Of a DNA stretch of 64,000 nucleotides, positions 1 through 64,000 are shown in pieces. Source of the DNA: Watersipora subatra (lineage: Eukaryota; Bryozoa; Gymnolaemata; Cheilostomatida; Watersiporidae). A program made the position numbers and the translations under genes. Position 1 is the first letter of the stretch, and the number at the start of each line of letters is the position of its first letter. Location: assembly GCF_963576615.1 (NCBI RefSeq), contig NC_088717.1, forward strand, positions 26,050,013 to 26,114,012, written 5' to 3'. The notes beneath the pieces are model-generated. The model saw only the letters and a program-made list of their open reading frames with translations. It was not told the origin of the DNA and did no database searches.

Positions 1-2330
1 TTTGCAAAGTGGTTTCTGAACAATGGAGACCAGAGGTTGGTGATCTTTCTGAACATCAATTCCACGTCCATAAGTATAAGTGTTAAATTTTTCACACCCG
101 TATACTATAGCTAGTAACTCTTTATCAATTTGTGGATAGCCCTCTTCAGTCTTAGTTAGAGACCGTGAGGCATAAGCTACTGGTTGATTCGCTTGAAGCA
201 AAACTGCTCCTAGACCACCTTGAGAAGCATCTACTTGCAAAACAATGTCTTTCTCTGTGTCAAAATACTTCAGAACTGGTTCATTAGTTAGAACAGCTTT
301 TATCTTAGTCATAGCCTCTTCTTGTTGATTGCCCCATACCCATGGAGTATCTTTCTTTAGTAAGTCTCTAATTGGTTGAGTTTCCTTTTATATATTTGGA
401 ATATATCCTCTCAGAAAATTAAGTGATCCCATGAGCCTTTGAATTCCTTGTCGGTCTACTGGGTTTGGCATCTGCTTGATTGCTCCGACCTTTTCTGGAT
501 CAGGTTTTAGCCCATGCTTGGACACAATGTGGCCTAAATAGTTTACTTCCGACTGATTATGTTGAATTTTGTCCTTGTTAAATTTAATGTTGTTCTCTCT
601 TGCCCGTTTTAGCAATCTTCTGAGTTTTCTATCATGATCTTGTTGGTCTGTACCAGCAACAATCAAGTCATCAAAATAGATGCAAACATCAAGGTCACCA
701 AATACTTCTTCGACTCTCTTTTCAAATACCTCTGCACTAGAGTTAATCCCAAAGGGTAGACGCTTGTAGCAGTACCTGCCAAATGGTGTATTGAAAGTTG
801 TAAGTAGCTGTGATTGGCGATCGAGTGGAACATGCCAGTATCCTGCTTTCATGTCTACAATGGTGAAAACAGATTTTCCTGTGCTTTTGAATGATGTCTT
901 GTAGCGTTGGAATATGATGATGCTCACGAAGAATCGCTTTATTTAACTCTTTTGGATCTAGACATATTCTGACACTGCCATCTCGTTTCTCTACCACCAC
1001 CATACTGTTTACCCATGGTGTTGGTTGGTCAACTTTGGCAATTATGTCATTGGATTCAATTTTGTCTAGCTCAGCTTTCACTTTGTCTACCATACTCAAA
1101 GGTATGCGTCTTGCTCTGTTGATAACTGGTTTCACTTCAGAATTTACACTAATAGTATGTTCTTTTTCGAGACAGCCCATTCCCTAAAAACAATCTGCAT
1201 ACTCCTTTAAAATGGCTTGATTGTTAACCCTGTCAATTCTCTTGACTATATTCAGTTCCACACATGCTTGAAGGCCTAATATTGGTACAACATCATCGTC
1301 AACGAGCTCAAATACGAGTTCATCTTCTGTTTTGTCAGTATTTAGCTTTAGAGTGGATTTGCCAGCATTTGGTAGGATATCACTGGAATATGTTATAAGT
1401 CTTGCACTGCCTTTTTGTATGATAGCCTTCAGATCTTTGGCATACTTCAATGGTAAAACATTTGCCTGTGCACCAGTATCTATTTTAAAAGTGATTTGTT
1501 TTGAAACAGAATCATGTGAAAGTTTGTATGATTTATACCATCATTTTTCCAAATCTCTATCGTTGGCTATCATTCCAATGAATAGGTCACCAACCCCAAT
1601 ATCCGATCTTTTTACCGTGACTGAATTTACTTCTTTCTTGGTACCAGTACACTTTTTTCTAAAATGATTTTTCAAGCCACATTTATTGCATGTCTCTCCA
1701 TAGGCAGGACATTTCCCTTTAAAGTGGTCATAACCATAAAATTTGCAGTCAATAATTTTCCTAGGCGCTGGTATTGTAGGTCCTTTACTTGTTCCGTTGC
1801 TTCTGTTTACAACTGCCACTACTTTTTCACTAGCCATTTCAGCTAACTGATTTTTTGTGACTTCTGATGCTCGGATCATATCAATGGCATTGTTCAGGTT
1901 TACGTCTCTATTTTGCAACAATTTTTCCTTTAGCCTCTGATCTTTTATTCCAAACACACAGCGTACTAATATCATCATGTCTCGTTGCTCAGCAAATTCA
2001 CATTTATTAGCTTGAGTTTTTAGCCTTTTAACAAACATATCAATAGGTTCACCTTCGGTTTGAGTCAAAGACATAAAAACATACCATTCATACAGTAGGT
2101 TTCTCCTCGGGTTGAAGTAACCTTCAAATTTTGCCAAGGCATCAGGGAGGCGAGTCCTTACTTCAGGTGGATCTGCCTCCTCATCAAATTCATATTGATC
2201 TAATATTTCCACAGCATCTTCGCCAATGCAATGTCGTAGTATAGCTATTTGTCTCCTCCATATTGCATTATTTGCCGGTGGCCAAGTAACTCTAACAATA
2301 TACAACAAGCCTAATACCAGTTTCATGCTG
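1..2330 (-). mobile_element. Ty3/gypsy retrotransposon fossil
   Basis: Reading the minus strand from high to low coordinates gives the usual gypsy order: a gag region (about 2330 to 1550) with a nucleocapsid-like cluster of paired Cys/His knuckles near 1650-1750, a retropepsin-like region (about 1500-1200), reverse transcriptase (about 1200-390) with the YFDDL active-site motif, and the start of RNase H running off the left edge. The reading frame is broken in a few places, so it is a fossil. No LTR is visible between the gag start and the BLTP1 exon that begins 100 bp away, so its 5' end looks truncated. It lies antisense to BLTP1, probably inside an intron. Age cannot be judged without the other end. 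The family call rests on domain order and RT motifs and is firm. Confidence 0.9.
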
Positions 2331-2430
2331 CAATATTCTTTACTAACTGTAGTTGTCTGGTCATTGATTTACTTAGTTGTTTTTTCCGTTCCATCCAGCT
2401 TTTTTCAAACTGAAAATATTATGTTTTCAG

Positions 2431-5400
2431 GCCTGCTCAAGTGTTTGTAATTGGCAAGCTTGGTTGGGATCAACTTCACATTATGATCACCAAGTCCACA
2501 ACGCCTGACCTCATTAAGATGGCTGCCAGATGTGATGAGTACTACAGGCAACAGATTAAGAGCAGCAGACGAGTGTTTGGAGCGACTGTTCAGACGGACA
2601 GCACTAGTGGAGCTCATTCTTCAGATGGTGATTGATTCAGTTGTTTGCGTTTGTTTCTTACCAATCTCATAAACATCTGAATTTAAATTATTATTAGTAT
2701 TATTTAGTTTATTATTTATATTTATTTGTATAATTTATTATTTAGTATTATTAGTAGTATTATTAGTATTATTTAAATTAGGTTAGCAGTTTGCTCTTGG
2801 CTATTTAACTGTGCAATGTTTTACTTAGTATTATTGCTAAAACTCTCAAGAACTTGCTAAATTTGTGATCCATAAATTACCGTACTAGTTTACTTGGGTC
2901 GGAGTAATAACATTTACAATCAATACAATGTTTCAGGAAATATAATCTTTACAATGATAAAACTCTTGTCCATCTGTTTGAAGCCACAGTTGGAAGTTAG
3001 GAAACAATATTGCATCATACGGGATTTGAACCCGCTACATTTAGTTTCACTGCCTCAAATGTCTCCACCTACACCAATGTTCACCATCCAGGATTTCGGA
3101 GTCATTGTACATATGTTTATTCTCGGTGATTTATTAACTCACCTGATGGTCTCCCATGGCACTCGGGACTGCCTGTGTACTACATGTAGACTTGACAATC
3201 GTAAGATAGTAAATAGTGTGTTCTTCTGTATTTTATCGTAACAGTGTACGTGGGTAGGGGGCTGTACAGAAGAAATTTCTGCTTCAAAGTACCTATAGTA
3301 GCATCAGTAGGATGATGATAAGATACGGTAGATCAGTCATTCAGGTCAAGTTTCAGATATATGAAAGGCACTGCTCACTTGTCTTATGGCTCATTTTGAT
3401 CGCCTAAAAGCTTTTTAGCACTCTCTTATTACATAAGAGAGTTGCGCAGAGGTAATAAAGCTGATCTGATGTGTTCGTGGTATTTCAGTCGTACTCTTCG
3501 AGTCTGTGACGTGTTTAAATAGTAACGAGAACGGGATAACTTTGATATAACAGCGTTGAAGTCTGTTGTTACAGAAATTTGTATTTATTCATTGATGGTC
3601 TCTTTGTGAGGATATTTAATTTTTATGGCTGTTTGCTAGACATAGATGCGGCGGCTGTATAGGGTCCATGAACATTTGCGACAGTTTTATATATTGCAAC
3701 AGAGTATTGATCCTTTTAGCAAGTAACTCTTTTTTTCTTGTATAATTTAGGGTTGTGTCTAATGAGGTTCAGATTTGGTTTTGTTGAACCAGTAAAACCT
3801 GTTTCTGATTGAGGCTTGTTGGTTTCTGGTTATCTAGTGTAGACACTAGTATTTACTGTGATGGTTTTCATGAACAAATTAACAACTGTTAATGTTTACC
3901 ATTTCAGAGGAAGAAGAAAAAGAAAACTTGTGTATAAACCACAGGAGGCACTGGCAGGACGCTCTGGTTAAATGTAAACTCTTGCAGTTTCTATGTCTGC
4001 CAGAGCATGGTACTCTACTAGGTGAGTTTCTCTCTCTACTATGTGGGTTTTTCTGTCTACTTAGGTGAGTTTCTCTCTCTCTACTAGGTGAGTTTCTCTC
4101 TCTACTAGGTGAGTTTCTCTCTCTACTAGGTGATTTTCTCTCTCTACTAGGTGAGTGTCTCTCTCTATTAGGTGAGTTTCTCTCTCTACTAAGTGAGTTT
4201 CTCTTTTTACTAGGTGAGTTTCTCTTTCTACTAGGTGAGTGTTTTTCTCTACTAGGTGAGTTTCTCTCTCTATTAGGTGAGTTTCTCTCTCTCTCTTTCT
4301 ACTAGGTGAGTTTCTCTCTCTACTAGGTGAGTTTCTTTTTCTACTAGGTGAGTTTCTCTTTCTACTAGGTGAGTTTCTCTTTCTACTAGGTGAGTGTCTT
4401 TCTCTACTAGGTGAGTTTCTCTCTCTCTCTTTACTAGGTGAGTTTCTCTCTCTACTAGGTGAGTTTCTCTCTCTCTCTACTAGGTGAGTTTCTCTCTCTA
4501 CTAGGTGAGCTTCTCTCTCTCTCTACTCGGTGAGTCTCTCTATCTACTAGGGAGTTTCTCTTTCTCTCTCTCTCTCTACTAGGTGAGTCTCTCTCTACTA
4601 GGTGAGTCTCTCTTTACTAGGTGAGTCTCTCTCTCTCTACTCGGAGAGTTTCTTTTTCCACTAGGGGGATTTTTTCTACTAGGTGAGTTTGTCAGTTCTC
4701 TCCTCCCCTATCTTGTCATTTTTGTCTTGCCATTTTTATTACTATCGCTTATTTTCTCTGTCAAACCTTATTTTTACTTTTCTTTTTATTTAACTTTAGT
4801 TTTTTAATTATGTTCTTTACACAATTCAGTTCACCACTGATTTCCCCTCTACTTTTCTGTCCCTTGTTCTCTCTAAATGTCTCTTGGATTCATTTTAATT
4901 TTTGTATCTCTTTTTCCTTTCATCTCACAAGTTGACGCTATCTATTCTCTACAATTCCAATCAGCCTTTTTCATGCTTTGAACAAATTCTTTATAAAATA
5001 TGTCATTCCTTTGCGGAATTACATTCTTTCGTGTTTTCATGCAGCCGTTAAAGATTGTTTCTAAGCAAAAACATTCATTTCTCATATGCTATTGTTCTGA
5101 AGATACCCATGGCTGGTGCGTTAATTAGTATTCATGCCATAGTAGTATTCAGTAGTATTGCCAGTCCGTCAGTAGTGAGCATATGTTGCATTTCAAATTA
5201 AATCTGCTTGAATTAAGTTTTGATTTTATCACATTGATACGTATCACACAACGTATATACATTGCGTGATACGTATCGCTGTTGCAACAACTCCAACTCA
5301 AGCTCTAATTCAAACTACATATTCGATACTTTTGGTCATTTAAATTTTTTCCGTTTTTCTATTATTTAAAAAACTTTTTAAAGAACAGAGTTAATTGTTT

Positions 5401-8400
5401 TTTTGCCATTATGTCTCATTTACCAAAAGATCCTGCGATGGATCAGTCTGAAGTCATGTAGTCTGGTTGTTCAAGTATGCTATTGTTTTATTAGGCTATA
5501 GTAGTCCTCTGTCACACCTGTTTCCATACACTATAATTCGAAAGTTAAGACAGACAGTGTTTGTGATTTTAGGGGGAAACATGGTGTTTAATGGAAACAA
5601 CCTCTCTCTTGTTTGCTATCACGGAATTAATCTTCGCTCAAAGTCATGGGTGGTCTTCATCATGCAACAGCCCGGTATAAGCTTTTCTACAGAGGCACAG
5701 GAGATTATAACTGAAGGTAGGGCATGCATCGGTAGGGAGTATGTTGGTTCTCAGGCTATCTTTTTATGAGCTGAAAAAGCTAGCCGATTAGTTACTATCG
5801 GTAAGTGTGATAACATCAGCTAGTGGCACTGTTCTAAATGATTTTATTTTAAATATTTCTTTTGACACAGAAATTATTTTATAGATGAGAATATTTAACA
5901 TTCAATGTTTAATCTCACCTCAGTATCACTTTTATAGTTTACATGAAAATCATGGTTCATTAATAATTGACAGAGCTCATGACCTATTGACCTATTGTAG
6001 GTGGTGTGACAGACACATCCGTTATTCAAGATTTTGTATTTAACCTTGGTCATGTGAACACCCGTGACCTCACAAAAAGATCTCGTATGGCCACCATATG
6101 CAAAGTAACGAGGTCACAGATTCCTCCAATATTCACCAGCGTATCTGACTGTTTTGCCTATGCATTTGCTGATGCCGATCTCAGAGGTAGGTTTTCATTC
6201 CAGAACTTCCCAACTTTCTACATGTTTGCTCTCGTAGATGGCTTATATAACCAGGCTTGCATTGCTTATTGCTAGCCCCGCATAGTTATTGTTATAATGA
6301 CGCATAGTTATTGTTATAATGACGAGGGTTAATCATCAGCATTCTTACTGCATACCACCACATTTTTAAACAAGTTACCCGTATACCTGTACAGCAATGT
6401 ATGAGTGTCTATTCCCCCTGCCCATTACCACAGCACAGAAATAACTTTATAATATTTAAATGCTGCGTCGTGCTATATAGCAGACTTGATGGCAACTAAT
6501 GCCCGCAGGTTTACAAAAGTTTAGTAATTACATTATCTCTAGGCTTTAAAAATCTGTCTCCAATCATCAACGCAGCAGTTTAAACAAGCAAGTCTAAGGT
6601 CCAGCTTACTTGGAGATGCTGCTTTTAATCAGTTTTCATACAATTACAAAACTGTTTTGGAATTTGAAAGTAAAGTTGCCAGCAGCCAGTTGTATAGCAG
6701 CCAGTAGTAATAAATAATTGTTGACCATATTTGTTTGTATTTCAAAATCGGCTAGAAAATAACTTAATTACGGTTCAAATATCAACAATGACGTTTAGTT
6801 TTTGAGAAAACTAGAGTTCTTCTGTCAGATGTTTGACCACTGGAAATTGAGTGAACCACAGTTGCTTGCATTGTCATTGCATACAGTGAACCACAGTCGC
6901 TTGCACTGTCATTGCATAGAGTGAACCACAGTTGCTTGCATTGTCATTGCATAGAGTGAACCACAGTTGCTTGCATTGTCCTTGCATAGAGTGAACCACA
7001 GTCGCTTGCACTGTCATTGCATAGAGTGAACCACAGTTGCTTGCATTGTCTTTGCATAGAGTGAACCACAGTTGCTTGCATTGTCCTTGCATAGAGTGAA
7101 CCACAGTTGATTGCATTGTCCTTGCATAGAGTGAACCACAGTTGCTTGCATTGTCCTTGTATAGAGTGAACCATAGTTGCTTGCACTGTCATTGCATAGA
7201 GTGAACCACAGTTGCTTGAACTGTCATTCCATAGAGTGAACCACAGTCGCTTGCATTGTCCTTGCATAGAGTGAACCACAGTCGCTTGCATTGTCATTGC
7301 ATAGAGTGAACCATAGTTGTTTGCATTGTCATTGCATAGAGTGAACCACAGTTGCTTGCATTGTCCTTGCATAGAGTGAACCATAGTTGCTTGCACTGTC
7401 ATTGCATAGAGTGAACCACAGTTGCTTGCATTGGCATTGCATAGAGTGAACCACAGTCGCTTGCACTGTCATTGCATAGAGTGAACCACAATTGCTTGCA
7501 TTGTCATTGCATAGAGTGAACCACAGTTGCTTGCATTGTCCTTGCATAGAGTGAACCACAGTTGCTTGCATTGTCCTTGCATAGAGTAAACCACAGTTGC
7601 TTGCATTGTCCTTGTATAGAGTGAACCATAGTTGCTTGCACTGTCATTGCATAGAGTGAACCACAGTTGCTTGCACTGTCATTGCATAGAGTGAACCACA
7701 GTTGCTTGCATTGTCATTGCATAGAGTGAACCACAGTTGTTTGCATTGTCCTTGTATAGAGTGAACCATAGTTGCTTGCACTGTCATTGCATAGAGTGAA
7801 CCACAGTTGCTTGCATTGTCATTGCATAGAGTGAACCACAGTTGCTTGCATTGTCCTTGCATAGAGTGAACCACAGTTGCTTGCATTGTCCTTGTATAGA
7901 TTGAACCATAGTTGCTTGCACTGTCATTGCATAGAGTGAACCACAGTTGCTTGCACTGTCATTGCATAGAGTGAACCATAGTTGCTTGCATTGCCAGCAA
8001 GTTCTTATCTGTTCATCAATCTTCTGGTGTACAACATGAAGCTGTAAACTGGTTAGAAAAATCAGTCATAACGTTTTATAAGAAAAATGGTTCGTGTCGT
8101 TGTTAGCAAATATATCTATATATTTTAGTAATAGAAGGAAAGTTCTAACCCCATACTACCCCATGTGACAAATGCATGTATGTAACAACAGTTTTGGAGA
8201 GTTAAATATGAGCACAAATATCCATTTACGTGTAAAAATTTTACGTAAGTCAAAAAAGACACCAAATTTGATTGGTTCACAGCAAGTCATGTGACCTCGG
8301 GCAGTTTTTATTTAGCTCCCTTCAAATTTGAAGTAACTTGTTGAGCACACTGGAACTATCAAGATAGAAACGTTATAATAGATAGCGTAGTGTTGTAACA

Positions 8401-11400
8401 GTGTAAAATAGTGTATATTTATATAACATGCAATTTTTGTTTTTACATTATAAAATATGGGTGAAAGTTGATGTAAATCGAAGTAAAAAAGTGAATATCC
8501 TACTTCATTTTTAGCCTGGGCAGCGCGAGGTTAAACAATTCCTATATCCATTTAAGCAAAGTAAACCTACTCTAGCATTCTACTTGAAGAGTTTCTGGTT
8601 GAAACAATTCAATTTTCACCAGAGGGTGTTGGATAGTCGGTAGCGCTTTGTATGCTAAAAATAGCAAACTATCATACAATTGACTTCTGTCTTTGACCTC
8701 TTCTGTCCAGTAATAGATGTTCATTGATTTATTCACTGTAGTCTTGCCTTCTGTCAGTGTACGTCTTGTTCATCTTTTTGCAGCATTCATGAATGTGGAC
8801 AATTTTGGAGACTTAAGCTCTCCTGGTTCTGGGGTAGACCCGGCTGACTCCGCTACAGCCATCGGTGGCACCTCTACTCGTGCCAGGTCATCATCCAGGA
8901 AGATACACCGGTATAACCATGATGTCGATATCATATTTGACCTACCTGGTTTACAGCTCAACATAAAGACTGAACATCCCCAGAAGCACCTGCCTCCCCA
9001 GTCAACTGGTGTGTTTGACATTTAATATTAAATACTCCATATCGTTACCATCAGTAGTACCTGCTGACTTGCTGTATCTATGTATGGCTAATTTGATCAT
9101 ACATCTATGTCTGACTAGTCAATTCATACATCTATGTATGTATTATATATCATATTAAGTGTGTTATTATTTTTGCACTTTTCCATGACTTGATCTTCAC
9201 TCAATACTGCAGTCAAACCTCTCTCATAGAAACTGAAGCACTCACTGACTTGACATCACAACGTCTTATAGCAACTTATAACTTATTTGGGCATTTATAT
9301 TATAACTCTATGTTAAACTGTTGTTTTAGATGCACGTCCAGTCGTTACAGTGTCATTTGTCACCGAGTTTGACGGACATATATCAGTAGCAATGGACGCT
9401 GAGCTTATTCTTTGGCTACACGATGTTGTAACCTCATATGTCCGCGAGAAAGACACCCAAAAAAGTGAGTGTTTTGCACCGACAAACGTTGCAAGGTCAC
9501 ATTTTTACATCATATGTTTGTGGAGAATATTACTGACTGTGTCTGATTTTGAGAAGATTCCAATTGCTATTATTAATATGATCAGTTCTGTTTACATTTA
9601 TGTCTATGTGCGTTCACTGTTTTCACGTTTTAAAACTGTATCAGCAGTATTTTATGGTGGTTGTTTTCATGGCCAACTAAATGAGTGGGCACACAGCACT
9701 ATAGTCAAAGCCTTTGAACTATACATATCTCAACAAAGGTTTACAAAGATCTGTCACACCGTCTTAGAGCTTGCTAAAGGAATTGGTGATGTTCAAAGTG
9801 TTTCCTGTTCTATTGCCCTGTCATTACGTTTGTTGTTTGTTGACGCATGCTACATCATGCTGTATGTGTGTATGCTACAGCATGCTGTGTGCGTGTATGC
9901 TACAGCATGCAGTATGTGTGTGTGCTAGAGTGTGATGTAGCATAAATTATTTGCCAGTTTGTGAATCTATCAAGTGAATATTGCGTTCGCTAATAATACG
10001 TACTTAATAAACTACCCAAACCCAAATTAAAATGCCAAAATAAAATTATTTTGGTATTTCACCAAAATATCCAAATTTGTGAATTTTAATAAAATACCTA
10101 ACTTCTCAGGCCCATTCAGCCTGTGCCTGACCGGAGTGATTCAGTTGCCATAATTTAGTCGTCTGTTACTTTGGCTACCTTTTCTAACTAAACTTGAAAG
10201 TCTCACTTCAGTTGCTGTGTGGTCATTCTGGTATCTGCCAGTTTATCCTTAATGTGTTTCTTGTTTTGTTATTCTCAATGGATTTTTTTTGTCATCTCTC
10301 TCGTCATTTTTAGCTCTTTTCTTTAATGAAACCATTGTTGCATTTCACTCAGCTTTTCTTTGTCTGTTTTGTCTGTAAGCTCCCTCCTTGCATTACGATA
10401 TTGTGCTATTTTTTTCTGACAATTTTGCAATGTTCCCCAGGTGGTAACCTTCTGCAGCGGTGGAAAGAAGCGGCACGCGGAGTGCGCAAAGGTTTCAGAT
10501 TATTTGGTTTCTATTATTTCTTTGTCTTGCGCCTTCTTACTTTGTCTCTAGTTATTAAACTGGCTTCGAGTGTATATTCAGCCCAAGGCAGCAACAGCAT
10601 CGTTTCACATATGCTTTATATATTTTACTAGTGTTGACAAACTCTGTGCATATGAGTACATCTTTTGTTGTCCATTTGTGAGTTGTTGGCTCAGTCGGGA
10701 ATAGAGCTGAGTTGTGTATTAAAATATAAGTTATGACTATTTGTTACATGTACTTAGCGTTTTAATTTTTAAATGTGTTTTTTGGTTCTTGGAGGTTCAG
10801 CAACCAAGCTAAGCTTTGATTTACCTATAGAGTTTATATACCTACTATCTAAGTAGATAATCTATGTCTATGATGCTCTGTAAACTATTAGAAACCTTGC
10901 TTTGGGTTTGCACATTCTCTCTTCGATTTTTTCCAACAAATTCCATCTGCAGTTTTGCATGCTTCACTCTGCTTAAATTGCTGTGATTTATTCACTCTCT
11001 CAATGATGTTTCTATTATTTTTATTCATTAGCAGCGCACAACTTTTTTCTTATTTTATCAAATTTCATTAAAATATATTAAATAGTTAATTTACCGATAT
11101 TAAAGCTACAATATTATTTGAAAGTTTAATATTTTGATTATCTCATACCTTACAAGTGTTGTGTTCAATAGTTGCTTTTTGTACGTCCAAATTAGCCCAC
11201 GCCTTACGCTTTTGCACACACTTTGAGCCGTTCTCGCTTTGCATGCAGCTGTTAGGCGCTCGTCACATTTAAAAAGTTGCGTGTTGTGGCTGGATGTTGT
11301 ATCCTAATTTCTACAGCTGTACTTTTTCAACTTTGCATCGTCGATGTTGATTAACATCAGTAAGATCAACTTGTAGATGACGAAGGTCGTGTCATGGATG

Positions 11401-13004
11401 TCGCCGCCTCTGTCAAGTTCAACACAGACCCAACAAGTGAACTCAAGAAGGACTGGAGACAGTTTGAGTGCGTGACATGGCAGCTAGAGCCTTCAGTCAG
11501 GTATGGCATGGTTTCGTCTGCTTTCAAGAAGAATATTACAGTATGTTCACAGTTTCCGGCTTTTTGTCTAACTTGCGGCAATTGGCCAGTCGTTTTGATT
11601 AGATTCTGGTTGAGTGAATATGAATGATTGTTACATTTTATGGCTAAAATGTACAATTCATGCAATTACTTTAGTATTTGCATTATATCATAGCAAATAT
11701 TGCAGTAACCAACGCTCCGTGTTTGGAATCATCCAGTTTTATCATTTATGTTATTACATCGGTGTAAAAAATTGACTGGACCTCCTTTGTTTATTGAAAA
11801 AGTTTTGCAAACTTATAATTTGCCTTTCGACCAGAAAACGACATGAATTATATACATAAGGCTCAAAATCTTGTCAGAATATTGTCATATTCAGAATATG
11901 CTATCAAATAATGTGTAGGATGCGCTCAAATCGGATTAGATGCAGTTTTGCGAACCAAAGTAACAAAAAAGATTTGATTGCATGCCGCTAGGTTTCATAA
12001 GATGATTTCTGTTTTTTTAATTGTATTCATGTGATTTATTGTTTTCTAAAATCTAGCTTTGTTTAAACTATATGACTTAAATAAGCAAATAAAATGTATG
12101 CCGTGTGATATTATCCGTACAGATTGTTACCTTCAACCAGTAAAAAATGAAATACTCAGAAGTTAGCCTACATAATCATTTAAAAATATAATCTCACATC
12201 TGTAAAGGAAACTGCCTGCTCCTTTTCTCTCCACAAGACAGTCAGGCAACAAATAAACACACTTAATGTCTAGTCACCAAAGAATATATATATTTCTGCC
12301 CAAATATATAAACACATAAAAGCAATGTGTATGCAATAATTGTCAATCACACAGAAAGCCTGCAGCATTGCTCTGCTGAAACCATGGCGTTTTCCTTCTT
12401 CTATACGATAGTCTTTCGCTAGGCTCCACCCACATTTCTCTCATTTATAACTCGGATCTCTGCTTGTTTGCTCGATTGTCTGAGTGTACTCACCGGTTCC
12501 TGAGACTTCTCCGATAGTAGGAAGGCTTTTGAGGCTCACTCCGGTGACCACTGTGACGGGGCGGGGTCTCTATGGCTCTGCCAAAACACATCTTTATATA
12601 TAATTTATGGCTATTGACTAAACTCACAATGATTATTAAGGTTGTAAATGAGAATTTCAACTTTCAATCAGTTTTCAGTTGGTTTTGCACTTTAATTATC
12701 ACTAAGAAGATATTTGCACAGGTCTTTGCTGTAACTTATTTGGTTCTATAAGTTTTGGGTCAGTATTTTTATCTGTTTTATTTTCAGGTTGCTGTCATGG
12801 GCGGGACGTGGTATAGAGCCGGTTGGCGTTGACTATGTCTTGCAGAAGTTAGGGTTTAGCCACGCGAGAACTACAATACCAAAGTGGATTCAACGGGGAA
12901 TTATGGACCCTTGTGATCTCATGTGCGCTACGTTAGTTACCTCACTCATAGAATATATGACTGCGAAGAAGGAAAGCGACTCCAAAAAACCCACAAAAAG
13001 CTAA
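2431..13004 (+). CDS. BLTP1: BLTP1 (KIAA1109/tweek) C-terminal exons, partial gene
   Basis: Nine exons read in one frame across consensus splice sites: 2431-2627, 3908-4021, 5573-5716, 6001-6186, 8784-9008, 9330-9464, 10441-10491, 11377-11500 and 12788-13004 (TAA stop). The product matches my memory of the human KIAA1109 C-terminus block by block: KLGWDQLHIMITKSTTPDLI, then NLSLVCYHGINLRSKSW, then VTEFDGHISVAMDAELI, then VGVDYVLQKLGF and HARTTIPKWIQRGIMDP, ending in a lysine-rich tail. The family forms a very long bridge-like lipid-transfer rod at ER-plasma membrane contacts; this part is its conserved C-terminal domain. The upstream majority of the gene lies left of the window. The introns after the first seven exons here are all phase 1 and the last is phase 2, so internal exons 2-7 could be skipped without shifting the frame. 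The 51-nt exon at 10441 is the least certain. Confidence 0.93.
2628..3907 (+). other. BLTP1 intron
   Basis: The donor GTGATT follows the exon ending at 2627 and the acceptor TTTCAG precedes 3908. The intron contains short TTATTAG-type A/T repeats at 2690-2780 and the tRNA-like SINE segment listed separately. Nothing else in it looks coding; the open frame near 2894-3241 runs through the SINE. Confidence 0.7.
3005..3090 (-). repeat. tRNA-derived SINE-like segment
   Basis: On the minus strand there is an A-box-like TGGTGTAGGTGG followed about 40 bases later by the B-box-like GGTTCAAATCC within GCGGGTTCAAATCCCG, which is the T-arm of a tRNA. The acceptor stem does not close, so this is more likely the head of a tRNA-derived SINE than a working tRNA gene. 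The tail and family cannot be set from one copy. Confidence 0.5.
4022..4690 (+). repeat. Minisatellite made of repeated 5' splice sites
   Basis: The unit is about 20-30 bp, of the form CTACTAGGTGAGTTTCTCTC, varying mostly in the length of the TC run. The first unit begins exactly at the BLTP1 exon-intron junction: the exon ends CTACTAG and the intron begins GTGAGT. I count about 24 copies of AGGTGAGT by eye, each a strong consensus donor. The array ends near 4690 and grades into a pyrimidine-rich stretch. Confidence 0.9.
4691..5572 (+). other. Remainder of the same BLTP1 intron
   Basis: This is T-rich sequence without credible coding potential. It contains two copies of GATACGTATCAC in inverted orientation (5236-5247 and 5266-5277) around an 18-bp spacer. 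The acceptor is GATTTTAG immediately before 5573. Confidence 0.6.
6851..7995 (+). repeat. Satellite of about 35-bp units, roughly 33 copies
   Basis: The unit starts GTGAACCACAGTTGCTTGCA and continues with a TTGTCATTGCATAGA-like half. Copies differ by a few substitutions, commonly C/T in TTGCTTGC, A/C in GTCATT/GTCCTT and CACAG/CATAG, forming higher-order runs. Because 35 is not divisible by 3 and the unit lacks stops on the minus strand, it produces several long but meaningless minus-strand open frames. It sits in the BLTP1 intron between exons 6001-6186 and 8784-9008. Confidence 0.95.
7996..8783 (+). other. BLTP1 intron remainder after the satellite
   Basis: There is no coding signal. The intron ends with a pyrimidine tract and TTTTTGCAG before the exon at 8784. 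The open frame beginning at 8717 is intronic up to 8783 and exonic after that. Confidence 0.6.
9844..9935 (+). repeat. Short tandem repeat, ATGCTACAGCATGCTGTGTG type
   Basis: About three imperfect copies of a 27-28 bp unit combine TGTGTGTATGC with the near-palindrome GCTACAGCATGC. It lies in a BLTP1 intron, within an open frame that runs on past the splice donor at 9465. Confidence 0.7.
10441..10491 (+). CDS. BLTP1: BLTP1 51-nt microexon candidate
   Basis: An acceptor in GTTCCCCAG precedes 10441 and a GTTTCA donor follows 10491. The exon is phase 1 at both ends and reads SGNLLQRWKEAARGVRK when joined to its neighbours. The human protein has a variable linker at this point, so similarity cannot confirm it. 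Symmetrical phases mean that skipping it would leave the frame intact, so it may be an alternative exon. Confidence 0.55.
11501..12787 (+). other. Last BLTP1 intron
   Basis: The donor is GTATGG and the acceptor ATTTTCAG. No gene is seen inside. The part at 12220-12590 shares short phrases (CACAAGACAG, AATAAACACAC) and layout with 23680-24040 and may be a diverged copy of the same dispersed repeat. Confidence 0.5.
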
Positions 13005-14379
13005 ACATCACGCACCATTCACTGCTTTTGGAGATCTTTTCTCATTCTCTGACAAAGCATGTAGCACTGGGGGTTAGGGGAGAGAAAGAGAGAGGAATAT
13101 GAACATGTACTCATTCTTGTCATGTATACTCAAGCATAACTAATGTGTGCAATATGTAATTTATTTATGTTGTATCTATGTTCAAATGCTGACCTACAGG
13201 TTTCAATGCTTTTTAAGCATTTTCAACACTAGTGGTTCAGTTCTTTTGCTTGTAATTATTTTAGTTTGTGGATTTTATTTATAATGGTGGTCTCTTTAGA
13301 TTCCGCTACGTCGTTTTAAGCTTTTTGCCACAAATGAAATATTTCAGCGTATGTATTCTTGCCGTGTGATCAGAGTGTCATTGTATTTAATCATCACATT
13401 CAAATGGTGTCAGTGCATCTGTTCATGGCACTTGTAAAGGATGTCAGTGCATCTGTTCATGGCACTTGTAAAGGGTGTCAGCGCATCTGTTCATGGCACT
13501 GCATCTGTCAATGCATCTGTCTATGACACTTGTAAGGTCTGTCAGTATATTTATTCATGGCATTGGAGTAGGGTGTCATCAAATTTCTTTATACCACATA
13601 TGCAGGATGTCATTAAATTATTCCTGACAATTCAGTTAAATCACTGCAATTGTTTAGTAATTAGAAAATTTCTCTCAACATATTGTGCCAAATGCATGTT
13701 TTATTACCTATAAAATCACCAATAGAAAAGTGGTCTTATTCTGCCATTATTTCCATACCATATGCCTGTTAATGGTTAACAGGTAACAGCTTATAGTAGA
13801 CTCTCGCTGTCTGTCTCACCCCTATGTTATGTTCACTGTCACACCAAGATCAGTTAGTGCTTCAAAATGTATTTACAATCTCGAGTTATTATTTCACAAA
13901 GTTCTGGGTGTTTTTATAAAGAGCTTGCAATAAGCAAATTGACGCAATTGTAACTTGGTGCAGTTTAGTCAGAGAGCAGGATAACCCTATCTGTCATAAA
14001 ATAATTTCTATTCCCTTTCTCAACTTATGCATTTTTTTGAATTGAACTAGTAGTTTTAGCCCTTGTGGTAATAAGATTAAGCCTTGCACCCTGTACAACC
14101 ATTCTGCTGCTGTCGGCAGCGCTTGAAAGTCTATTCGGAGTTGTGTTACTTTTTCGGAGCTGTGGTACCTTCTTTGCATGTTAAAATAATTAAAACCAAT
14201 TCAGGGAGAGGGTTAAGGGGTGAGAACTGTTCAAAGAACATTTAATAATATGTTTTGTAACAAATGAACTTGGTTAAAGCATTTGATTTTGTTTGATTAA
14301 ATAATTATTGTTTTACATCTCCTGAGATGACTCCAATGGAAACATACACATTCACTCGGTTGATGCTTCATCATCAATC
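13005..14379. other. Intergenic region downstream of BLTP1
   Basis: This holds the BLTP1 3' UTR of unknown length (no canonical AATAAA in the first several hundred bases) and the convergent 3' end of the CXC-domain gene. It includes a short minisatellite at about 13406-13512 with three copies of a 34-35 bp unit beginning TGTCAGTGCATCTGTTCATG. No further gene is seen. Confidence 0.6.
13406..13512 (+). repeat. Minisatellite, about 35 bp x 3
   Basis: The unit reads CAGTGCATCTGTTCATGGCA followed by CTTGTAAAGG(A/G)TGT. Later fragments (13505-13570) carry decayed pieces of the same unit. It lies some 400 bp after the BLTP1 stop codon. Confidence 0.75.
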
Positions 14380-15534
14380 GCCTTCATCTGCAAATAAAAT
14401 AATATACATAATAGCACTATTCCTCTTGATAGCAATTTTATTTTGCTTACAATTAATGTTTTGAGGATAGCTAACCTTCTAAATATCAACATCAGTGATG
14501 AGCTACGGATGTAACAAAACACAAAAAGCTAGTGTTTGCGGCATTGGCGGATTCTTTCTCAATGCTTGGTTAAGCATATTATGGATACAGTCAGTTTAGT
14601 TTTATTGCTTTCCTGCAACATACAGTATAGGAAATGATGTCATTTTGCCTGATGGGGGACACCACACACACACACACACCTGGCTATACTATTTGTTACT
14701 AATATAATGATGCATAATGTATAATCTGCCAAACTAACCTTCAGCGTCTAAGACACAATCATGTTCTACATTCCAGCTTGAACAGCGGTCCATAGAGCAG
14801 GCGCAGAGGTCAGTGCAAGGTAATCCTTGGTTCTGGCAAGAGCACCTCTCAACACATGAGGTTTCGCATCGGCAGAATGCAACCTAAAATAACATCAAAT
14901 GAGGTCTTACAACTTGGAGCAAATATAACCAATTTATAATGTTTCAGTCCTTCTTTTACTGTGTTTGGGGGATTGGGATTAAAGTTTGTAACATACCGTA
15001 GTCAAAAGCTGCAACTGTAATGTACCAATAATAAATTGTTCCTTTCTACACGTATACATTTAAAAACTTTCCACATAATGTATATGGTGTCTGCGATCAT
15101 GAAATATGTCTTTTGACATATTAGCATGTTGCATTACAGACTGTGCTAAGCTGATTATTTAGTGTTGATTGAAGTCATTGGTGTGCTTATGATCTGTTCT
15201 TGACACATCTTCCAGCAGAAAGGGTCAAAAGAGGAAGAGAAATTTCTAAAATTTTGCTGCTTTTTGAGCAGTAAAAGCATCAAAATGTTTACTATTTGAA
15301 GCAAATGAAGCAAAAAACTTACCAGCATTGATAGTCTGTGCCTTACACAGTTTGTCATTGATGAGTTTTTCTTCCGAGTAACCCTCTTTGACTTAGCCTC
15401 ACCACCACATATGACACATAATGGATCTAATATTTGACTAGAGCCTGTCTTTGATTGTTTGAGACGAGGCTCATATGAGTCTTGGCAGGAATCTGAGACC
15501 TCAATACTCAGAGGTGTAAATATACTTGGCTATA
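14377..15534 (-). CDS. Protein with C-terminal CXC-type cysteine-rich domain (3' exons)
   Basis: Three minus-strand exons join in frame: about 15534-15323, 14884-14741 and the short last exon near 14391-14377. The first carries a CVICGG motif followed by a Lys/Arg-rich stretch, the second the cluster CRCETSCVERCSCQNQG then CTDLCACSMDRC, and the third adds a short acidic tail (DEGD) and a stop. This C-x-C ... RCSC ... C-x-x-x-C-x-C spacing resembles the CXC/tesmin-like zinc-binding domains that close a group of uncharacterised, often transposon-associated invertebrate proteins, which also end in an acidic tail. The function and the upstream exons are unknown; the Helitron lies immediately upstream. 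Exon ends are placed by splice consensus to within a few bases. Confidence 0.6.
14659..14682 (+). repeat. (CA)n microsatellite
   Basis: About ten CA dinucleotides in an intron of the CXC-domain gene. Confidence 0.9.
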
Positions 15535-15565
15535 AAAATAAAACATAAATTTAGGAATGAGCCTA

Positions 15566-17370
15566 TCTACTATATAAACGGCAATCGTTGTCTATCTGTC
15601 TGTCTGTCTATCTGTCCGCCTTATAGAGTACCGTACTTTTCAGACTATTAGCTGCCACTAGGTATCTAGGGCGCGTTAACGGGAATCTCCGGTTAGTACA
15701 TGCCTCTATACATAACCTATTCATCAGTTTTACACAAAAACGCGTCATCTCCAATTAGCGCGCGCCTCTTTACGGCACCCAACGACACTGGCGCGATTGA
15801 AACAGCAAATTTGCTGCCATGTTAAAAAGCATGCATCATCCTGAGTTCGGCGGCCTATACAGCTATACAAATGTACTAATCATTAAATAAAATAAATTAA
15901 TGGATAGTAATTTACATGCGATTAATTTTTACTGCCAACATGTACCGAGAAGGTCACGCGAACGTTGGTTTCTTGCGGTCACTGGAAAACGCAGTTCTCT
16001 CCTACTAAATTTCTACATAAAAAAGGGAAGCATTTCTCAATCAATTTTGTATTGTTTATGAATTGCCACACTTCTACTACATAACCCTTTCACTTGCGTC
16101 CGTGTACAAATTTAGCTATCGGCCTACTGCCAGCCATCTTGCCGATATTGCTTAATATGTATACATTATTTTTTCAACTTCAAACTCGATCTAGAACGTT
16201 TGTTTGGTTATATATTTCATTTTTCCAACATGTTAACAAACACTGCTATACAAAAAATTCGTTGTGTCAATACTTTGTGCATTTTAATTATCTGTGTAAT
16301 CACAAAAATCTGAATCGTCTATAATTTCATTAACACAAGTAGTTATTTGTTTAACTCGGACGCATTTAATGAACTTGCACAAAAAATCTCCATTAGAAAA
16401 ATCTCCGAAAAGCAGAAACCGCTGAACAAACACAGGTACATCGAGAGCAGGCCAGAATAGAGGCTGCAGCCGCTAAAAGTGCAGAGACTACTGAGCCGAC
16501 CCAGCAGCGACTCAAACGGCTCAGAGCAGCCGCTACTTCGGCCGAATGTGCAGAAACCTCTGAGCAGATGCAGCAGCGACAAGAATATGATGCACTAGCT
16601 ACAACAGCTGCTCGGCGAGCTGCATTTTCTGAGCAGATGAAACGGCGACAACAGCGAGATGCACTAACTACAGCAGCTGCTACCAGGCGCTGCGTATGGA
16701 CAGAAAACTTCGCACTTGACTACAGTCCTGCAACACAGTATAGGGCCAAATTTTTCTATGGGACGAATGTCCAAAAATGCTCCAGATGTAATGTCTTACG
16801 TTGGAAAGGCGAGAGGCCATATATGTAGTTTATATAGTAGATTTTATTGATAATAAATTTTATCAACACGACCACAATACTGCTGCACAGTTTGTATATA
16901 CCATGTCAAAACGCAGGTTATAGACGAACAACTGGTGAGTCATGATTAGTGTTTCAAGCATGTAGAAGTCTCAATTCAATAAATGCTGGTGATAGCTAAG
17001 CAGTGCAATAGCAAAATATTTTTTAGAATTTCTTAAAATATGTAACACTTTTCAATACTGTCAGTTTGAAGAACTTCAGTTTGCCCAGCAATGTCAATTT
17101 CATTATCAGTTCTGTGTACAAAATTAGGACAATTCCGATTTGATTAATTCGAGACTGATGCATCGTAGACTAGCTGTAAAACCCATTGCATATTTCCATT
17201 GGTCTTTCCAACATTATTGACATGTACAACTGCATATGTGTAGGCAGTCAGATCAGCACAAAAATTTCAGTAGATTGTATATTTGGAGTTGTTTTACCGT
17301 ATAAAAGACAACTCTCAATAAAACTATTGCTTTACATAAACCTGTTCCCGAACACGGGTAATGCAGCTAG
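15566..17370 (+). mobile_element. Helitron (truncated, non-autonomous)
   Basis: The 5' end begins TCTACTATATAAACGGCAAT and the 3' end is GCAGCTAG, preceded by the small hairpin CCCGAACACGGG about 8 bases before CTAG. The flanking bases are A (15565) and T (17371), the expected insertion between A and T without target duplication. This is the standard Helitron signature: 5' TC, 3' hairpin, CTRR, AT target. Length is 1805 bp. The interior keeps only the N-terminal part of the Rep/helicase protein (separate entry), with no Rep or helicase domain, so it cannot move itself. Confidence 0.85.
16397..16828 (+). pseudogene. N-terminal fragment of Helitron Rep/helicase protein
   Basis: About 143 open codons contain four degenerate repeats of the kind AETxEQ-x-x-x-RR (AETAEQ, AETTEP, AETSEQ, AAFSEQ), a low-complexity Ala/Arg/Gln/Glu region, and then a zinc-knuckle-like CSRCNVLRWKGERP before the stop at 16826. 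That combination is typical of the N-terminus of Helitron helicase-like proteins, where a C-x-x-C-x-(8)-GE motif precedes the Rep domain. Rep and helicase are missing. No in-frame ATG starts the fragment; a TAG codon lies just upstream at 16394. Confidence 0.75.
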
Positions 17371-17559
17371 TAGTCTATAATTCCCTAGTCAGAGTCTTTA
17401 AATCCAGTTTTCTTTCAACCTCTTTAGCTGGAAAAACATTGACAAACATATGAAAAATAATGCAGCTTGTAGATTGAGAGCATACTAGGGAGGTCATCAA
17501 AATGCAACAGCAGTTGGTAACGTGGCTGCAGGATGAACTTCATGCTGCCCAGATGAGCG

Positions 17560-17945
17560 GTCCATAACTTTTTAGTGATTTTTGGCAGCAAAGTACCAAG
17601 AATTGCAGTCTAAGCTCATTCACTTGGAATTTCCAACATTTATATCACAGTACTAACAATCTATATTGTCTCCGTGGTGATCTCGCCAAATGAGTGATCT
17701 TGTGAGACTTTGTTAAGACTTGGAAACTGAACTTTATTGCTTATGGTGGGGATGTGAAGAAAACCCTCAAACTGGCATTTTCCTTATCAAAACATAACCG
17801 AGTCAAAACATCAATGAGGAACATCATGGGGCAGGCTCGTCTAAATCGTTTTCTAAAAATACACATATATAAAGATGTTGCCAGTTGTGAAAAATTCTGC
17901 CATGGACACATTGACGGAACAAGAGCTATTGCAATAAAAAAGTAA
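17560..17945 (+). pseudogene. hAT-like transposase C-terminal remnant
   Basis: Codons near 17754-17945 read SLSKHNRVKTSMRNIMGQAR followed by LNRFLKI, resembling the hAT dimerisation region, where a conserved K-T-x-x-R-x-x-M-G/T-Q-x-R-L run precedes a hydrophobic strand. Upstream sequence is interrupted and no terminal repeats were found. The match is short and from memory, so this is tentative. Confidence 0.4.
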
Positions 17946-17989
17946 TAGCGCTTGTTCTGTTAATGCCCCTTACAGAAATCTGTAGGGTC

Positions 17990-18152
17990 ATAAGTTTTAT
18001 AACTTAATTTTATTATTGTTTGTTAAATAAAAATGTTTTGTTTTCCATGAACCATAAACAATATATTTATGTAAATTTTGATGCTTACAATTGATTGTAT
18101 TTATGCATACCTTGAGAGTTGTTGATGCCTAAAAGGTTTAGAGCTTTGTGAA
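17990..18152 (+). repeat. Long direct repeat, copy 1
   Basis: About 160 bp containing TTTTCCATGAACCATAAACA and the following ATATATTTATGTAAATTTTG; nearly identical to 19561-19715 in the same orientation. The pair brackets the 95-bp minisatellite and an unassigned stretch. Confidence 0.85.
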
Positions 18153-18218
18153 GAGAACTCGCAAGAGTGGGGTGGGGACAGCCCCTAGCTCTAGTTTTCT
18201 GCGCTTTAACCAATGCTA

Positions 18219-18620
18219 CAACCTGCTGAACCCAACAGGAGGGAGCTGAAACCAACTCATTTATGCTCTGCTGAACCCAACAGAGTGCGCTGAACCCAAC
18301 GATGCTGACTGTACAACCTGCTGAAATCTACAAGAGAGAGCTGAACCCAACTCACTTCCGTTCTGCTGAAACCAACAGAGCACGCTGAAACCAATGCTGC
18401 CAACTGTACAACTTGCCGTACCCAACAGGAGGGAGCTGAAACCAACTCACTTGTGCTCTGCTGAACCCAACAGAGTGCGCTGAACCCAACGCTGCTGACT
18501 GTACAACCTGCTGAAACCAACAGGAGGGAGCTGAACCCAACTCACTTGTGCTCTGCTGAAACCAACAGTGCGCTGAAACCAACGCTGCCAACTGTACAAC
18601 CTGCCGAAACAACAGGAGAA
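18219..18620 (+). repeat. Minisatellite, 95 bp x about 4
   Basis: Four full units and part of a fifth start at about 18219, 18313, 18408, 18503 and 18596. Each unit contains sub-repeats of GCTGAACCCAAC / GCTGAAACCAAC and ends GACTGTACAACCTGC. Overlapping minus-strand open frames arise from the repeat and are not genes. Confidence 0.9.
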
Positions 18621-19255
18621 AACACAACTCTTGTAAGGATAATTATTTAATTATCCAATTTAGTTGTAGTAATTTTGTGTGAGCTTGCTGTTAGTGACGA
18701 TAATAAACGATATTTCTCCAACAATAACGACTTTATTATAGTAAAACTAATCGTGCGTCTAATTCAAGAGTCAAACCCAAGCTGAACTGCCTAAAGATTA
18801 GTGGCAGTATTTATATTACATAAGCGATTGGCCTTAAGATTGACGACTTTCGTTCAAACCGACCAATCATATAGTCTTGCTGACTGCCGAGTTTCTAAGA
18901 ATGTTCACATACAGAACAATAAAAAATTATTGCTAGACAATGAGCCAGTGTAGCGTAACAATCATAACACTAACAAAAAGCCCAGAAAATTCTAGATATT
19001 CTGGGTAGTAAACAGTAATTGTAAAGAAACAATAAGACATATTTCGATAATGAAAAGGGCTAATTACAAAATCTCATCTCAAGAAAACGTAGAACAAAAA
19101 CGGAAACAATATTGTTTAAGTAATCTTAAACCACTAACAATTAATTATAACAGAAACTTAGAATATTTTGACATGTAACCATGAACATAAAAATGTCTTT
19201 CAATGAGTGAACGGTAAGAAATAAATTATAGAAGATTGTTCACTGCGTACAAATC

Positions 19256-19475
19256 TTAATACATGGCGTCTGTTATCTTTTCTAGGTCAACTACTGTTCC
19301 AGAAGTTCCTTCTCTATATATATCACCCAAGTCACCTATTCCTTTTATCGGTCTATTATGCTTTTCTGCGCCGGGTGTCCGAAGCGCCTTGATGAGCCTG
19401 ACGTCCATGGGACCGATAGCATCCAAATAAGACAATTCTTTGGAGTTATTCTCCCACGGTATTTTTCATGGCCAA
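19256..19475 (-). other. Unassigned minus-strand coding-like stretch
   Basis: On the minus strand an open frame reads DVRLIKALRTPGAEKHNRP, later IGDLGDIYREGTSGTVVDLE, and ends at a stop at 19256. Its composition is more protein-like than its surroundings and it lies between the two long direct repeats. I do not recognise it; it may be the end of a transposon protein. Confidence 0.3.
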
Positions 19476-19560
19476 CACTCCTTTCATAGAGTTTGTTCTT
19501 TAGAATATCTCGATTTATTTTTACGTTTAGAACATTTTGTATGTGGTAAACGTTTACAAC

Positions 19561-19715
19561 GTTTTATATCTTAATTTTATTATCGTTCGTTGAATAAAAA
19601 AGTTTTGTTTTCCATGAACCATAAACAATATATTTATGTAAATTTTGATGCTTACAATTGATTGTATTTATGCATACCTTGAAAGTTGTTGATGCTTAAA
19701 AGGTTCAGAGCTTTG
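19561..19715 (+). repeat. Long direct repeat, copy 2
   Basis: Same sequence as 17990-18152 with a few substitutions (TTGTTTG to TCGTTCG, GAGAG to GAAAG). The copies are about 1.57 kb apart. Confidence 0.85.
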
Positions 19716-20978
19716 GGGTGCTGCCACGAACCCCATTCGAGGGCTTTCACCTGCCCCAAACTCCTAGATGTTCATAACTAGTCGCCTAACATTTACCATC
19801 CCACCTTGCAACAAGAGCATACAGGCCTGAACTTTCGTGTTATCCTCAGTATTTAAACTTTCATAGTTTTCAGTGAGAAAGTTGGTAGGGACAGGCAATC
19901 GGGAAGCTACGGCGCTGTGTTTCACATGATCAGTCATGCAACTTACTGGTTGTTCAGAATTTGCCCTCTCTAAGTTTCTTCTTTGGGGGAACATGTAACA
20001 AGGTTGATGTGCATGAAGCACAGCACCTCTGCTCATCAAATTTGTGAGTGCTCTACAAAACATTTCAGTTTTAGAGCCAACCCTATTTTAGCTATCCTGA
20101 ACACAAACTAGGGTCAGGGTTGGAGATATTGTTAGTTATAGTTGGTGTCAATAACAACATAACATCAAATCTGAATAATATAATAATCTACTGGGATCTA
20201 GTAGGCACCACATAACAAGAATGCAGTAAAGAAAAGTTAATAACTTATTCAGTTGAGTCTCAGCGTTTCCTCATGTTAGGTGTTCAGTTCAAATCATGTT
20301 GATTGGCCTTGATTGATAGATCGAACATCATAATAATCAAATTCAAACGAACCAAATTCAAATTCTAACGAAATCTAACCACATCACATGTAAATTCTGG
20401 TTTTTGATGACATCTGTTAGTTACTTGGAATGTACTGTCAGTCGTTAGGGATTGAATCATCATACTAATATGGACATAGTTCTTGCTATTCAATGACAAT
20501 GAATGAATGGCTATCATCGTGAATGAACAAGGTCTTCGGTTTGATCATAAAACTAATTAGCTCTGCTTCCCTAGCAACAGTTGTAAATAGTTCCAAATGG
20601 TTGACCTTATAATGGTTAACACATTCAGTTACTGTTTTTATTCGTTGAGGTGATAGAATTGCTAAATCACTTGAAGTTAGCAGATCAGGCACCCATTGCA
20701 ATCAGCACATGCTGCCAGCTTGGGCCGCCATTACTAAGCAAACCGGCAGGTTATGATGTTTTGTTGCAACTATCCAATCGCAGTCTGTGCAATTCCTTGT
20801 CGCAATGGCAACAGCGATAGACTTGTTTATTGCACCTCCGCCTTTTGATGAGATGTAATTTAAGCATGAAAGTATATAAGAAATAAGGTTACAGAGTGCA
20901 ACGTGCAAACAGACATTGTATAAGTGTAGAGAAATTCCTTGCGTGCATCAGAGTTCAAAAGTTGAGTAAGGGAATAGC
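19716..20978. other. Unassigned intergenic sequence with weak minus-strand frames
   Basis: Minus-strand frames at 19764-20063 and 20486-20908 (the latter interrupted by one TGA at 20702) are long for this AT-rich DNA but match nothing I know. They may be decayed transposon coding. No host gene can be supported. Confidence 0.4.
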
Positions 20979-21025
20979 AACTCACAATAATTGTGAGTTG
21001 TATTGTAACTCAATTATTGAGTTAC
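20979..21025. repeat. Two adjacent near-perfect palindromes
   Basis: AACTCACAATAATTGTGAGTT at 20979-20999 is followed 5 bp later by GTAACTCAATTATTGAGTTAC at 21005-21025. Each is self-complementary except at the central base pair, and the two share the core AACTCA ... TGAGTT. Short tandem copies of ATGTCTATAG follow at about 21051-21100. Confidence 0.8.
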
Positions 21026-21249
21026 TCTGCTCCCAGACTAGTTTTAGAATATGTCTATAGATGTCTATAGATGTCTATAGTTTTAGAATATGTCTATAGT
21101 AAATGCGTAAAACTTTTAGACTTGATTGAGATGGTTTGAAAAAAATTGAAATCAGCAGTGTGCACTTTTTGGCAGGTTGTGCTGTATCAGCCTGGCATTT
21201 TGTAATTAGGCTTTTTTGATAAAACAAGGTGACAATATATAATCAATTA

Positions 21250-21740
21250 TTAGAGCATTTATTGCCATGACTTGGTTTTTGGTATTGACCTGGCTTTGTA
21301 GGACGTCCCAAATTCATTTTTTGTATTCAGTAATGACCTTGAGATGCATTTTGATTTCATGGTTGCTGTTGCTTTGCATACTCTCCAAGTAGTTGTACGC
21401 TTTTTTCTATAGCGTCGATGGTACCACCATTTTCAGGCCTTCTGTGTGCACAAAATGGCATATTTTGAGAATTCGCTCTCCACATTTTTAGTACTGAAGG
21501 TCATTCCGATGTCCTTGTTGCAGACTTAAGTAAGGTCTATTAGTAAATCAATGTCACTTTTCTTCCTTGCATACAGCGTGATGCCCTCCATGTCGAAAAG
21601 GTGGTCTGTCTTAATGACACTGTTAAACTGGTACTCATTTTGGGTCTCCCTTAGCATATTGCTGACATAATTGAGGTGTATGCAAAAAGGAGGGGTGTAA
21701 AGGAGTCGTCTTGATAGATGCAAACTCTACTACAAGTTAT
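21250..21740 (-). mobile_element. LINE reverse-transcriptase fragment (second copy)
   Basis: Matches part of the larger LINE at 29.2-32.3 kb: minus-strand codons read NMLRETQNEYQF then KTDHLFDMEGITLYARKKSD, corresponding to NMLEKTQYGYQF and INHLFYMDDIKLYAENERN there. The YMDD active-site motif has decayed to FDMEG, and the DNA continues to align down to about 21250. This is a short, heavily mutated fragment without the endonuclease domain. Confidence 0.8.
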
Positions 21741-22347
21741 GCTCCATAGATATAGCCCAACATTTTGAGTTTCTTAGAGTACTTTTTTCCCATTATGTTG
21801 ACTTCATATTGGTGGCTTCTCAGAATCAATCGTTTTTTTTTTGTGATTTTGAAAGTAAATTGTTTTTGGTACGGTTCCAAGAAACTTGTAATTTGTAATA
21901 CAAAATGGTATAATTATGGTAAATACTGGCAACATGTCTAAAAAATTTATTAGGAGTTATCTGTTCGATGTTTCAACAACTCCTAATTTTACGTAAACTT
22001 TGATTTCGTCGTTTTATGCTCATAACTTTTGTATTCAAAAATAATAATTTGCAAGCAGTGTTTTAAATAAGTTTGCTTAATTTAATATAATGCATTATTC
22101 AACATTTTGTAGCGTTTTGATTTTCAAATGAAGTTGTCATTCTCCGTGCAGGGTCAACAAAGCCTCGTCTATGAAATGACGTTGTTCAAAGATAGTTTCG
22201 AGCTACGCGTTAAAATACATAATCGTGATTGGACTAATGCATTGTCATTGACACGATGCTAAGTGACGAATCAAGCGTAAAATGAAGTTGTCAACAAGCT
22301 GAGAAGATTAGACGTTCTTCATCAGCAGAGCATACCAACTGCAAACT

Positions 22348-25300
22348 ATGGATCATTTCTCGGAGAACAACGTTTCACAATTATGGCTAGATCAAGAAGG
22401 TCAAATATTTGAATACTCAGCGCAAGCTCCGGCTCCCAGCAAAGACTTTTGTCAAGTTGTTGTCACTCCCGTGCAGGTGCGTCTTGTCTTATGTTTGGAT
22501 GGAAAACTATGGCAATCATCTTGACTTGAAAGAGTAATTAATATACTAACTGAACAATTATATGTCTTTGTGATTAAAAAATTACAAAATAAACGTTTAC
22601 GCTCGGCCATAATCATTCGTTCAAGTGCAAAGTATTTCAGAAAACGGCACTTTCACAATTCAATACTAATTAACAACAGTTTATACGCTTATCAACACCC
22701 GAAGTAAACTGTAAATGAAAAAAATGTCTACTTAATAAAGTGTTAAGTAAAAGCTACACCATGTTACAAATGAGCATAATTGAACATTTTACAGTTTAGC
22801 CATAAGTGTCAAAATTCACGAATAAAAACGCCAAAATGTGACATCTACGAAAAACTGTCATTAACTTAATTCTGGCTAGTTGAATAGAAGTGGAATTGCT
22901 TTTAAGGTTTTAATGTAGACTTTTAAAATTGCTAGTTCACAAGTACAACACTTGAAACATGAATTTATGTTTTCTTTTGCATTTATCAGACAGCTTTTAA
23001 AATAAGTGTCAGTAAATTCAAAGGTAATTAATTACACTCTTTTCGTTCAATCCTTTGCTCTAAAATCTAGAAATGAGTATTTGTTCATGTGTTGGTATTA
23101 TTTCTTCTAACCAATGACATAAAAACCTCCACCATAACTCCTAATACAATAAACAGCTTTACCTGTTTATTGTATTCGGAGTCCTGCTGAATGCAAACAC
23201 TGACAAATCATGCTCTGATGTATGTTCATAATGCTGTTTATCTTATTTATTATAGTTTCTTGTCTAGATTTGAGTGAGAAGCTCAGCTTTTCTGTGTTTA
23301 CTGAATTCTGCCAAGAATTTTAAATTTTACAATGAAACTGTATTTTAAAAAAATATTTATTCCTGAAACTACCTTTGAATTATCCATTAATATTCAATAT
23401 CCAACTGCATTCGAAATTTGAAGTTTGTTGTAACTGACAAATTGGGAGATTGGATATGCAGGAGGTTATTGGAACAAGCAGGTAGGCCTACTTTATTTAT
23501 CAGCATGTGATGTTGTGTGTACATATTATTTTGATCTAGTAAAACTTTGAAAACATGTAGGCTACATGTAGATGTGAAGCAAATTATTAAAAAGGATCAC
23601 AAACCAACACAAGTGACTGACATTCATTTTCATCCCTAGTTGTCTTTTTCATAAATCTTCACCTGCAAAGGAGTCGGCCCTTTACTCTTCACAAGACAGC
23701 AAAGCGAATAAACACACAGAGTGTTTATTCATCAGAATATATAGGCTTCTATTTCACAGCAAATATAAATGTATGCATGTAGTCCAATGCAATCAACAAA
23801 TGAACAAACATGCAGAGAGTAGGCGCAATATATTGGCGAAACGATGTTAGCCAGCTCCTTATATATCGATTCCATCGCGATAGGTTTCACCCCTTTTCTA
23901 GCCTTTCTTCTGATCTTTTTTTGGTTCTCCTCGGCTTATCAAGTCGGTTTACCGGTGGCCGAGTCTCTTGCCATGATAGGGAGACTCAGCTTGGCCATGC
24001 CAGTGCTTGTAGGGTCAGCCTCGCCGGCCCTGGTCACGACGCTCTGCCTTAAAGGTTGACTTGCAACAAAATTCACATTACAGTTATTTGTTATCAAAAG
24101 ATTCACCATGTCGTACTCTGTTGTATTGTAGGTGCAAAATATATGGGAATGTGATTACAAGCTCTTAAAAGCAAAAAAAACGAACATTTAATCGCAGCCA
24201 CACGAGACCACCGTAGTTTGGATTCGCTTTCCAAAATGGCTCAAATGGGACGTAGTTCTTACAGGATAGTTTCTGTTTACACTTTCATGCAACCTCATTC
24301 GTCGAAATATTTTCACAAATATACTTCACGCATTCAATAAAACCATGTCTATTGTTCTTACGCGTCTGTTTTATCGTCATTGTAATGCTGTCACTTTTAG
24401 CACTGATATCTTATAACTTGCCGTCAAAAATCGTTAAGCTTTTTAACCTTAGCTCGAAGGAGTACATATCATTGTCTGATAATCATGACGCATCTGTTGG
24501 TCATCGGTGATAATCGAAAAGTGCTGCAAAAATTATTTACGAAGTATTGGGTCACATGATCAGATTACGACTGGACGATTGAATAATGCCGAAACAAAAC
24601 TGTAAAGTAGCGAGCATCTATATTTGATATGGGGTCTTCGGTAAAACCCGAAGTGTTTGTCATAAACTAGTGCTACGATAAGTTTTATATGAGATTTTTA
24701 TTGGCCTTCCAATTCACGTGAGAACATCACATGACAAGACGATAACCAAACTGTAATGAATACGTCATCGAAATAAAGAGATTCCAATCTACGCGGCTTT
24801 TCGTTTTTGAGCTTTTAAGAGCTTGTAATCACCTTTCCACATATTTGGCACTTACAACACAACAGAGTAAGACATGGTGAATCTTTTGATACCAAATAAC
24901 TGTAATGTGAAATTTGTTGCAAGTCAACCTTTAACACACCTATGTTTGATTGGCGAGGAGTCTGCTTCTTATCTGGTATTTGATTATTTGTCAATGTCTT
25001 GCAGATGAGGTAGACTACCTCTCTATTTTTTATTGTTTGTTTTGTATTTTTAATTACAATTTGTTTCGTGGTGTAGGTCATATTCAGATGGTGGAAAATA
25101 ACACACCGAAATGCTGAAGGACAAAGGTTGCATCCCGGTGAAATCAAAGAATGCTATGAGGACTTTTTACATGATGACAGAACCCAGTGTATGCATAAAC
25201 GCAGTACAGCAGATGTTTGTTCTTCATCATTTTAATTCTATTCATGTACAGTGTGCCCTCAAGATATGATTTTGATCCATTCCTGGGTTGGCATCATAAA

Positions 25301-28300
25301 AATGGTGAAAAAAATCGTATGTAAGGGTATAGAAACCATAGTTATTATATAATGCAAACATCCCTGGTAAAAATTGTCAAAATTTTATACAAGTACTGTA
25401 CATATTAAAAATTAGTAACAAAGTAGTATGTTAACCTTAGTAACTATAGTTACCTACAGTAACTTTATTATATTTAGAGACTTTATTGATTACCCTACAG
25501 GATGAAAATATTTGATAGATTTAATAAATCGCGATTTCGCGGACAGACGATTCCGGGAATTATTAAATTTCGCAAATAATTAGTTTGATTTTAAACATAA
25601 GGGAGAATAACTACTGCCTCAAATTAAAAACTAGTTGCTAGGCCGAAGTAGCAAACGTAGCCGAGTTCCAAAAATTTTTAAAATCATTGTCGGGGCTTTT
25701 AGCTAACCCCATTGCCAATGCATCACACTTATTTACAAAAATTATTCAGTTGTTACAAGTTTTTCGGCACGGCATCATTGTCGAAAAAATCTTCTGCAGT
25801 TCTTCACGTTGAAAAAAGCTCATAACTAAACCACAAGTTGTTGGTTCACCAAAGGCCTCCGAATCGATGAACATTCATGAAAACCTCTGAATGAAGCCAA
25901 AAATTGATAGCTTAGCATGAATTATGCTTAGCTTATGAATTAGCTTATGTATAAATGTATTATAATTGATTACACACTTGAGTGTACGAATACAATATTT
26001 CAAATACAAATAAAATTTTACAAACAATAAATGAAGTAAATATAAACAGTTTGGCCCATATGGCGGTTGTCTGGCAATAAAATTAAACTGATACTCTTGA
26101 TAAGTAAATACTAGCCTGTAATTGTGCTCTCTGACTAGTTATTTTAGTAATAGCAGCGCTATATCGCTGTCACTGTCTTGGGTAGATGTTAAAGGCAATT
26201 CTCTCTCTACTACATGACCGGTAATGCAGTTATCATCAGAACTCTCCTCGTGGCTTACTATGGCAACTACGCCAAAAATTTGTGATCGTAATAGCGTTTT
26301 TGATCCTTTTTTAAATCAGATATATTCTCCTCGTTAGCAGCTGCGGTCACTTCTACCTCAATTTCAAGACCTCCCTGAATGATTGGCGATCTTCTAGGAA
26401 TGACATCCACCACCCTTGCAGTCATTGTGCCTCCATGCATGATGAAAAAGCTGCTTACTCTATTCATTTCACGGGGTAGATGACCAACCGTTGCGCAGTC
26501 TGCGTTTATTAGCTTTACTGAAAGTGGGTCATGCAGATTATTGGACTCTCTTTCTCACACTAAAACAAATAACGAAGCGGTAGGGATGGAACAAATAAAT
26601 ATTGTATTTTACCAAAGAACCGAGGTAAAATTTAATTATTAATTTAGTAAATGGTTTTGTAAAAAAATCATTACTTACCCCAAGTTTTTGGCTCATCAAA
26701 GGCTGCCAAAGCGATATTCGTGAAAACCTCTGGACCCAGCAAGAAATTTATAGCTTAGCATGATCGACTCTTAGTTGTCAGCTAAATAGAAACATAAACA
26801 TGTGGTGTACGCATGCGAAGGGTTAACTCTAGTGCTAGCGGCAATAGAGTTAACTTTTAATAGAGAGTGATTATGTTCCTCCGCGAATAAATTAGTTCGC
26901 GAACATGCTTGAAAAAGGCGATTTGCGTGAAACTTAACTCCGCGGATATTTTCATCCTGTAGGGTATGACCTGCATTAAAATGTAACATTACTATGTGGT
27001 ATGTATGAGCAGTACTACGTACCATAGAAAGTTTTACCTTCAAAACAGACGTAAGTATAACAAAAACTTTTAATTCACTTCAAATAAATCTAGCTTACTA
27101 AACACACACATACTTATACACATACATACTAAAATTCAGTATGTATTATTAAACTATTTTACTGAATTTTAACATTTCATCTCATCAGTTTCTGTCTTCA
27201 CTTTCACTATAACTTTTAGCTGACTCGTTTAAAACATTTTTCATCCTAAATCAGCCAGAAGACATGAACGATACTGTTTTCGTAATCAAGTGGATTTTTG
27301 TTAGCAAGTTAAGAGAAGTTATCTTATCACTAAACGTTCTGTATGCTGGGATCGCAACTCCAACTTTACTAGTGGTTTTGAAGGAAAAATATCGTTTTAC
27401 ACACGAAAATTGCTGAACTGAGAGAAATTGGTCATCGTGTCTCTTTCAGGCGTTGTGAAAATATTATCGGCGAATAGCATTTCAGTGTCTGTTATTTTGT
27501 CTTATGTAATAATCACATCGACTGCCAAATTTGAACTCGGGCGAAGATCTTGATGAGTTTCGTATGATGAAGTAAGATTCATATGGTGATGTGAAAAAAT
27601 CATCATGTCCACTTCGTAAGTGAAAAAATCATGTATCAGGGTAATCGTATCCTGAGGGTGCACTGTAGTTGGTACTATACATGCTAGATTTACAGCTTAG
27701 CTTCTCCTTAGAATAGTGAACAGCATTTTTTATACATATCATTTTTCTTTCAATGTGTTTTTTTTTTGTTAAAACTTGCTCTTGGATCATTTTTTGGTTT
27801 TCATGATGTTACAGCAATGATCTCGTGCGCATTTGGAGAGCATATGCTGGACTATGTCATAAATCTTTGCCACGGACATCTTGATTACATCCAGAGACTT
27901 CCTGCCAATGTGATGAGAAACATACTGAAGCACGTTGATTTGGAGGATATTGCTCGAGTCTCCATGCTTAATAAGTCATTCCATCAGGTTTGCTTGTTTC
28001 TGTCACCTTTCCAAAACCAACTTAGCTACGAACAAGGTTTTTTATTTTCATATATGGTACAATAACGTATGTAGACCTATATTTGTAATGAAAGTCAAAG
28101 CATCATAGGGTAAGCCAAGCAACAGCCCCATCTACATCATTTTAATATGCACAAGGAAATTAGTCTAGAGCCCCTGACCTGCAAATAACAAGTTGAAGTA
28201 ATGCAAAGGTGCCAGGAAGGACAACTACGTTTTTGCCGGCAAGTGTAATTGGGTCCTCACTTAAGTAAGAGAAGTACTCACAACTGACTGACTAAGAGAA

Positions 28301-31300
28301 GTACTCACAACTGACTGACTAAGAGAAGTGCTTACAACTGACTGGCTAAGAGAAGTACTCACTACTGACTGACTAAGATAAGTACTCACGACTGACTAAA
28401 AGAAGTGCTAAGAGTGCTAAATTGATGTTTTCAACCTCCTCAGCCACACCCAATGTTTGCCTGAGCTAAAGGCTTGTCTCAAACTGTCGGAAGAAAACGA
28501 TTAAAGGTTGAAATATGCAATAATACTGAAATCGATGTACAAAGATAAACTTAAAGGGCTTTTGCTGTTTCTACGAACAGTAAATACTGAACTGAAACAT
28601 TTCACAGTTAGGGAACCATTACAAGGTTCATCAAGAGATTTTTGCTTTCTTCGCCAATTTACAATAGAAGTCGATTTTTCTAGATTCCATCGATCTTCAG
28701 CTAGGTAGTCATGGAGTAGATATTTTTGATCACAAATTTATGCTAGATGTCTAGTCCCTCGGTCAGCCGTCAGCACCCTACTAGGTTATGCGGGTCACCT
28801 ACATCGTTGTTAATATTTAGTAATGCTACAAGAGATAGCCCACCTGTGTATTTACAACTCGGATAATTTGCATGCATAGATTTTGTACTCTCACATTTAA
28901 CACTTTGACCATAGAGTTATTAACACTGACCATAGAGTTATTAACACTGACCATGGAGTTTGACCATAAAGTTGTTAGTTGTACAATTGAGTGATGGTTA
29001 ACTAATGAACCATCATGTATAAATTACTTGCTTGGATTGTACTAGAACCATTGTATTTATTTTTCGTGAAACGATTAAAATTAACTTTGGGTTTTAAATT
29101 ATTCTTTATTCTTAGATATTGTTTCCTCAGCCCAGTTATAACCCATATAAGTGGTAATTTCTGTTCTAACTCGGGTCTCCTACCAAAGACCTTGGAGTTT
29201 GAGCACTCACCTCAAGATCTTAGTTGTTCCCAATAGCGCACTATTCTGCAACTCACTTGAGTTGATTGTTGTTGCTATTTGGGCAAGCCACATTTTATGC
29301 TCCGGTGTTATTGCGCCCAGTGCAACAATGAGTACTGGAATTACACTTGTTCTTACATCCCAGCATTTTTCAATATCTTCTCCAAGAGGGGGATATTTCT
29401 CCACTTTTGCATTTTCTTTGCTGGCTGTATTGTAGTCATTGGGTACTGCTATATTTATTATAGTAGCCCTTTTGTTCTCCTTGTGTACTACCACCATATC
29501 TGGTTGGTTTGCTAGGACATGCTTGTCAGTCCGGATGTAGAAGTCCCAGAGGTTCTTAGCGCGGTCATTCTCATTGACCCTACCAGGAGCTTCCCACCAG
29601 TGTTGTGATTTATTAAGGCCATACTCATCACATAGACTTCTGTACACAACACCTGCAACATGATTAAGCTGCTCAGTGTAAGCGTTTCCGGCTAGCTGCT
29701 TGCATCCACTGATGTGTCGGGTGGTCCCAGGTGCATCTTTGCACAGTCTGCATCTAGGATCGTTTCTAGTGTGGTAGATCTTTGTTTGGAGTTGCCTTGT
29801 TGGGAGCACTTTCTCCTGGGCTGCCATGAGTAGCGACTCTGTATTGGCCGTTAAGTTCCCTTAGTTCAGTCACATATATGTCTGGTGGAGATCGCCAACC
29901 TTGGATATTTGTCGGCAGTAAGCACCATGAAGAGGTTTCATGTGCCAGTCAATTTCCTCATCATCACTGCGACGCTCCATTGTCAGAGCAGCTGATTGAA
30001 ATTCAGCTAGCAACATATCTGTGCTGGCCATGAGGCTGCATAGGCTTTAATGCTTTGTTCTATCTCTTTTTCTGTGTGCTGCACACTTTTGAGTCCCCTA
30101 TCCTCATATTTCCTATCGAGATATAATCTAGTAGTATGAGATTTTCGGTGGAGTGCTCCATGTATTGTAAGCAGTTTGCGAGTTGCTATATCTGTTTCCT
30201 TGATGGCTTTCTCAGTCCACTTTATTATGCCTGCTGGGTATATTATTACTGGCAGTGCGTAGGTATTTATTGCCGTGATTTGATTCCTGGCATTGAGCTG
30301 GCTTCGTAGAACCTGCCGAACTGCTTGTATTCGGTAATGGCTGCGTGATGTGCTTCATGGTTGATGTTGCTTTGCATAATCCCCAAGTACTTGTACCCTT
30401 CTTCTATATCTTTGATGGTACCAATTGGAATTTCTAGGCCATATGTGTGCACAGAATGGTATTTTTTGAGAATTTGCCTTCCACATTTCTCAATACGGAA
30501 GGTCATTCCGATGTCCTTGCTGTATACCTGAGTAAGGGGTGTTAGCGAATCAATGTTCCTTTCATTCTCAGCGTACAGCTTGATATCATCCATGTAGAAA
30601 AGGTGGTTTATCTTGATGCCCCTCCTAAACTGGTACCCATATTGAGTCTTCTCCAGCATATTGCTTAGAGGGTTTAGGCATATGCAGAAGAGCAGCAGTG
30701 ATAAGGAGTCGCCTTGATAGATGCCTCGCTTGATTTTGACGCCCACCAGCTTTTTGCTATTAGCCTCCAGTTCCATCTTCCATTTGGCCATTGACATCTC
30801 GATGAACGCCACAATGACATGGTGAACATTGTACAACCTTAGGCACTCAAGTATCCAACTATGGGGAATTGAGTCATAGGCCTTTTTGTAGTCAATCCAA
30901 GCCGTGGCAAGATTGGTATGCCCCCTCCTGCTGTTTTGTCAGACCGTCTGATCCACTAGCCATTGATGTTTAGTGCCTCGGGTGCTGCGCCCAATTTATT
31001 TCTGAGCAATGGTCATATAGTGACTCATGTGCTTTTCCAGTTTGTCTGCAACTATTCCTGAGAGCAGTTTTTAGGTGGTGGGCAAGCATGTTATTGGCCA
31101 ATAGTTCTTGGGAATTGACCCTTGCTTCCGGTCTTTCATCAGAAGTACAGTTTGTCTTTTAGTCAGCCATTTTGGATGGTCACCTTCTATCAGGCATTCT
31201 ATCTGCGTTGCCATTTTAGTGTGAGGCGATGTCAATTTCTTCAACCAGAAGGCTTGAATCATGTCAGGTTCAGGTGCTGCCCAGTTCTTCATACGCTGCA

Positions 31301-33357
31301 CTTTGCAATTGATGTCCACTTGGCTGATGATGAATCCTTGTTGGGCCACAGTGAGTTGGTGGCTCTCTTTAAGCCTCTTCAACCAATTTGCAGTGGTGTT
31401 ATGAACAGCCTCTTTTTTCCAGATGTCTTTTCAAAACTTTGAGGTGCTGGGTTTGGGAGGATCTGGCATTGCCCTCCGTAGTTCACCTTTGAACTGGGAA
31501 TACACTCGCGACAGATTATTGGTGAACAGTTTGTTCATTCTCTTGTTATCCCGCTCTTTGGTGTACCGCTTCAGTCGTGCCAACAGTGCTACTAGCTGCT
31601 GTTTGGCAGATTCTAGAGCTGCCATTGTGGCTTCCCTTTTTGGATGCTCTAAACTGTAGTTAGATCTCTCACTGAGCCTACTAACTTTCTTGCGCAAGTC
31701 CTTGATCTTATTTTGTAGCTTCAGCTGCTAGGACGGAATGGCTTGAAGCCTTGTTGACAGTGGCTTAATACCCATCTTCTCTAAGATGACGGTTGCTATA
31801 ATGTAGATTAGGGCATTAGTTTCACTGATCGATCCCGTTGAGGTCGACTCCAGTACCAAGTTAATGTCTTCTAACAGCTTCGTAGGTATGGCCTTGCTAA
31901 CTCTCCGTAGTGGTACTCTGCTTTCACGATCATTGCATCTTGTTGATGATATGGTCCGCAAGTTCTTTTACTCTTGGTTCAAAGTCAAAGTGCATGTTTT
32001 TTTCAACCCGTGAGTTAACACAAGGTGGTGTATGTGCTAGCTCCGTGTGTGTTGATATGCACACTCCTCGTTGGTCCTTTACTTCGATGAACTGTTGCCT
32101 AATTTCATCTACCTCAAGTTTTGATATGAGGTGCCGATATGAGATACTCCTCTGAGCTACAAGTTGTTTAGCGGTTAGAGGCAATTCAGGGTGCAGGTTT
32201 ATCCACAGTTGACGCATCCTTCCCATGTAGTCCCACTTTTGAGGTTCACTGATAAAGTAGCGCTGCTTGAGGTCCATGTTATCAGTCCGAGTCTATTTAA
32301 TCTGTTTTGAACCAGTAGCCCATTTTTTACTGCCTTGTCTTGGTTCAGCTACAGGCAGCGCGGACCTTGTTTGATCGGACGACGTTCGAGCTGGCATGGC
32401 TTTGGTTGTTGCACTAATCATAGAGGTTGTAGACGTTATGTAAGCAATGGTCTTGTCTATATAAGATGGCGCAGTTAGATATATATATATATATATATAT
32501 ATATTCATGTATATATAAATATAATTGTGTGTATATTCTGTGTATTTTAATATTTATGTATTGTTATTATTATATATGTAGAACCTGAAACGCATTGGTA
32601 AACCTTTTACATAGTTGACGGGCCAACTATGTAAAAGGTTTACCAACTCAACCAGCCGCGCAGATAAAACTTCGGCACTTTTGACCGCTCTCCAGTCTTC
32701 AGATTCTGTACTTATTGTACTGTTTACTCTCGCTATTTACCTCAATTAGTTTTTAGATTCTATTTACTACTTAAAGGTTATATTACGAGCCGAGTTGGTT
32801 TTTTTTTAGTTCTCTAACGATGATGAGCTATGGAGACAAATGTTTGCCAATGCGACCGCCATCACTGAAGAGCTCGAGGATTTGGCTAAAGAACAGGGAT
32901 GGAAGAAGTTGTACTTTTCTAATAAGTTGCAGATACAGGTTGGTGTTGATGGTTGAAAATTCTTGTGCACGATTTAAAGTATAAGTTTGGAAAACTACAA
33001 AGAATTATTTGTACCGCTTAGTGTCAACCCTAATTTAAACAGTTGCATGATTTTTCGTTCATTTGTATTAACGTTCATAGATTTTTCGTAAATGATGTTG
33101 TATTTTTGAGGATGCCGCTTAGACAATCGGAATATGAGAGAGGCGTTAGATGATTTGTATGCGAGTTCTTTTACTCGCAATAAAGTTTTAGCTTTTGAAC
33201 GGGTTGAAATGTTTTTCTTATTTTATTAACTCCTCATCTATATTTTGTCACCCAGATGCAGTTACAGAGGAAGAGGAGGACTGAAGGAGATGGAACAGAC
33301 AACAAAAAGACTTTTCTCACCCACGCTTATCACGATGAAGTTCAGCCAAGAAATTAG
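22348..33357 (+). CDS. FBXO36: FBXO36, F-box only protein 36 (complete, 5 exons)
   Basis: Exons at 22348-22476, 25077-25188, 27815-27987, 32810-32938 and 33256-33357 join at consensus splice sites into one 645-nt frame encoding 214 residues. The order of conserved blocks matches human FBXO36 as I recall it (188 residues): PSKDFCQVVVTPVQ, VIFRWWKI, LDYVINLCHGHLDYIQRLP, then the F-box core ILKHVDLEDIARVSMLNKSF, DELWRQMF, the GWKKLYFSNKLQIQ segment and a basic tail. F-box proteins bind SKP1 and act as substrate-recognition subunits of SCF ubiquitin ligases; the substrate of FBXO36 is not established. The start is the ATG at 22348, shortly before the conserved region. The C-terminal tail is somewhat longer than in human. 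Introns 1 to 3 are loaded with transposons, all outside the exons. Confidence 0.93.
22477..24048 (+). other. FBXO36 intron 1, left part
   Basis: The donor is GTGCGT. AT-rich, with no coding signal. The part at 23680-24040 is GC-richer and resembles 12220-12590 in layout; short plus-strand frames at 23810-24059 belong to it and are not supported as genes. Confidence 0.5.
24049..24934. mobile_element. TTAA-flanked MITE with long terminal inverted repeats (piggyBac-like)
   Basis: The element 24053-24930 (878 bp) is flanked by TTAA at 24049-24052 and 24931-24934, the target duplication of piggyBac-type transposons. Its ends are inverted copies over roughly 120 bp, starting AGGTTGACTTGCAAC and including TATCAAAAGATTCACCATGT and GATTACAAGCTCTTAAAAGC. 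The interior has no transposase frame, so it is non-autonomous. The terminal triplet differs from the usual CCC, so the superfamily call rests mainly on TTAA. It lies in FBXO36 intron 1, ending about 140 bp before exon 2. Confidence 0.8.
25491..26966. mobile_element. TA-flanked DNA transposon with 19-bp terminal inverted repeats
   Basis: The left end, CCCTACAGGATGAAAATAT at 25493, has its exact reverse complement at 26946-26964; TA dinucleotides flank both. Length is 1472 bp. The interior holds a 66-codon minus-strand frame (26267-26467) with the phrase RRSPIIQGGLEIEVEVTAA, not recognised, and two internal direct repeats (about 25825-25930 and 26675-26765, both ending TATAGCTTAGCATGA or similar). 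TA duplication suggests a Tc1/mariner-type or similar superfamily, but no DDE domain is visible. It lies in FBXO36 intron 2. Confidence 0.75.
26967..27814 (+). other. FBXO36 intron 2, right part
   Basis: No coding signal until the acceptor ATGTTACAG before exon 3 at 27815. The open frame that begins at 27766 simply reads intron into exon 3. Confidence 0.6.
28266..28415 (+). repeat. Minisatellite, 27 bp x 5
   Basis: The unit is AAGAGAAGTACTCACAACTG plus ACTGACT; the last copies are diverged. It lies in FBXO36 intron 3. Confidence 0.85.
28905..28975 (+). repeat. Short tandem repeat, about 21 bp x 3
   Basis: Copies of TTGACCATAGAGTTATTAAC-like sequence in FBXO36 intron 3. Confidence 0.7.
29190..32290 (-). 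mobile_element. LINE with restriction-like endonuclease (R2/R4/NeSL type), decayed
   Basis: On the minus strand, from 32.29 down to 29.19 kb, one LINE polyprotein survives in at least six open pieces: an N-terminal region (32277-31930 and 31961-31728), a Lys/Arg-rich linker (31697-31431), the RT N-terminus with MKNWAAPEPDMIQAFWLKKL (31382-31071), the RT core with GIYQGDSLS and the YMDDIKLYAE active site (30836-30267), and a C-terminal region (29827-29207) with a zinc motif CRLC ... H ... C and a restriction-like endonuclease segment NQPDMVVVHKENKRATIINI. A single C-terminal PD-D/ExK-type endonuclease and no APE domain place it with early-branching LINEs. The catalytic VIDVA-type motif reads IINIA, so one acidic residue is lost. 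With several frame breaks it is dead. It lies antisense in FBXO36 intron 3. Confidence 0.88.
32478..32506. repeat. (TA)n microsatellite
   Basis: About 14 TA dinucleotides immediately beyond the LINE 5' region. Confidence 0.9.
32595..32646. repeat. Perfect 23-bp inverted repeat with 6-nt loop
   Basis: The arm starting TTGGTAAACCTTTTACATAG at 32595-32617 is exactly complementary to 32624-32646 around the loop ACGGGC. It lies in FBXO36 intron 3, between the LINE and exon 4, and is not part of any other feature. Confidence 0.85.
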
Positions 33358-35330
33358 TGTGTGAATTCTCAACTGTGTTCGAACTCGTTTATTTTTAAAG
33401 CTGATTGTATTCCGTCCATCTAGTTTGATATTCCATTTTTATCCTTTTTTGTGTCAAACTTCCAGATCGGTGTGTTGATGCACAGAGTGTTATTAAATAT
33501 ATATGAGTGAATCTCAGAGTTGAATGTGCATTGTTCTCCCATCCCCCATTTTTTTGGCTTCTTTCCTTTAATTTTATCATTTTCTGATGAAATCACTTTT
33601 TTATAATTAATCATTTTCTGTTGGCCCTCTTAAATTTACATCACTTGTAATTCATACAGTTTTGCCTGGTAGTAATCTTTAATTTACATATCACTTGTAA
33701 TTCATACAGTTTTGACTGGTAGTAATCTTTGGTTTACATATCACATGTAATTCATAGTTTTGCCTGGTAGTAATTTTTAATTTACACAGCTGCTTTAGAA
33801 ATTCAGACTCTTGATCATTCTGAACCTTTGAATAGTAGTTCGACCATTTCAGGCCTTTTTTGTGTATATCTACATGTGTGTACATCTATAAGGTTTTCTA
33901 ACATAGTATATGCTACACTTAGATGGAGCTTAATGTCTTCAAACCTTTTATATGATTGGCTCCTCGCAACTGTCTAAACTCATGTTGAGAAGCCATGTGG
34001 GAGCGAAATTACTTTGAACTTTGTCTATGCAATCTAAAAAATCGTGCTTCACAGATAACTAAGTGGTTGTGTAGAATTAATTTGCCCACTTAGGTTCCAC
34101 CGACCAACATGACCATGATCAACGGCATGATAAACTTAAGAGTTGTCATACTATGAGTGCACATTGATAACAATAGTACAACAATTTTGGAGTTGTCTGC
34201 TCAATGTTATCACAACTCATTAAGGGGCTTCACTACATTGTGGATTCCAAGCGTATTTTATTTTATATAGTGTTTTCATCAACTTTGATAGTCTTTCTTC
34301 TACTTAAATACAAAATTGAGCTGTATTTTCTGCATTGTCATCCACAATGCATTTACATTTTACAACAACTGCTACGTACATGTATGCACTGATCATTTGG
34401 AGGCTTTGCCATTCATGATAAGCAAACTCGTAACGTTTTTAGCTGTACTTCACTTATCTTGATAAATGAACACAAGTACGGACTCTAAGCCTACGCCCTC
34501 TCTTCAAATATCAGGTAGCTTGTAGCAGCTATTCTTGCAAGTCGTGATTGATACCATGTGAAACAATGTCATAGATTAGATTTATCATGAACTCATAGTG
34601 GCATTCCTGATAAATGAATAACAGATGGCAATGTTCTCATGGAACTGTTTGAATGTCATTTTACTCAGCCAAAATATTTTTTACAAAATATAGACTGCTT
34701 TTATAAACAATTAGCATATCCTCTACAGGTATAGCAGTACGTAAAAAGCTTGTCTCTTTTTTGATCTGTAATACAAGTTTCTTCCTGTTTGGAAAATGTA
34801 AAAACCAAATAGTGTTGAACTTTTTAACTTGAACTGGCACTTTTCTGTGTCTTCTGATTGGCTGGTTATTTTGGTTTGAGTCATCAGGTAATCTTTCAGG
34901 TTTACCAACTTAAACTTTCACCAAATAATAGTGTTATTTGTTTGACCCTGTAATGATTATTTTTATATAAAATTTATCTATCAAGTTTATATGCCTATTT
35001 AGTAAAACATTTGATTATATATATGAGGCGGTCAGGTCTGAGAACAAGGATAAATAAATTAACAAGCTTATTGGCTTGATATTTTGGCTCTTGGAAGGTT
35101 TGTGGATAAGCAGTCATTGCTGCTGCTTTCATCATATGAGAAATTGATCCTATATAGTAAGTGAAGCTAAATTCACTAGTTGTAAGTATCGAATTCAGGT
35201 TGTCTTAATGACGACAAATGCGTGTATGTGCACCTGCGTGCGTGTAATAGGCTTTATGGAAACGGCTGGCTTTGGTCGGTACGCTCGTTATGATCTTTAA
35301 AATGTGGATATTTTCATGCACTCAAGATAT
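33358..35330. other. Intergenic region after FBXO36
   Basis: No gene is seen. It includes a three-copy tandem repeat at about 33632-33785 (unit about 50 bp with TCACTTGTAATTCATACAGT and TTTGCCTGGTAGTAATC). FBXO36 (+) and the Cys-module array (-) converge across this gap. Confidence 0.6.
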
Positions 35331-36888
35331 GCACGCATACACTTAATATGCAAATACACAAAAATAGCGCAGCATTAGTTTATGTAAAAGCTCAATCAAT
35401 AATGAATCAATATTTTTTTAATTAAGGCAAGCCACAAAAGTTCTAGAGACTGTTTTGCAGTTCAGTGCCGGTGCAATGACGGCGGAGACAAGCATTTTTT
35501 TTACTTCATCATAAACTACCACTTAGGCCTACTTGTAACGTTTATCATAGTGTTCTGTAAAGTTTAAAGGCTTAATGGAAAATACCAAAGCTATGGCTTA
35601 AACCAAGAGAATACTATGGCTATGACCTTGAGCAATAGGATACCAAGGTTATGACCTAAAACAAAGAAAAACCAAATATATAGCCCAAAGCAACAAGGTC
35701 CTAAGTCTAAAATATACAAATTTAGTGGTTATACAGAAAATAGAGATTGGTCACCGAAAGTTTTAAAGTTCTTTAAATAATGTCTTAATTATTGACTCTC
35801 TGTTAGTCAGTCACACATGTAGTTAAGTTATTACTATTCTTTGCAGACACATCTACTTGTCTACTGCCAAGTTGCCTCATGGACTATTTTGCTAAAAAAA
35901 ATACAGAGAATTTATAAATAAAAAGGATATAAAAAGTGAGTTAGTTAAAATCCACAGACACTGCTAACTGATTAGCACATTTATACCCGCTGATCAATTG
36001 CCAGATTATTTTTTGGTAATTTTACTCATCATCAGCTTCTAAAAATTCAACTAAAATAATATGTTAACTATGAGAACTGAGTCTTGAAGCTTCAAACATG
36101 TCAAAACCTCTAAAGTTCAAGTGGACAAAGTTAGCCTATTTCTTAAACATTGGGAGCAAGGTAACAGAATCTTCAAAAAACTTGCACCAACATGCAAGCC
36201 AAAATTAAAACTATCAATGTTTCATGAAAGTTTTTATGAGGAGATAATATAACATCAGTTTTCTCTGCTATTGTAACAGCAAAAGCAGTAAATATTTTTA
36301 CTGTTACTATAATTGATGCAGCAATGTTGATTCCTCCAATAGCTGTATCATCTAAATTTTTTGTTTGTCTTCAATAGCTTTGAAGAAATAACCCCGCGAA
36401 ATCCCTGAGTCTACACTGATACTATCGTCCGCCATTGTTTAAATTTAATAGAGTTACTCCATGTGCTGCTCAAGTTTTGTGAATGTGTACTTAGTTTTAT
36501 TGAGGCAATCTGTGATGCAATACTAGGTCTCAACAAAAGCTTTATAAATTCAAATGTCAGCTATTTGATAGTAATGTTTGTTTAAAGATCTATTGATCGA
36601 TAGCAATTACTTGCCTTACAAAAAGTGAACTCGAGCTTAATAGGTAGAATGCCAAAACCTATCGCTTACTTTTGTTAATATATTATTCCGTCGCTCAGTG
36701 CAATTTCACTAGCCTTGTACAATTATATCTTTGCTATAAATCAATCTCTTACATCCTTCACACAATACTATTTGATGCTGACGGGGAAATCAATGTAAGG
36801 AAAAAACTAGATGAGACTTCCCCTTGACACACCGAAACAACTGTGATTACGTGCATAAAGATCTAGCCTTAATAGTAGGCCTCTTAGA
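35330..36888 (-). pseudogene. Cys-module family, E-type remnant E0
   Basis: A decayed fifth subtype. A minus-strand ATG at 36435 opens 27 codons (MADDSISVDSGISRGYFFKA, then IEDKQKI and stop at 36352), matching the exon-1 signature MAD[YD] ... RGYLP ... VED of the array genes. No usable donor and no exon 2 or 3 are recognisable. The segment is a diverged duplicate of about 46.64-48.18 kb; both end at the same boundary (GATCTAGCCTTRATAG). Here it is fused to the lone exon of A0. Confidence 0.6.
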
Positions 36889-36892
36889 TTTC

Positions 36893-36985
36893 ACATCTGC
36901 CTGAATTGGTTGGATAATGGTCTTCAACCTCTCTAGGCAAATAACCTCTTGATACCTTATCAACTGTATCATTGTAGTCAGCCAT
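36893..36985 (-). pseudogene. Cys-module family, A0 (orphan exon 1)
   Basis: Exon 1 of an A-type gene is intact from ATG 36985 through NSGRCE, then joins unrelated sequence at about 36893, so the donor and both downstream exons are gone. The upstream promoter-like region (CCAAT, GGAATTCC) and the minisatellite at 37.7-38.0 kb are still attached, so the loss is a deletion or block-boundary event rather than decay. Confidence 0.75.
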
Positions 36986-37724
36986 GGTTCAATATAGCAT
37001 TGTAGTTGTTTTCACATTACCTCTTTCCGCAGCACTGACTAGCTTGCAATACGAATAAGGCAAATGTCTACCAGATAAACCTGCAGCCTTTTGATTGGTC
37101 AATACTCAGACTGCTTAAAAGGTTTCTCACTCATTGGAATTCCTATTTTCCAAGTGCTGACTTCATTCTTATTGATCATGTTTGCATAATCCTTATCTCA
37201 TGTGGATACTGTTAGCAGTGACTTGCTGTCTTGAATTACTGCAGAAATAAGTAGACAGCTGAGTAACCAGTCTGAAATATAAAAGTCTCAAAGGATTACC
37301 AATATCAACATCTAATTTTTTAGATAAATGCTATCAAAGTACTGGAGGTATAAAGTATAAGCAATAGATGCGAAAAGTGCACACAATACGACAGATTTAA
37401 AAAGAGATGATCATCAATGCATGTTCAGACTCTGCACATATTTATGAATTTAAAGGTTTAACAGTGCTCTTGCTAAAGTCACAGACATCACTGACTTTTT
37501 TAGTTAGTCCAAGTGGAGCAAGCTAAGTGAAAATCATATTGTGCAACAAGACGGGATGTATTTACAGCTAATAAGAAGCCTTCAGCTTTTAATGCTTGTT
37601 TACTATCTACAATAATCACCATAAAGCAATATATATTATTTGCGTATTGATAGGATCTTTAATAGTTGTATTTCTGAATTTTTGAATTTTTAATGGAATG
37701 TTAATTGGCTGCATAAATAAACAT

Positions 37725-37935
37725 GCATGATAAACTTTCTCTAATGACATGTTAGTCAGCCATGAAAAGAAGAATGGAGGATAAACTTTCTCTAATGACA
37801 TGTTAGTCAGCCATGAAAGGAAGAATGGAGGATAAACTTTTCTCAATGACATGTTAGTTAGCCAGCAAAATAAGAAGGTGGACAATATATTTTTAATTAC
37901 ATGTTAGTTAGCCGAATGAATACAATTCTAAGTAA
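37725..37935 (-). repeat. Minisatellite upstream of A0
   Basis: Three to four copies of an approximately 61-bp unit with AATGACATGTTAGTCAGCCA and GATAAACTTTCTCT. The same unit lies upstream of A1 and A3. Confidence 0.8.
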
Positions 37936-38599
37936 ACTTTTGCCAATGACATATTAAAGTATCTAGAATTTCAAATTAAAACCCTAGATAACCAATAAAA
38001 TTTGATTTAATTCTTCCCTAATTTTGTGTTTGAGTGTTGCTATGTTAAAAGGAATTAGATAAAGTAATGTTTATAAATTGTTTTTATAAACCTGTGCAAC
38101 CCAAGACACTCAGCTAGTGTATATAAATCTTGGTGTTCGACAAACACCTGTGGGCTTCGCAAACTTGTGTTTCTGTCAAGTTTGAGGAATGAAAAATCAA
38201 CTTTGTACTAGATTTGTACTCAGAACATTTAGGTGTGCAAACCCGTGAGCTAACCTAATACAGTACACTATGTTTTTCATATTTTGAAATAATAGGGCAC
38301 ATACTTACAGATCACTTGCAAAAAAACTAGCACGCTTTAAGTTCATGATTGCGCTATAAATCAGTACACATTACAATGTCACAGGCTAGCTTCAGATGTA
38401 GAATACAGCTTATATTATAGTAAGTACCTAGCTTTACTAGCTTAAGTTTTTTAAAGTTATTAGGTAACTATTTTATTGTTTATACAATTCCGTACATTTA
38501 TTTAGTAAAACAGTATAAAACAGCAACAGACAATGCTTAAAAAAATTAAAAGCAATAATTGCTTAAAAGAGATACTTGTTTGCAGTTCTGTGGTTTTCT

Positions 38600-38965
38600 T
38601 TTTATAGTTAGCAACATCTACAGCGTGGATAAAAATACTCTCCTTTCATTGCTCATTCTTGTCTTCTTGCAGACATACTTTATTTACTTGTAGTGAGACT
38701 CATTCCCTTTTGCACCTTCTACTTGGTTGTAGTGATATTCTGTTCTCTCTGGTCCACAATATGTGAGCCTCGGTTTTAACAAAAAATGTTGTTAGCTCAT
38801 TCCTGCAATTAGGCAAGAGATAATAAAAAACATTAGATGCATTCAATCTATACTTTTGTTTTATACTCGCAAATCTGCGCTACATACATTGTCTGGTTCA
38901 CTGTTCTCTAGGTATTTCTGTTTTACCTCAGCATGCACTAACTTTGACACCTGATTATGGGCGGT
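38600..38965 (-). pseudogene. Cys-module family, D0 remnant
   Basis: Exon-3-like DNA (about 38.61-38.76 kb) ends with codons YFYPRCRCC and a stop, and exon-2-like DNA (about 38.88-38.96 kb) aligns with D1. Frames are interrupted, a short internal duplication is present, and exon 1 is missing upstream. Clearly a pseudogene. Confidence 0.7.
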
Positions 38966-39784
38966 ATTAAAAACATATCAGTAACATTAGTTGACTTATT
39001 ATTTGGAACCAAATGCTTGATTTATTCAAAGGCTTCAAGTCTTTAAAGTGGTCATTTCTTTTTTTACTCCAATTTCCCAGTGCTTTAAGATTGTTACTTT
39101 CCAAACACTAACAAGATTTTTATTGATTATATTTGTGCATTTCCTGTTTTGTACAGAGCAAGTTAGCTATTTAGGTTGATGGAAAGAAAGGCCAGCCATG
39201 AAAACATATGAGCTACTAGATATTACCTTATAAAGTTTTATGCTGAATCTTTAGGTGGTTTTATTTCATAGCTAGCCTACCAGATCTTATTTTCAAGAGT
39301 ACGAATAGAAACTTACAATTATCAATATTAACAATGGAGAAGTAACCAACTTATGATTTGGAAAAAGGTTTATTTTGTATTGAGAATTAACAGTCCATAT
39401 TATAAAGTATTTTTATCTAATTGCTGTTGTACAAAAAATTGTAGGTACTACAGTACACTACTCAAACTTAGCAAGTAGTGTAAGCACTACTGTACACTTT
39501 CCGTTCTTGAGTTGCACAACCTTCTTTCAGTTGCTCCTAGTTAGTTGGTTAATTGAGATGTATTTTCTTCAAGCTACAAGTTGTACAAGTAAATAGCCTT
39601 TAGATAATGTTTTTGTGACATATTATATCGTATGAGAACTTGATACGAGAACGTAATACAGTGCATACTAACATCATTTCATACTGATATCTTAATCATT
39701 CTTGGTCTGGCATCTCATACAATTGTAAAATTCAAAATAAAGTAGACAAAACACAAAACTTTATGACTGCTAACTTGTTAAACT

Positions 39785-40590
39785 ACTGGCTGATGTCATT
39801 ATCCATATCCTCTTTTACTTGGTCAACCTTGACAACTGCAGTTACAATAAAGATCTTTCTAATCATCTTGTCTCTCACTTTTTCCACTTGCAAGCAATGC
39901 AGTAATGGTATTTTTCATTTGATTTTCTAAAACCAGTTGTACTTACTAATGTTGACTTGTATATATATATAGTACTTTATTGGCAATAATTTCATTTCAC
40001 AAATAGAAATATTTTTCAAATTAGGCCATACAACAATAGTAAAACAAAAAAAAAGGGAAAAAAGCAACAGTTAGCAATTAAAATTGAATAAATAGTCTGA
40101 CAAATAGTGTTTAAAATGCCTTTCTCTGCTAAGAGAACGGATATTAGGTGGAAGATTGTTAAAGTAACTGGCAATGACATTCTCAAAATGATTGTTAGTG
40201 ATTGTATATTGTATATTGACTTGTCATATTTGCATGTAACAAAACCTACATAAATACAACAAATGGCTATTGTACTTCTTTTATGTGTTTTTAGTTTATA
40301 CTTGCAAGTTGACCTTACATCGACGACATTTGACCCATTTCAATGGCAAATCAATGTCAGTCGTACATTGCAATGATATAATATAAGTATTAACTATGCA
40401 ATGTGTTCAAGTTCCTCATGTTCAATTTTACAATTCTACAAGTTTTCATTGACTGATAAACTAAGAAGTACCCTGGTGCATAAAAACCTGCAGCACAATG
40501 TTCTTCAATTTTTGTTAGAAAGTAGCCTTTTGACCCCTGGCCAATTATATCATTGTATTCAACCACATTGCAGTACAATCTTTAATGTGT
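39785..40590 (-). pseudogene. Cys-module family, C0 remnant
   Basis: Exon-1-like DNA at about 40.49-40.58 kb reads EYNDIIGQGSKGYFLTKIEE with the usual ATG replaced by GTG. Exon-2-like DNA follows at about 40.30-40.37 kb and exon-3-like DNA, with a disrupted frame after ACKWK, at about 39.80-39.93 kb. It aligns throughout with C2. Confidence 0.75.
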
Positions 40591-41726
40591 GCTTTATCAA
40601 TGTTCTTCTTTTAATGCTGACAAGTTTATAGCCCAAAATTACTGTATTATATTGCATTGATGGCTTTTGATTAGCTCGTATTTCCTTTCATCCATACCTC
40701 GTTTCAGAATTCCTATTTTGTAAAGGCTGTAAGCATTCTTATTGAACATGTGTGTCACAATCTTAATTGCCTACAGAAACTGTTAGCTATATGATGCTGA
40801 CAAAAGACTAATGTCTTGAAGAGTGCAACATTAAATAGAAAGACAAGTAATACATATTTCTGTTACTATCAAAACCTGAGTTACATTTTACAGTTTTTAT
40901 GTTAAATCAAGACCATTTGGCTGAGCTCTAACAATGCGAAGTTAAAGCATTTGGATTTGTTAGTAAAATAATAATATTTATAGTTTGTTGGTACAATATG
41001 CCTTGCTCAAGTAATAGTTTAAAGTATAAAAACAAAGATTAAACGCTTTTACTGTTAATATCTATTTGTTTCAAAAAGTTGCTGTTTACATGTACATGTA
41101 AATGCAAATGTTTGTGTTAGCGCCAACTTATACAATTTTATTCAACTTCTACTATCAGGGTGCAAAGGAGCTAATTCTATCTAGAGCTTGCAGTTCAAGT
41201 AACCTACAGCAATTTATTGTATTGTTTCTTAGAGTCTGTACTAGATGGCAAAATATACTTTACTAATGTGACAATAGTCTACTTTCCTAGTGGCGTATTA
41301 GTTGATTAGATAAAAAAGTTATTGAGTTATTTGATACCAGAAGAGAGTGTGTATCCTACAATTGCTAATGTTTTCATCTTTGACAGAACTCAACTGGCAT
41401 GAGATTCTGGCATAGTTGATTGTTTATTGTTTTTTCAATGCAATTCTCAGAACTGATAATTATGGCTGTGTAAACTGTGAAGTATATTTTGCTTGCTCAT
41501 TCTGCACATACAGCAGTAAAAATATCATTTTCATACTTGGTTCATTTGATCAAACATGTAATTGGCAAAAGTATAATGATAGAATTGTGATAAGAACATA
41601 ATGGGTGACAAGAAATGCTACAAAGTCTATAAGCTATTGCTGCTCTATGTATTACTTCAATGGGATGTTGATTAAAGGTCTATGACTCAACTTAAACTTA
41701 TTATAAACACAAGCAGAAGGCCTCTT

Positions 41727-42609
41727 CTACAAGTAATTCTGGCAGTTGCAGTGACGGCGAAAGTACCTCTTTTTTCTCTTTTCATCGTACATCAGCCTCC
41801 ACTGGCAACTTTTATTGTAATGCTTCTCCCCTTCCGACTGTTGAAAACTAGAATATAAAATATCAAGGTCGTCTAGTAGAGCAAAGTTTAAAATCTTTTG
41901 CTTTAGCAAAGAAGTAAACACTTTATCAGAAAAGGTCAGTTATTGTATAACTACTTACTATTGGCCACAGCGACAGACCCTTGTCCATATCCAAACATTC
42001 CTTCCCCTTTCTGTTACTTTCTCTCTAAAAAAGTTAAAACGTGATGAGATATAAATTATGTTTGCATTTAAACAGTTGTCTAGTATATTGGCTAGTCTTT
42101 AAATTAGTAGATGATCATTCAGCTTCTTTTATGTTCTTATCTAGTCATTATTATGTTCAAATCAAACTGAAGTTTTGCCTATAGGTTCAGATATTTGTTA
42201 AAAATTTAAACTGAAGTAGTCTGTGTTTACTCCAGAAATATGGCAAGCTAGTTAAAATCAATAGGCATTAGAAAGTGGCTGTAAGAAATGCAGTTGGCTC
42301 TCAAGAAAAAAACAAAATCAAAAGTTGTATATACTTATACTACTGATGAGTTCTAAAACAAAATGAGAACATGTACATCAGGTACATGAAATGTGCCCCC
42401 AAATTAGCCATAACATGATTCTGTAGCTTAAACTAACATTTATGGTATGTGAGAATGGTAGTTAATGTTACTACAAGCTAACTAAGATCACATATGTTTA
42501 CTTACTTGCGATATGTACAAAGAAAACCGGGTTCATGCCTATCTTCTACAACTGTAGGAAGATAACCTCTGTTTGGTTCAGTGTCAGGACTATCACCATC
42601 GTCTGCCAT
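41727..42609 (-). CDS. Cys-module family, B-type gene B1 (3 exons, 96 aa)
   Basis: Exons 42609-42506, 42024-41959 and 41847-41727 join in phase 2 at GTAAGT donors and TAG acceptors, giving 96 residues. The start is the ATG of MADDGDSPDTEPNRGYLPTV, followed by the conserved VVED. There is no signal peptide or membrane segment. Module 1 is CTYRKEKVTERGRNVWIWTR then VCRC; module 2 is CQWRLMYDEKRKKRYFRRH then CNC, with 18 residues between the first Cys and C-x-C. The family is unknown to me; cysteine spacing fits either disulfides or metal binding. It is the first intact gene of the leftmost block, between C0 and A1. Module 2 starts CQW rather than CKW, and the tail (QNYL) is longer than in B2/B3. 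Confidence 0.8.
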
Positions 42610-43741
42610 TGTAAATGAGTAATACTATAACTAACCTTCTTGCTTTAATGATGAACTTGTGCTAACTGAAGCATTGCTTTGCATCATTTGTGTGGCATAT
42701 ATACAAATCTAAGCCATCTCATTGGCTGGTTATACTGCTTCAACCAGTCACCTCCAATCAGCTCACTTAATTTGTTGTAGTAAGACAAATAGAAAAAAAC
42801 CCCTGACATTCATTTTTCCACGACCAATAGGAATCTCAAAGCCTAATGTCATGCATCATGCGTAGAGCTATATAATCAAATAAGATTCCAAAGCGGCTGA
42901 TGCAATATCAGGACTAACTTACTCTGTGATTGCTTGTCATAATTTCATTGGCTCTTTACTCGAATGTTTGCGCTTTTCAACCTATTACACACACTACTAG
43001 TGATTACATGCTGCAGCTGAAAAATCAATGAGCACTTAGAATTACCGTCGGAAAAAACAGGATAGGTACTTTCCCTTCGCAAGGACAAGTATCCAAGCCT
43101 TAGTACTTCTACTAACATATCAAGAACTTGGCAATTTTACTGTTTATTATCTGGCATTCACTTTTACCCTTATAAAGCCTGTTCATGCTTGGGTCATTGA
43201 AGTATTGAAGTTTTAGTAAGAGTAGGAAATGACACAATCCACTGCAATAGTTTTAGTCATGTCACACTTTATTCTTTTTGATGATTCAGGTTCAATCAGT
43301 TCTAAGGAAAGTGCTGGTACAACAACTAGTATCTTCTTGTCTTCAAATATGTCTTATAGTCAATGCATGTTCCTACTCACATCCATTTTATTGCAGTACC
43401 GAAATGTGAGTTATTATCCTTTAACCTTGTACTAGGCTCTAGTTTGGGGGTAAAATTGACCAACTTATTTATGAGTTGAATGTATTCGAATGTATTTTTG
43501 ACAAACTAAAGCATTTTTAGATGATGTTTTTAAAAGAAGTTAAAAAAGATGTCGGGGTACTTTGCTCTCATAGAAATAAGCTTCATTGTTTTACTTAATT
43601 TCATTAATACAAGAATAATATACAATAATTACAACAAAATAAGGGGAGCATTATTTGCATAATGTTATATAGAACTCTTATCATGGATATATGGTGAAAT
43701 TGACAACGAAATTGTTAATGAATGTTTGAAATTATATAATT

Positions 43742-44303
43742 TCATCTTCGGTTTGGAGGTTGGCGGCATATACATCTGCGGTAAAGATAGACTTTTCCAT
43801 TTTCCTCATCTGTCACTCTCTTCCACTTGCAAGCTTGGTTGTAGTGCGGCTCCTTATGTTGTGGACTAAAATACGTCAAACCATTATCCAGCGCATCATT
43901 GTTTTCCACTCACTGTTTGAAAACACACAGACTATGTGATATATTCATTGTAGTTACTTTTTTTTATTGTGTACTTACAGTTTAGCTTGGCAGCGACAGT
44001 ATCTGGTCCATCTCTCGTTAGGTATTGTTACTCCACCTTGACACCCACTAACTCGTATCCCTTGTTCGCTACTGTAATACAATGTATAGCATATTTGAGT
44101 TAAATCATTTTTTCCAACTCATCTATACAACTCATGTTTAAATTACAATGACCAAATCATTTACTTGAAGTTTTTATAAATTGAGAAGCAACTTACACTG
44201 ATTGGTATTCACATCTGCCTAAATTGGTCGGATAATGGTCTTCAACCTCTCTAGGCAAATAACCTCTTGATGCCTTATCAACTGTATCGTTGTCATCAGC
44301 CAT
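43742..44303 (-). CDS. Cys-module family, A-type gene A1 (3 exons, 107 aa)
   Basis: Exons 44303-44197, 44071-43979 and 43865-43742, all junctions phase 2 with GTAAGT donors, encode 107 residues. The N-terminus is MADDNDTVDKASRGYLPREV with no signal peptide. Cysteines follow the A pattern: C31 in CEYQ, C46 in SGCQGG, C61/C63 in ERWTRYCRCQ, C79 in ACKWKRV, C98/C100 in VYLYRRCIC, and a basic tail RQPPNRR. It has one more Cys (C46) than the six-Cys B core. CCAAT and GGAATTCC motifs lie within 200 bp upstream. The predicted product is small, soluble and intracellular unless a hidden leader exon exists. Confidence 0.85.
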
Positions 44304-46640
44304 GGTTCAAAATAGCTTTGTAGTTGTTCCAATGTTACCTGTCTCTCTAACACTGACTAGCTTGTAATATGGATAAGGCAAATGTTTAATAAGCAACCAT
44401 GCAGCCTTTTGATTGGTCAATACTCAGACTGCGTAATAAGTTTCTCACTCATTGGAATTCCTATTTTCCAAGCGCTGACTTCATTCTTATTGATCATATT
44501 TGCGTAATCCTTATCTCATGTAGATACTGCTAACAGTGACTTGCTGTCTTAAATAACTACAGAGAGAGGTAGACAACTGAGTAACCAGTCTGCAATATAA
44601 AAGTTTCAAACGAATACGAATATCAACATTTATTTTTCAGATAAATGCTATCAAAGTACTGGAGGTCTGAAGTATAAGCAATAGAATCACGAAGTGCAAA
44701 CAATAGATTTATAAAAGGATGATATCAATGAATGTTCAAAGTGCACGTGTTCATGAATTTAAAGGTTTAACAGTGCTCCTGCTAGAAGTACAGACAACAC
44801 TGACTTTTTTAGTTAGTATAAGTGTAACAAGCTGAGTGAAAATCGTAATTAGCAACAAGACTGGATGTTTTTACAGCTAATAAGAAACCTTCAGCTTTTA
44901 ATGTTTGTTCACTATCTACAATGATCACCAGAGAGCAAGAACTAGTTGTGTATTGAAATGACTTTTGCTGATTGTATGTCTGATTGTTTTACCTTCTATT
45001 AGCATTTTAATTGGCTGCATGAATAATCACACAGAATAAACTTTTTCTAATGACATGTTAGTCAGCTATGAAAACAAAAATGTTGAGTGAACTTTTTATA
45101 ATGACATGTTAGTCAGCCGTAAGAAAAAGAATGAACATTGAGTAAACTTTATGTAATGACATGTTAGTCAGCCGGAAAAATATATTGTTGACAAAATCTT
45201 TTTGATGACATGCTAGTTAGCCGAATGAATACAATTCTAAGTAAACTTCTGCCAATGGCATGTTAATTAGTCTTATCAATTAAGATGCTGAATAAGTGAG
45301 CTAGCATTAACTAATATTTGACCTGAAAAATAATGAAATCTAGTCATTCGCTACAGCTCATTAATTTTTGGAGAAGCAATGATAATTATCAAAAATATGT
45401 GCTTATGTAGTAAATTTTTATTTATTATATTTGTGAGTGTTCACCAATATAAATCAGACTACATTTGAAAGCTGTAACAAATTAGAAATATAGCTAATCA
45501 AGCATGGCTAACAGTTAAAACAACATCTTCTATGAAAAAAGTATCTAGAATTTCAATTGAAACGCTAGATAACCGTTACAAGTTGATTTAATGCTTCACT
45601 AACCTTGTGTTTGAGTGTAACCATGTTGAAGTATTGCAGGGTTGTAGTGTTTTCTAAATTCTCTTGCTACTAATAAATTTTGAGACTTTGTGACAGAGTT
45701 CAACAAAACATGTACACAATTGATTTTGAAATAGATTCAATTAGACTTTTGATTGTTTGTTAATAATAACATCAACTGATTACATCCAATCATTCCTGAT
45801 ATTTTTGTTAAGCTTTAGAATTTATCATGTGATCAAATCTTTAGAGTAAAAAAGTTTTCTGAACTGGAAATCATAGTAGACCTCTCCTTCTTGGCACTGT
45901 TGGCTCATCTGTTTTCTGTGCTGCCAGTTGCTGGCAGACAAACTGGCGAATAGTTGTAGCAGACTTATGAACATAACCTTCTATGATACTCTTGCATGAC
46001 TCATGTAACATACATGTACATGTTCAAATGCAAACACCGTAATTTACTGCATTTAAAAAGCATTACACTAATGAAGCAACAAATAAATTTAGCTACAGAA
46101 ACTTTTTACGAGAGACTTGTAAAATCTTAAATAGATACGGTAAATGATCCATCTCGTTCATATTGTATCATTTTTAATAATATTATACAGCTAATGGGCT
46201 GTCTCACTATTTTAAGTAAAACTACCCATTTGTACATATTTATTGAAACTATTTAAAACAGTGATTTTCTTAAGACATCTACTTGATTACATAAAATTTT
46301 AACCGGTTTCAAGGCTTAAAAGTATTTATGTCTAAAGTATTATAAACACCTGCGTTACAAATAGCCTTAAACTAACTGTATTGCTGCATTTATACAAAGT
46401 GACCATCAGCTCAAATAGATTGTACAAAATAATAGTGCAGGCCATTATTGATAAAAATTAAAAAAGTAAAATTTTTTAATGACATGTTATTCAACTGTGT
46501 AAATGAGAATGCTGTTATTTTTTACTAGGTTACATAATAACAACGAAATGTGACTGATTATGAAAACGGCGAAGTTTATTTGGTTGAACGCTTTTGTAAT
46601 TACGGCGTGGTCTTGCTGTTACAAAATCTTTTCTGTTCAT
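44304..46640. other. Intergenic region upstream of A1
   Basis: This holds the A1 promoter region (duplicated upstream of A0, A2 and A3), a minisatellite at about 45040-45260 with the AATGACATGTTAGTCAGC unit, and then AT-rich DNA with no coding signal. Confidence 0.6.
45040..45260 (-). repeat. Minisatellite upstream of A1
   Basis: About four diverged copies of a 55-60 bp unit containing AATGACATGTTAGTCAGC; homologous to 37725-37935 and 63795-63995. Confidence 0.8.
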
Positions 46641-48186
46641 AGTATGCACATACACCAAAATAGCACAGCATTAGCTTATGTCAAAGTTCAATCAATAATG
46701 AATAAATATCTTTCATGATTAAGCCAAGCCATGGTTTAGAGCAAATGCAACGACAGCAACTGTGAAGTTTGTTTTCACTTCATCACAGAGCGCTACGCAT
46801 TTGCATTGCTTTACGTTATGTTCTTTAACGATTATAGATTTGAATGGTAAAGTATTAAGACTATGACCTAAAACAAAGTTGTACCAGGGCTATATGGCTT
46901 TGAGAAATAAGATATCAAAATGGTGACCTAAAGCACATAGATACAAAGGCTATGACTAAAAATAAGAAAACACCTGTCTGAAGCAATAAGGTACTAAGTC
47001 TATGACTTAAAAAATATACAAATTTAGCGGCTATACAGAAAATAGAGATTGATCACTAAAAGTTTTAAAACTCTTTAAATAATGCCATAATTATTGACTC
47101 TCTGTTAGTCAGTCATAGCTGAGTTATTACTATTATTTGCAGATGCATCTACTTGTTCACTGCCAAGTTACTTCATGGACTATTTTACTGAAAAAAATAC
47201 ACAGAATTTACGAATAAAAAAGATATAGAATGTGAGGTAATTAAAACCCACAGACATTGCTAACTAACTGACTAGCACATTTATACCTGCTGATCAATTG
47301 CCAAATGTATTTGGAAATTTTTCTCATCATCAGTTTCTAGAAGTTTAAATGAAGTAATAGGCTAGCTATGAAAACTGAGTCTTGAAACTTCAAACATGTT
47401 GTCAAAAACCTCTCAGGCTCAATTCAACAAAATTAGTCTACTTCTTACACATTGGAACAAGGTTACAGAATTTACAACAAACTTGCACCAATATGCAAAC
47501 AAGAATTCAAAACTATCATTACACGTCGGAAAAGTTCCTATGACGAGAGAATATAACTTTAGTTTTCTCGGCTAATGTAACAGCAAACGCAGTAAACTTT
47601 TTTACTGCTGCAATAATTGAAGCAGCATTGTTGACTCTTTAATGTCTGTACCAGCTACATTTTTTATGCGTCTTTAATAGCTTTGAGAAGATAACTTCAC
47701 GAAATCCCTGAGTCAGCGTTGTCACTGTCGTCTGCCATTGTTTAAACTTAATAATGTTATTCCATATGCTGCTCAGGTGCTTCTTGAATGTGTACTTAGT
47801 TTTGTTGAAGCAATCTGTGATGCAATACTAGGTCTCAATTGCAAACAAAAGGTTAATAGATTCAAATGTCAGCTATTTAATAGCTATGTTTGTCTAAAGA
47901 TTTATTGATCAATATCAATTACTTGCCTTACAAAAAATGAACTCGAGCTTAATGATTAGAATGCAAAAAACCAATCGCATATTTTTGTTAATATGTTATG
48001 GTGATCAGCGCAGCTTCACTAGCTTTGCATAGTTATATGCTTGTTCTAAATCGGTCTCTTACATCCTTCACACAATAGTATTTGATGCTGCTGGGGAAAT
48101 CAATAGAAGGAAAAAACTAAACGGTACTTCCCCTCGACACACTGGAACAACTGTGACTAGGTGCATAAAGATCTAGCCTTGATAGC
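46640..48186 (-). pseudogene. Cys-module family, E-type remnant E1
   Basis: A duplicate of 35.33-36.89 kb. A minus-strand ATG at 47738 reads MADDSDNADSGIS before a stop; the following bases still resemble the exon-1 continuation (SYLLKAI) out past two more stops. No other exons are recognisable. The segment ends at the same GATCTAGCCTT boundary, where D1-block DNA (CACATAGCTAGGATCTG) begins. Confidence 0.6.
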
Positions 48187-48690
48187 AGCACATAGCTAGG
48201 ATCTGTAATCACATGATGTTCTCTTTTGCCCATCAAAATAAACAAAAAGTGAGATTTAGCATTTTTTATTTTTCTCTGTTGTCTTTAGCGCAAGTTTACA
48301 TAGGACTAGTTAGTTCCTTAACTAGCATCTCTCCGTCATTTATAATTCTTTACAAGTCAAAATTTAGACACAAAAATTTGAATGTATCATAAGATCAGTT
48401 TAGCTAGACACAAAAAATTACTTGTATCTCAAAATTTCTTTTATTATGCATGAATTACAAGAATGTCTTGAAACACTAAAAGTAATGCAATAAAAGTAAT
48501 AACATTATCAAGGTTATTGTTGATCAAAATGAATGTAATGACTCGAAGATACAATAAGTAAAACATAGAACTATATAAAACAGTAATGGACAATACTTAA
48601 AATATGGTTTGCAGTTTTACGGTTTCTTCTCTTTTAGTTGGTGACACCTGCAACGTCGATAGAGATAGACTTTTCCATTTTCCTCATCCT

Positions 48691-49177
48691 TTACTCTCTT
48701 CCACTTGCAAACACCTTTTTTTTGCTGTAGTGATATTCAGTTCTTTCAGGTCTAAAATATGTGATTCTTAGTTTCAATGAACAATGTTATTAGCTCATTC
48801 CTAGAATTAGGCAATAGATAATAAAACCGTCGAATGCATTTAATCTATACTTTTGTAATGTACTCACAAATGAGCGGTACATACACAGTGTCTAGTCCAC
48901 CGTTCCTTAGGTATTGTTGTTGCACCTTGGCATGCACTGACTTTGACACCTGATTCAGGGCTGTAATACAATGTATGGATAACATTGATTGACTTATCAT
49001 TTCAAACTAAATGCTTGAAGTTTCTTCAAAAACTCAATTTCGAAATATTGCCTTTGAGCTTTGTTCTTACAATGAATAGTAGTTACACTCTCCAGAAGAG
49101 GTTGGATAATGTTCTTCAACTTCCGTTGGCAGCCGGTTCTTTTTATTTTCATCAACTTGATCACCATAATCCGCCAT
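48691..49177 (-). CDS. Cys-module family, D-type gene D1 (frame ends early; possibly a pseudogene)
   Basis: Exon 1 (49177-49071) begins MADYGDQVDENKKNRLPTEV; exon 2 (48960-48868) carries SACQGATTIPKERWTRHCVC; both are intact with good donors. Exon 3 begins at 48751, but after EYHYSKKK the frame shifts at a run of eight A residues and stops at 48691, giving 86 residues and only module 1. The rest of exon 3 (down to 48617) still encodes a complete module 2 in another frame: GVCKWKRVKDEENGKVYLYR then RCRC. D2 has the same offset. Either the type lost module 2 in an ancestor, or it uses a splice or frame choice I cannot see. Confidence 0.55.
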
Positions 49178-49659
49178 GTTTCAGTGTATCTTCAGTGGAA
49201 TAGCTGTCTCAACTCTGATGAGTACATAGCTTATCTAATATGTAATGAATAGTAATAAAGTTTTTAGATTGGTCATTTACTTTCTTGCTCAAACATTGTA
49301 GCGCTTTGGGATTTTTACTTTACAAACTCTAACAAGATTTTTATTGATTATATTTGAGTAATCTTTGTTTTGTACAGAGCCAGTTAGCTACAGTAGATTG
49401 ATGAAAAGGTGTGCAGCCATGAGAACATGTGAGCTACTAGACATTGGTTTGCAGAGTTTTATGTAGAATTTTTAGGCGGTTATATAGCTAGCCGTTCAGA
49501 TCTTATTTTTAGAAATGCAAATAAAAATCTAAAATAAATATCGGTTTTTAAAATAAAAAAGCAACCAACTTATCATGAGAAAAAAGGGCTCATTTTGTAT
49601 AAAGAACTAACAGCCTTTGTTAGAGCAATTTTATCTAATTTCTAAGTTGAAAAAATTGG

Positions 49660-49810
49660 TATAAATACTATTTTACACTACTTAGATTTAGTACTATCAG
49701 TGTAAGTACTACAGTACACTGCTTAGACTTAGTATTACTAGTGTAAGTACTGCTGTACACTACTTAGACTTAGTACTATTAGTGCAAGTATTATTGTACA
49801 TTCCATAGAC
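49660..49810 (-). repeat. Short tandem repeat, TACACTACTTAGACTTAGTA type
   Basis: About three to four copies of a roughly 42-bp unit with GTGTAAGTACT; a shorter version is at 57625-57690 and traces are at 39440-39500. It lies 0.5 kb upstream of D1 and D2. Confidence 0.7.
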
Positions 49811-50095
49811 TTGAGAAATAAGAAGAAGGTTGGCTGTAACATTCGAAGTAAGATTTTAAGACAAAGGACTGCAACAGATGTGTCAAAAAGATCTTCTCTA
49901 GAACAACTTTACCACTTTTATAGAGCAACATACCATGTTATAGAGCCTGCACTAATCCCACATTTGCTCAGATCATGTAGTAAGTTCTCAATGGTTTTCT
50001 CAACATTGGAAGCACAGCAAACGCTTCAGTAGTGTCATTCTCCCATCAAGACAAACAGATATTACTTAAAGCATATATCAATATTTTTAACCAGG
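49811..50095. repeat. Conserved upstream segment of D1 (pair of 57689-57970)
   Basis: About 270 bp is nearly identical to 57689-57970 while the flanks align far less well. A plus-strand frame exists here but carries a stop in the other copy, and most differences would change residues, so protein-coding selection is not indicated. It lies 0.6-0.9 kb upstream of the D-type ATG in both blocks. Confidence 0.6.
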
Positions 50096-51081
50096 TATGT
50101 GATGGTCTTCAACAACAGTTTAATTCACACTTTCACACCTATCTGGCATTTCTTAAGCATAAAGTTTTTTTTCTTTTGCTTGCTGGCCACTCATATAACT
50201 TAACTTGGGTAGATCAACTTAGAGCATTTACTTCTCTTACTTTAATACTATAAACATGCTAGAAAATTAGTTCACTACTCAGATCAATAGCTACAATTCC
50301 TTCATAAAACTATTGGAAGCTTGGAACTTCAAATAAAAGTAACTATTCTGTAGACTAAATCAAATCCTTTACTAACACACAGAGCTTAAATTTACAAAGA
50401 CCGTGTACATTTGCTATGGAATGTGACTGGATGTGTTGGATTACTAACACTGCTGTAAGGCATGGCTGTGATATTATTGGCCAACTACCCAAATATTTAT
50501 TTTACATGAGCCTATCATATGCTGTACACGTCATTACTTATTATTGTTCAGTAATCAATGAGAGCTTAGAATTATATGTTTGAAAAAACTGCTCGGGACT
50601 TTTCCTACGCAAGAGGAAGAATTTATCTTAGCTTCATTCTAGTCAGTATGGTTTCACTATCAGCAATGTCATTCATTGAGCATGTCTTATGACGATAGTT
50701 TTCAACAACCATCTTTTTATGTGCACCTCTAGTTGCTGAATTAGCTTGCTTGTGAATTTATTTTTGGATTTGAATTTTGACTAACTTGTTTTGTTTATCA
50801 ACACAATTCATGATAAACTCTTTCCTTTCTTGAGTTAATATTTTTAATTGCTTCTAGTTTACTAGCTATGATGTATTTTCTTTAAATTACACGTTGAAAA
50901 AATAAATAGCTTTTAGATAGTGTAGTTGTGACTGATCATATCATGGAGAAACATGATACAGTGCATGCTAACATTGCTTCATACTGACATCTTAGTCAAT
51001 TTTTTTAGCATTTTCATACACGTATAACATTCAATACAAAATAGACAGAAAACAAAACTCTATGACTGCAAACTTGTTAAG

Positions 51082-51604
51082 CTATTTGCTGATGTCATTA
51101 ATATAGCAAGCATCCACATTTTCTTCATGTGGTTGACCTTGATTACTGCAGCGAGGATAAAAGTAGACTTTTTGAGTTTTTTCATCTTTCATTTTCTTCC
51201 ACTTGCACGCATCGCAGTAATGATATTTTTCGTTTGCTCCACTAAAACCAGTTGTACTAAAGATAACTTGTTTGTAACTGTCACTTACATTAATACAACT
51301 TACAGTCATAGTCATTGTATTTTGTTTATGTGTATTTAACATATACTTAAAAGTTGGCTGTACATAGACAAGGTCTGACCCATTTCAATGTAAACATGCC
51401 CTCAGAACTGCAGTGCAATGGTATATATTAACTATGCATTGTCTTCCAGTTTCTTATGCCTAAATCTACAATACTACAAGTTTTTATAGACTTATAAACT
51501 AAGAAGTACCTTGATGCATGATAAAATGTAGCACAATGTTCTTTAACTTATGTTGGTAAGTAGCCTCTTGACACTTGATCCACTGTATCATATTAATCAG
51601 TCAT
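51082..51604 (-). pseudogene. Cys-module family, C-type pseudogene C1
   Basis: All three exons align with C2. Exon 1 (ATG 51604) has in-frame stops, exon 2 (about 51.35-51.40 kb) has lost its GT donor (TTAAGT), and exon 3 retains GANEKYHYCDACKWKKMKDE but has lost its C-x-C pair. A pseudogene despite a fairly long open exon 3. Confidence 0.75.
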
Positions 51605-52762
51605 GTTGCAATGCAACATTTAACCTGTTCTTTAGCAATGTTCCTCTCTCAATGCTGACAAGCATACAGACCAGAACTACTGTATGACGTTACATTTTAT
51701 TGCTAGCTTTTGATTGGCCAACATTCCCTTTCATCTGCCCCTCGTTTTGAAATTTTTGTTTTCCAAATGCCATTTGCATTTTTATTGAACATGTGTCGCA
51801 ATAAGACTCGAATACAGATACTGTTAGCTATATGATACTGGCAAAACAAACTTAGTGTCTTAAATAGTGTGATGGTAAATAAAAAGGCAAGTAATACAGA
51901 TTTGTGCTGCTAGCAAAGCTCTGAATGCATTTTATAGTTTGTTTGCTAAATTAAGACCATTAGATGAGCTTTCATAATAGAAATTAAAAATATTTGGATT
52001 TGTTGGTTATCGTGGGACCTTTGTTGGGTGTGATAATGTGCCTTGCCCAAGTAACAATTTAGCAACATCAAAACAAAAATTTTTACACTTTTACTGAGAA
52101 AACGTGCCTGTTTCAAAGTGTAGCTATTGAAATTTATTTGCAGTTGTTTGTGTTATCGGCAACTTGTATACTTTTACTCAACCTCTACAATTACGGTGCA
52201 AAAGAACTAGTCTTATTTACAGCTTGCAGTTCAAGTAACATTCAGACATTTATTGCAGTGTTATTTTGAGTCTGCAATAGATAGCAAAATATATTTTCCT
52301 AATGTGACAATGCTACACTTTTCTAATGGCGTGTTAGTTGATTAGATAATATTATTATTGAATTATTTAATTTCAAAAGAGAGTGAGTATGCATCCTACA
52401 GTTATTAATGCTTTTATATTGGACTGGACTTTACTGTCATTAGAATGTACAGTTATATGTTTACTGCCTTTTTCATAACAATACTCAAAACTGTTAATTT
52501 TGGCTCTGTGTAATGTGACATATTTATTACCTGTTCATTTCACACCCACACGCAGTAGTAAAACAACTTTTTTCATACTTGGTTCAACTAACCAAACACA
52601 TATTCAACAAAAGCACAACAATAAAATATGATAATAACAAAATGGGTGATAAGAAATGCTACAAAGTTTACAAGCCCTTGCTGATTTATGTGGTACATGG
52701 GATGTTGATTAAAGGTCTATGACCAAACTTAGACCATTATAAACACAAGCAGAAGGACTCTT

Positions 52763-53713
52763 CTACTGCTGGCAAAAACAGCAACGGCGAAGATACCTCT
52801 TGTTTCTTACTTCATCATAGATCTTCCTCCATTTACAACGCCTTTCATAATGCTGCTCGGATTTTGAGGAACTAAAAGGTAAAATATTAGAGTCATTTAG
52901 TAGAGTTGAGTTTAAAATCTACTGCTTTATCAAAAAAGTAACAGTTTATCAGAAAAAAAACAGTTATCATATAACTACTTACTATTGACTACACTGGCAG
53001 TCTCTTGTCCATATCCAGACATCCCTTCCCCTTTCCCTTACTTTCTCTCTAAAAAAGTAAAAATGTAATGAGTTATAATTTCTGTTTGCATTCAAACAGT
53101 TTTCTGACTTGTTGAATAGTCTTTACATCGGTATATAATCAGTCAGCTCCTTTTATGTTCTTAACTAATCATTATCATGTTCAAATCAAACTGAAACTTT
53201 GCCTTTAGGCTCAGATACTTGTTAAAAATTCGAAATACATTAGTTTTTGTTTACTCTGGAAATAAAGCAAACTACTTGAAATCAGTAAAAATGCAATTGG
53301 TTTTTCAAGAAGTAAATCAAATCTAAAGTTGTATATACTTATACTACTAGTTAAAGTTAATGTGTGTGTGTATTTGTCTCAGTAAAAAAAATAAAAATGT
53401 TTGAATATGTATGCCTTTTGTTTCACTACTGATGAGTTCTGAAACAAGTTAAGAACATTTACATAAAGGTGCAAGAAGCGTGCCCCCAAATTAACCATAA
53501 CATGATTTCATAGCCTAAACTAACATTTATAAACTTCCAGCATAAAAAGTATGAGAGAATCGTAGTTGATGTTTCTACAAGCTAATTAAGATTATATATT
53601 TCTACTTACTTGCGATATGTACAAGGAAAACCAGGTTTGTGCCTATCTTCTACAACTGTAGGAAGATAGCCTCCTAAGTGTTCAGTGTCTGGACTGTCAC
53701 TATCATCTGCCAT
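52763..53713 (-). CDS. Cys-module family, B-type gene B2 (3 exons, 92 aa)
   Basis: Exons 53713-53610, 53048-52983 and 52871-52763 give 92 residues. The N-terminus is MADDSDSPDTEHLGGYLPTV. Module 1: CTYRKEKVRERGRDVWIWTR then DCQC. Module 2: CKWRKIYDEVRNKRYLRRC then CFC, an adjacent extra Cys preceding the C-x-C pair. The two modules are visibly alike (C-x-[YW]-R ... R ... R-x-C-x-C), arguing for internal duplication. All exon junctions are phase 2. It lies between C1 and A2 in the middle block. Confidence 0.85.
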
Positions 53714-54857
53714 TGTGCACAAGTAATACTTCTACTAACCTTCTTGCTCAAGCACTGAACTGATGCCATTTGACGCCTTGTATTACTTGGCTGAAATACA
53801 TTCAGATTCAGCCTATTTTATTGGCTGATCATTCTGCTTCAACCAATCTTCTTTAATCGATAGACTTAGTCTGTTGTAATAAATCTAATGGAAAAAACCA
53901 CTGACATTCATTTTTCCACGATCAATAGGAATGTCATGTCAAGCATGTCATGTCATTTGCCTAAGCATAATATGTAGAGCTATATAATCAAACAAGATTC
54001 AAAACCTGCTGATGCAATATCAGGACTAACTTATTCTGTGATGGCTTGTCGCAATTTCATTGGCTCTTTACTTGAATGTTTGCGCTTTTTCAATCTATCA
54101 CGCACACTACACATGACTACTTGCTGCAGTTGAAAAGCCAATGAGTGCTTAGAATTGCTGTTGGAAAAAACAGGTTAGGTACTTTCCCTACGCAAAGGCA
54201 AGTATCTAAGCTCTAGTACTTGTACTAACAGATCAAGACTTTACCGTTTTACTGTTTACCATCTGGCGTTTATTTATACTTTTTAAAAGCTTTCTCATGT
54301 TTGGGTCATCGAAGTATTGAAATTTGAGTAGGACTAGTGAGTTACACAATCTACTGCAACAGTTTTAGTCATGTCACACTTTGCTTTACTCGCTCATTCA
54401 GGCTCAATCAGTTCAAAGAAAATTGCTGGTACAACAACTTGTATCTTCTAGTCTTCTAATATGCCTCATAATCAATGCGTATCCATATTCATATCCATTT
54501 TATTGTATTACTGAAGTGAGAGTTATTATTCTTCAATATTATACTAGGCTCTAGTTTGGGGGTGAAATAGAATGTGTGAATTGATTATGAGATGAATGTA
54601 TTTGAATGTATTTCTAAAAAACTAAAGCTTTTTTAAATGATCTCTTTGAAAAAAAGTTAAAAAAATTGTTGGGTCCTTTGCTCTCATGGAAATGAGCTTC
54701 ATTATTTCACTTAATTTCATTAACACAAGAATAATATACAATAATTACAACAAAATAAGGGAAGTGTTATCTGTAAAATGTTATATAGAACTCTAGTCAT
54801 GGATATATAGTGAGATTGACAACAAAATTGTTAATGCATGTTTGAGATCATATAATT

Positions 54858-55417
54858 TCATCTTCGGTTTGGAGGTTGGCGGCATATACACCTGCGGTAA
54901 AGATAGACCTTTCTATTTTCCTCATCTTTCACCTTCTTCCACTTGCAAGCTTTGTTGTAGTGAAGCTCTTTACGTTGTGGACTAAAATACGTCAAACCAT
55001 TATCCAGCACATCATTGTTTTCCACTCACTGTTAGAGAACACACAGACTATGTGATATATTCATTGTAGTTACTTTCTTTTTATTGTGTACTTACAGTTT
55101 AGCTTGGCAGCGACAGTATCTGGTCCATCTCTCATTAGGTATAGTTACGCCACCTTGACACCCACTAACTCGTATTCCTTGTTCACTACTGTAACACAAT
55201 GTATAGCATATTTGAGTTAATTCAATTTTTCCAACTCATCTATACAACTCATGTTTAAATTACAATGACCAAATTTACCTGAAGCTTTTATAACTTGAGA
55301 ATCAACTTACACTGATTGGTATTCACATCCGCCCGAATTGGTCGGATAATGGTCTTCAACCTCTCTAGGCAAGTAACCTCTTGATACCTTATCAACTGTA
55401 TCGTTGTAGTCAGCCAT
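54858..55417 (-). CDS. Cys-module family, A-type gene A2 (3 exons, 107 aa)
   Basis: Exons 55417-55311, 55188-55096 and 54981-54858 give 107 residues, very close to A1 and A3. Starts MADYNDTVDKVSRGYLPREV; seven cysteines at residues 31, 46, 61, 63, 79, 98 and 100; signatures IPNERWTRYCRCQAK and CKWKKVKDEENRKVYLYRRC; tail ICRQPPNRR. No signal peptide, no membrane segment. The CCAAT/GGAATTCC upstream region is conserved. The upstream minisatellite seen at A0, A1 and A3 is cut short here at about 56150, where the D2 block starts. Confidence 0.87.
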
Positions 55418-56569
55418 GGTTCAATATAGCTTTGTAGTTGTTCTCATGTTACCTCTCTTCCTAACACTGACTAGCTTGCAATACAAATAAGGCAAATGTT
55501 TAATAAACAACCATGCAGCCTTTTGATTGGTCAATACTCTGACTGCGTAAAAAGCTTTCCACTCGTTGGAATTCCTATTTTCCAAGAGCTGACTTCATTC
55601 TTTTTGATCATATTTGCGTAATCCTTATCTCATGCAGATACTGCTAGCAGTGACTTGCTGTTTTAAATTACTACAGAGAAAAGTAGACAGCTGAGTAACC
55701 AGTCTGAAATATAAAAGTCTCAAACAAATATAAATATCAACATCTATTTTTTAGATAAATGCTGTCAAAGTACTGGAGGTCTGAAGTATAAGCAATAGAA
55801 TCACAAAGTGCAAACAATAGATTTATAAAGGGACGATATCAATGAATGTTCAAAGTGCACGTATTTATAAATTTAAAGGTTTAACAGTGCTCTTGCTAGA
55901 GGTACAGACAACACTGACTTTTTTAGTTAGTATAAGTGAAACAAGCTAAGTAAAAATTGTAACAAGTAACAAGACTGGATGTATTTACAGCTAATAGGAC
56001 ACCTTCGGCTTTTAATGTTTGTTTACTATCCACAATGATCACCAGAAAGCAGTAACTATTTGTGTATTGAAATGACTTTTGCTGATTGTATGTCTGATTG
56101 TTTTACCTTCTATTGGCATGTTAATTGGCTGCATGAATAATCATGCAGCACATAGCTAGGATCTGTAATCACATGATGTTTTTTTGCCCATCAAAATAAA
56201 CAAAAAGTGAGATTTAGCATTTTTCATTTTTCTCTGTTGTCTTTAGCGCAAGTTTACATAGGACTAGTTAGTTCCTTAACTAGCATCTTTCCGTCATTTA
56301 TAATTCTTTACAAGTCAAAATTTAGACACAAAAATTTGAATATATCATAAGATCAGTTTAGCTAGACACAAAAAATTACTTGTATCTCAAGGTTTCTTTT
56401 ATTATGCATGAATTACAAGAATGTCTTGAAACACATGAGCAATAAAAGTAATTACATTGCCAAGGCTATTGTTCATCGGCATGAATGTAATGACTCAAAG
56501 ATACAATGAGTGAAACATAGACCTATATAAAATAGTAACAGACAATAATTAAAAGATTTTGTGCAGTTT

Positions 56570-57133
56570 TATGATTTCTTCTCTTTTAGTTGGTGAAACT
56601 TGCAACGCCGATAAATATAGGCATTTTCATTCTCTTCATCTCTCACTCTCTTCCACTTGCAAACACCCTTTCTTTGTTGTAGTGGTATTCAGTTTTTTCC
56701 GGTCTAAAATATGTGAGACTCGGCTCCATTAAACAATGTTGTAAGCTCATTCCTAGAATTAAACAAACAATAGATAATATAACCATCAAACACATTTAAT
56801 CTATACTTTTTGTAATATATTCACAAATGAGCTGTACATACAGTGTCTAGTCCACCGTTCCTTAGGGATTGTTTGTTGCACCTTGGCATGCACTAACTTT
56901 GACATCTGATTCAGGGCTGTAATACAATTTATAAATAACATTGGTTGACTTATCATTTCAAACTAAATGCTTGAAGTTTATTCAAAAACTCAATTTCGAG
57001 ATAATGCCTTTGAGCTGTGTTCTCACAATGAATAGTACTTACACTCTCCTGAAGAGGTAGGAAAATGTTTTTCAACTTCTGTTGGCAGCCGGTTATTTTT
57101 GTTTTCATCAACTTGATCACCATAATCCGCCAT
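56570..57133 (-). pseudogene. Cys-module family, D-type D2 (frame disrupted)
   Basis: Exon 1 (57133-57027) is intact and almost identical to D1 (ECKYYS at its end). Exon 2 (about 56.84-56.92 kb) has small length changes relative to D1 (one extra T and a two-base loss) that break the frame within GATNNP. Exon 3 (about 56.58-56.70 kb) preserves a CKWKRVRDEENENAYIYRRC-like module 2, offset as in D1. Probably a recently disabled copy. Confidence 0.7.
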
Positions 57134-59022
57134 GTTTCAGTGTATCTTCAGTGGAATAGCTGTCTCAACTCTGATTGGTACATAGCTTATCTAATATGTA
57201 ATGAATAGTAATGAAGTTTTTAGATTGGTCATTTACTTTCTTGCTCAAACGTAGCGCTTTGGGTTTTTTACTTTACAAACTCTAACAAGATTTTTATTGA
57301 TTATATTTGTACAATCTTTGTTTTGTACAGAGCCAGCCAGCTACACTAGGTTGATGAAAAGGTGCGCAGCCATGAGAACATATGAGCTACTAGACATTGG
57401 TTTGCAGAGTTTTATGCTGAATTTTTAAGCGGTTTTACATTATAGCTAGTCGTTCAGATCTGATTTTTAGGAATACAAATAGAAACTTATATAATAAATA
57501 TCAGTTTTCAAAATAGAAAAACAACCAACTCATGATGAGAAAAAAAGGCTCATTTTGTATGGAGAATTAACAGTCTTTATTAGAACAATTTTATCTAATT
57601 GCTAAGTTGGAAAAACTGGTGTAAATACTACTGTACACTACTTAGAGTTAGTACTATTAGTGCAAGTACTAATGTACACTCTATAGACTTGAGAAATAAG
57701 AAGAAGGTTGGCTGTAACATTTGAAGTAAGATTTTAAGACAAAGGACTGCAACAGATGTGTCAAAAAGATCTTCTCTAGAACAACTTTACCACTTTTATA
57801 GAGCAACACACCATGTTATAGAGCATGCACTAGTCCCACATCTACGCAGATCATGTAGTAAGTTCTCAAGGGTTTTCTCAGCGTTGGAAGCACAGCAAAC
57901 GCTTCAGTAGTGTCATTCTCCCATCAAGACAAACAGATATTACTTAAAGCATATATCCAAATTCTTAGCCAGGAATGTGATGATCTTTGACAACAGTTTA
58001 GTTCAAACCTTCATACCTATCTGCCATTTCTCAAGTATAAATTCTTTTTAATTTTGATTGCTGGCCACTGCTATAACTTATCTTGTTTAGATCAACTTTT
58101 CCCACACACTTAGAGCATTTACTTCTCTTTACTTACAGTTTAGAGCATTTACTTCTCTTACTTCAATACCATAAACATGTTAGCAAGTTGGCTCACTATT
58201 TAGAAAAATACCTATATTTCCTTCATAAAACTATTACAAACTTGGAAATTCAAATAGAAATAGTTATTCTGTGAACTACATATAACTCAAATCCTTAACT
58301 AACTTACAGATCTTAAATGCACAAAGACTTTGTAAATTTGCTATTGAATGTGACTGGATGTGTTGGATTACTAACACTGCTGTCAAGCATGGCTGTGCTA
58401 TTATTGGCTAATTACCAGAATATCTATTTTACATGAGCCTATCATATGCTGTACACGTCATTACTTATTATTGTTCAGTAATCAATGAGAGCTTGGAATT
58501 CCAAGTTGGAAAAAACTGCTGGGTACTTTTTTCACGCAAGAGGGAGCATTCATCTTAGTTTCATGTTAGTCAGTATGGTTTCACTATCAGCAATGCTGTT
58601 TATTGAGCCTGTCTTATGAAAATAGTTTTCAACAATCAGCTGTTGATGTGCACCTTTAGTTGCTGAATCAGTTTGCTTGTGAGTCTATTTTGAGATTTGA
58701 ATTTTAACTAACTTGTTTTGTCATCAACACAGATGATGATAAACTATTTTCATTCTTGAATTAATTCCTTTTCACTTGCTTTTAGTTTACCAGTTAAAAT
58801 GTGTATTTTTAAACTACATGTTGTACAAGTAAATAGTCTTTAGACAGTGTATTTGTGACTGTTTTATGATATGAGAGCATGACGCAGCCTGTATTAACAT
58901 TGCTTCATACTGACATCTTAGTCATTCTTTGTCTGGCATTCTCATACAAATACAACATTCTATATAAACAGACAAGTGACAAAACTATGACTGCAAACTC
59001 GCTCAACTTTTTGCTGCTGCTA

Positions 59023-59544
59023 TTAAAATAGCAAGCATCCAGAACTCTCTTCACATGGTGGACCTGTACAATTGCAGCGACGATAAAGGTAGACTTTTCT
59101 AGACCTCTCGTCTCTCACTTTTTTCCACTTGCAAGCATTACTGTAATGGTACTCTTCATTTGCTCCACTAAAACCAGTTGTACTTACTAAAGATAACTTG
59201 TTCCTAAATGTCACTTACATACAAACAACTTATAGCCATTATAGTCATCGTATTTCTTTTATATGTATTTAACATATACTTACAAGTTGGATTGACACTG
59301 ACAATGTCTGACCCATTTCCATGTAGAGTTGCCCAAATACCTGCAATGCGATGGTATAGTTTGAGTATTAACTATGTGATGTGTTCTAGTTTATTATGAC
59401 TATATCTACAGTTTTACAAGTCTTCATAAACTTATAATTTAAGAAATACCTTGTTGCATAGAAGCAGGCAGCATAATGCTCTTCAACTTCTGTCTCTAAG
59501 TAGCCTCTCGACCTTTGATCAACTGTATCGTAGTAATCAGCCAT
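59023..59544 (-). CDS. Cys-module family, C-type gene C2 (3 exons, 98 aa)
   Basis: Exons 59544-59450, 59340-59284 and 59167-59023 give 98 residues. The N-terminus is MADYYDTVDQRSRGYLETEV. Module 1: C27-F-Y ... TWKWVRHCQC (17 residues between C27 and C45). Module 2: C63-K-W-KKVRDERSRKVYLYRR then CNC (18 residues), then two further cysteines in TGPPCEESSGC. It is the only intact C-type copy; C1 and C0 are pseudogenes. Its extra C-terminal Cys pair sets it apart from A and B. Donors are GTATTT and GTAAGT. Confidence 0.85.
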
Positions 59545-60537
59545 GTTGCAATATAATCTTTAACCTTTAACCTGTTGTCTAGTGATGCTTCTCTCTCAAT
59601 GCTGACAAGCATACAGCTCAGAATTACTGTATTACATTACATTGTCTTACTGGCTTTTGATTAGTCAATATTCCCTTTCATCCATATTTTGTTTTGGAAT
59701 TCCTATCTTCCAAACGCCATTTGCTTTTTTATTGAGCATGTGTCGCAATAAGAATTGCATACCGATACTGTTAGCTATATGATACTGGCACAAAACTTAG
59801 GGTTATGAAAAGTGTGATGTTAAATAGAAAGTGAAGTAATATGTATTTGTTTTACCAGCAAAATGTGAGCTGCATTTCATCATTTGTTTGTTAAATAAGG
59901 AAGATTAGGCTAAGCTTTAACAACATGCATCTAGAATATTTAGAGTTGTTGGTTGTCATGGGAACCTTGTCACAAACACACTATTTTGAGTGTGACAATG
60001 CGTCTTATTCAAGTAATAGTTTACTACTATGGAAACAAACGGTTTTACACTTTTACTGATGAAATGTGTTTGTTTCAAAGTTCAGTTATTTACATGTATC
60101 CACAGATGTTTGTGTTAGCATTAACTTGTGCACTTTTACTCAATTTACTTGTACAATCAGAGTGCAAAGGAACTAGTCTTGTTATGTTTTATCTATGACT
60201 GTACTCAACTGGCATGACAATGCACAGATAAGTGTTGATTGTTTTTTATAACAATGCTCCAAATCATTGACTCTGGCTGTGTGTGATGTAAGATATGTAT
60301 TGGCTGCTTATTCCGCACATACAGCAGTAAAAATATCATTTTCATACTTGGTTCATTTGATCAAACACGTAATGGGCAAAAGTATAGGGATAGAATTGTG
60401 ATAAGAACATAATGGGTGACAAGAAATGCTACAAAGTATACAAGCTATTGCTGCTCTATGTAGTAATTCAATGGGATGTTGATTAAAGGTCTGTAACTAA
60501 ACTTAAACTTATTATGAAAACAAGCAGAAGACCCCAT

Positions 60538-61432
60538 CTATGGCTGACAGAAACAGCGCCGGCGAAGGTACCTCTTTTTTCTCACCTCATCATAGATAGC
60601 CCTCCACTTACAACGCCTCTCAAAATGCTTCTCCGACTCTGGGAAACTAAAAAGTAAAATGCCAAAGCCATCTAGTAGAGTAAAGTTTAAAATCTACTGC
60701 TTTATCAAGAAAGTAAACATTTTATCAAAGACGGCTAGTTTTCATACACATGTAACTACTTACTATATTCCGCAGCGACAGTCTCTTGTCCATATCCAAA
60801 CATCTCTTACCTCTTCCCTTACTTTCTCTCTAGAAAAATTATAAAGTGTTGAGTTATAAGTTCTGTCTGCATTCAAACAATTTACTGACTTGTTGGTTAG
60901 TCTTTGCATCGGCAGATAATTCTTCAGCTTTTGTTATGCTTTTGTTTAGGCATTATCATGTTTAAATTTAACTAAAGCGTTGTTTCTAGGCTCACATATC
61001 TGTTAAAAATTCAAGCTTAAGTAGTCTGTGTTTACTCCAGAAATATAGCAAACTACTTGGAATCAGTAGAAATTAGAGAGTGGCTGTAAGAGATGCAGTT
61101 GGTTCTCAAGAGGGAAATGAAATGCAAAGTTGTATATATTTATAGTACTGATGAGCTCTAAAGCAAAATTAGAACATGTACATCAGATACATGAAACGTG
61201 CCCCCAAATTAACCATAACAGGATACTGTAGTCTAAACTAACGTTTATAAAATTTGCAGGATAAAAGTTATGTGTGAATGGTAGTTAATGTTGCTACAAG
61301 CTAACTAGGAACATATGTGTTTACTTACTGGCGATATGTACAAGGAAAATCAGGTTTGTGCTTATCTTCTACAACTGTAGGAAGATAACCTCCTGGGTGT
61401 TCAGTGTCTGGACTGTCACTATCATCCGCCAT
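60538..61432 (-). CDS. Cys-module family, B-type gene B3 (3 exons, 92 aa)
   Basis: Exons 61432-61329, 60829-60764 and 60646-60538 give 92 residues. The N-terminus is MADDSDSPDTEHPGGYLPTV. Cysteines lie at 31, 52, 54, 69, 88 and 90, making two C-x(18-20)-C-x-C modules: CTYRQEKVREEVRDVWIWTR/DCRC and CKWRAIYDEVRKKRYLRRR/CFC. This is the simplest member and shows the module duplication best. Rich in Arg/Lys and Asp/Glu; no leader. The upstream GGAAAAAAC ... TACTTTCCCTAC(G/A)CAAAG region is conserved with B1 and B2. Confidence 0.87.
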
Positions 61433-62520
61433 TGTGCACAAGTAATACTTTTACTAACCTTCTTGGTCTAGTGCTGAACTGATGCTATTTGAAGCGTTGC
61501 TTTGTATTACTTGTCTGAATACATACAGGTTCAGCCTATCTTATTGGCTGATTATTCTGCTTCAACCAATAATCTCCAATCAATAGACAGTCTGTTGCAA
61601 TACATCTAATGGAAAAGACCACTAACATGAATTTTTCCATGACTAATAGGAATCTCAAAACTTAATGTCATGTGCCTAAGCATTATGTATCGAGTTATCC
61701 AATCAAACAAATATAATCAAACTCACTTATTCTGTGATGGCTTGTCACAATTTCATTGGCTCTTTACTTGAATGTTGCGCTCTTTTAATCATCACACATC
61801 ACACTCACTGCACATGACTACTTGTTGCAGCTGACAAACCAATGAGTGCTTAGAATCACTGTTGGAAAAAACAGGTTAGGTACTTTCCCTACACAAAGGC
61901 AAGTATCTAAGCCCTAGTACTTGTACTAACAGATCAAGACTTAACCGTTTTACTGTTTACCATCTGGCGTTTATTTCTACTTTTTAAAAGCTTTCTCGTG
62001 CTTGGGTCATTGAAGTGTTGAAATTTGAGTAAGACTAGTGAGTTATACAATCTACGGCAACAGTTTTAGTCATGTCACATTTTGCTTTACTCGCTGATTC
62101 AGGTTCAATCAGCTCTAAGGAAAGTGCTGGTACAACAGCTTGTATCTTCTTGTCTTTAAATATGCCTAATAATCAAAGCATGTTCATATCCATATCCATT
62201 TCATTGTATTATTGAAATGTGAGTTGTTATCCTTCAATCTTGTACTCGGCTCTAATTTGAGGATAAAATTGATTGTGTATTTTGTTTATGAATTGAATGT
62301 ATTTGAATGTATTTCTGAATAACTAAAGCATTTCCAAATGTTCTTTCTTAAAAGCAAGTTAATAAAGTTTAATTATTTTACATAATTTTATTACTACAAG
62401 AATAATATTAATTACACTAAAATAAAGTGATGGGTTATCTGAATAAAGTTAAATAAAACTCTTACCATGGATACATGACAAAACTAATAACAAAGTAGTT
62501 AATGAATGCTTGAAATTATA

Positions 62521-63083
62521 TTATTTTATCTTTGGTTTGTAGCATAGACACCTGCGGTAAAGATAGACCTTTCCATTTTCTTCATCTCTCACTCTCTTCC
62601 ACTTGCAAGCTTTTTTGTAGTGCAACTCCTCACGTTGAGGGCTAAAATAGTACATCAAACCATAATCAAGAGAACATAATTGTTTTCTATTCATTGTTAG
62701 AGAACACACAGATTATGCGATATATTCATTGTAGTTAATTTTTTTAGTGTGTACTTACAGTTTAGCTTGGCAGCGACAGTATCTGGTCCATCTCTCGTTA
62801 GGTATAGTTACTCCACCTTTACACCCACTGTATCTTGTCCCCGGTTCGCTACTGTAATACAATGTATAGCATATTTGAGTTAGTTCATTTTTTCAAACTT
62901 ATTTATACAACTCATGTTTAAATTACAATGAACCAATCATTTACCTGAAGCTTCCATAACTTGAAAAGCAACTTACACTGGTTGGTATTCACATCTGCCT
63001 GAATTGGTTGGATAATGGTCTTCAACTTCTCTAGGCAAGTAACCTCTTGATACCTTATCAACTGTATCGTTGTAATCCGCCAT
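62521..63083 (-). CDS. Cys-module family, A-type gene A3 (3 exons, 106 aa)
   Basis: Exons 63083-62977, 62851-62759 and 62641-62521 give 106 residues. MADYNDTVDKVSRGYLPREV at the start; IPNERWTRYCRCQAK; CKWKRVRDEENGKVYLYRRC then LCYKPKIK at the end, so its tail differs from RQPPNRR of A1/A2. Same seven-Cys pattern. Spacing, splice phase (2/2) and upstream CCAAT (63191) and GGAATTCC (63234-63241) are as in A1/A2. Confidence 0.87.
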
Positions 63084-63300
63084 GATTCAAAATAGATTTG
63101 TAGTTGTTCCAATGTTACCTCTTTCCGCAACACTGACTAGCTTGCAATACGGATAAGACAATTGTCTAACAAACAACCATGCAGCATTTTGATTGGTTAA
63201 TACTCAGGCTGATAAAAAAGTTTTTCACTCATTGGAATTCCTATTTTCCAAATGCTGACTTCATTCTTATTGATCGTATTTGCGCAATCCTTATCTCATA
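63084..63300 (-). promoter_or_regulatory. Conserved A/C-type upstream region
   Basis: Immediately 5' of A3, the region holding GATTGGTT (inverted CCAAT) and GGAATTCCTATTTTCCAA is kept upstream of A0, A1 and A2 and, more weakly, C0, C1 and C2, roughly 100-170 bp from the ATG. Closeness to the ATG supports exon 1 as the true first exon. The factor is unknown. Confidence 0.5.
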
Positions 63301-63794
63301 TGGAATACTGCTAGCAGTAACTTGCTGTGTTGAATTATTTCAGAGATGAGTGAATGGCTGACTAATCAATCTGAAATATAAAAGCCTCAAAAGAATAAAC
63401 ATATCAACATCTATTTCTAGATAGAGGCTAACAAAGTAATAGATTTAGCAAGTGTGGATAATGGATGTATGAAGTGTAAGCAATAGATGCGCGAAGTGCA
63501 AACAACAGATTTACAATGGTTATGATTAACAATGAGTATTCAGACTCTGCATGTATTTATGAATTCAAAGGTTAAACCATGCGTTGGTTAAAGTTACAAA
63601 CAACACCAAATTCTTCTATCAGTGTAAGTAAAAGCAAGATAAGTAAAAATTGCAATGAGCAACAAGACTGGATGTATTTACAGTTAACAAAAAACCTTCA
63701 GTTTTTACTGCTTGTTAACTATATCCAATGATCACCAGAAAGCAATATACAATTGTGTATCGAAATAATCTTTGCTGGTTGTATGTCTGATTGT

Positions 63795-63995
63795 TTGATC
63801 TTCTAATGACATGTTAATTGGCAGCATGAATAAGCATGCAAAATTAACTTTTTTAAATGACATGTTAGTCAGCCATAGAAATAAGAATGTAAAGTAAACT
63901 TTTTTGCTTGGCATGTTAGTCAGGTATAATGTGAGAATAAATGAGTACGAATGTCAATTAAACTTCTTCTAATGACATGTTAGTCAGTCGTAAGA
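63795..63995 (-). repeat. Minisatellite upstream of A3
   Basis: Three copies of the unit with AATGACATGTTAGTCAG near the right edge, homologous to those upstream of A0 and A1; probably continues beyond the window. Confidence 0.8.
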
Positions 63996-64000
63996 TTTAG

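Follow-up and report, generated by a model that had tools for sequence, protein, structure and literature searches.

What kind of protein is encoded by a tandem array of small, cysteine-containing genes on chromosome 10 of the bryozoan Watersipora subatra, and does the array belong to any known family? The window, by which we mean the whole 64,000-nucleotide stretch analyzed here, holds 15 loci of the family, all on the minus strand. The preliminary description had proposed a tandem array of three-exon genes, seven intact and at least seven decayed, and this is borne out with seven intact and eight decayed loci; the product length of 92 to 107 residues given there likewise holds for the seven intact gene models, all of which are cleanly spliced at GT..AG phase-2 introns. 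Exon-profile scans, for which the best E in reversed-sequence controls was 0.62, recovered exon 1 at 14 loci, while the 15th, D3, was recognized from remnants of exons 2 and 3. To the left of the array, the scan listed no family exon at E <= 0.5 across the window's first 36 kb, nor across the 40 kb adjoining the window on that side.

The gene order A-B-C-D occurs three times over in the window. At the right-hand end stand A1 (62521-63083, 106 residues; exons 63083-62977, 62851-62759, and 62641-62521), B1 (60538-61432, 92 residues; exons 61432-61329, 60829-60764, and 60646-60538), C1 (59023-59544, 98 residues; exons 59544-59450, 59340-59284, and 59167-59023), and the decayed D1 (56578-57133), whose reading frame is broken in both exon 2 and exon 3. 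These are followed by A2 (54858-55417, 107 residues; exons 55417-55311, 55188-55096, and 54981-54858), B2 (52763-53713, 92 residues; exons 53713-53610, 53048-52983, and 52871-52763), and the decayed C2 (51124-51604), which has stops in exon 1 and has lost the final cysteine of its C-x-C. In D2 (48626-49177), also decayed, exons 1 and 2 are open and exon 3 carries a frame disruption common to D1 and D2. An E-type remnant of exon 1 (47700-47738) is a weak call (E 0.05). The third succession comprises A3 (43742-44303, 107 residues; exons 44303-44197, 44071-43979, and 43865-43742), B3 (41727-42609, 96 residues; exons 42609-42506, 42024-41959, and 41847-41727), the decayed C3 (39878-40566), another weak call built on remnants of exon 1 (E 0.05) and exon 3, and the exon 2 and 3 remnants of D3 (38720-38951). 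Exon 1 is the sole recognized part of A4 (36887-36985), and a second E-type remnant of exon 1 (36355-36435) is the left-most locus of the family found.

The array itself is real, but it does not stop at the window edge, and the family extends well beyond this stretch. Its exons continue on both strands to C10:26.34 Mb, and scattered exon copies are present on other contigs of the genome; for the copies at C10:54.47 Mb, no exon 1 was recognized within 2 kb upstream. The A1 product is letter-for-letter identical to an NCBI/UniRef "uncharacterized protein" (P0001) with the same start codon, and three further annotated relatives, P0002 to P0004, are all unnamed W. subatra proteins, P0002 being the product of the F2 gene beyond the window save for one residue at an exon junction. 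Only these four annotated members were returned, with B, C, A2, and A3 not among them, and all four are without a functional name or a precomputed Pfam domain. Relatives drawn from a set of 5.8 billion proteins came from W. subatra only, all named "uncharacterized", and an alignment of B- and C-type sequences gave five candidates among proteins, none at E <= 10; as judged from these sequence searches, the family is so far seen in Watersipora only. A multi-copy orphan family with exon copies scattered over other contigs might be what is left of a mobile element or a captured virus, but its introns and promoter motifs are conserved, and scans of viral and prokaryotic contigs yielded pattern matches among which no relative was confirmed, so that such an origin appears highly improbable.

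Several lines of evidence bear on whether the open copies still encode working proteins. In six within-subfamily pairs (A/A and B/B), dN/dS lies between 0.17 and 0.33, the synonymous excess is significant in six of six (Fisher test, p <= 0.0016), and indels between A exons and between B exons are exclusively frame-preserving. Divergence between introns, at 0.03 to 0.27, is comparable to that of whole exons and is exceeded by dS; taken together, these values indicate that exons have probably been exchanged between paralogues, which would inflate dS and blur the selection test. Constraint on the protein sequence is nonetheless well supported by the substitution and indel patterns. An alternative is that the array is mostly dying, with one or a few copies (among A1, F2, P0003, and P0004) still making protein and the other open copies being recent relics kept similar by exchange. 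Decay at 8 of the 15 window loci, the return of just four annotated members, and introns as conserved as exons would all fit this account, but it sits poorly with the synonymous excess, the exclusively frame-preserving indels, and splice sites that are intact in seven of seven genes, and we regard it as improbable.

The conserved residues bear on what the proteins might do. Module 2 follows the pattern E-x-H-Y-x3-C-x-W...C-x-C across 36 distinct copies, decayed ones included and two truncated fragments from F1 and F3 excluded. Its histidine is kept in 34 of the 34 copies having that position, its tryptophan in 36/36, and its three cysteines in 36/36, 36/36, and 34/36, counts that are favored by the collection of the copies through similarity to a profile already holding these residues. 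The two exceptions at the final cysteine are the decayed C2 and D1, the next-best kept residues are E (33/34), D (33/36), and Y (33/36), and H-type copies close the module with C-x4-C. The spacing of exactly 18 residues given in the preliminary description is right for all seven intact genes when taken as the gap from the cysteine of C-[KQ]-W to that of C-x-C, but counted after the tryptophan it is 16. In module 1, a histidine, then C-x-[YW], then C-x-C occur in 11 of 11 distinct intact A, B, C, F, and H proteins, a pattern written after these proteins had been viewed; P0003 and P0004 fail it, and by eye they read V-Q-E-H...C-H-Y...C-x-C. What is new here is that the invariant signature takes in one histidine per module. 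That the two modules are repeats of one another has modest profile-profile support (HHalign E 0.0019, probability 14%), but the internal repeats previously described as clear in B-type proteins are not so when each protein is shuffled singly (p 0.16, 0.53, and 0.53). Because one histidine and three cysteines, four candidate ligands, are conserved together in module 2, the signature favors a His-Cys3 metal site over a simple disulfide-bonded peptide. The 13 distinct intact proteins carry six to eight cysteines each, with an odd number (seven) in 6 of them, namely, A1 to A3, B2, P0003, and P0004, and an even number in the other seven.

As far as searched, the view that the family is undescribed stands. 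Searches against Pfam-A and NCBIfam gave no match above the curated cut-off: B1 reached 15.2 bits for Zn_ribbon_CSL (PF05207), below the cut-off of 29.2, with no hit for A2 or C1; P0003 gave sub-threshold matches to DUF1922 and RiPP_SkfA (18.3 bits, cut-off 45, E 0.0017), and P0004 to mini_HHHH. Four sequence searches of PDB chains returned nothing significant (best E 1.5, 1.1, 0.68, and 5.8), and Rfam gave no match at gathering scores on the window. The C-x-W...C-x-C ends recall cystine-knot type cytokines, VWC, and FN1, and the genes might accordingly encode a strongly diverged member of one of these or a similar family of extracellular modules that end in C-x-C. Beyond the resemblance of these ends, however, the proteins have no leader and give no match above cut-off in Pfam or NCBIfam and none of significance in the PDB, as detailed above, which makes this unlikely; resemblance to IL-17, noggin, FN1, and VWC was set aside for want of a match. 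Two AlphaFold2 models of P0001 from exon-fragment alignments are of low confidence (mean pLDDT 41.8 and 44.8); both draw module 2 as a hairpin, likewise at low confidence, and a Foldseek search of the PDB with the second found nothing at E <= 0.001 (best 0.25), a result that is meaningless at that confidence. The family is not named in those parts of PMC12902671, PMC13326412, and other literature that were covered, and the words "cysteine", "immune", and "orphan" are absent from the main text of PMC13326412.

Several features bear on whether the proteins carry a leader. In A and D, an in-frame stop lies directly 5' of the ATG with no splice acceptor in between, and the NCBI model of A1 begins at the same methionine. 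TATA-like motifs lie 82 to 97 nt 5' of the ATG in F, H, and P3/P4-type genes, which suggests a transcript start inside the ATG exon. N-termini are hydrophilic in the 11 proteins tested; those of P0003 and P0004 were judged by eye. The leaderless N-terminus described earlier is thus upheld; a start codon without a leader is well supported by these features, which argue against an upstream leader exon.

The promoters bear on when the genes might be expressed. A GGAATTCC element on the minus strand (55568-55575) lies 158 nt 5' of the A2 ATG, at the same distance in A1, A3, and A4, and at -159 in C1. Either GGAATTCC or GGGRNNYYCC occurs within 200 nt of the ATG in five of nine promoters versus 71 of 4,876 background tiles (1.5%), for a motif chosen post hoc after viewing twelve and among paralogues that are non-independent; the promoters of B1, D2, H1, and the C11 copy are without it. 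Metal-response, heat-shock, AP-1, CRE, STAT, GATA, and ISRE motifs formed no subfamily-shared pattern by eye. Candidate Rel/NF-kB-type elements in several subfamilies suggest stress- or immune-induced expression. Small, neutral to cationic, Cys-rich products, tandem birth-and-death evolution, and kB promoters are the usual profile of immune peptides, and the family, with its small, neutral to cationic (pI 7.5 to 9.4 in 11 proteins), Cys-rich products, its birth-and-death array, and its kB-like elements, could be read as secreted, disulfide-bonded effectors, antimicrobial or similar, that leave the cell by non-classical export or through a missed leader exon. This reading is faced with N-termini that lack a hydrophobic stretch in all 11 proteins tested, with the stops and TATA-like motifs upstream of the ATG, with the start of the NCBI model at the same methionine, and with odd cysteine numbers in 6 of 13 proteins, and it leaves the invariant histidine unaccounted for; we consider it unlikely, if still worth weighing.

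The explanation we tentatively favor, while giving it somewhat less than an even chance, is that these are leaderless zinc-binding proteins that evolve by birth and death, perhaps under Rel/NF-kB control. Each small protein would consist of two similar modules, in which a short lead segment with the conserved histidine precedes a probable beta-hairpin that opens with C-x-[YW] and closes with C-x-C. The histidine and three cysteines would lie where each hairpin opens and there bind one zinc ion, so that every protein would carry two zincs and act intracellularly. An intracellular site would agree with the absence of an evident signal peptide and with six to eight cysteines, odd in 6 of 13 proteins. 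Blocks of A-B-C-D would duplicate, and copies would then diverge or die, with exons probably exchanged among them. What the sequence shows directly is the family, its gene structure, the array, and the invariant residues; metal binding, intracellular site, and immune or stress role are all inferred from it. Relative to the earlier interpretation, an undescribed and leaderless family stands, whereas the four annotated members, the larger family, the histidine signature, and the weak B-type repeat change the picture. It is conceivable, if doubtful, that the whole represents a new zinc-binding fold of bryozoan origin, built of two tandem His-Cys3 hairpins and expanded into a cluster, over 250 kb in extent, of rapidly turning-over, Rel/NF-kB-induced intracellular effectors; such a cluster would amount to a bryozoan-specific system of immunity or stress response, in a phylum about whose immunity little is, to our knowledge, known. 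The 13 distinct intact proteins and the sharp residue signature make it possible to test fold, metal content, and induction directly. Should the metal reading hold, the known repertoire of small zinc proteins would gain a module type, and should the immune reading hold, the family would open a way into a lineage-specific effector system of Bryozoa.

The closest known proteins are the annotated W. subatra proteins P0001 to P0004, which belong to the same family as the window genes and carry no functional name. Among known systems, the proteins resemble C3H-type His-Cys zinc modules in having four potential ligands, one histidine and three cysteines, per module of ~30 to 40 residues and no signal peptide, but their ligands follow one another as H...C-x-[YW]...C-x-C around a single probable hairpin, an arrangement that matched no Pfam model above cut-off. 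With defensin-like arrays they share tandem birth-and-death evolution, small Cys-containing products, and possible kB-type elements, and they are set apart from these by the lack of a leader, the odd number of cysteines in 6 of 13 proteins, and the invariant histidine.

Seven intact genes (A1-A3, B1-B3, and C1) and eight decayed loci of the small two-module His-Cys family lie on the minus strand of the window (C10:26050013-26114012, in an assembly of 783,720,542 bases from the cheilostome bryozoan Watersipora subatra), in keeping with the preliminary description of seven intact and at least seven decayed three-exon genes. Alignment of the copies yields three exons with phase-2 introns and GT..AG borders: exon 1 encodes MAD...GYL...VE-[DE] and ends past the first C-x-Y, exon 2 encodes the remainder of module 1, and exon 3 encodes module 2. 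The A1 product matches an NCBI/UniRef protein of W. subatra at every residue, and independent annotation therefore arrived at the same product and start. The A, B, C, and D types recur in that order three times, and the array has therefore probably grown by duplicating four-gene blocks, with which the spacing of the large repeats in the window (7.3, 11.1, and 7.7 kb) agrees. Near the A-type units there is also a 51-base repeat around ATGACATGTTAGTCAGCC, whose copy number varies from one to several (37676-37876, 45033-45131, and 63789-63938).

The regional scan spanned 244 kb, made up of the window with 40 kb of left and 140 kb of right flank. No family match at E ≤ 0.5 was listed in the left 40 kb, and by-eye reading of the right side identified, in addition to remnants, three intact F genes and one H gene on the other strand. 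The unnamed proteins P0003 and P0004 originate from this right part of the array, within which very long tandem repeats of SFSVAVFQCCSLSVLQ units are also located (C10:26119600-26139850, plus strand; L006-L008). Chromosome 10 is given as 61.08 Mb in the published W. subatra assembly (PMC12902671). A genome-wide search with P0003 returned at least 67 exon matches at E ≤ 10; 39 among those listed reached E ≤ 0.001, 30 of them within C10:26.09-26.35 Mb and the other nine on C11 (three), C6 (three), C135, C3, and at C10:5.9 Mb. A weaker set (E 0.003 and above) at C10:54.3-55.4 Mb includes near-identical last exons recurring every ~230 or 317 bases. At two loci there, C10:54476800-54477700 (L054) and C10:54511200-54512100 (L055), the last exons of this diverged branch encode ICRCGKYSQMD...CKCYKPML followed by a stop, with acceptor-like sequence ahead of each copy, and are possibly tandem alternative last exons.

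Counting decayed loci, 36 distinct copies of module 2 were compared, and the residues conserved in them are E (33/34), H (34/34), C (36/36), W (36/36), D (33/36), Y (33/36), R (31/33), C (36/36), and C (34/36); the E and H positions are absent in D1 and D2, where the frame is broken just upstream, and the last Cys in C2 and D1. Collecting copies by likeness to a profile holding these residues somewhat favors their conservation, but His and Cys remain conspicuous beside the other positions in these copies. The looser version of this plan previously proposed for module 1 is present as E-x(1,2)-H-x(3-10)-C-x-[YW]-...-C-x-C in 11/11 distinct intact A, B, C, F, and H proteins. For P0003 and P0004, this pattern matched module 2 only, and their module 1 reads by eye as V-Q-E-H...C-H-Y...C-x-C. 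Profile-profile alignment modestly supports a shared origin for module 1 and module 2 (HHalign E 0.0019, probability 14%), and shuffle tests for internal repeats in A2 (p 0.01) and A3 (p 0.02) support it as well. The same test was unsupportive for A1 (0.12), C1 (0.30), and B1-B3 (0.16, 0.53, and 0.53), and the clear internal repeats earlier ascribed to B-type genes were thus not borne out in the individual proteins.

The absence of a leader, also part of that description, is well supported: A and D types have an in-frame stop immediately 5' of the ATG with no acceptor in between, genes of the F, H, and P3/P4 types, all beyond the window, carry a TATA-like motif 82-97 nt upstream of the ATG, and the N-termini are hydrophilic in 11/11 proteins tested. 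The interval from this TATA-like motif to the ATG contains, in H1, a short upstream ATG frame. Since His is as invariant as Cys, each module has three Cys, the Cys count is odd in 6/13 proteins, and no leader is evident, the sequences fit a protein working inside the cell with one His-Cys3 metal site per module, which would sit at the open end of a hairpin and most likely bind zinc. In A1, residue counts would place C79 opposite C98 across the hairpin, with H74 five residues ahead of C79. In structure prediction, previously suggested, both AF2 models contain the module-2 hairpin, at poor confidence (mean pLDDT 41.8 and 44.8), and Foldseek gave no significant structural match.

Within A and within B, dN/dS is 0.17-0.33, with synonymous excess in 6/6 pairs. 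Intron divergence (0.03-0.27) roughly equals that of whole exons and is exceeded by dS, a pattern that we take to reflect exon exchange among paralogues. Such exchange weakens the dN/dS numbers, although protein-level constraint remains the likelier reading. GGAATTCC or GGGRNNYYCC occurs no more than 200 nt from the ATG in 5/9 promoters (A1, C1, F2, P3, and P4) and was not found within that distance in B1, D2, H1, or the C11 copy. The background rate is 71 of 4,876 tiles (1.46%) in the 244-kb stretch, and the nominal probability for 5/9 is too small because the motif was picked after viewing twelve and the promoters are related. The strict kB form is confined to F1-F3 among 17 upstream regions examined, and Rel/NF-kB control of family genes may be regarded as a lead.

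Elsewhere in the window are exons encoding the C-terminal portion of a BLTP1-like lipid transfer protein (9317-13004, plus), an F-box exon (27712-28065, plus), and a HIRAN-like stretch below cut-off (within 26267-28065, minus). Two tandem repeats are open frames on the minus strand, a long one of repeated QCKQLWFTLCNDNASNCGSLYA (6874-8065) and a second of ERNSPSR units (3879-4522). Retroelement pieces lie at 388-2368, read by eye, and 29207-30938, with a reverse transcriptase match at 30267-30938.

A literature search found nothing on the family, and no relative was confirmed in prokaryotic and viral contigs. The proposal that no known family has this signature is consistent with Pfam and NCBIfam, which gave nothing above cut-off, and with PDB, which gave nothing significant. 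The bryozoan genome covered by the family search was that of W. subatra, and the protein-set search relies on shared five-residue words, which distant relatives may escape; within this scope, the proteins returned all belong to W. subatra.
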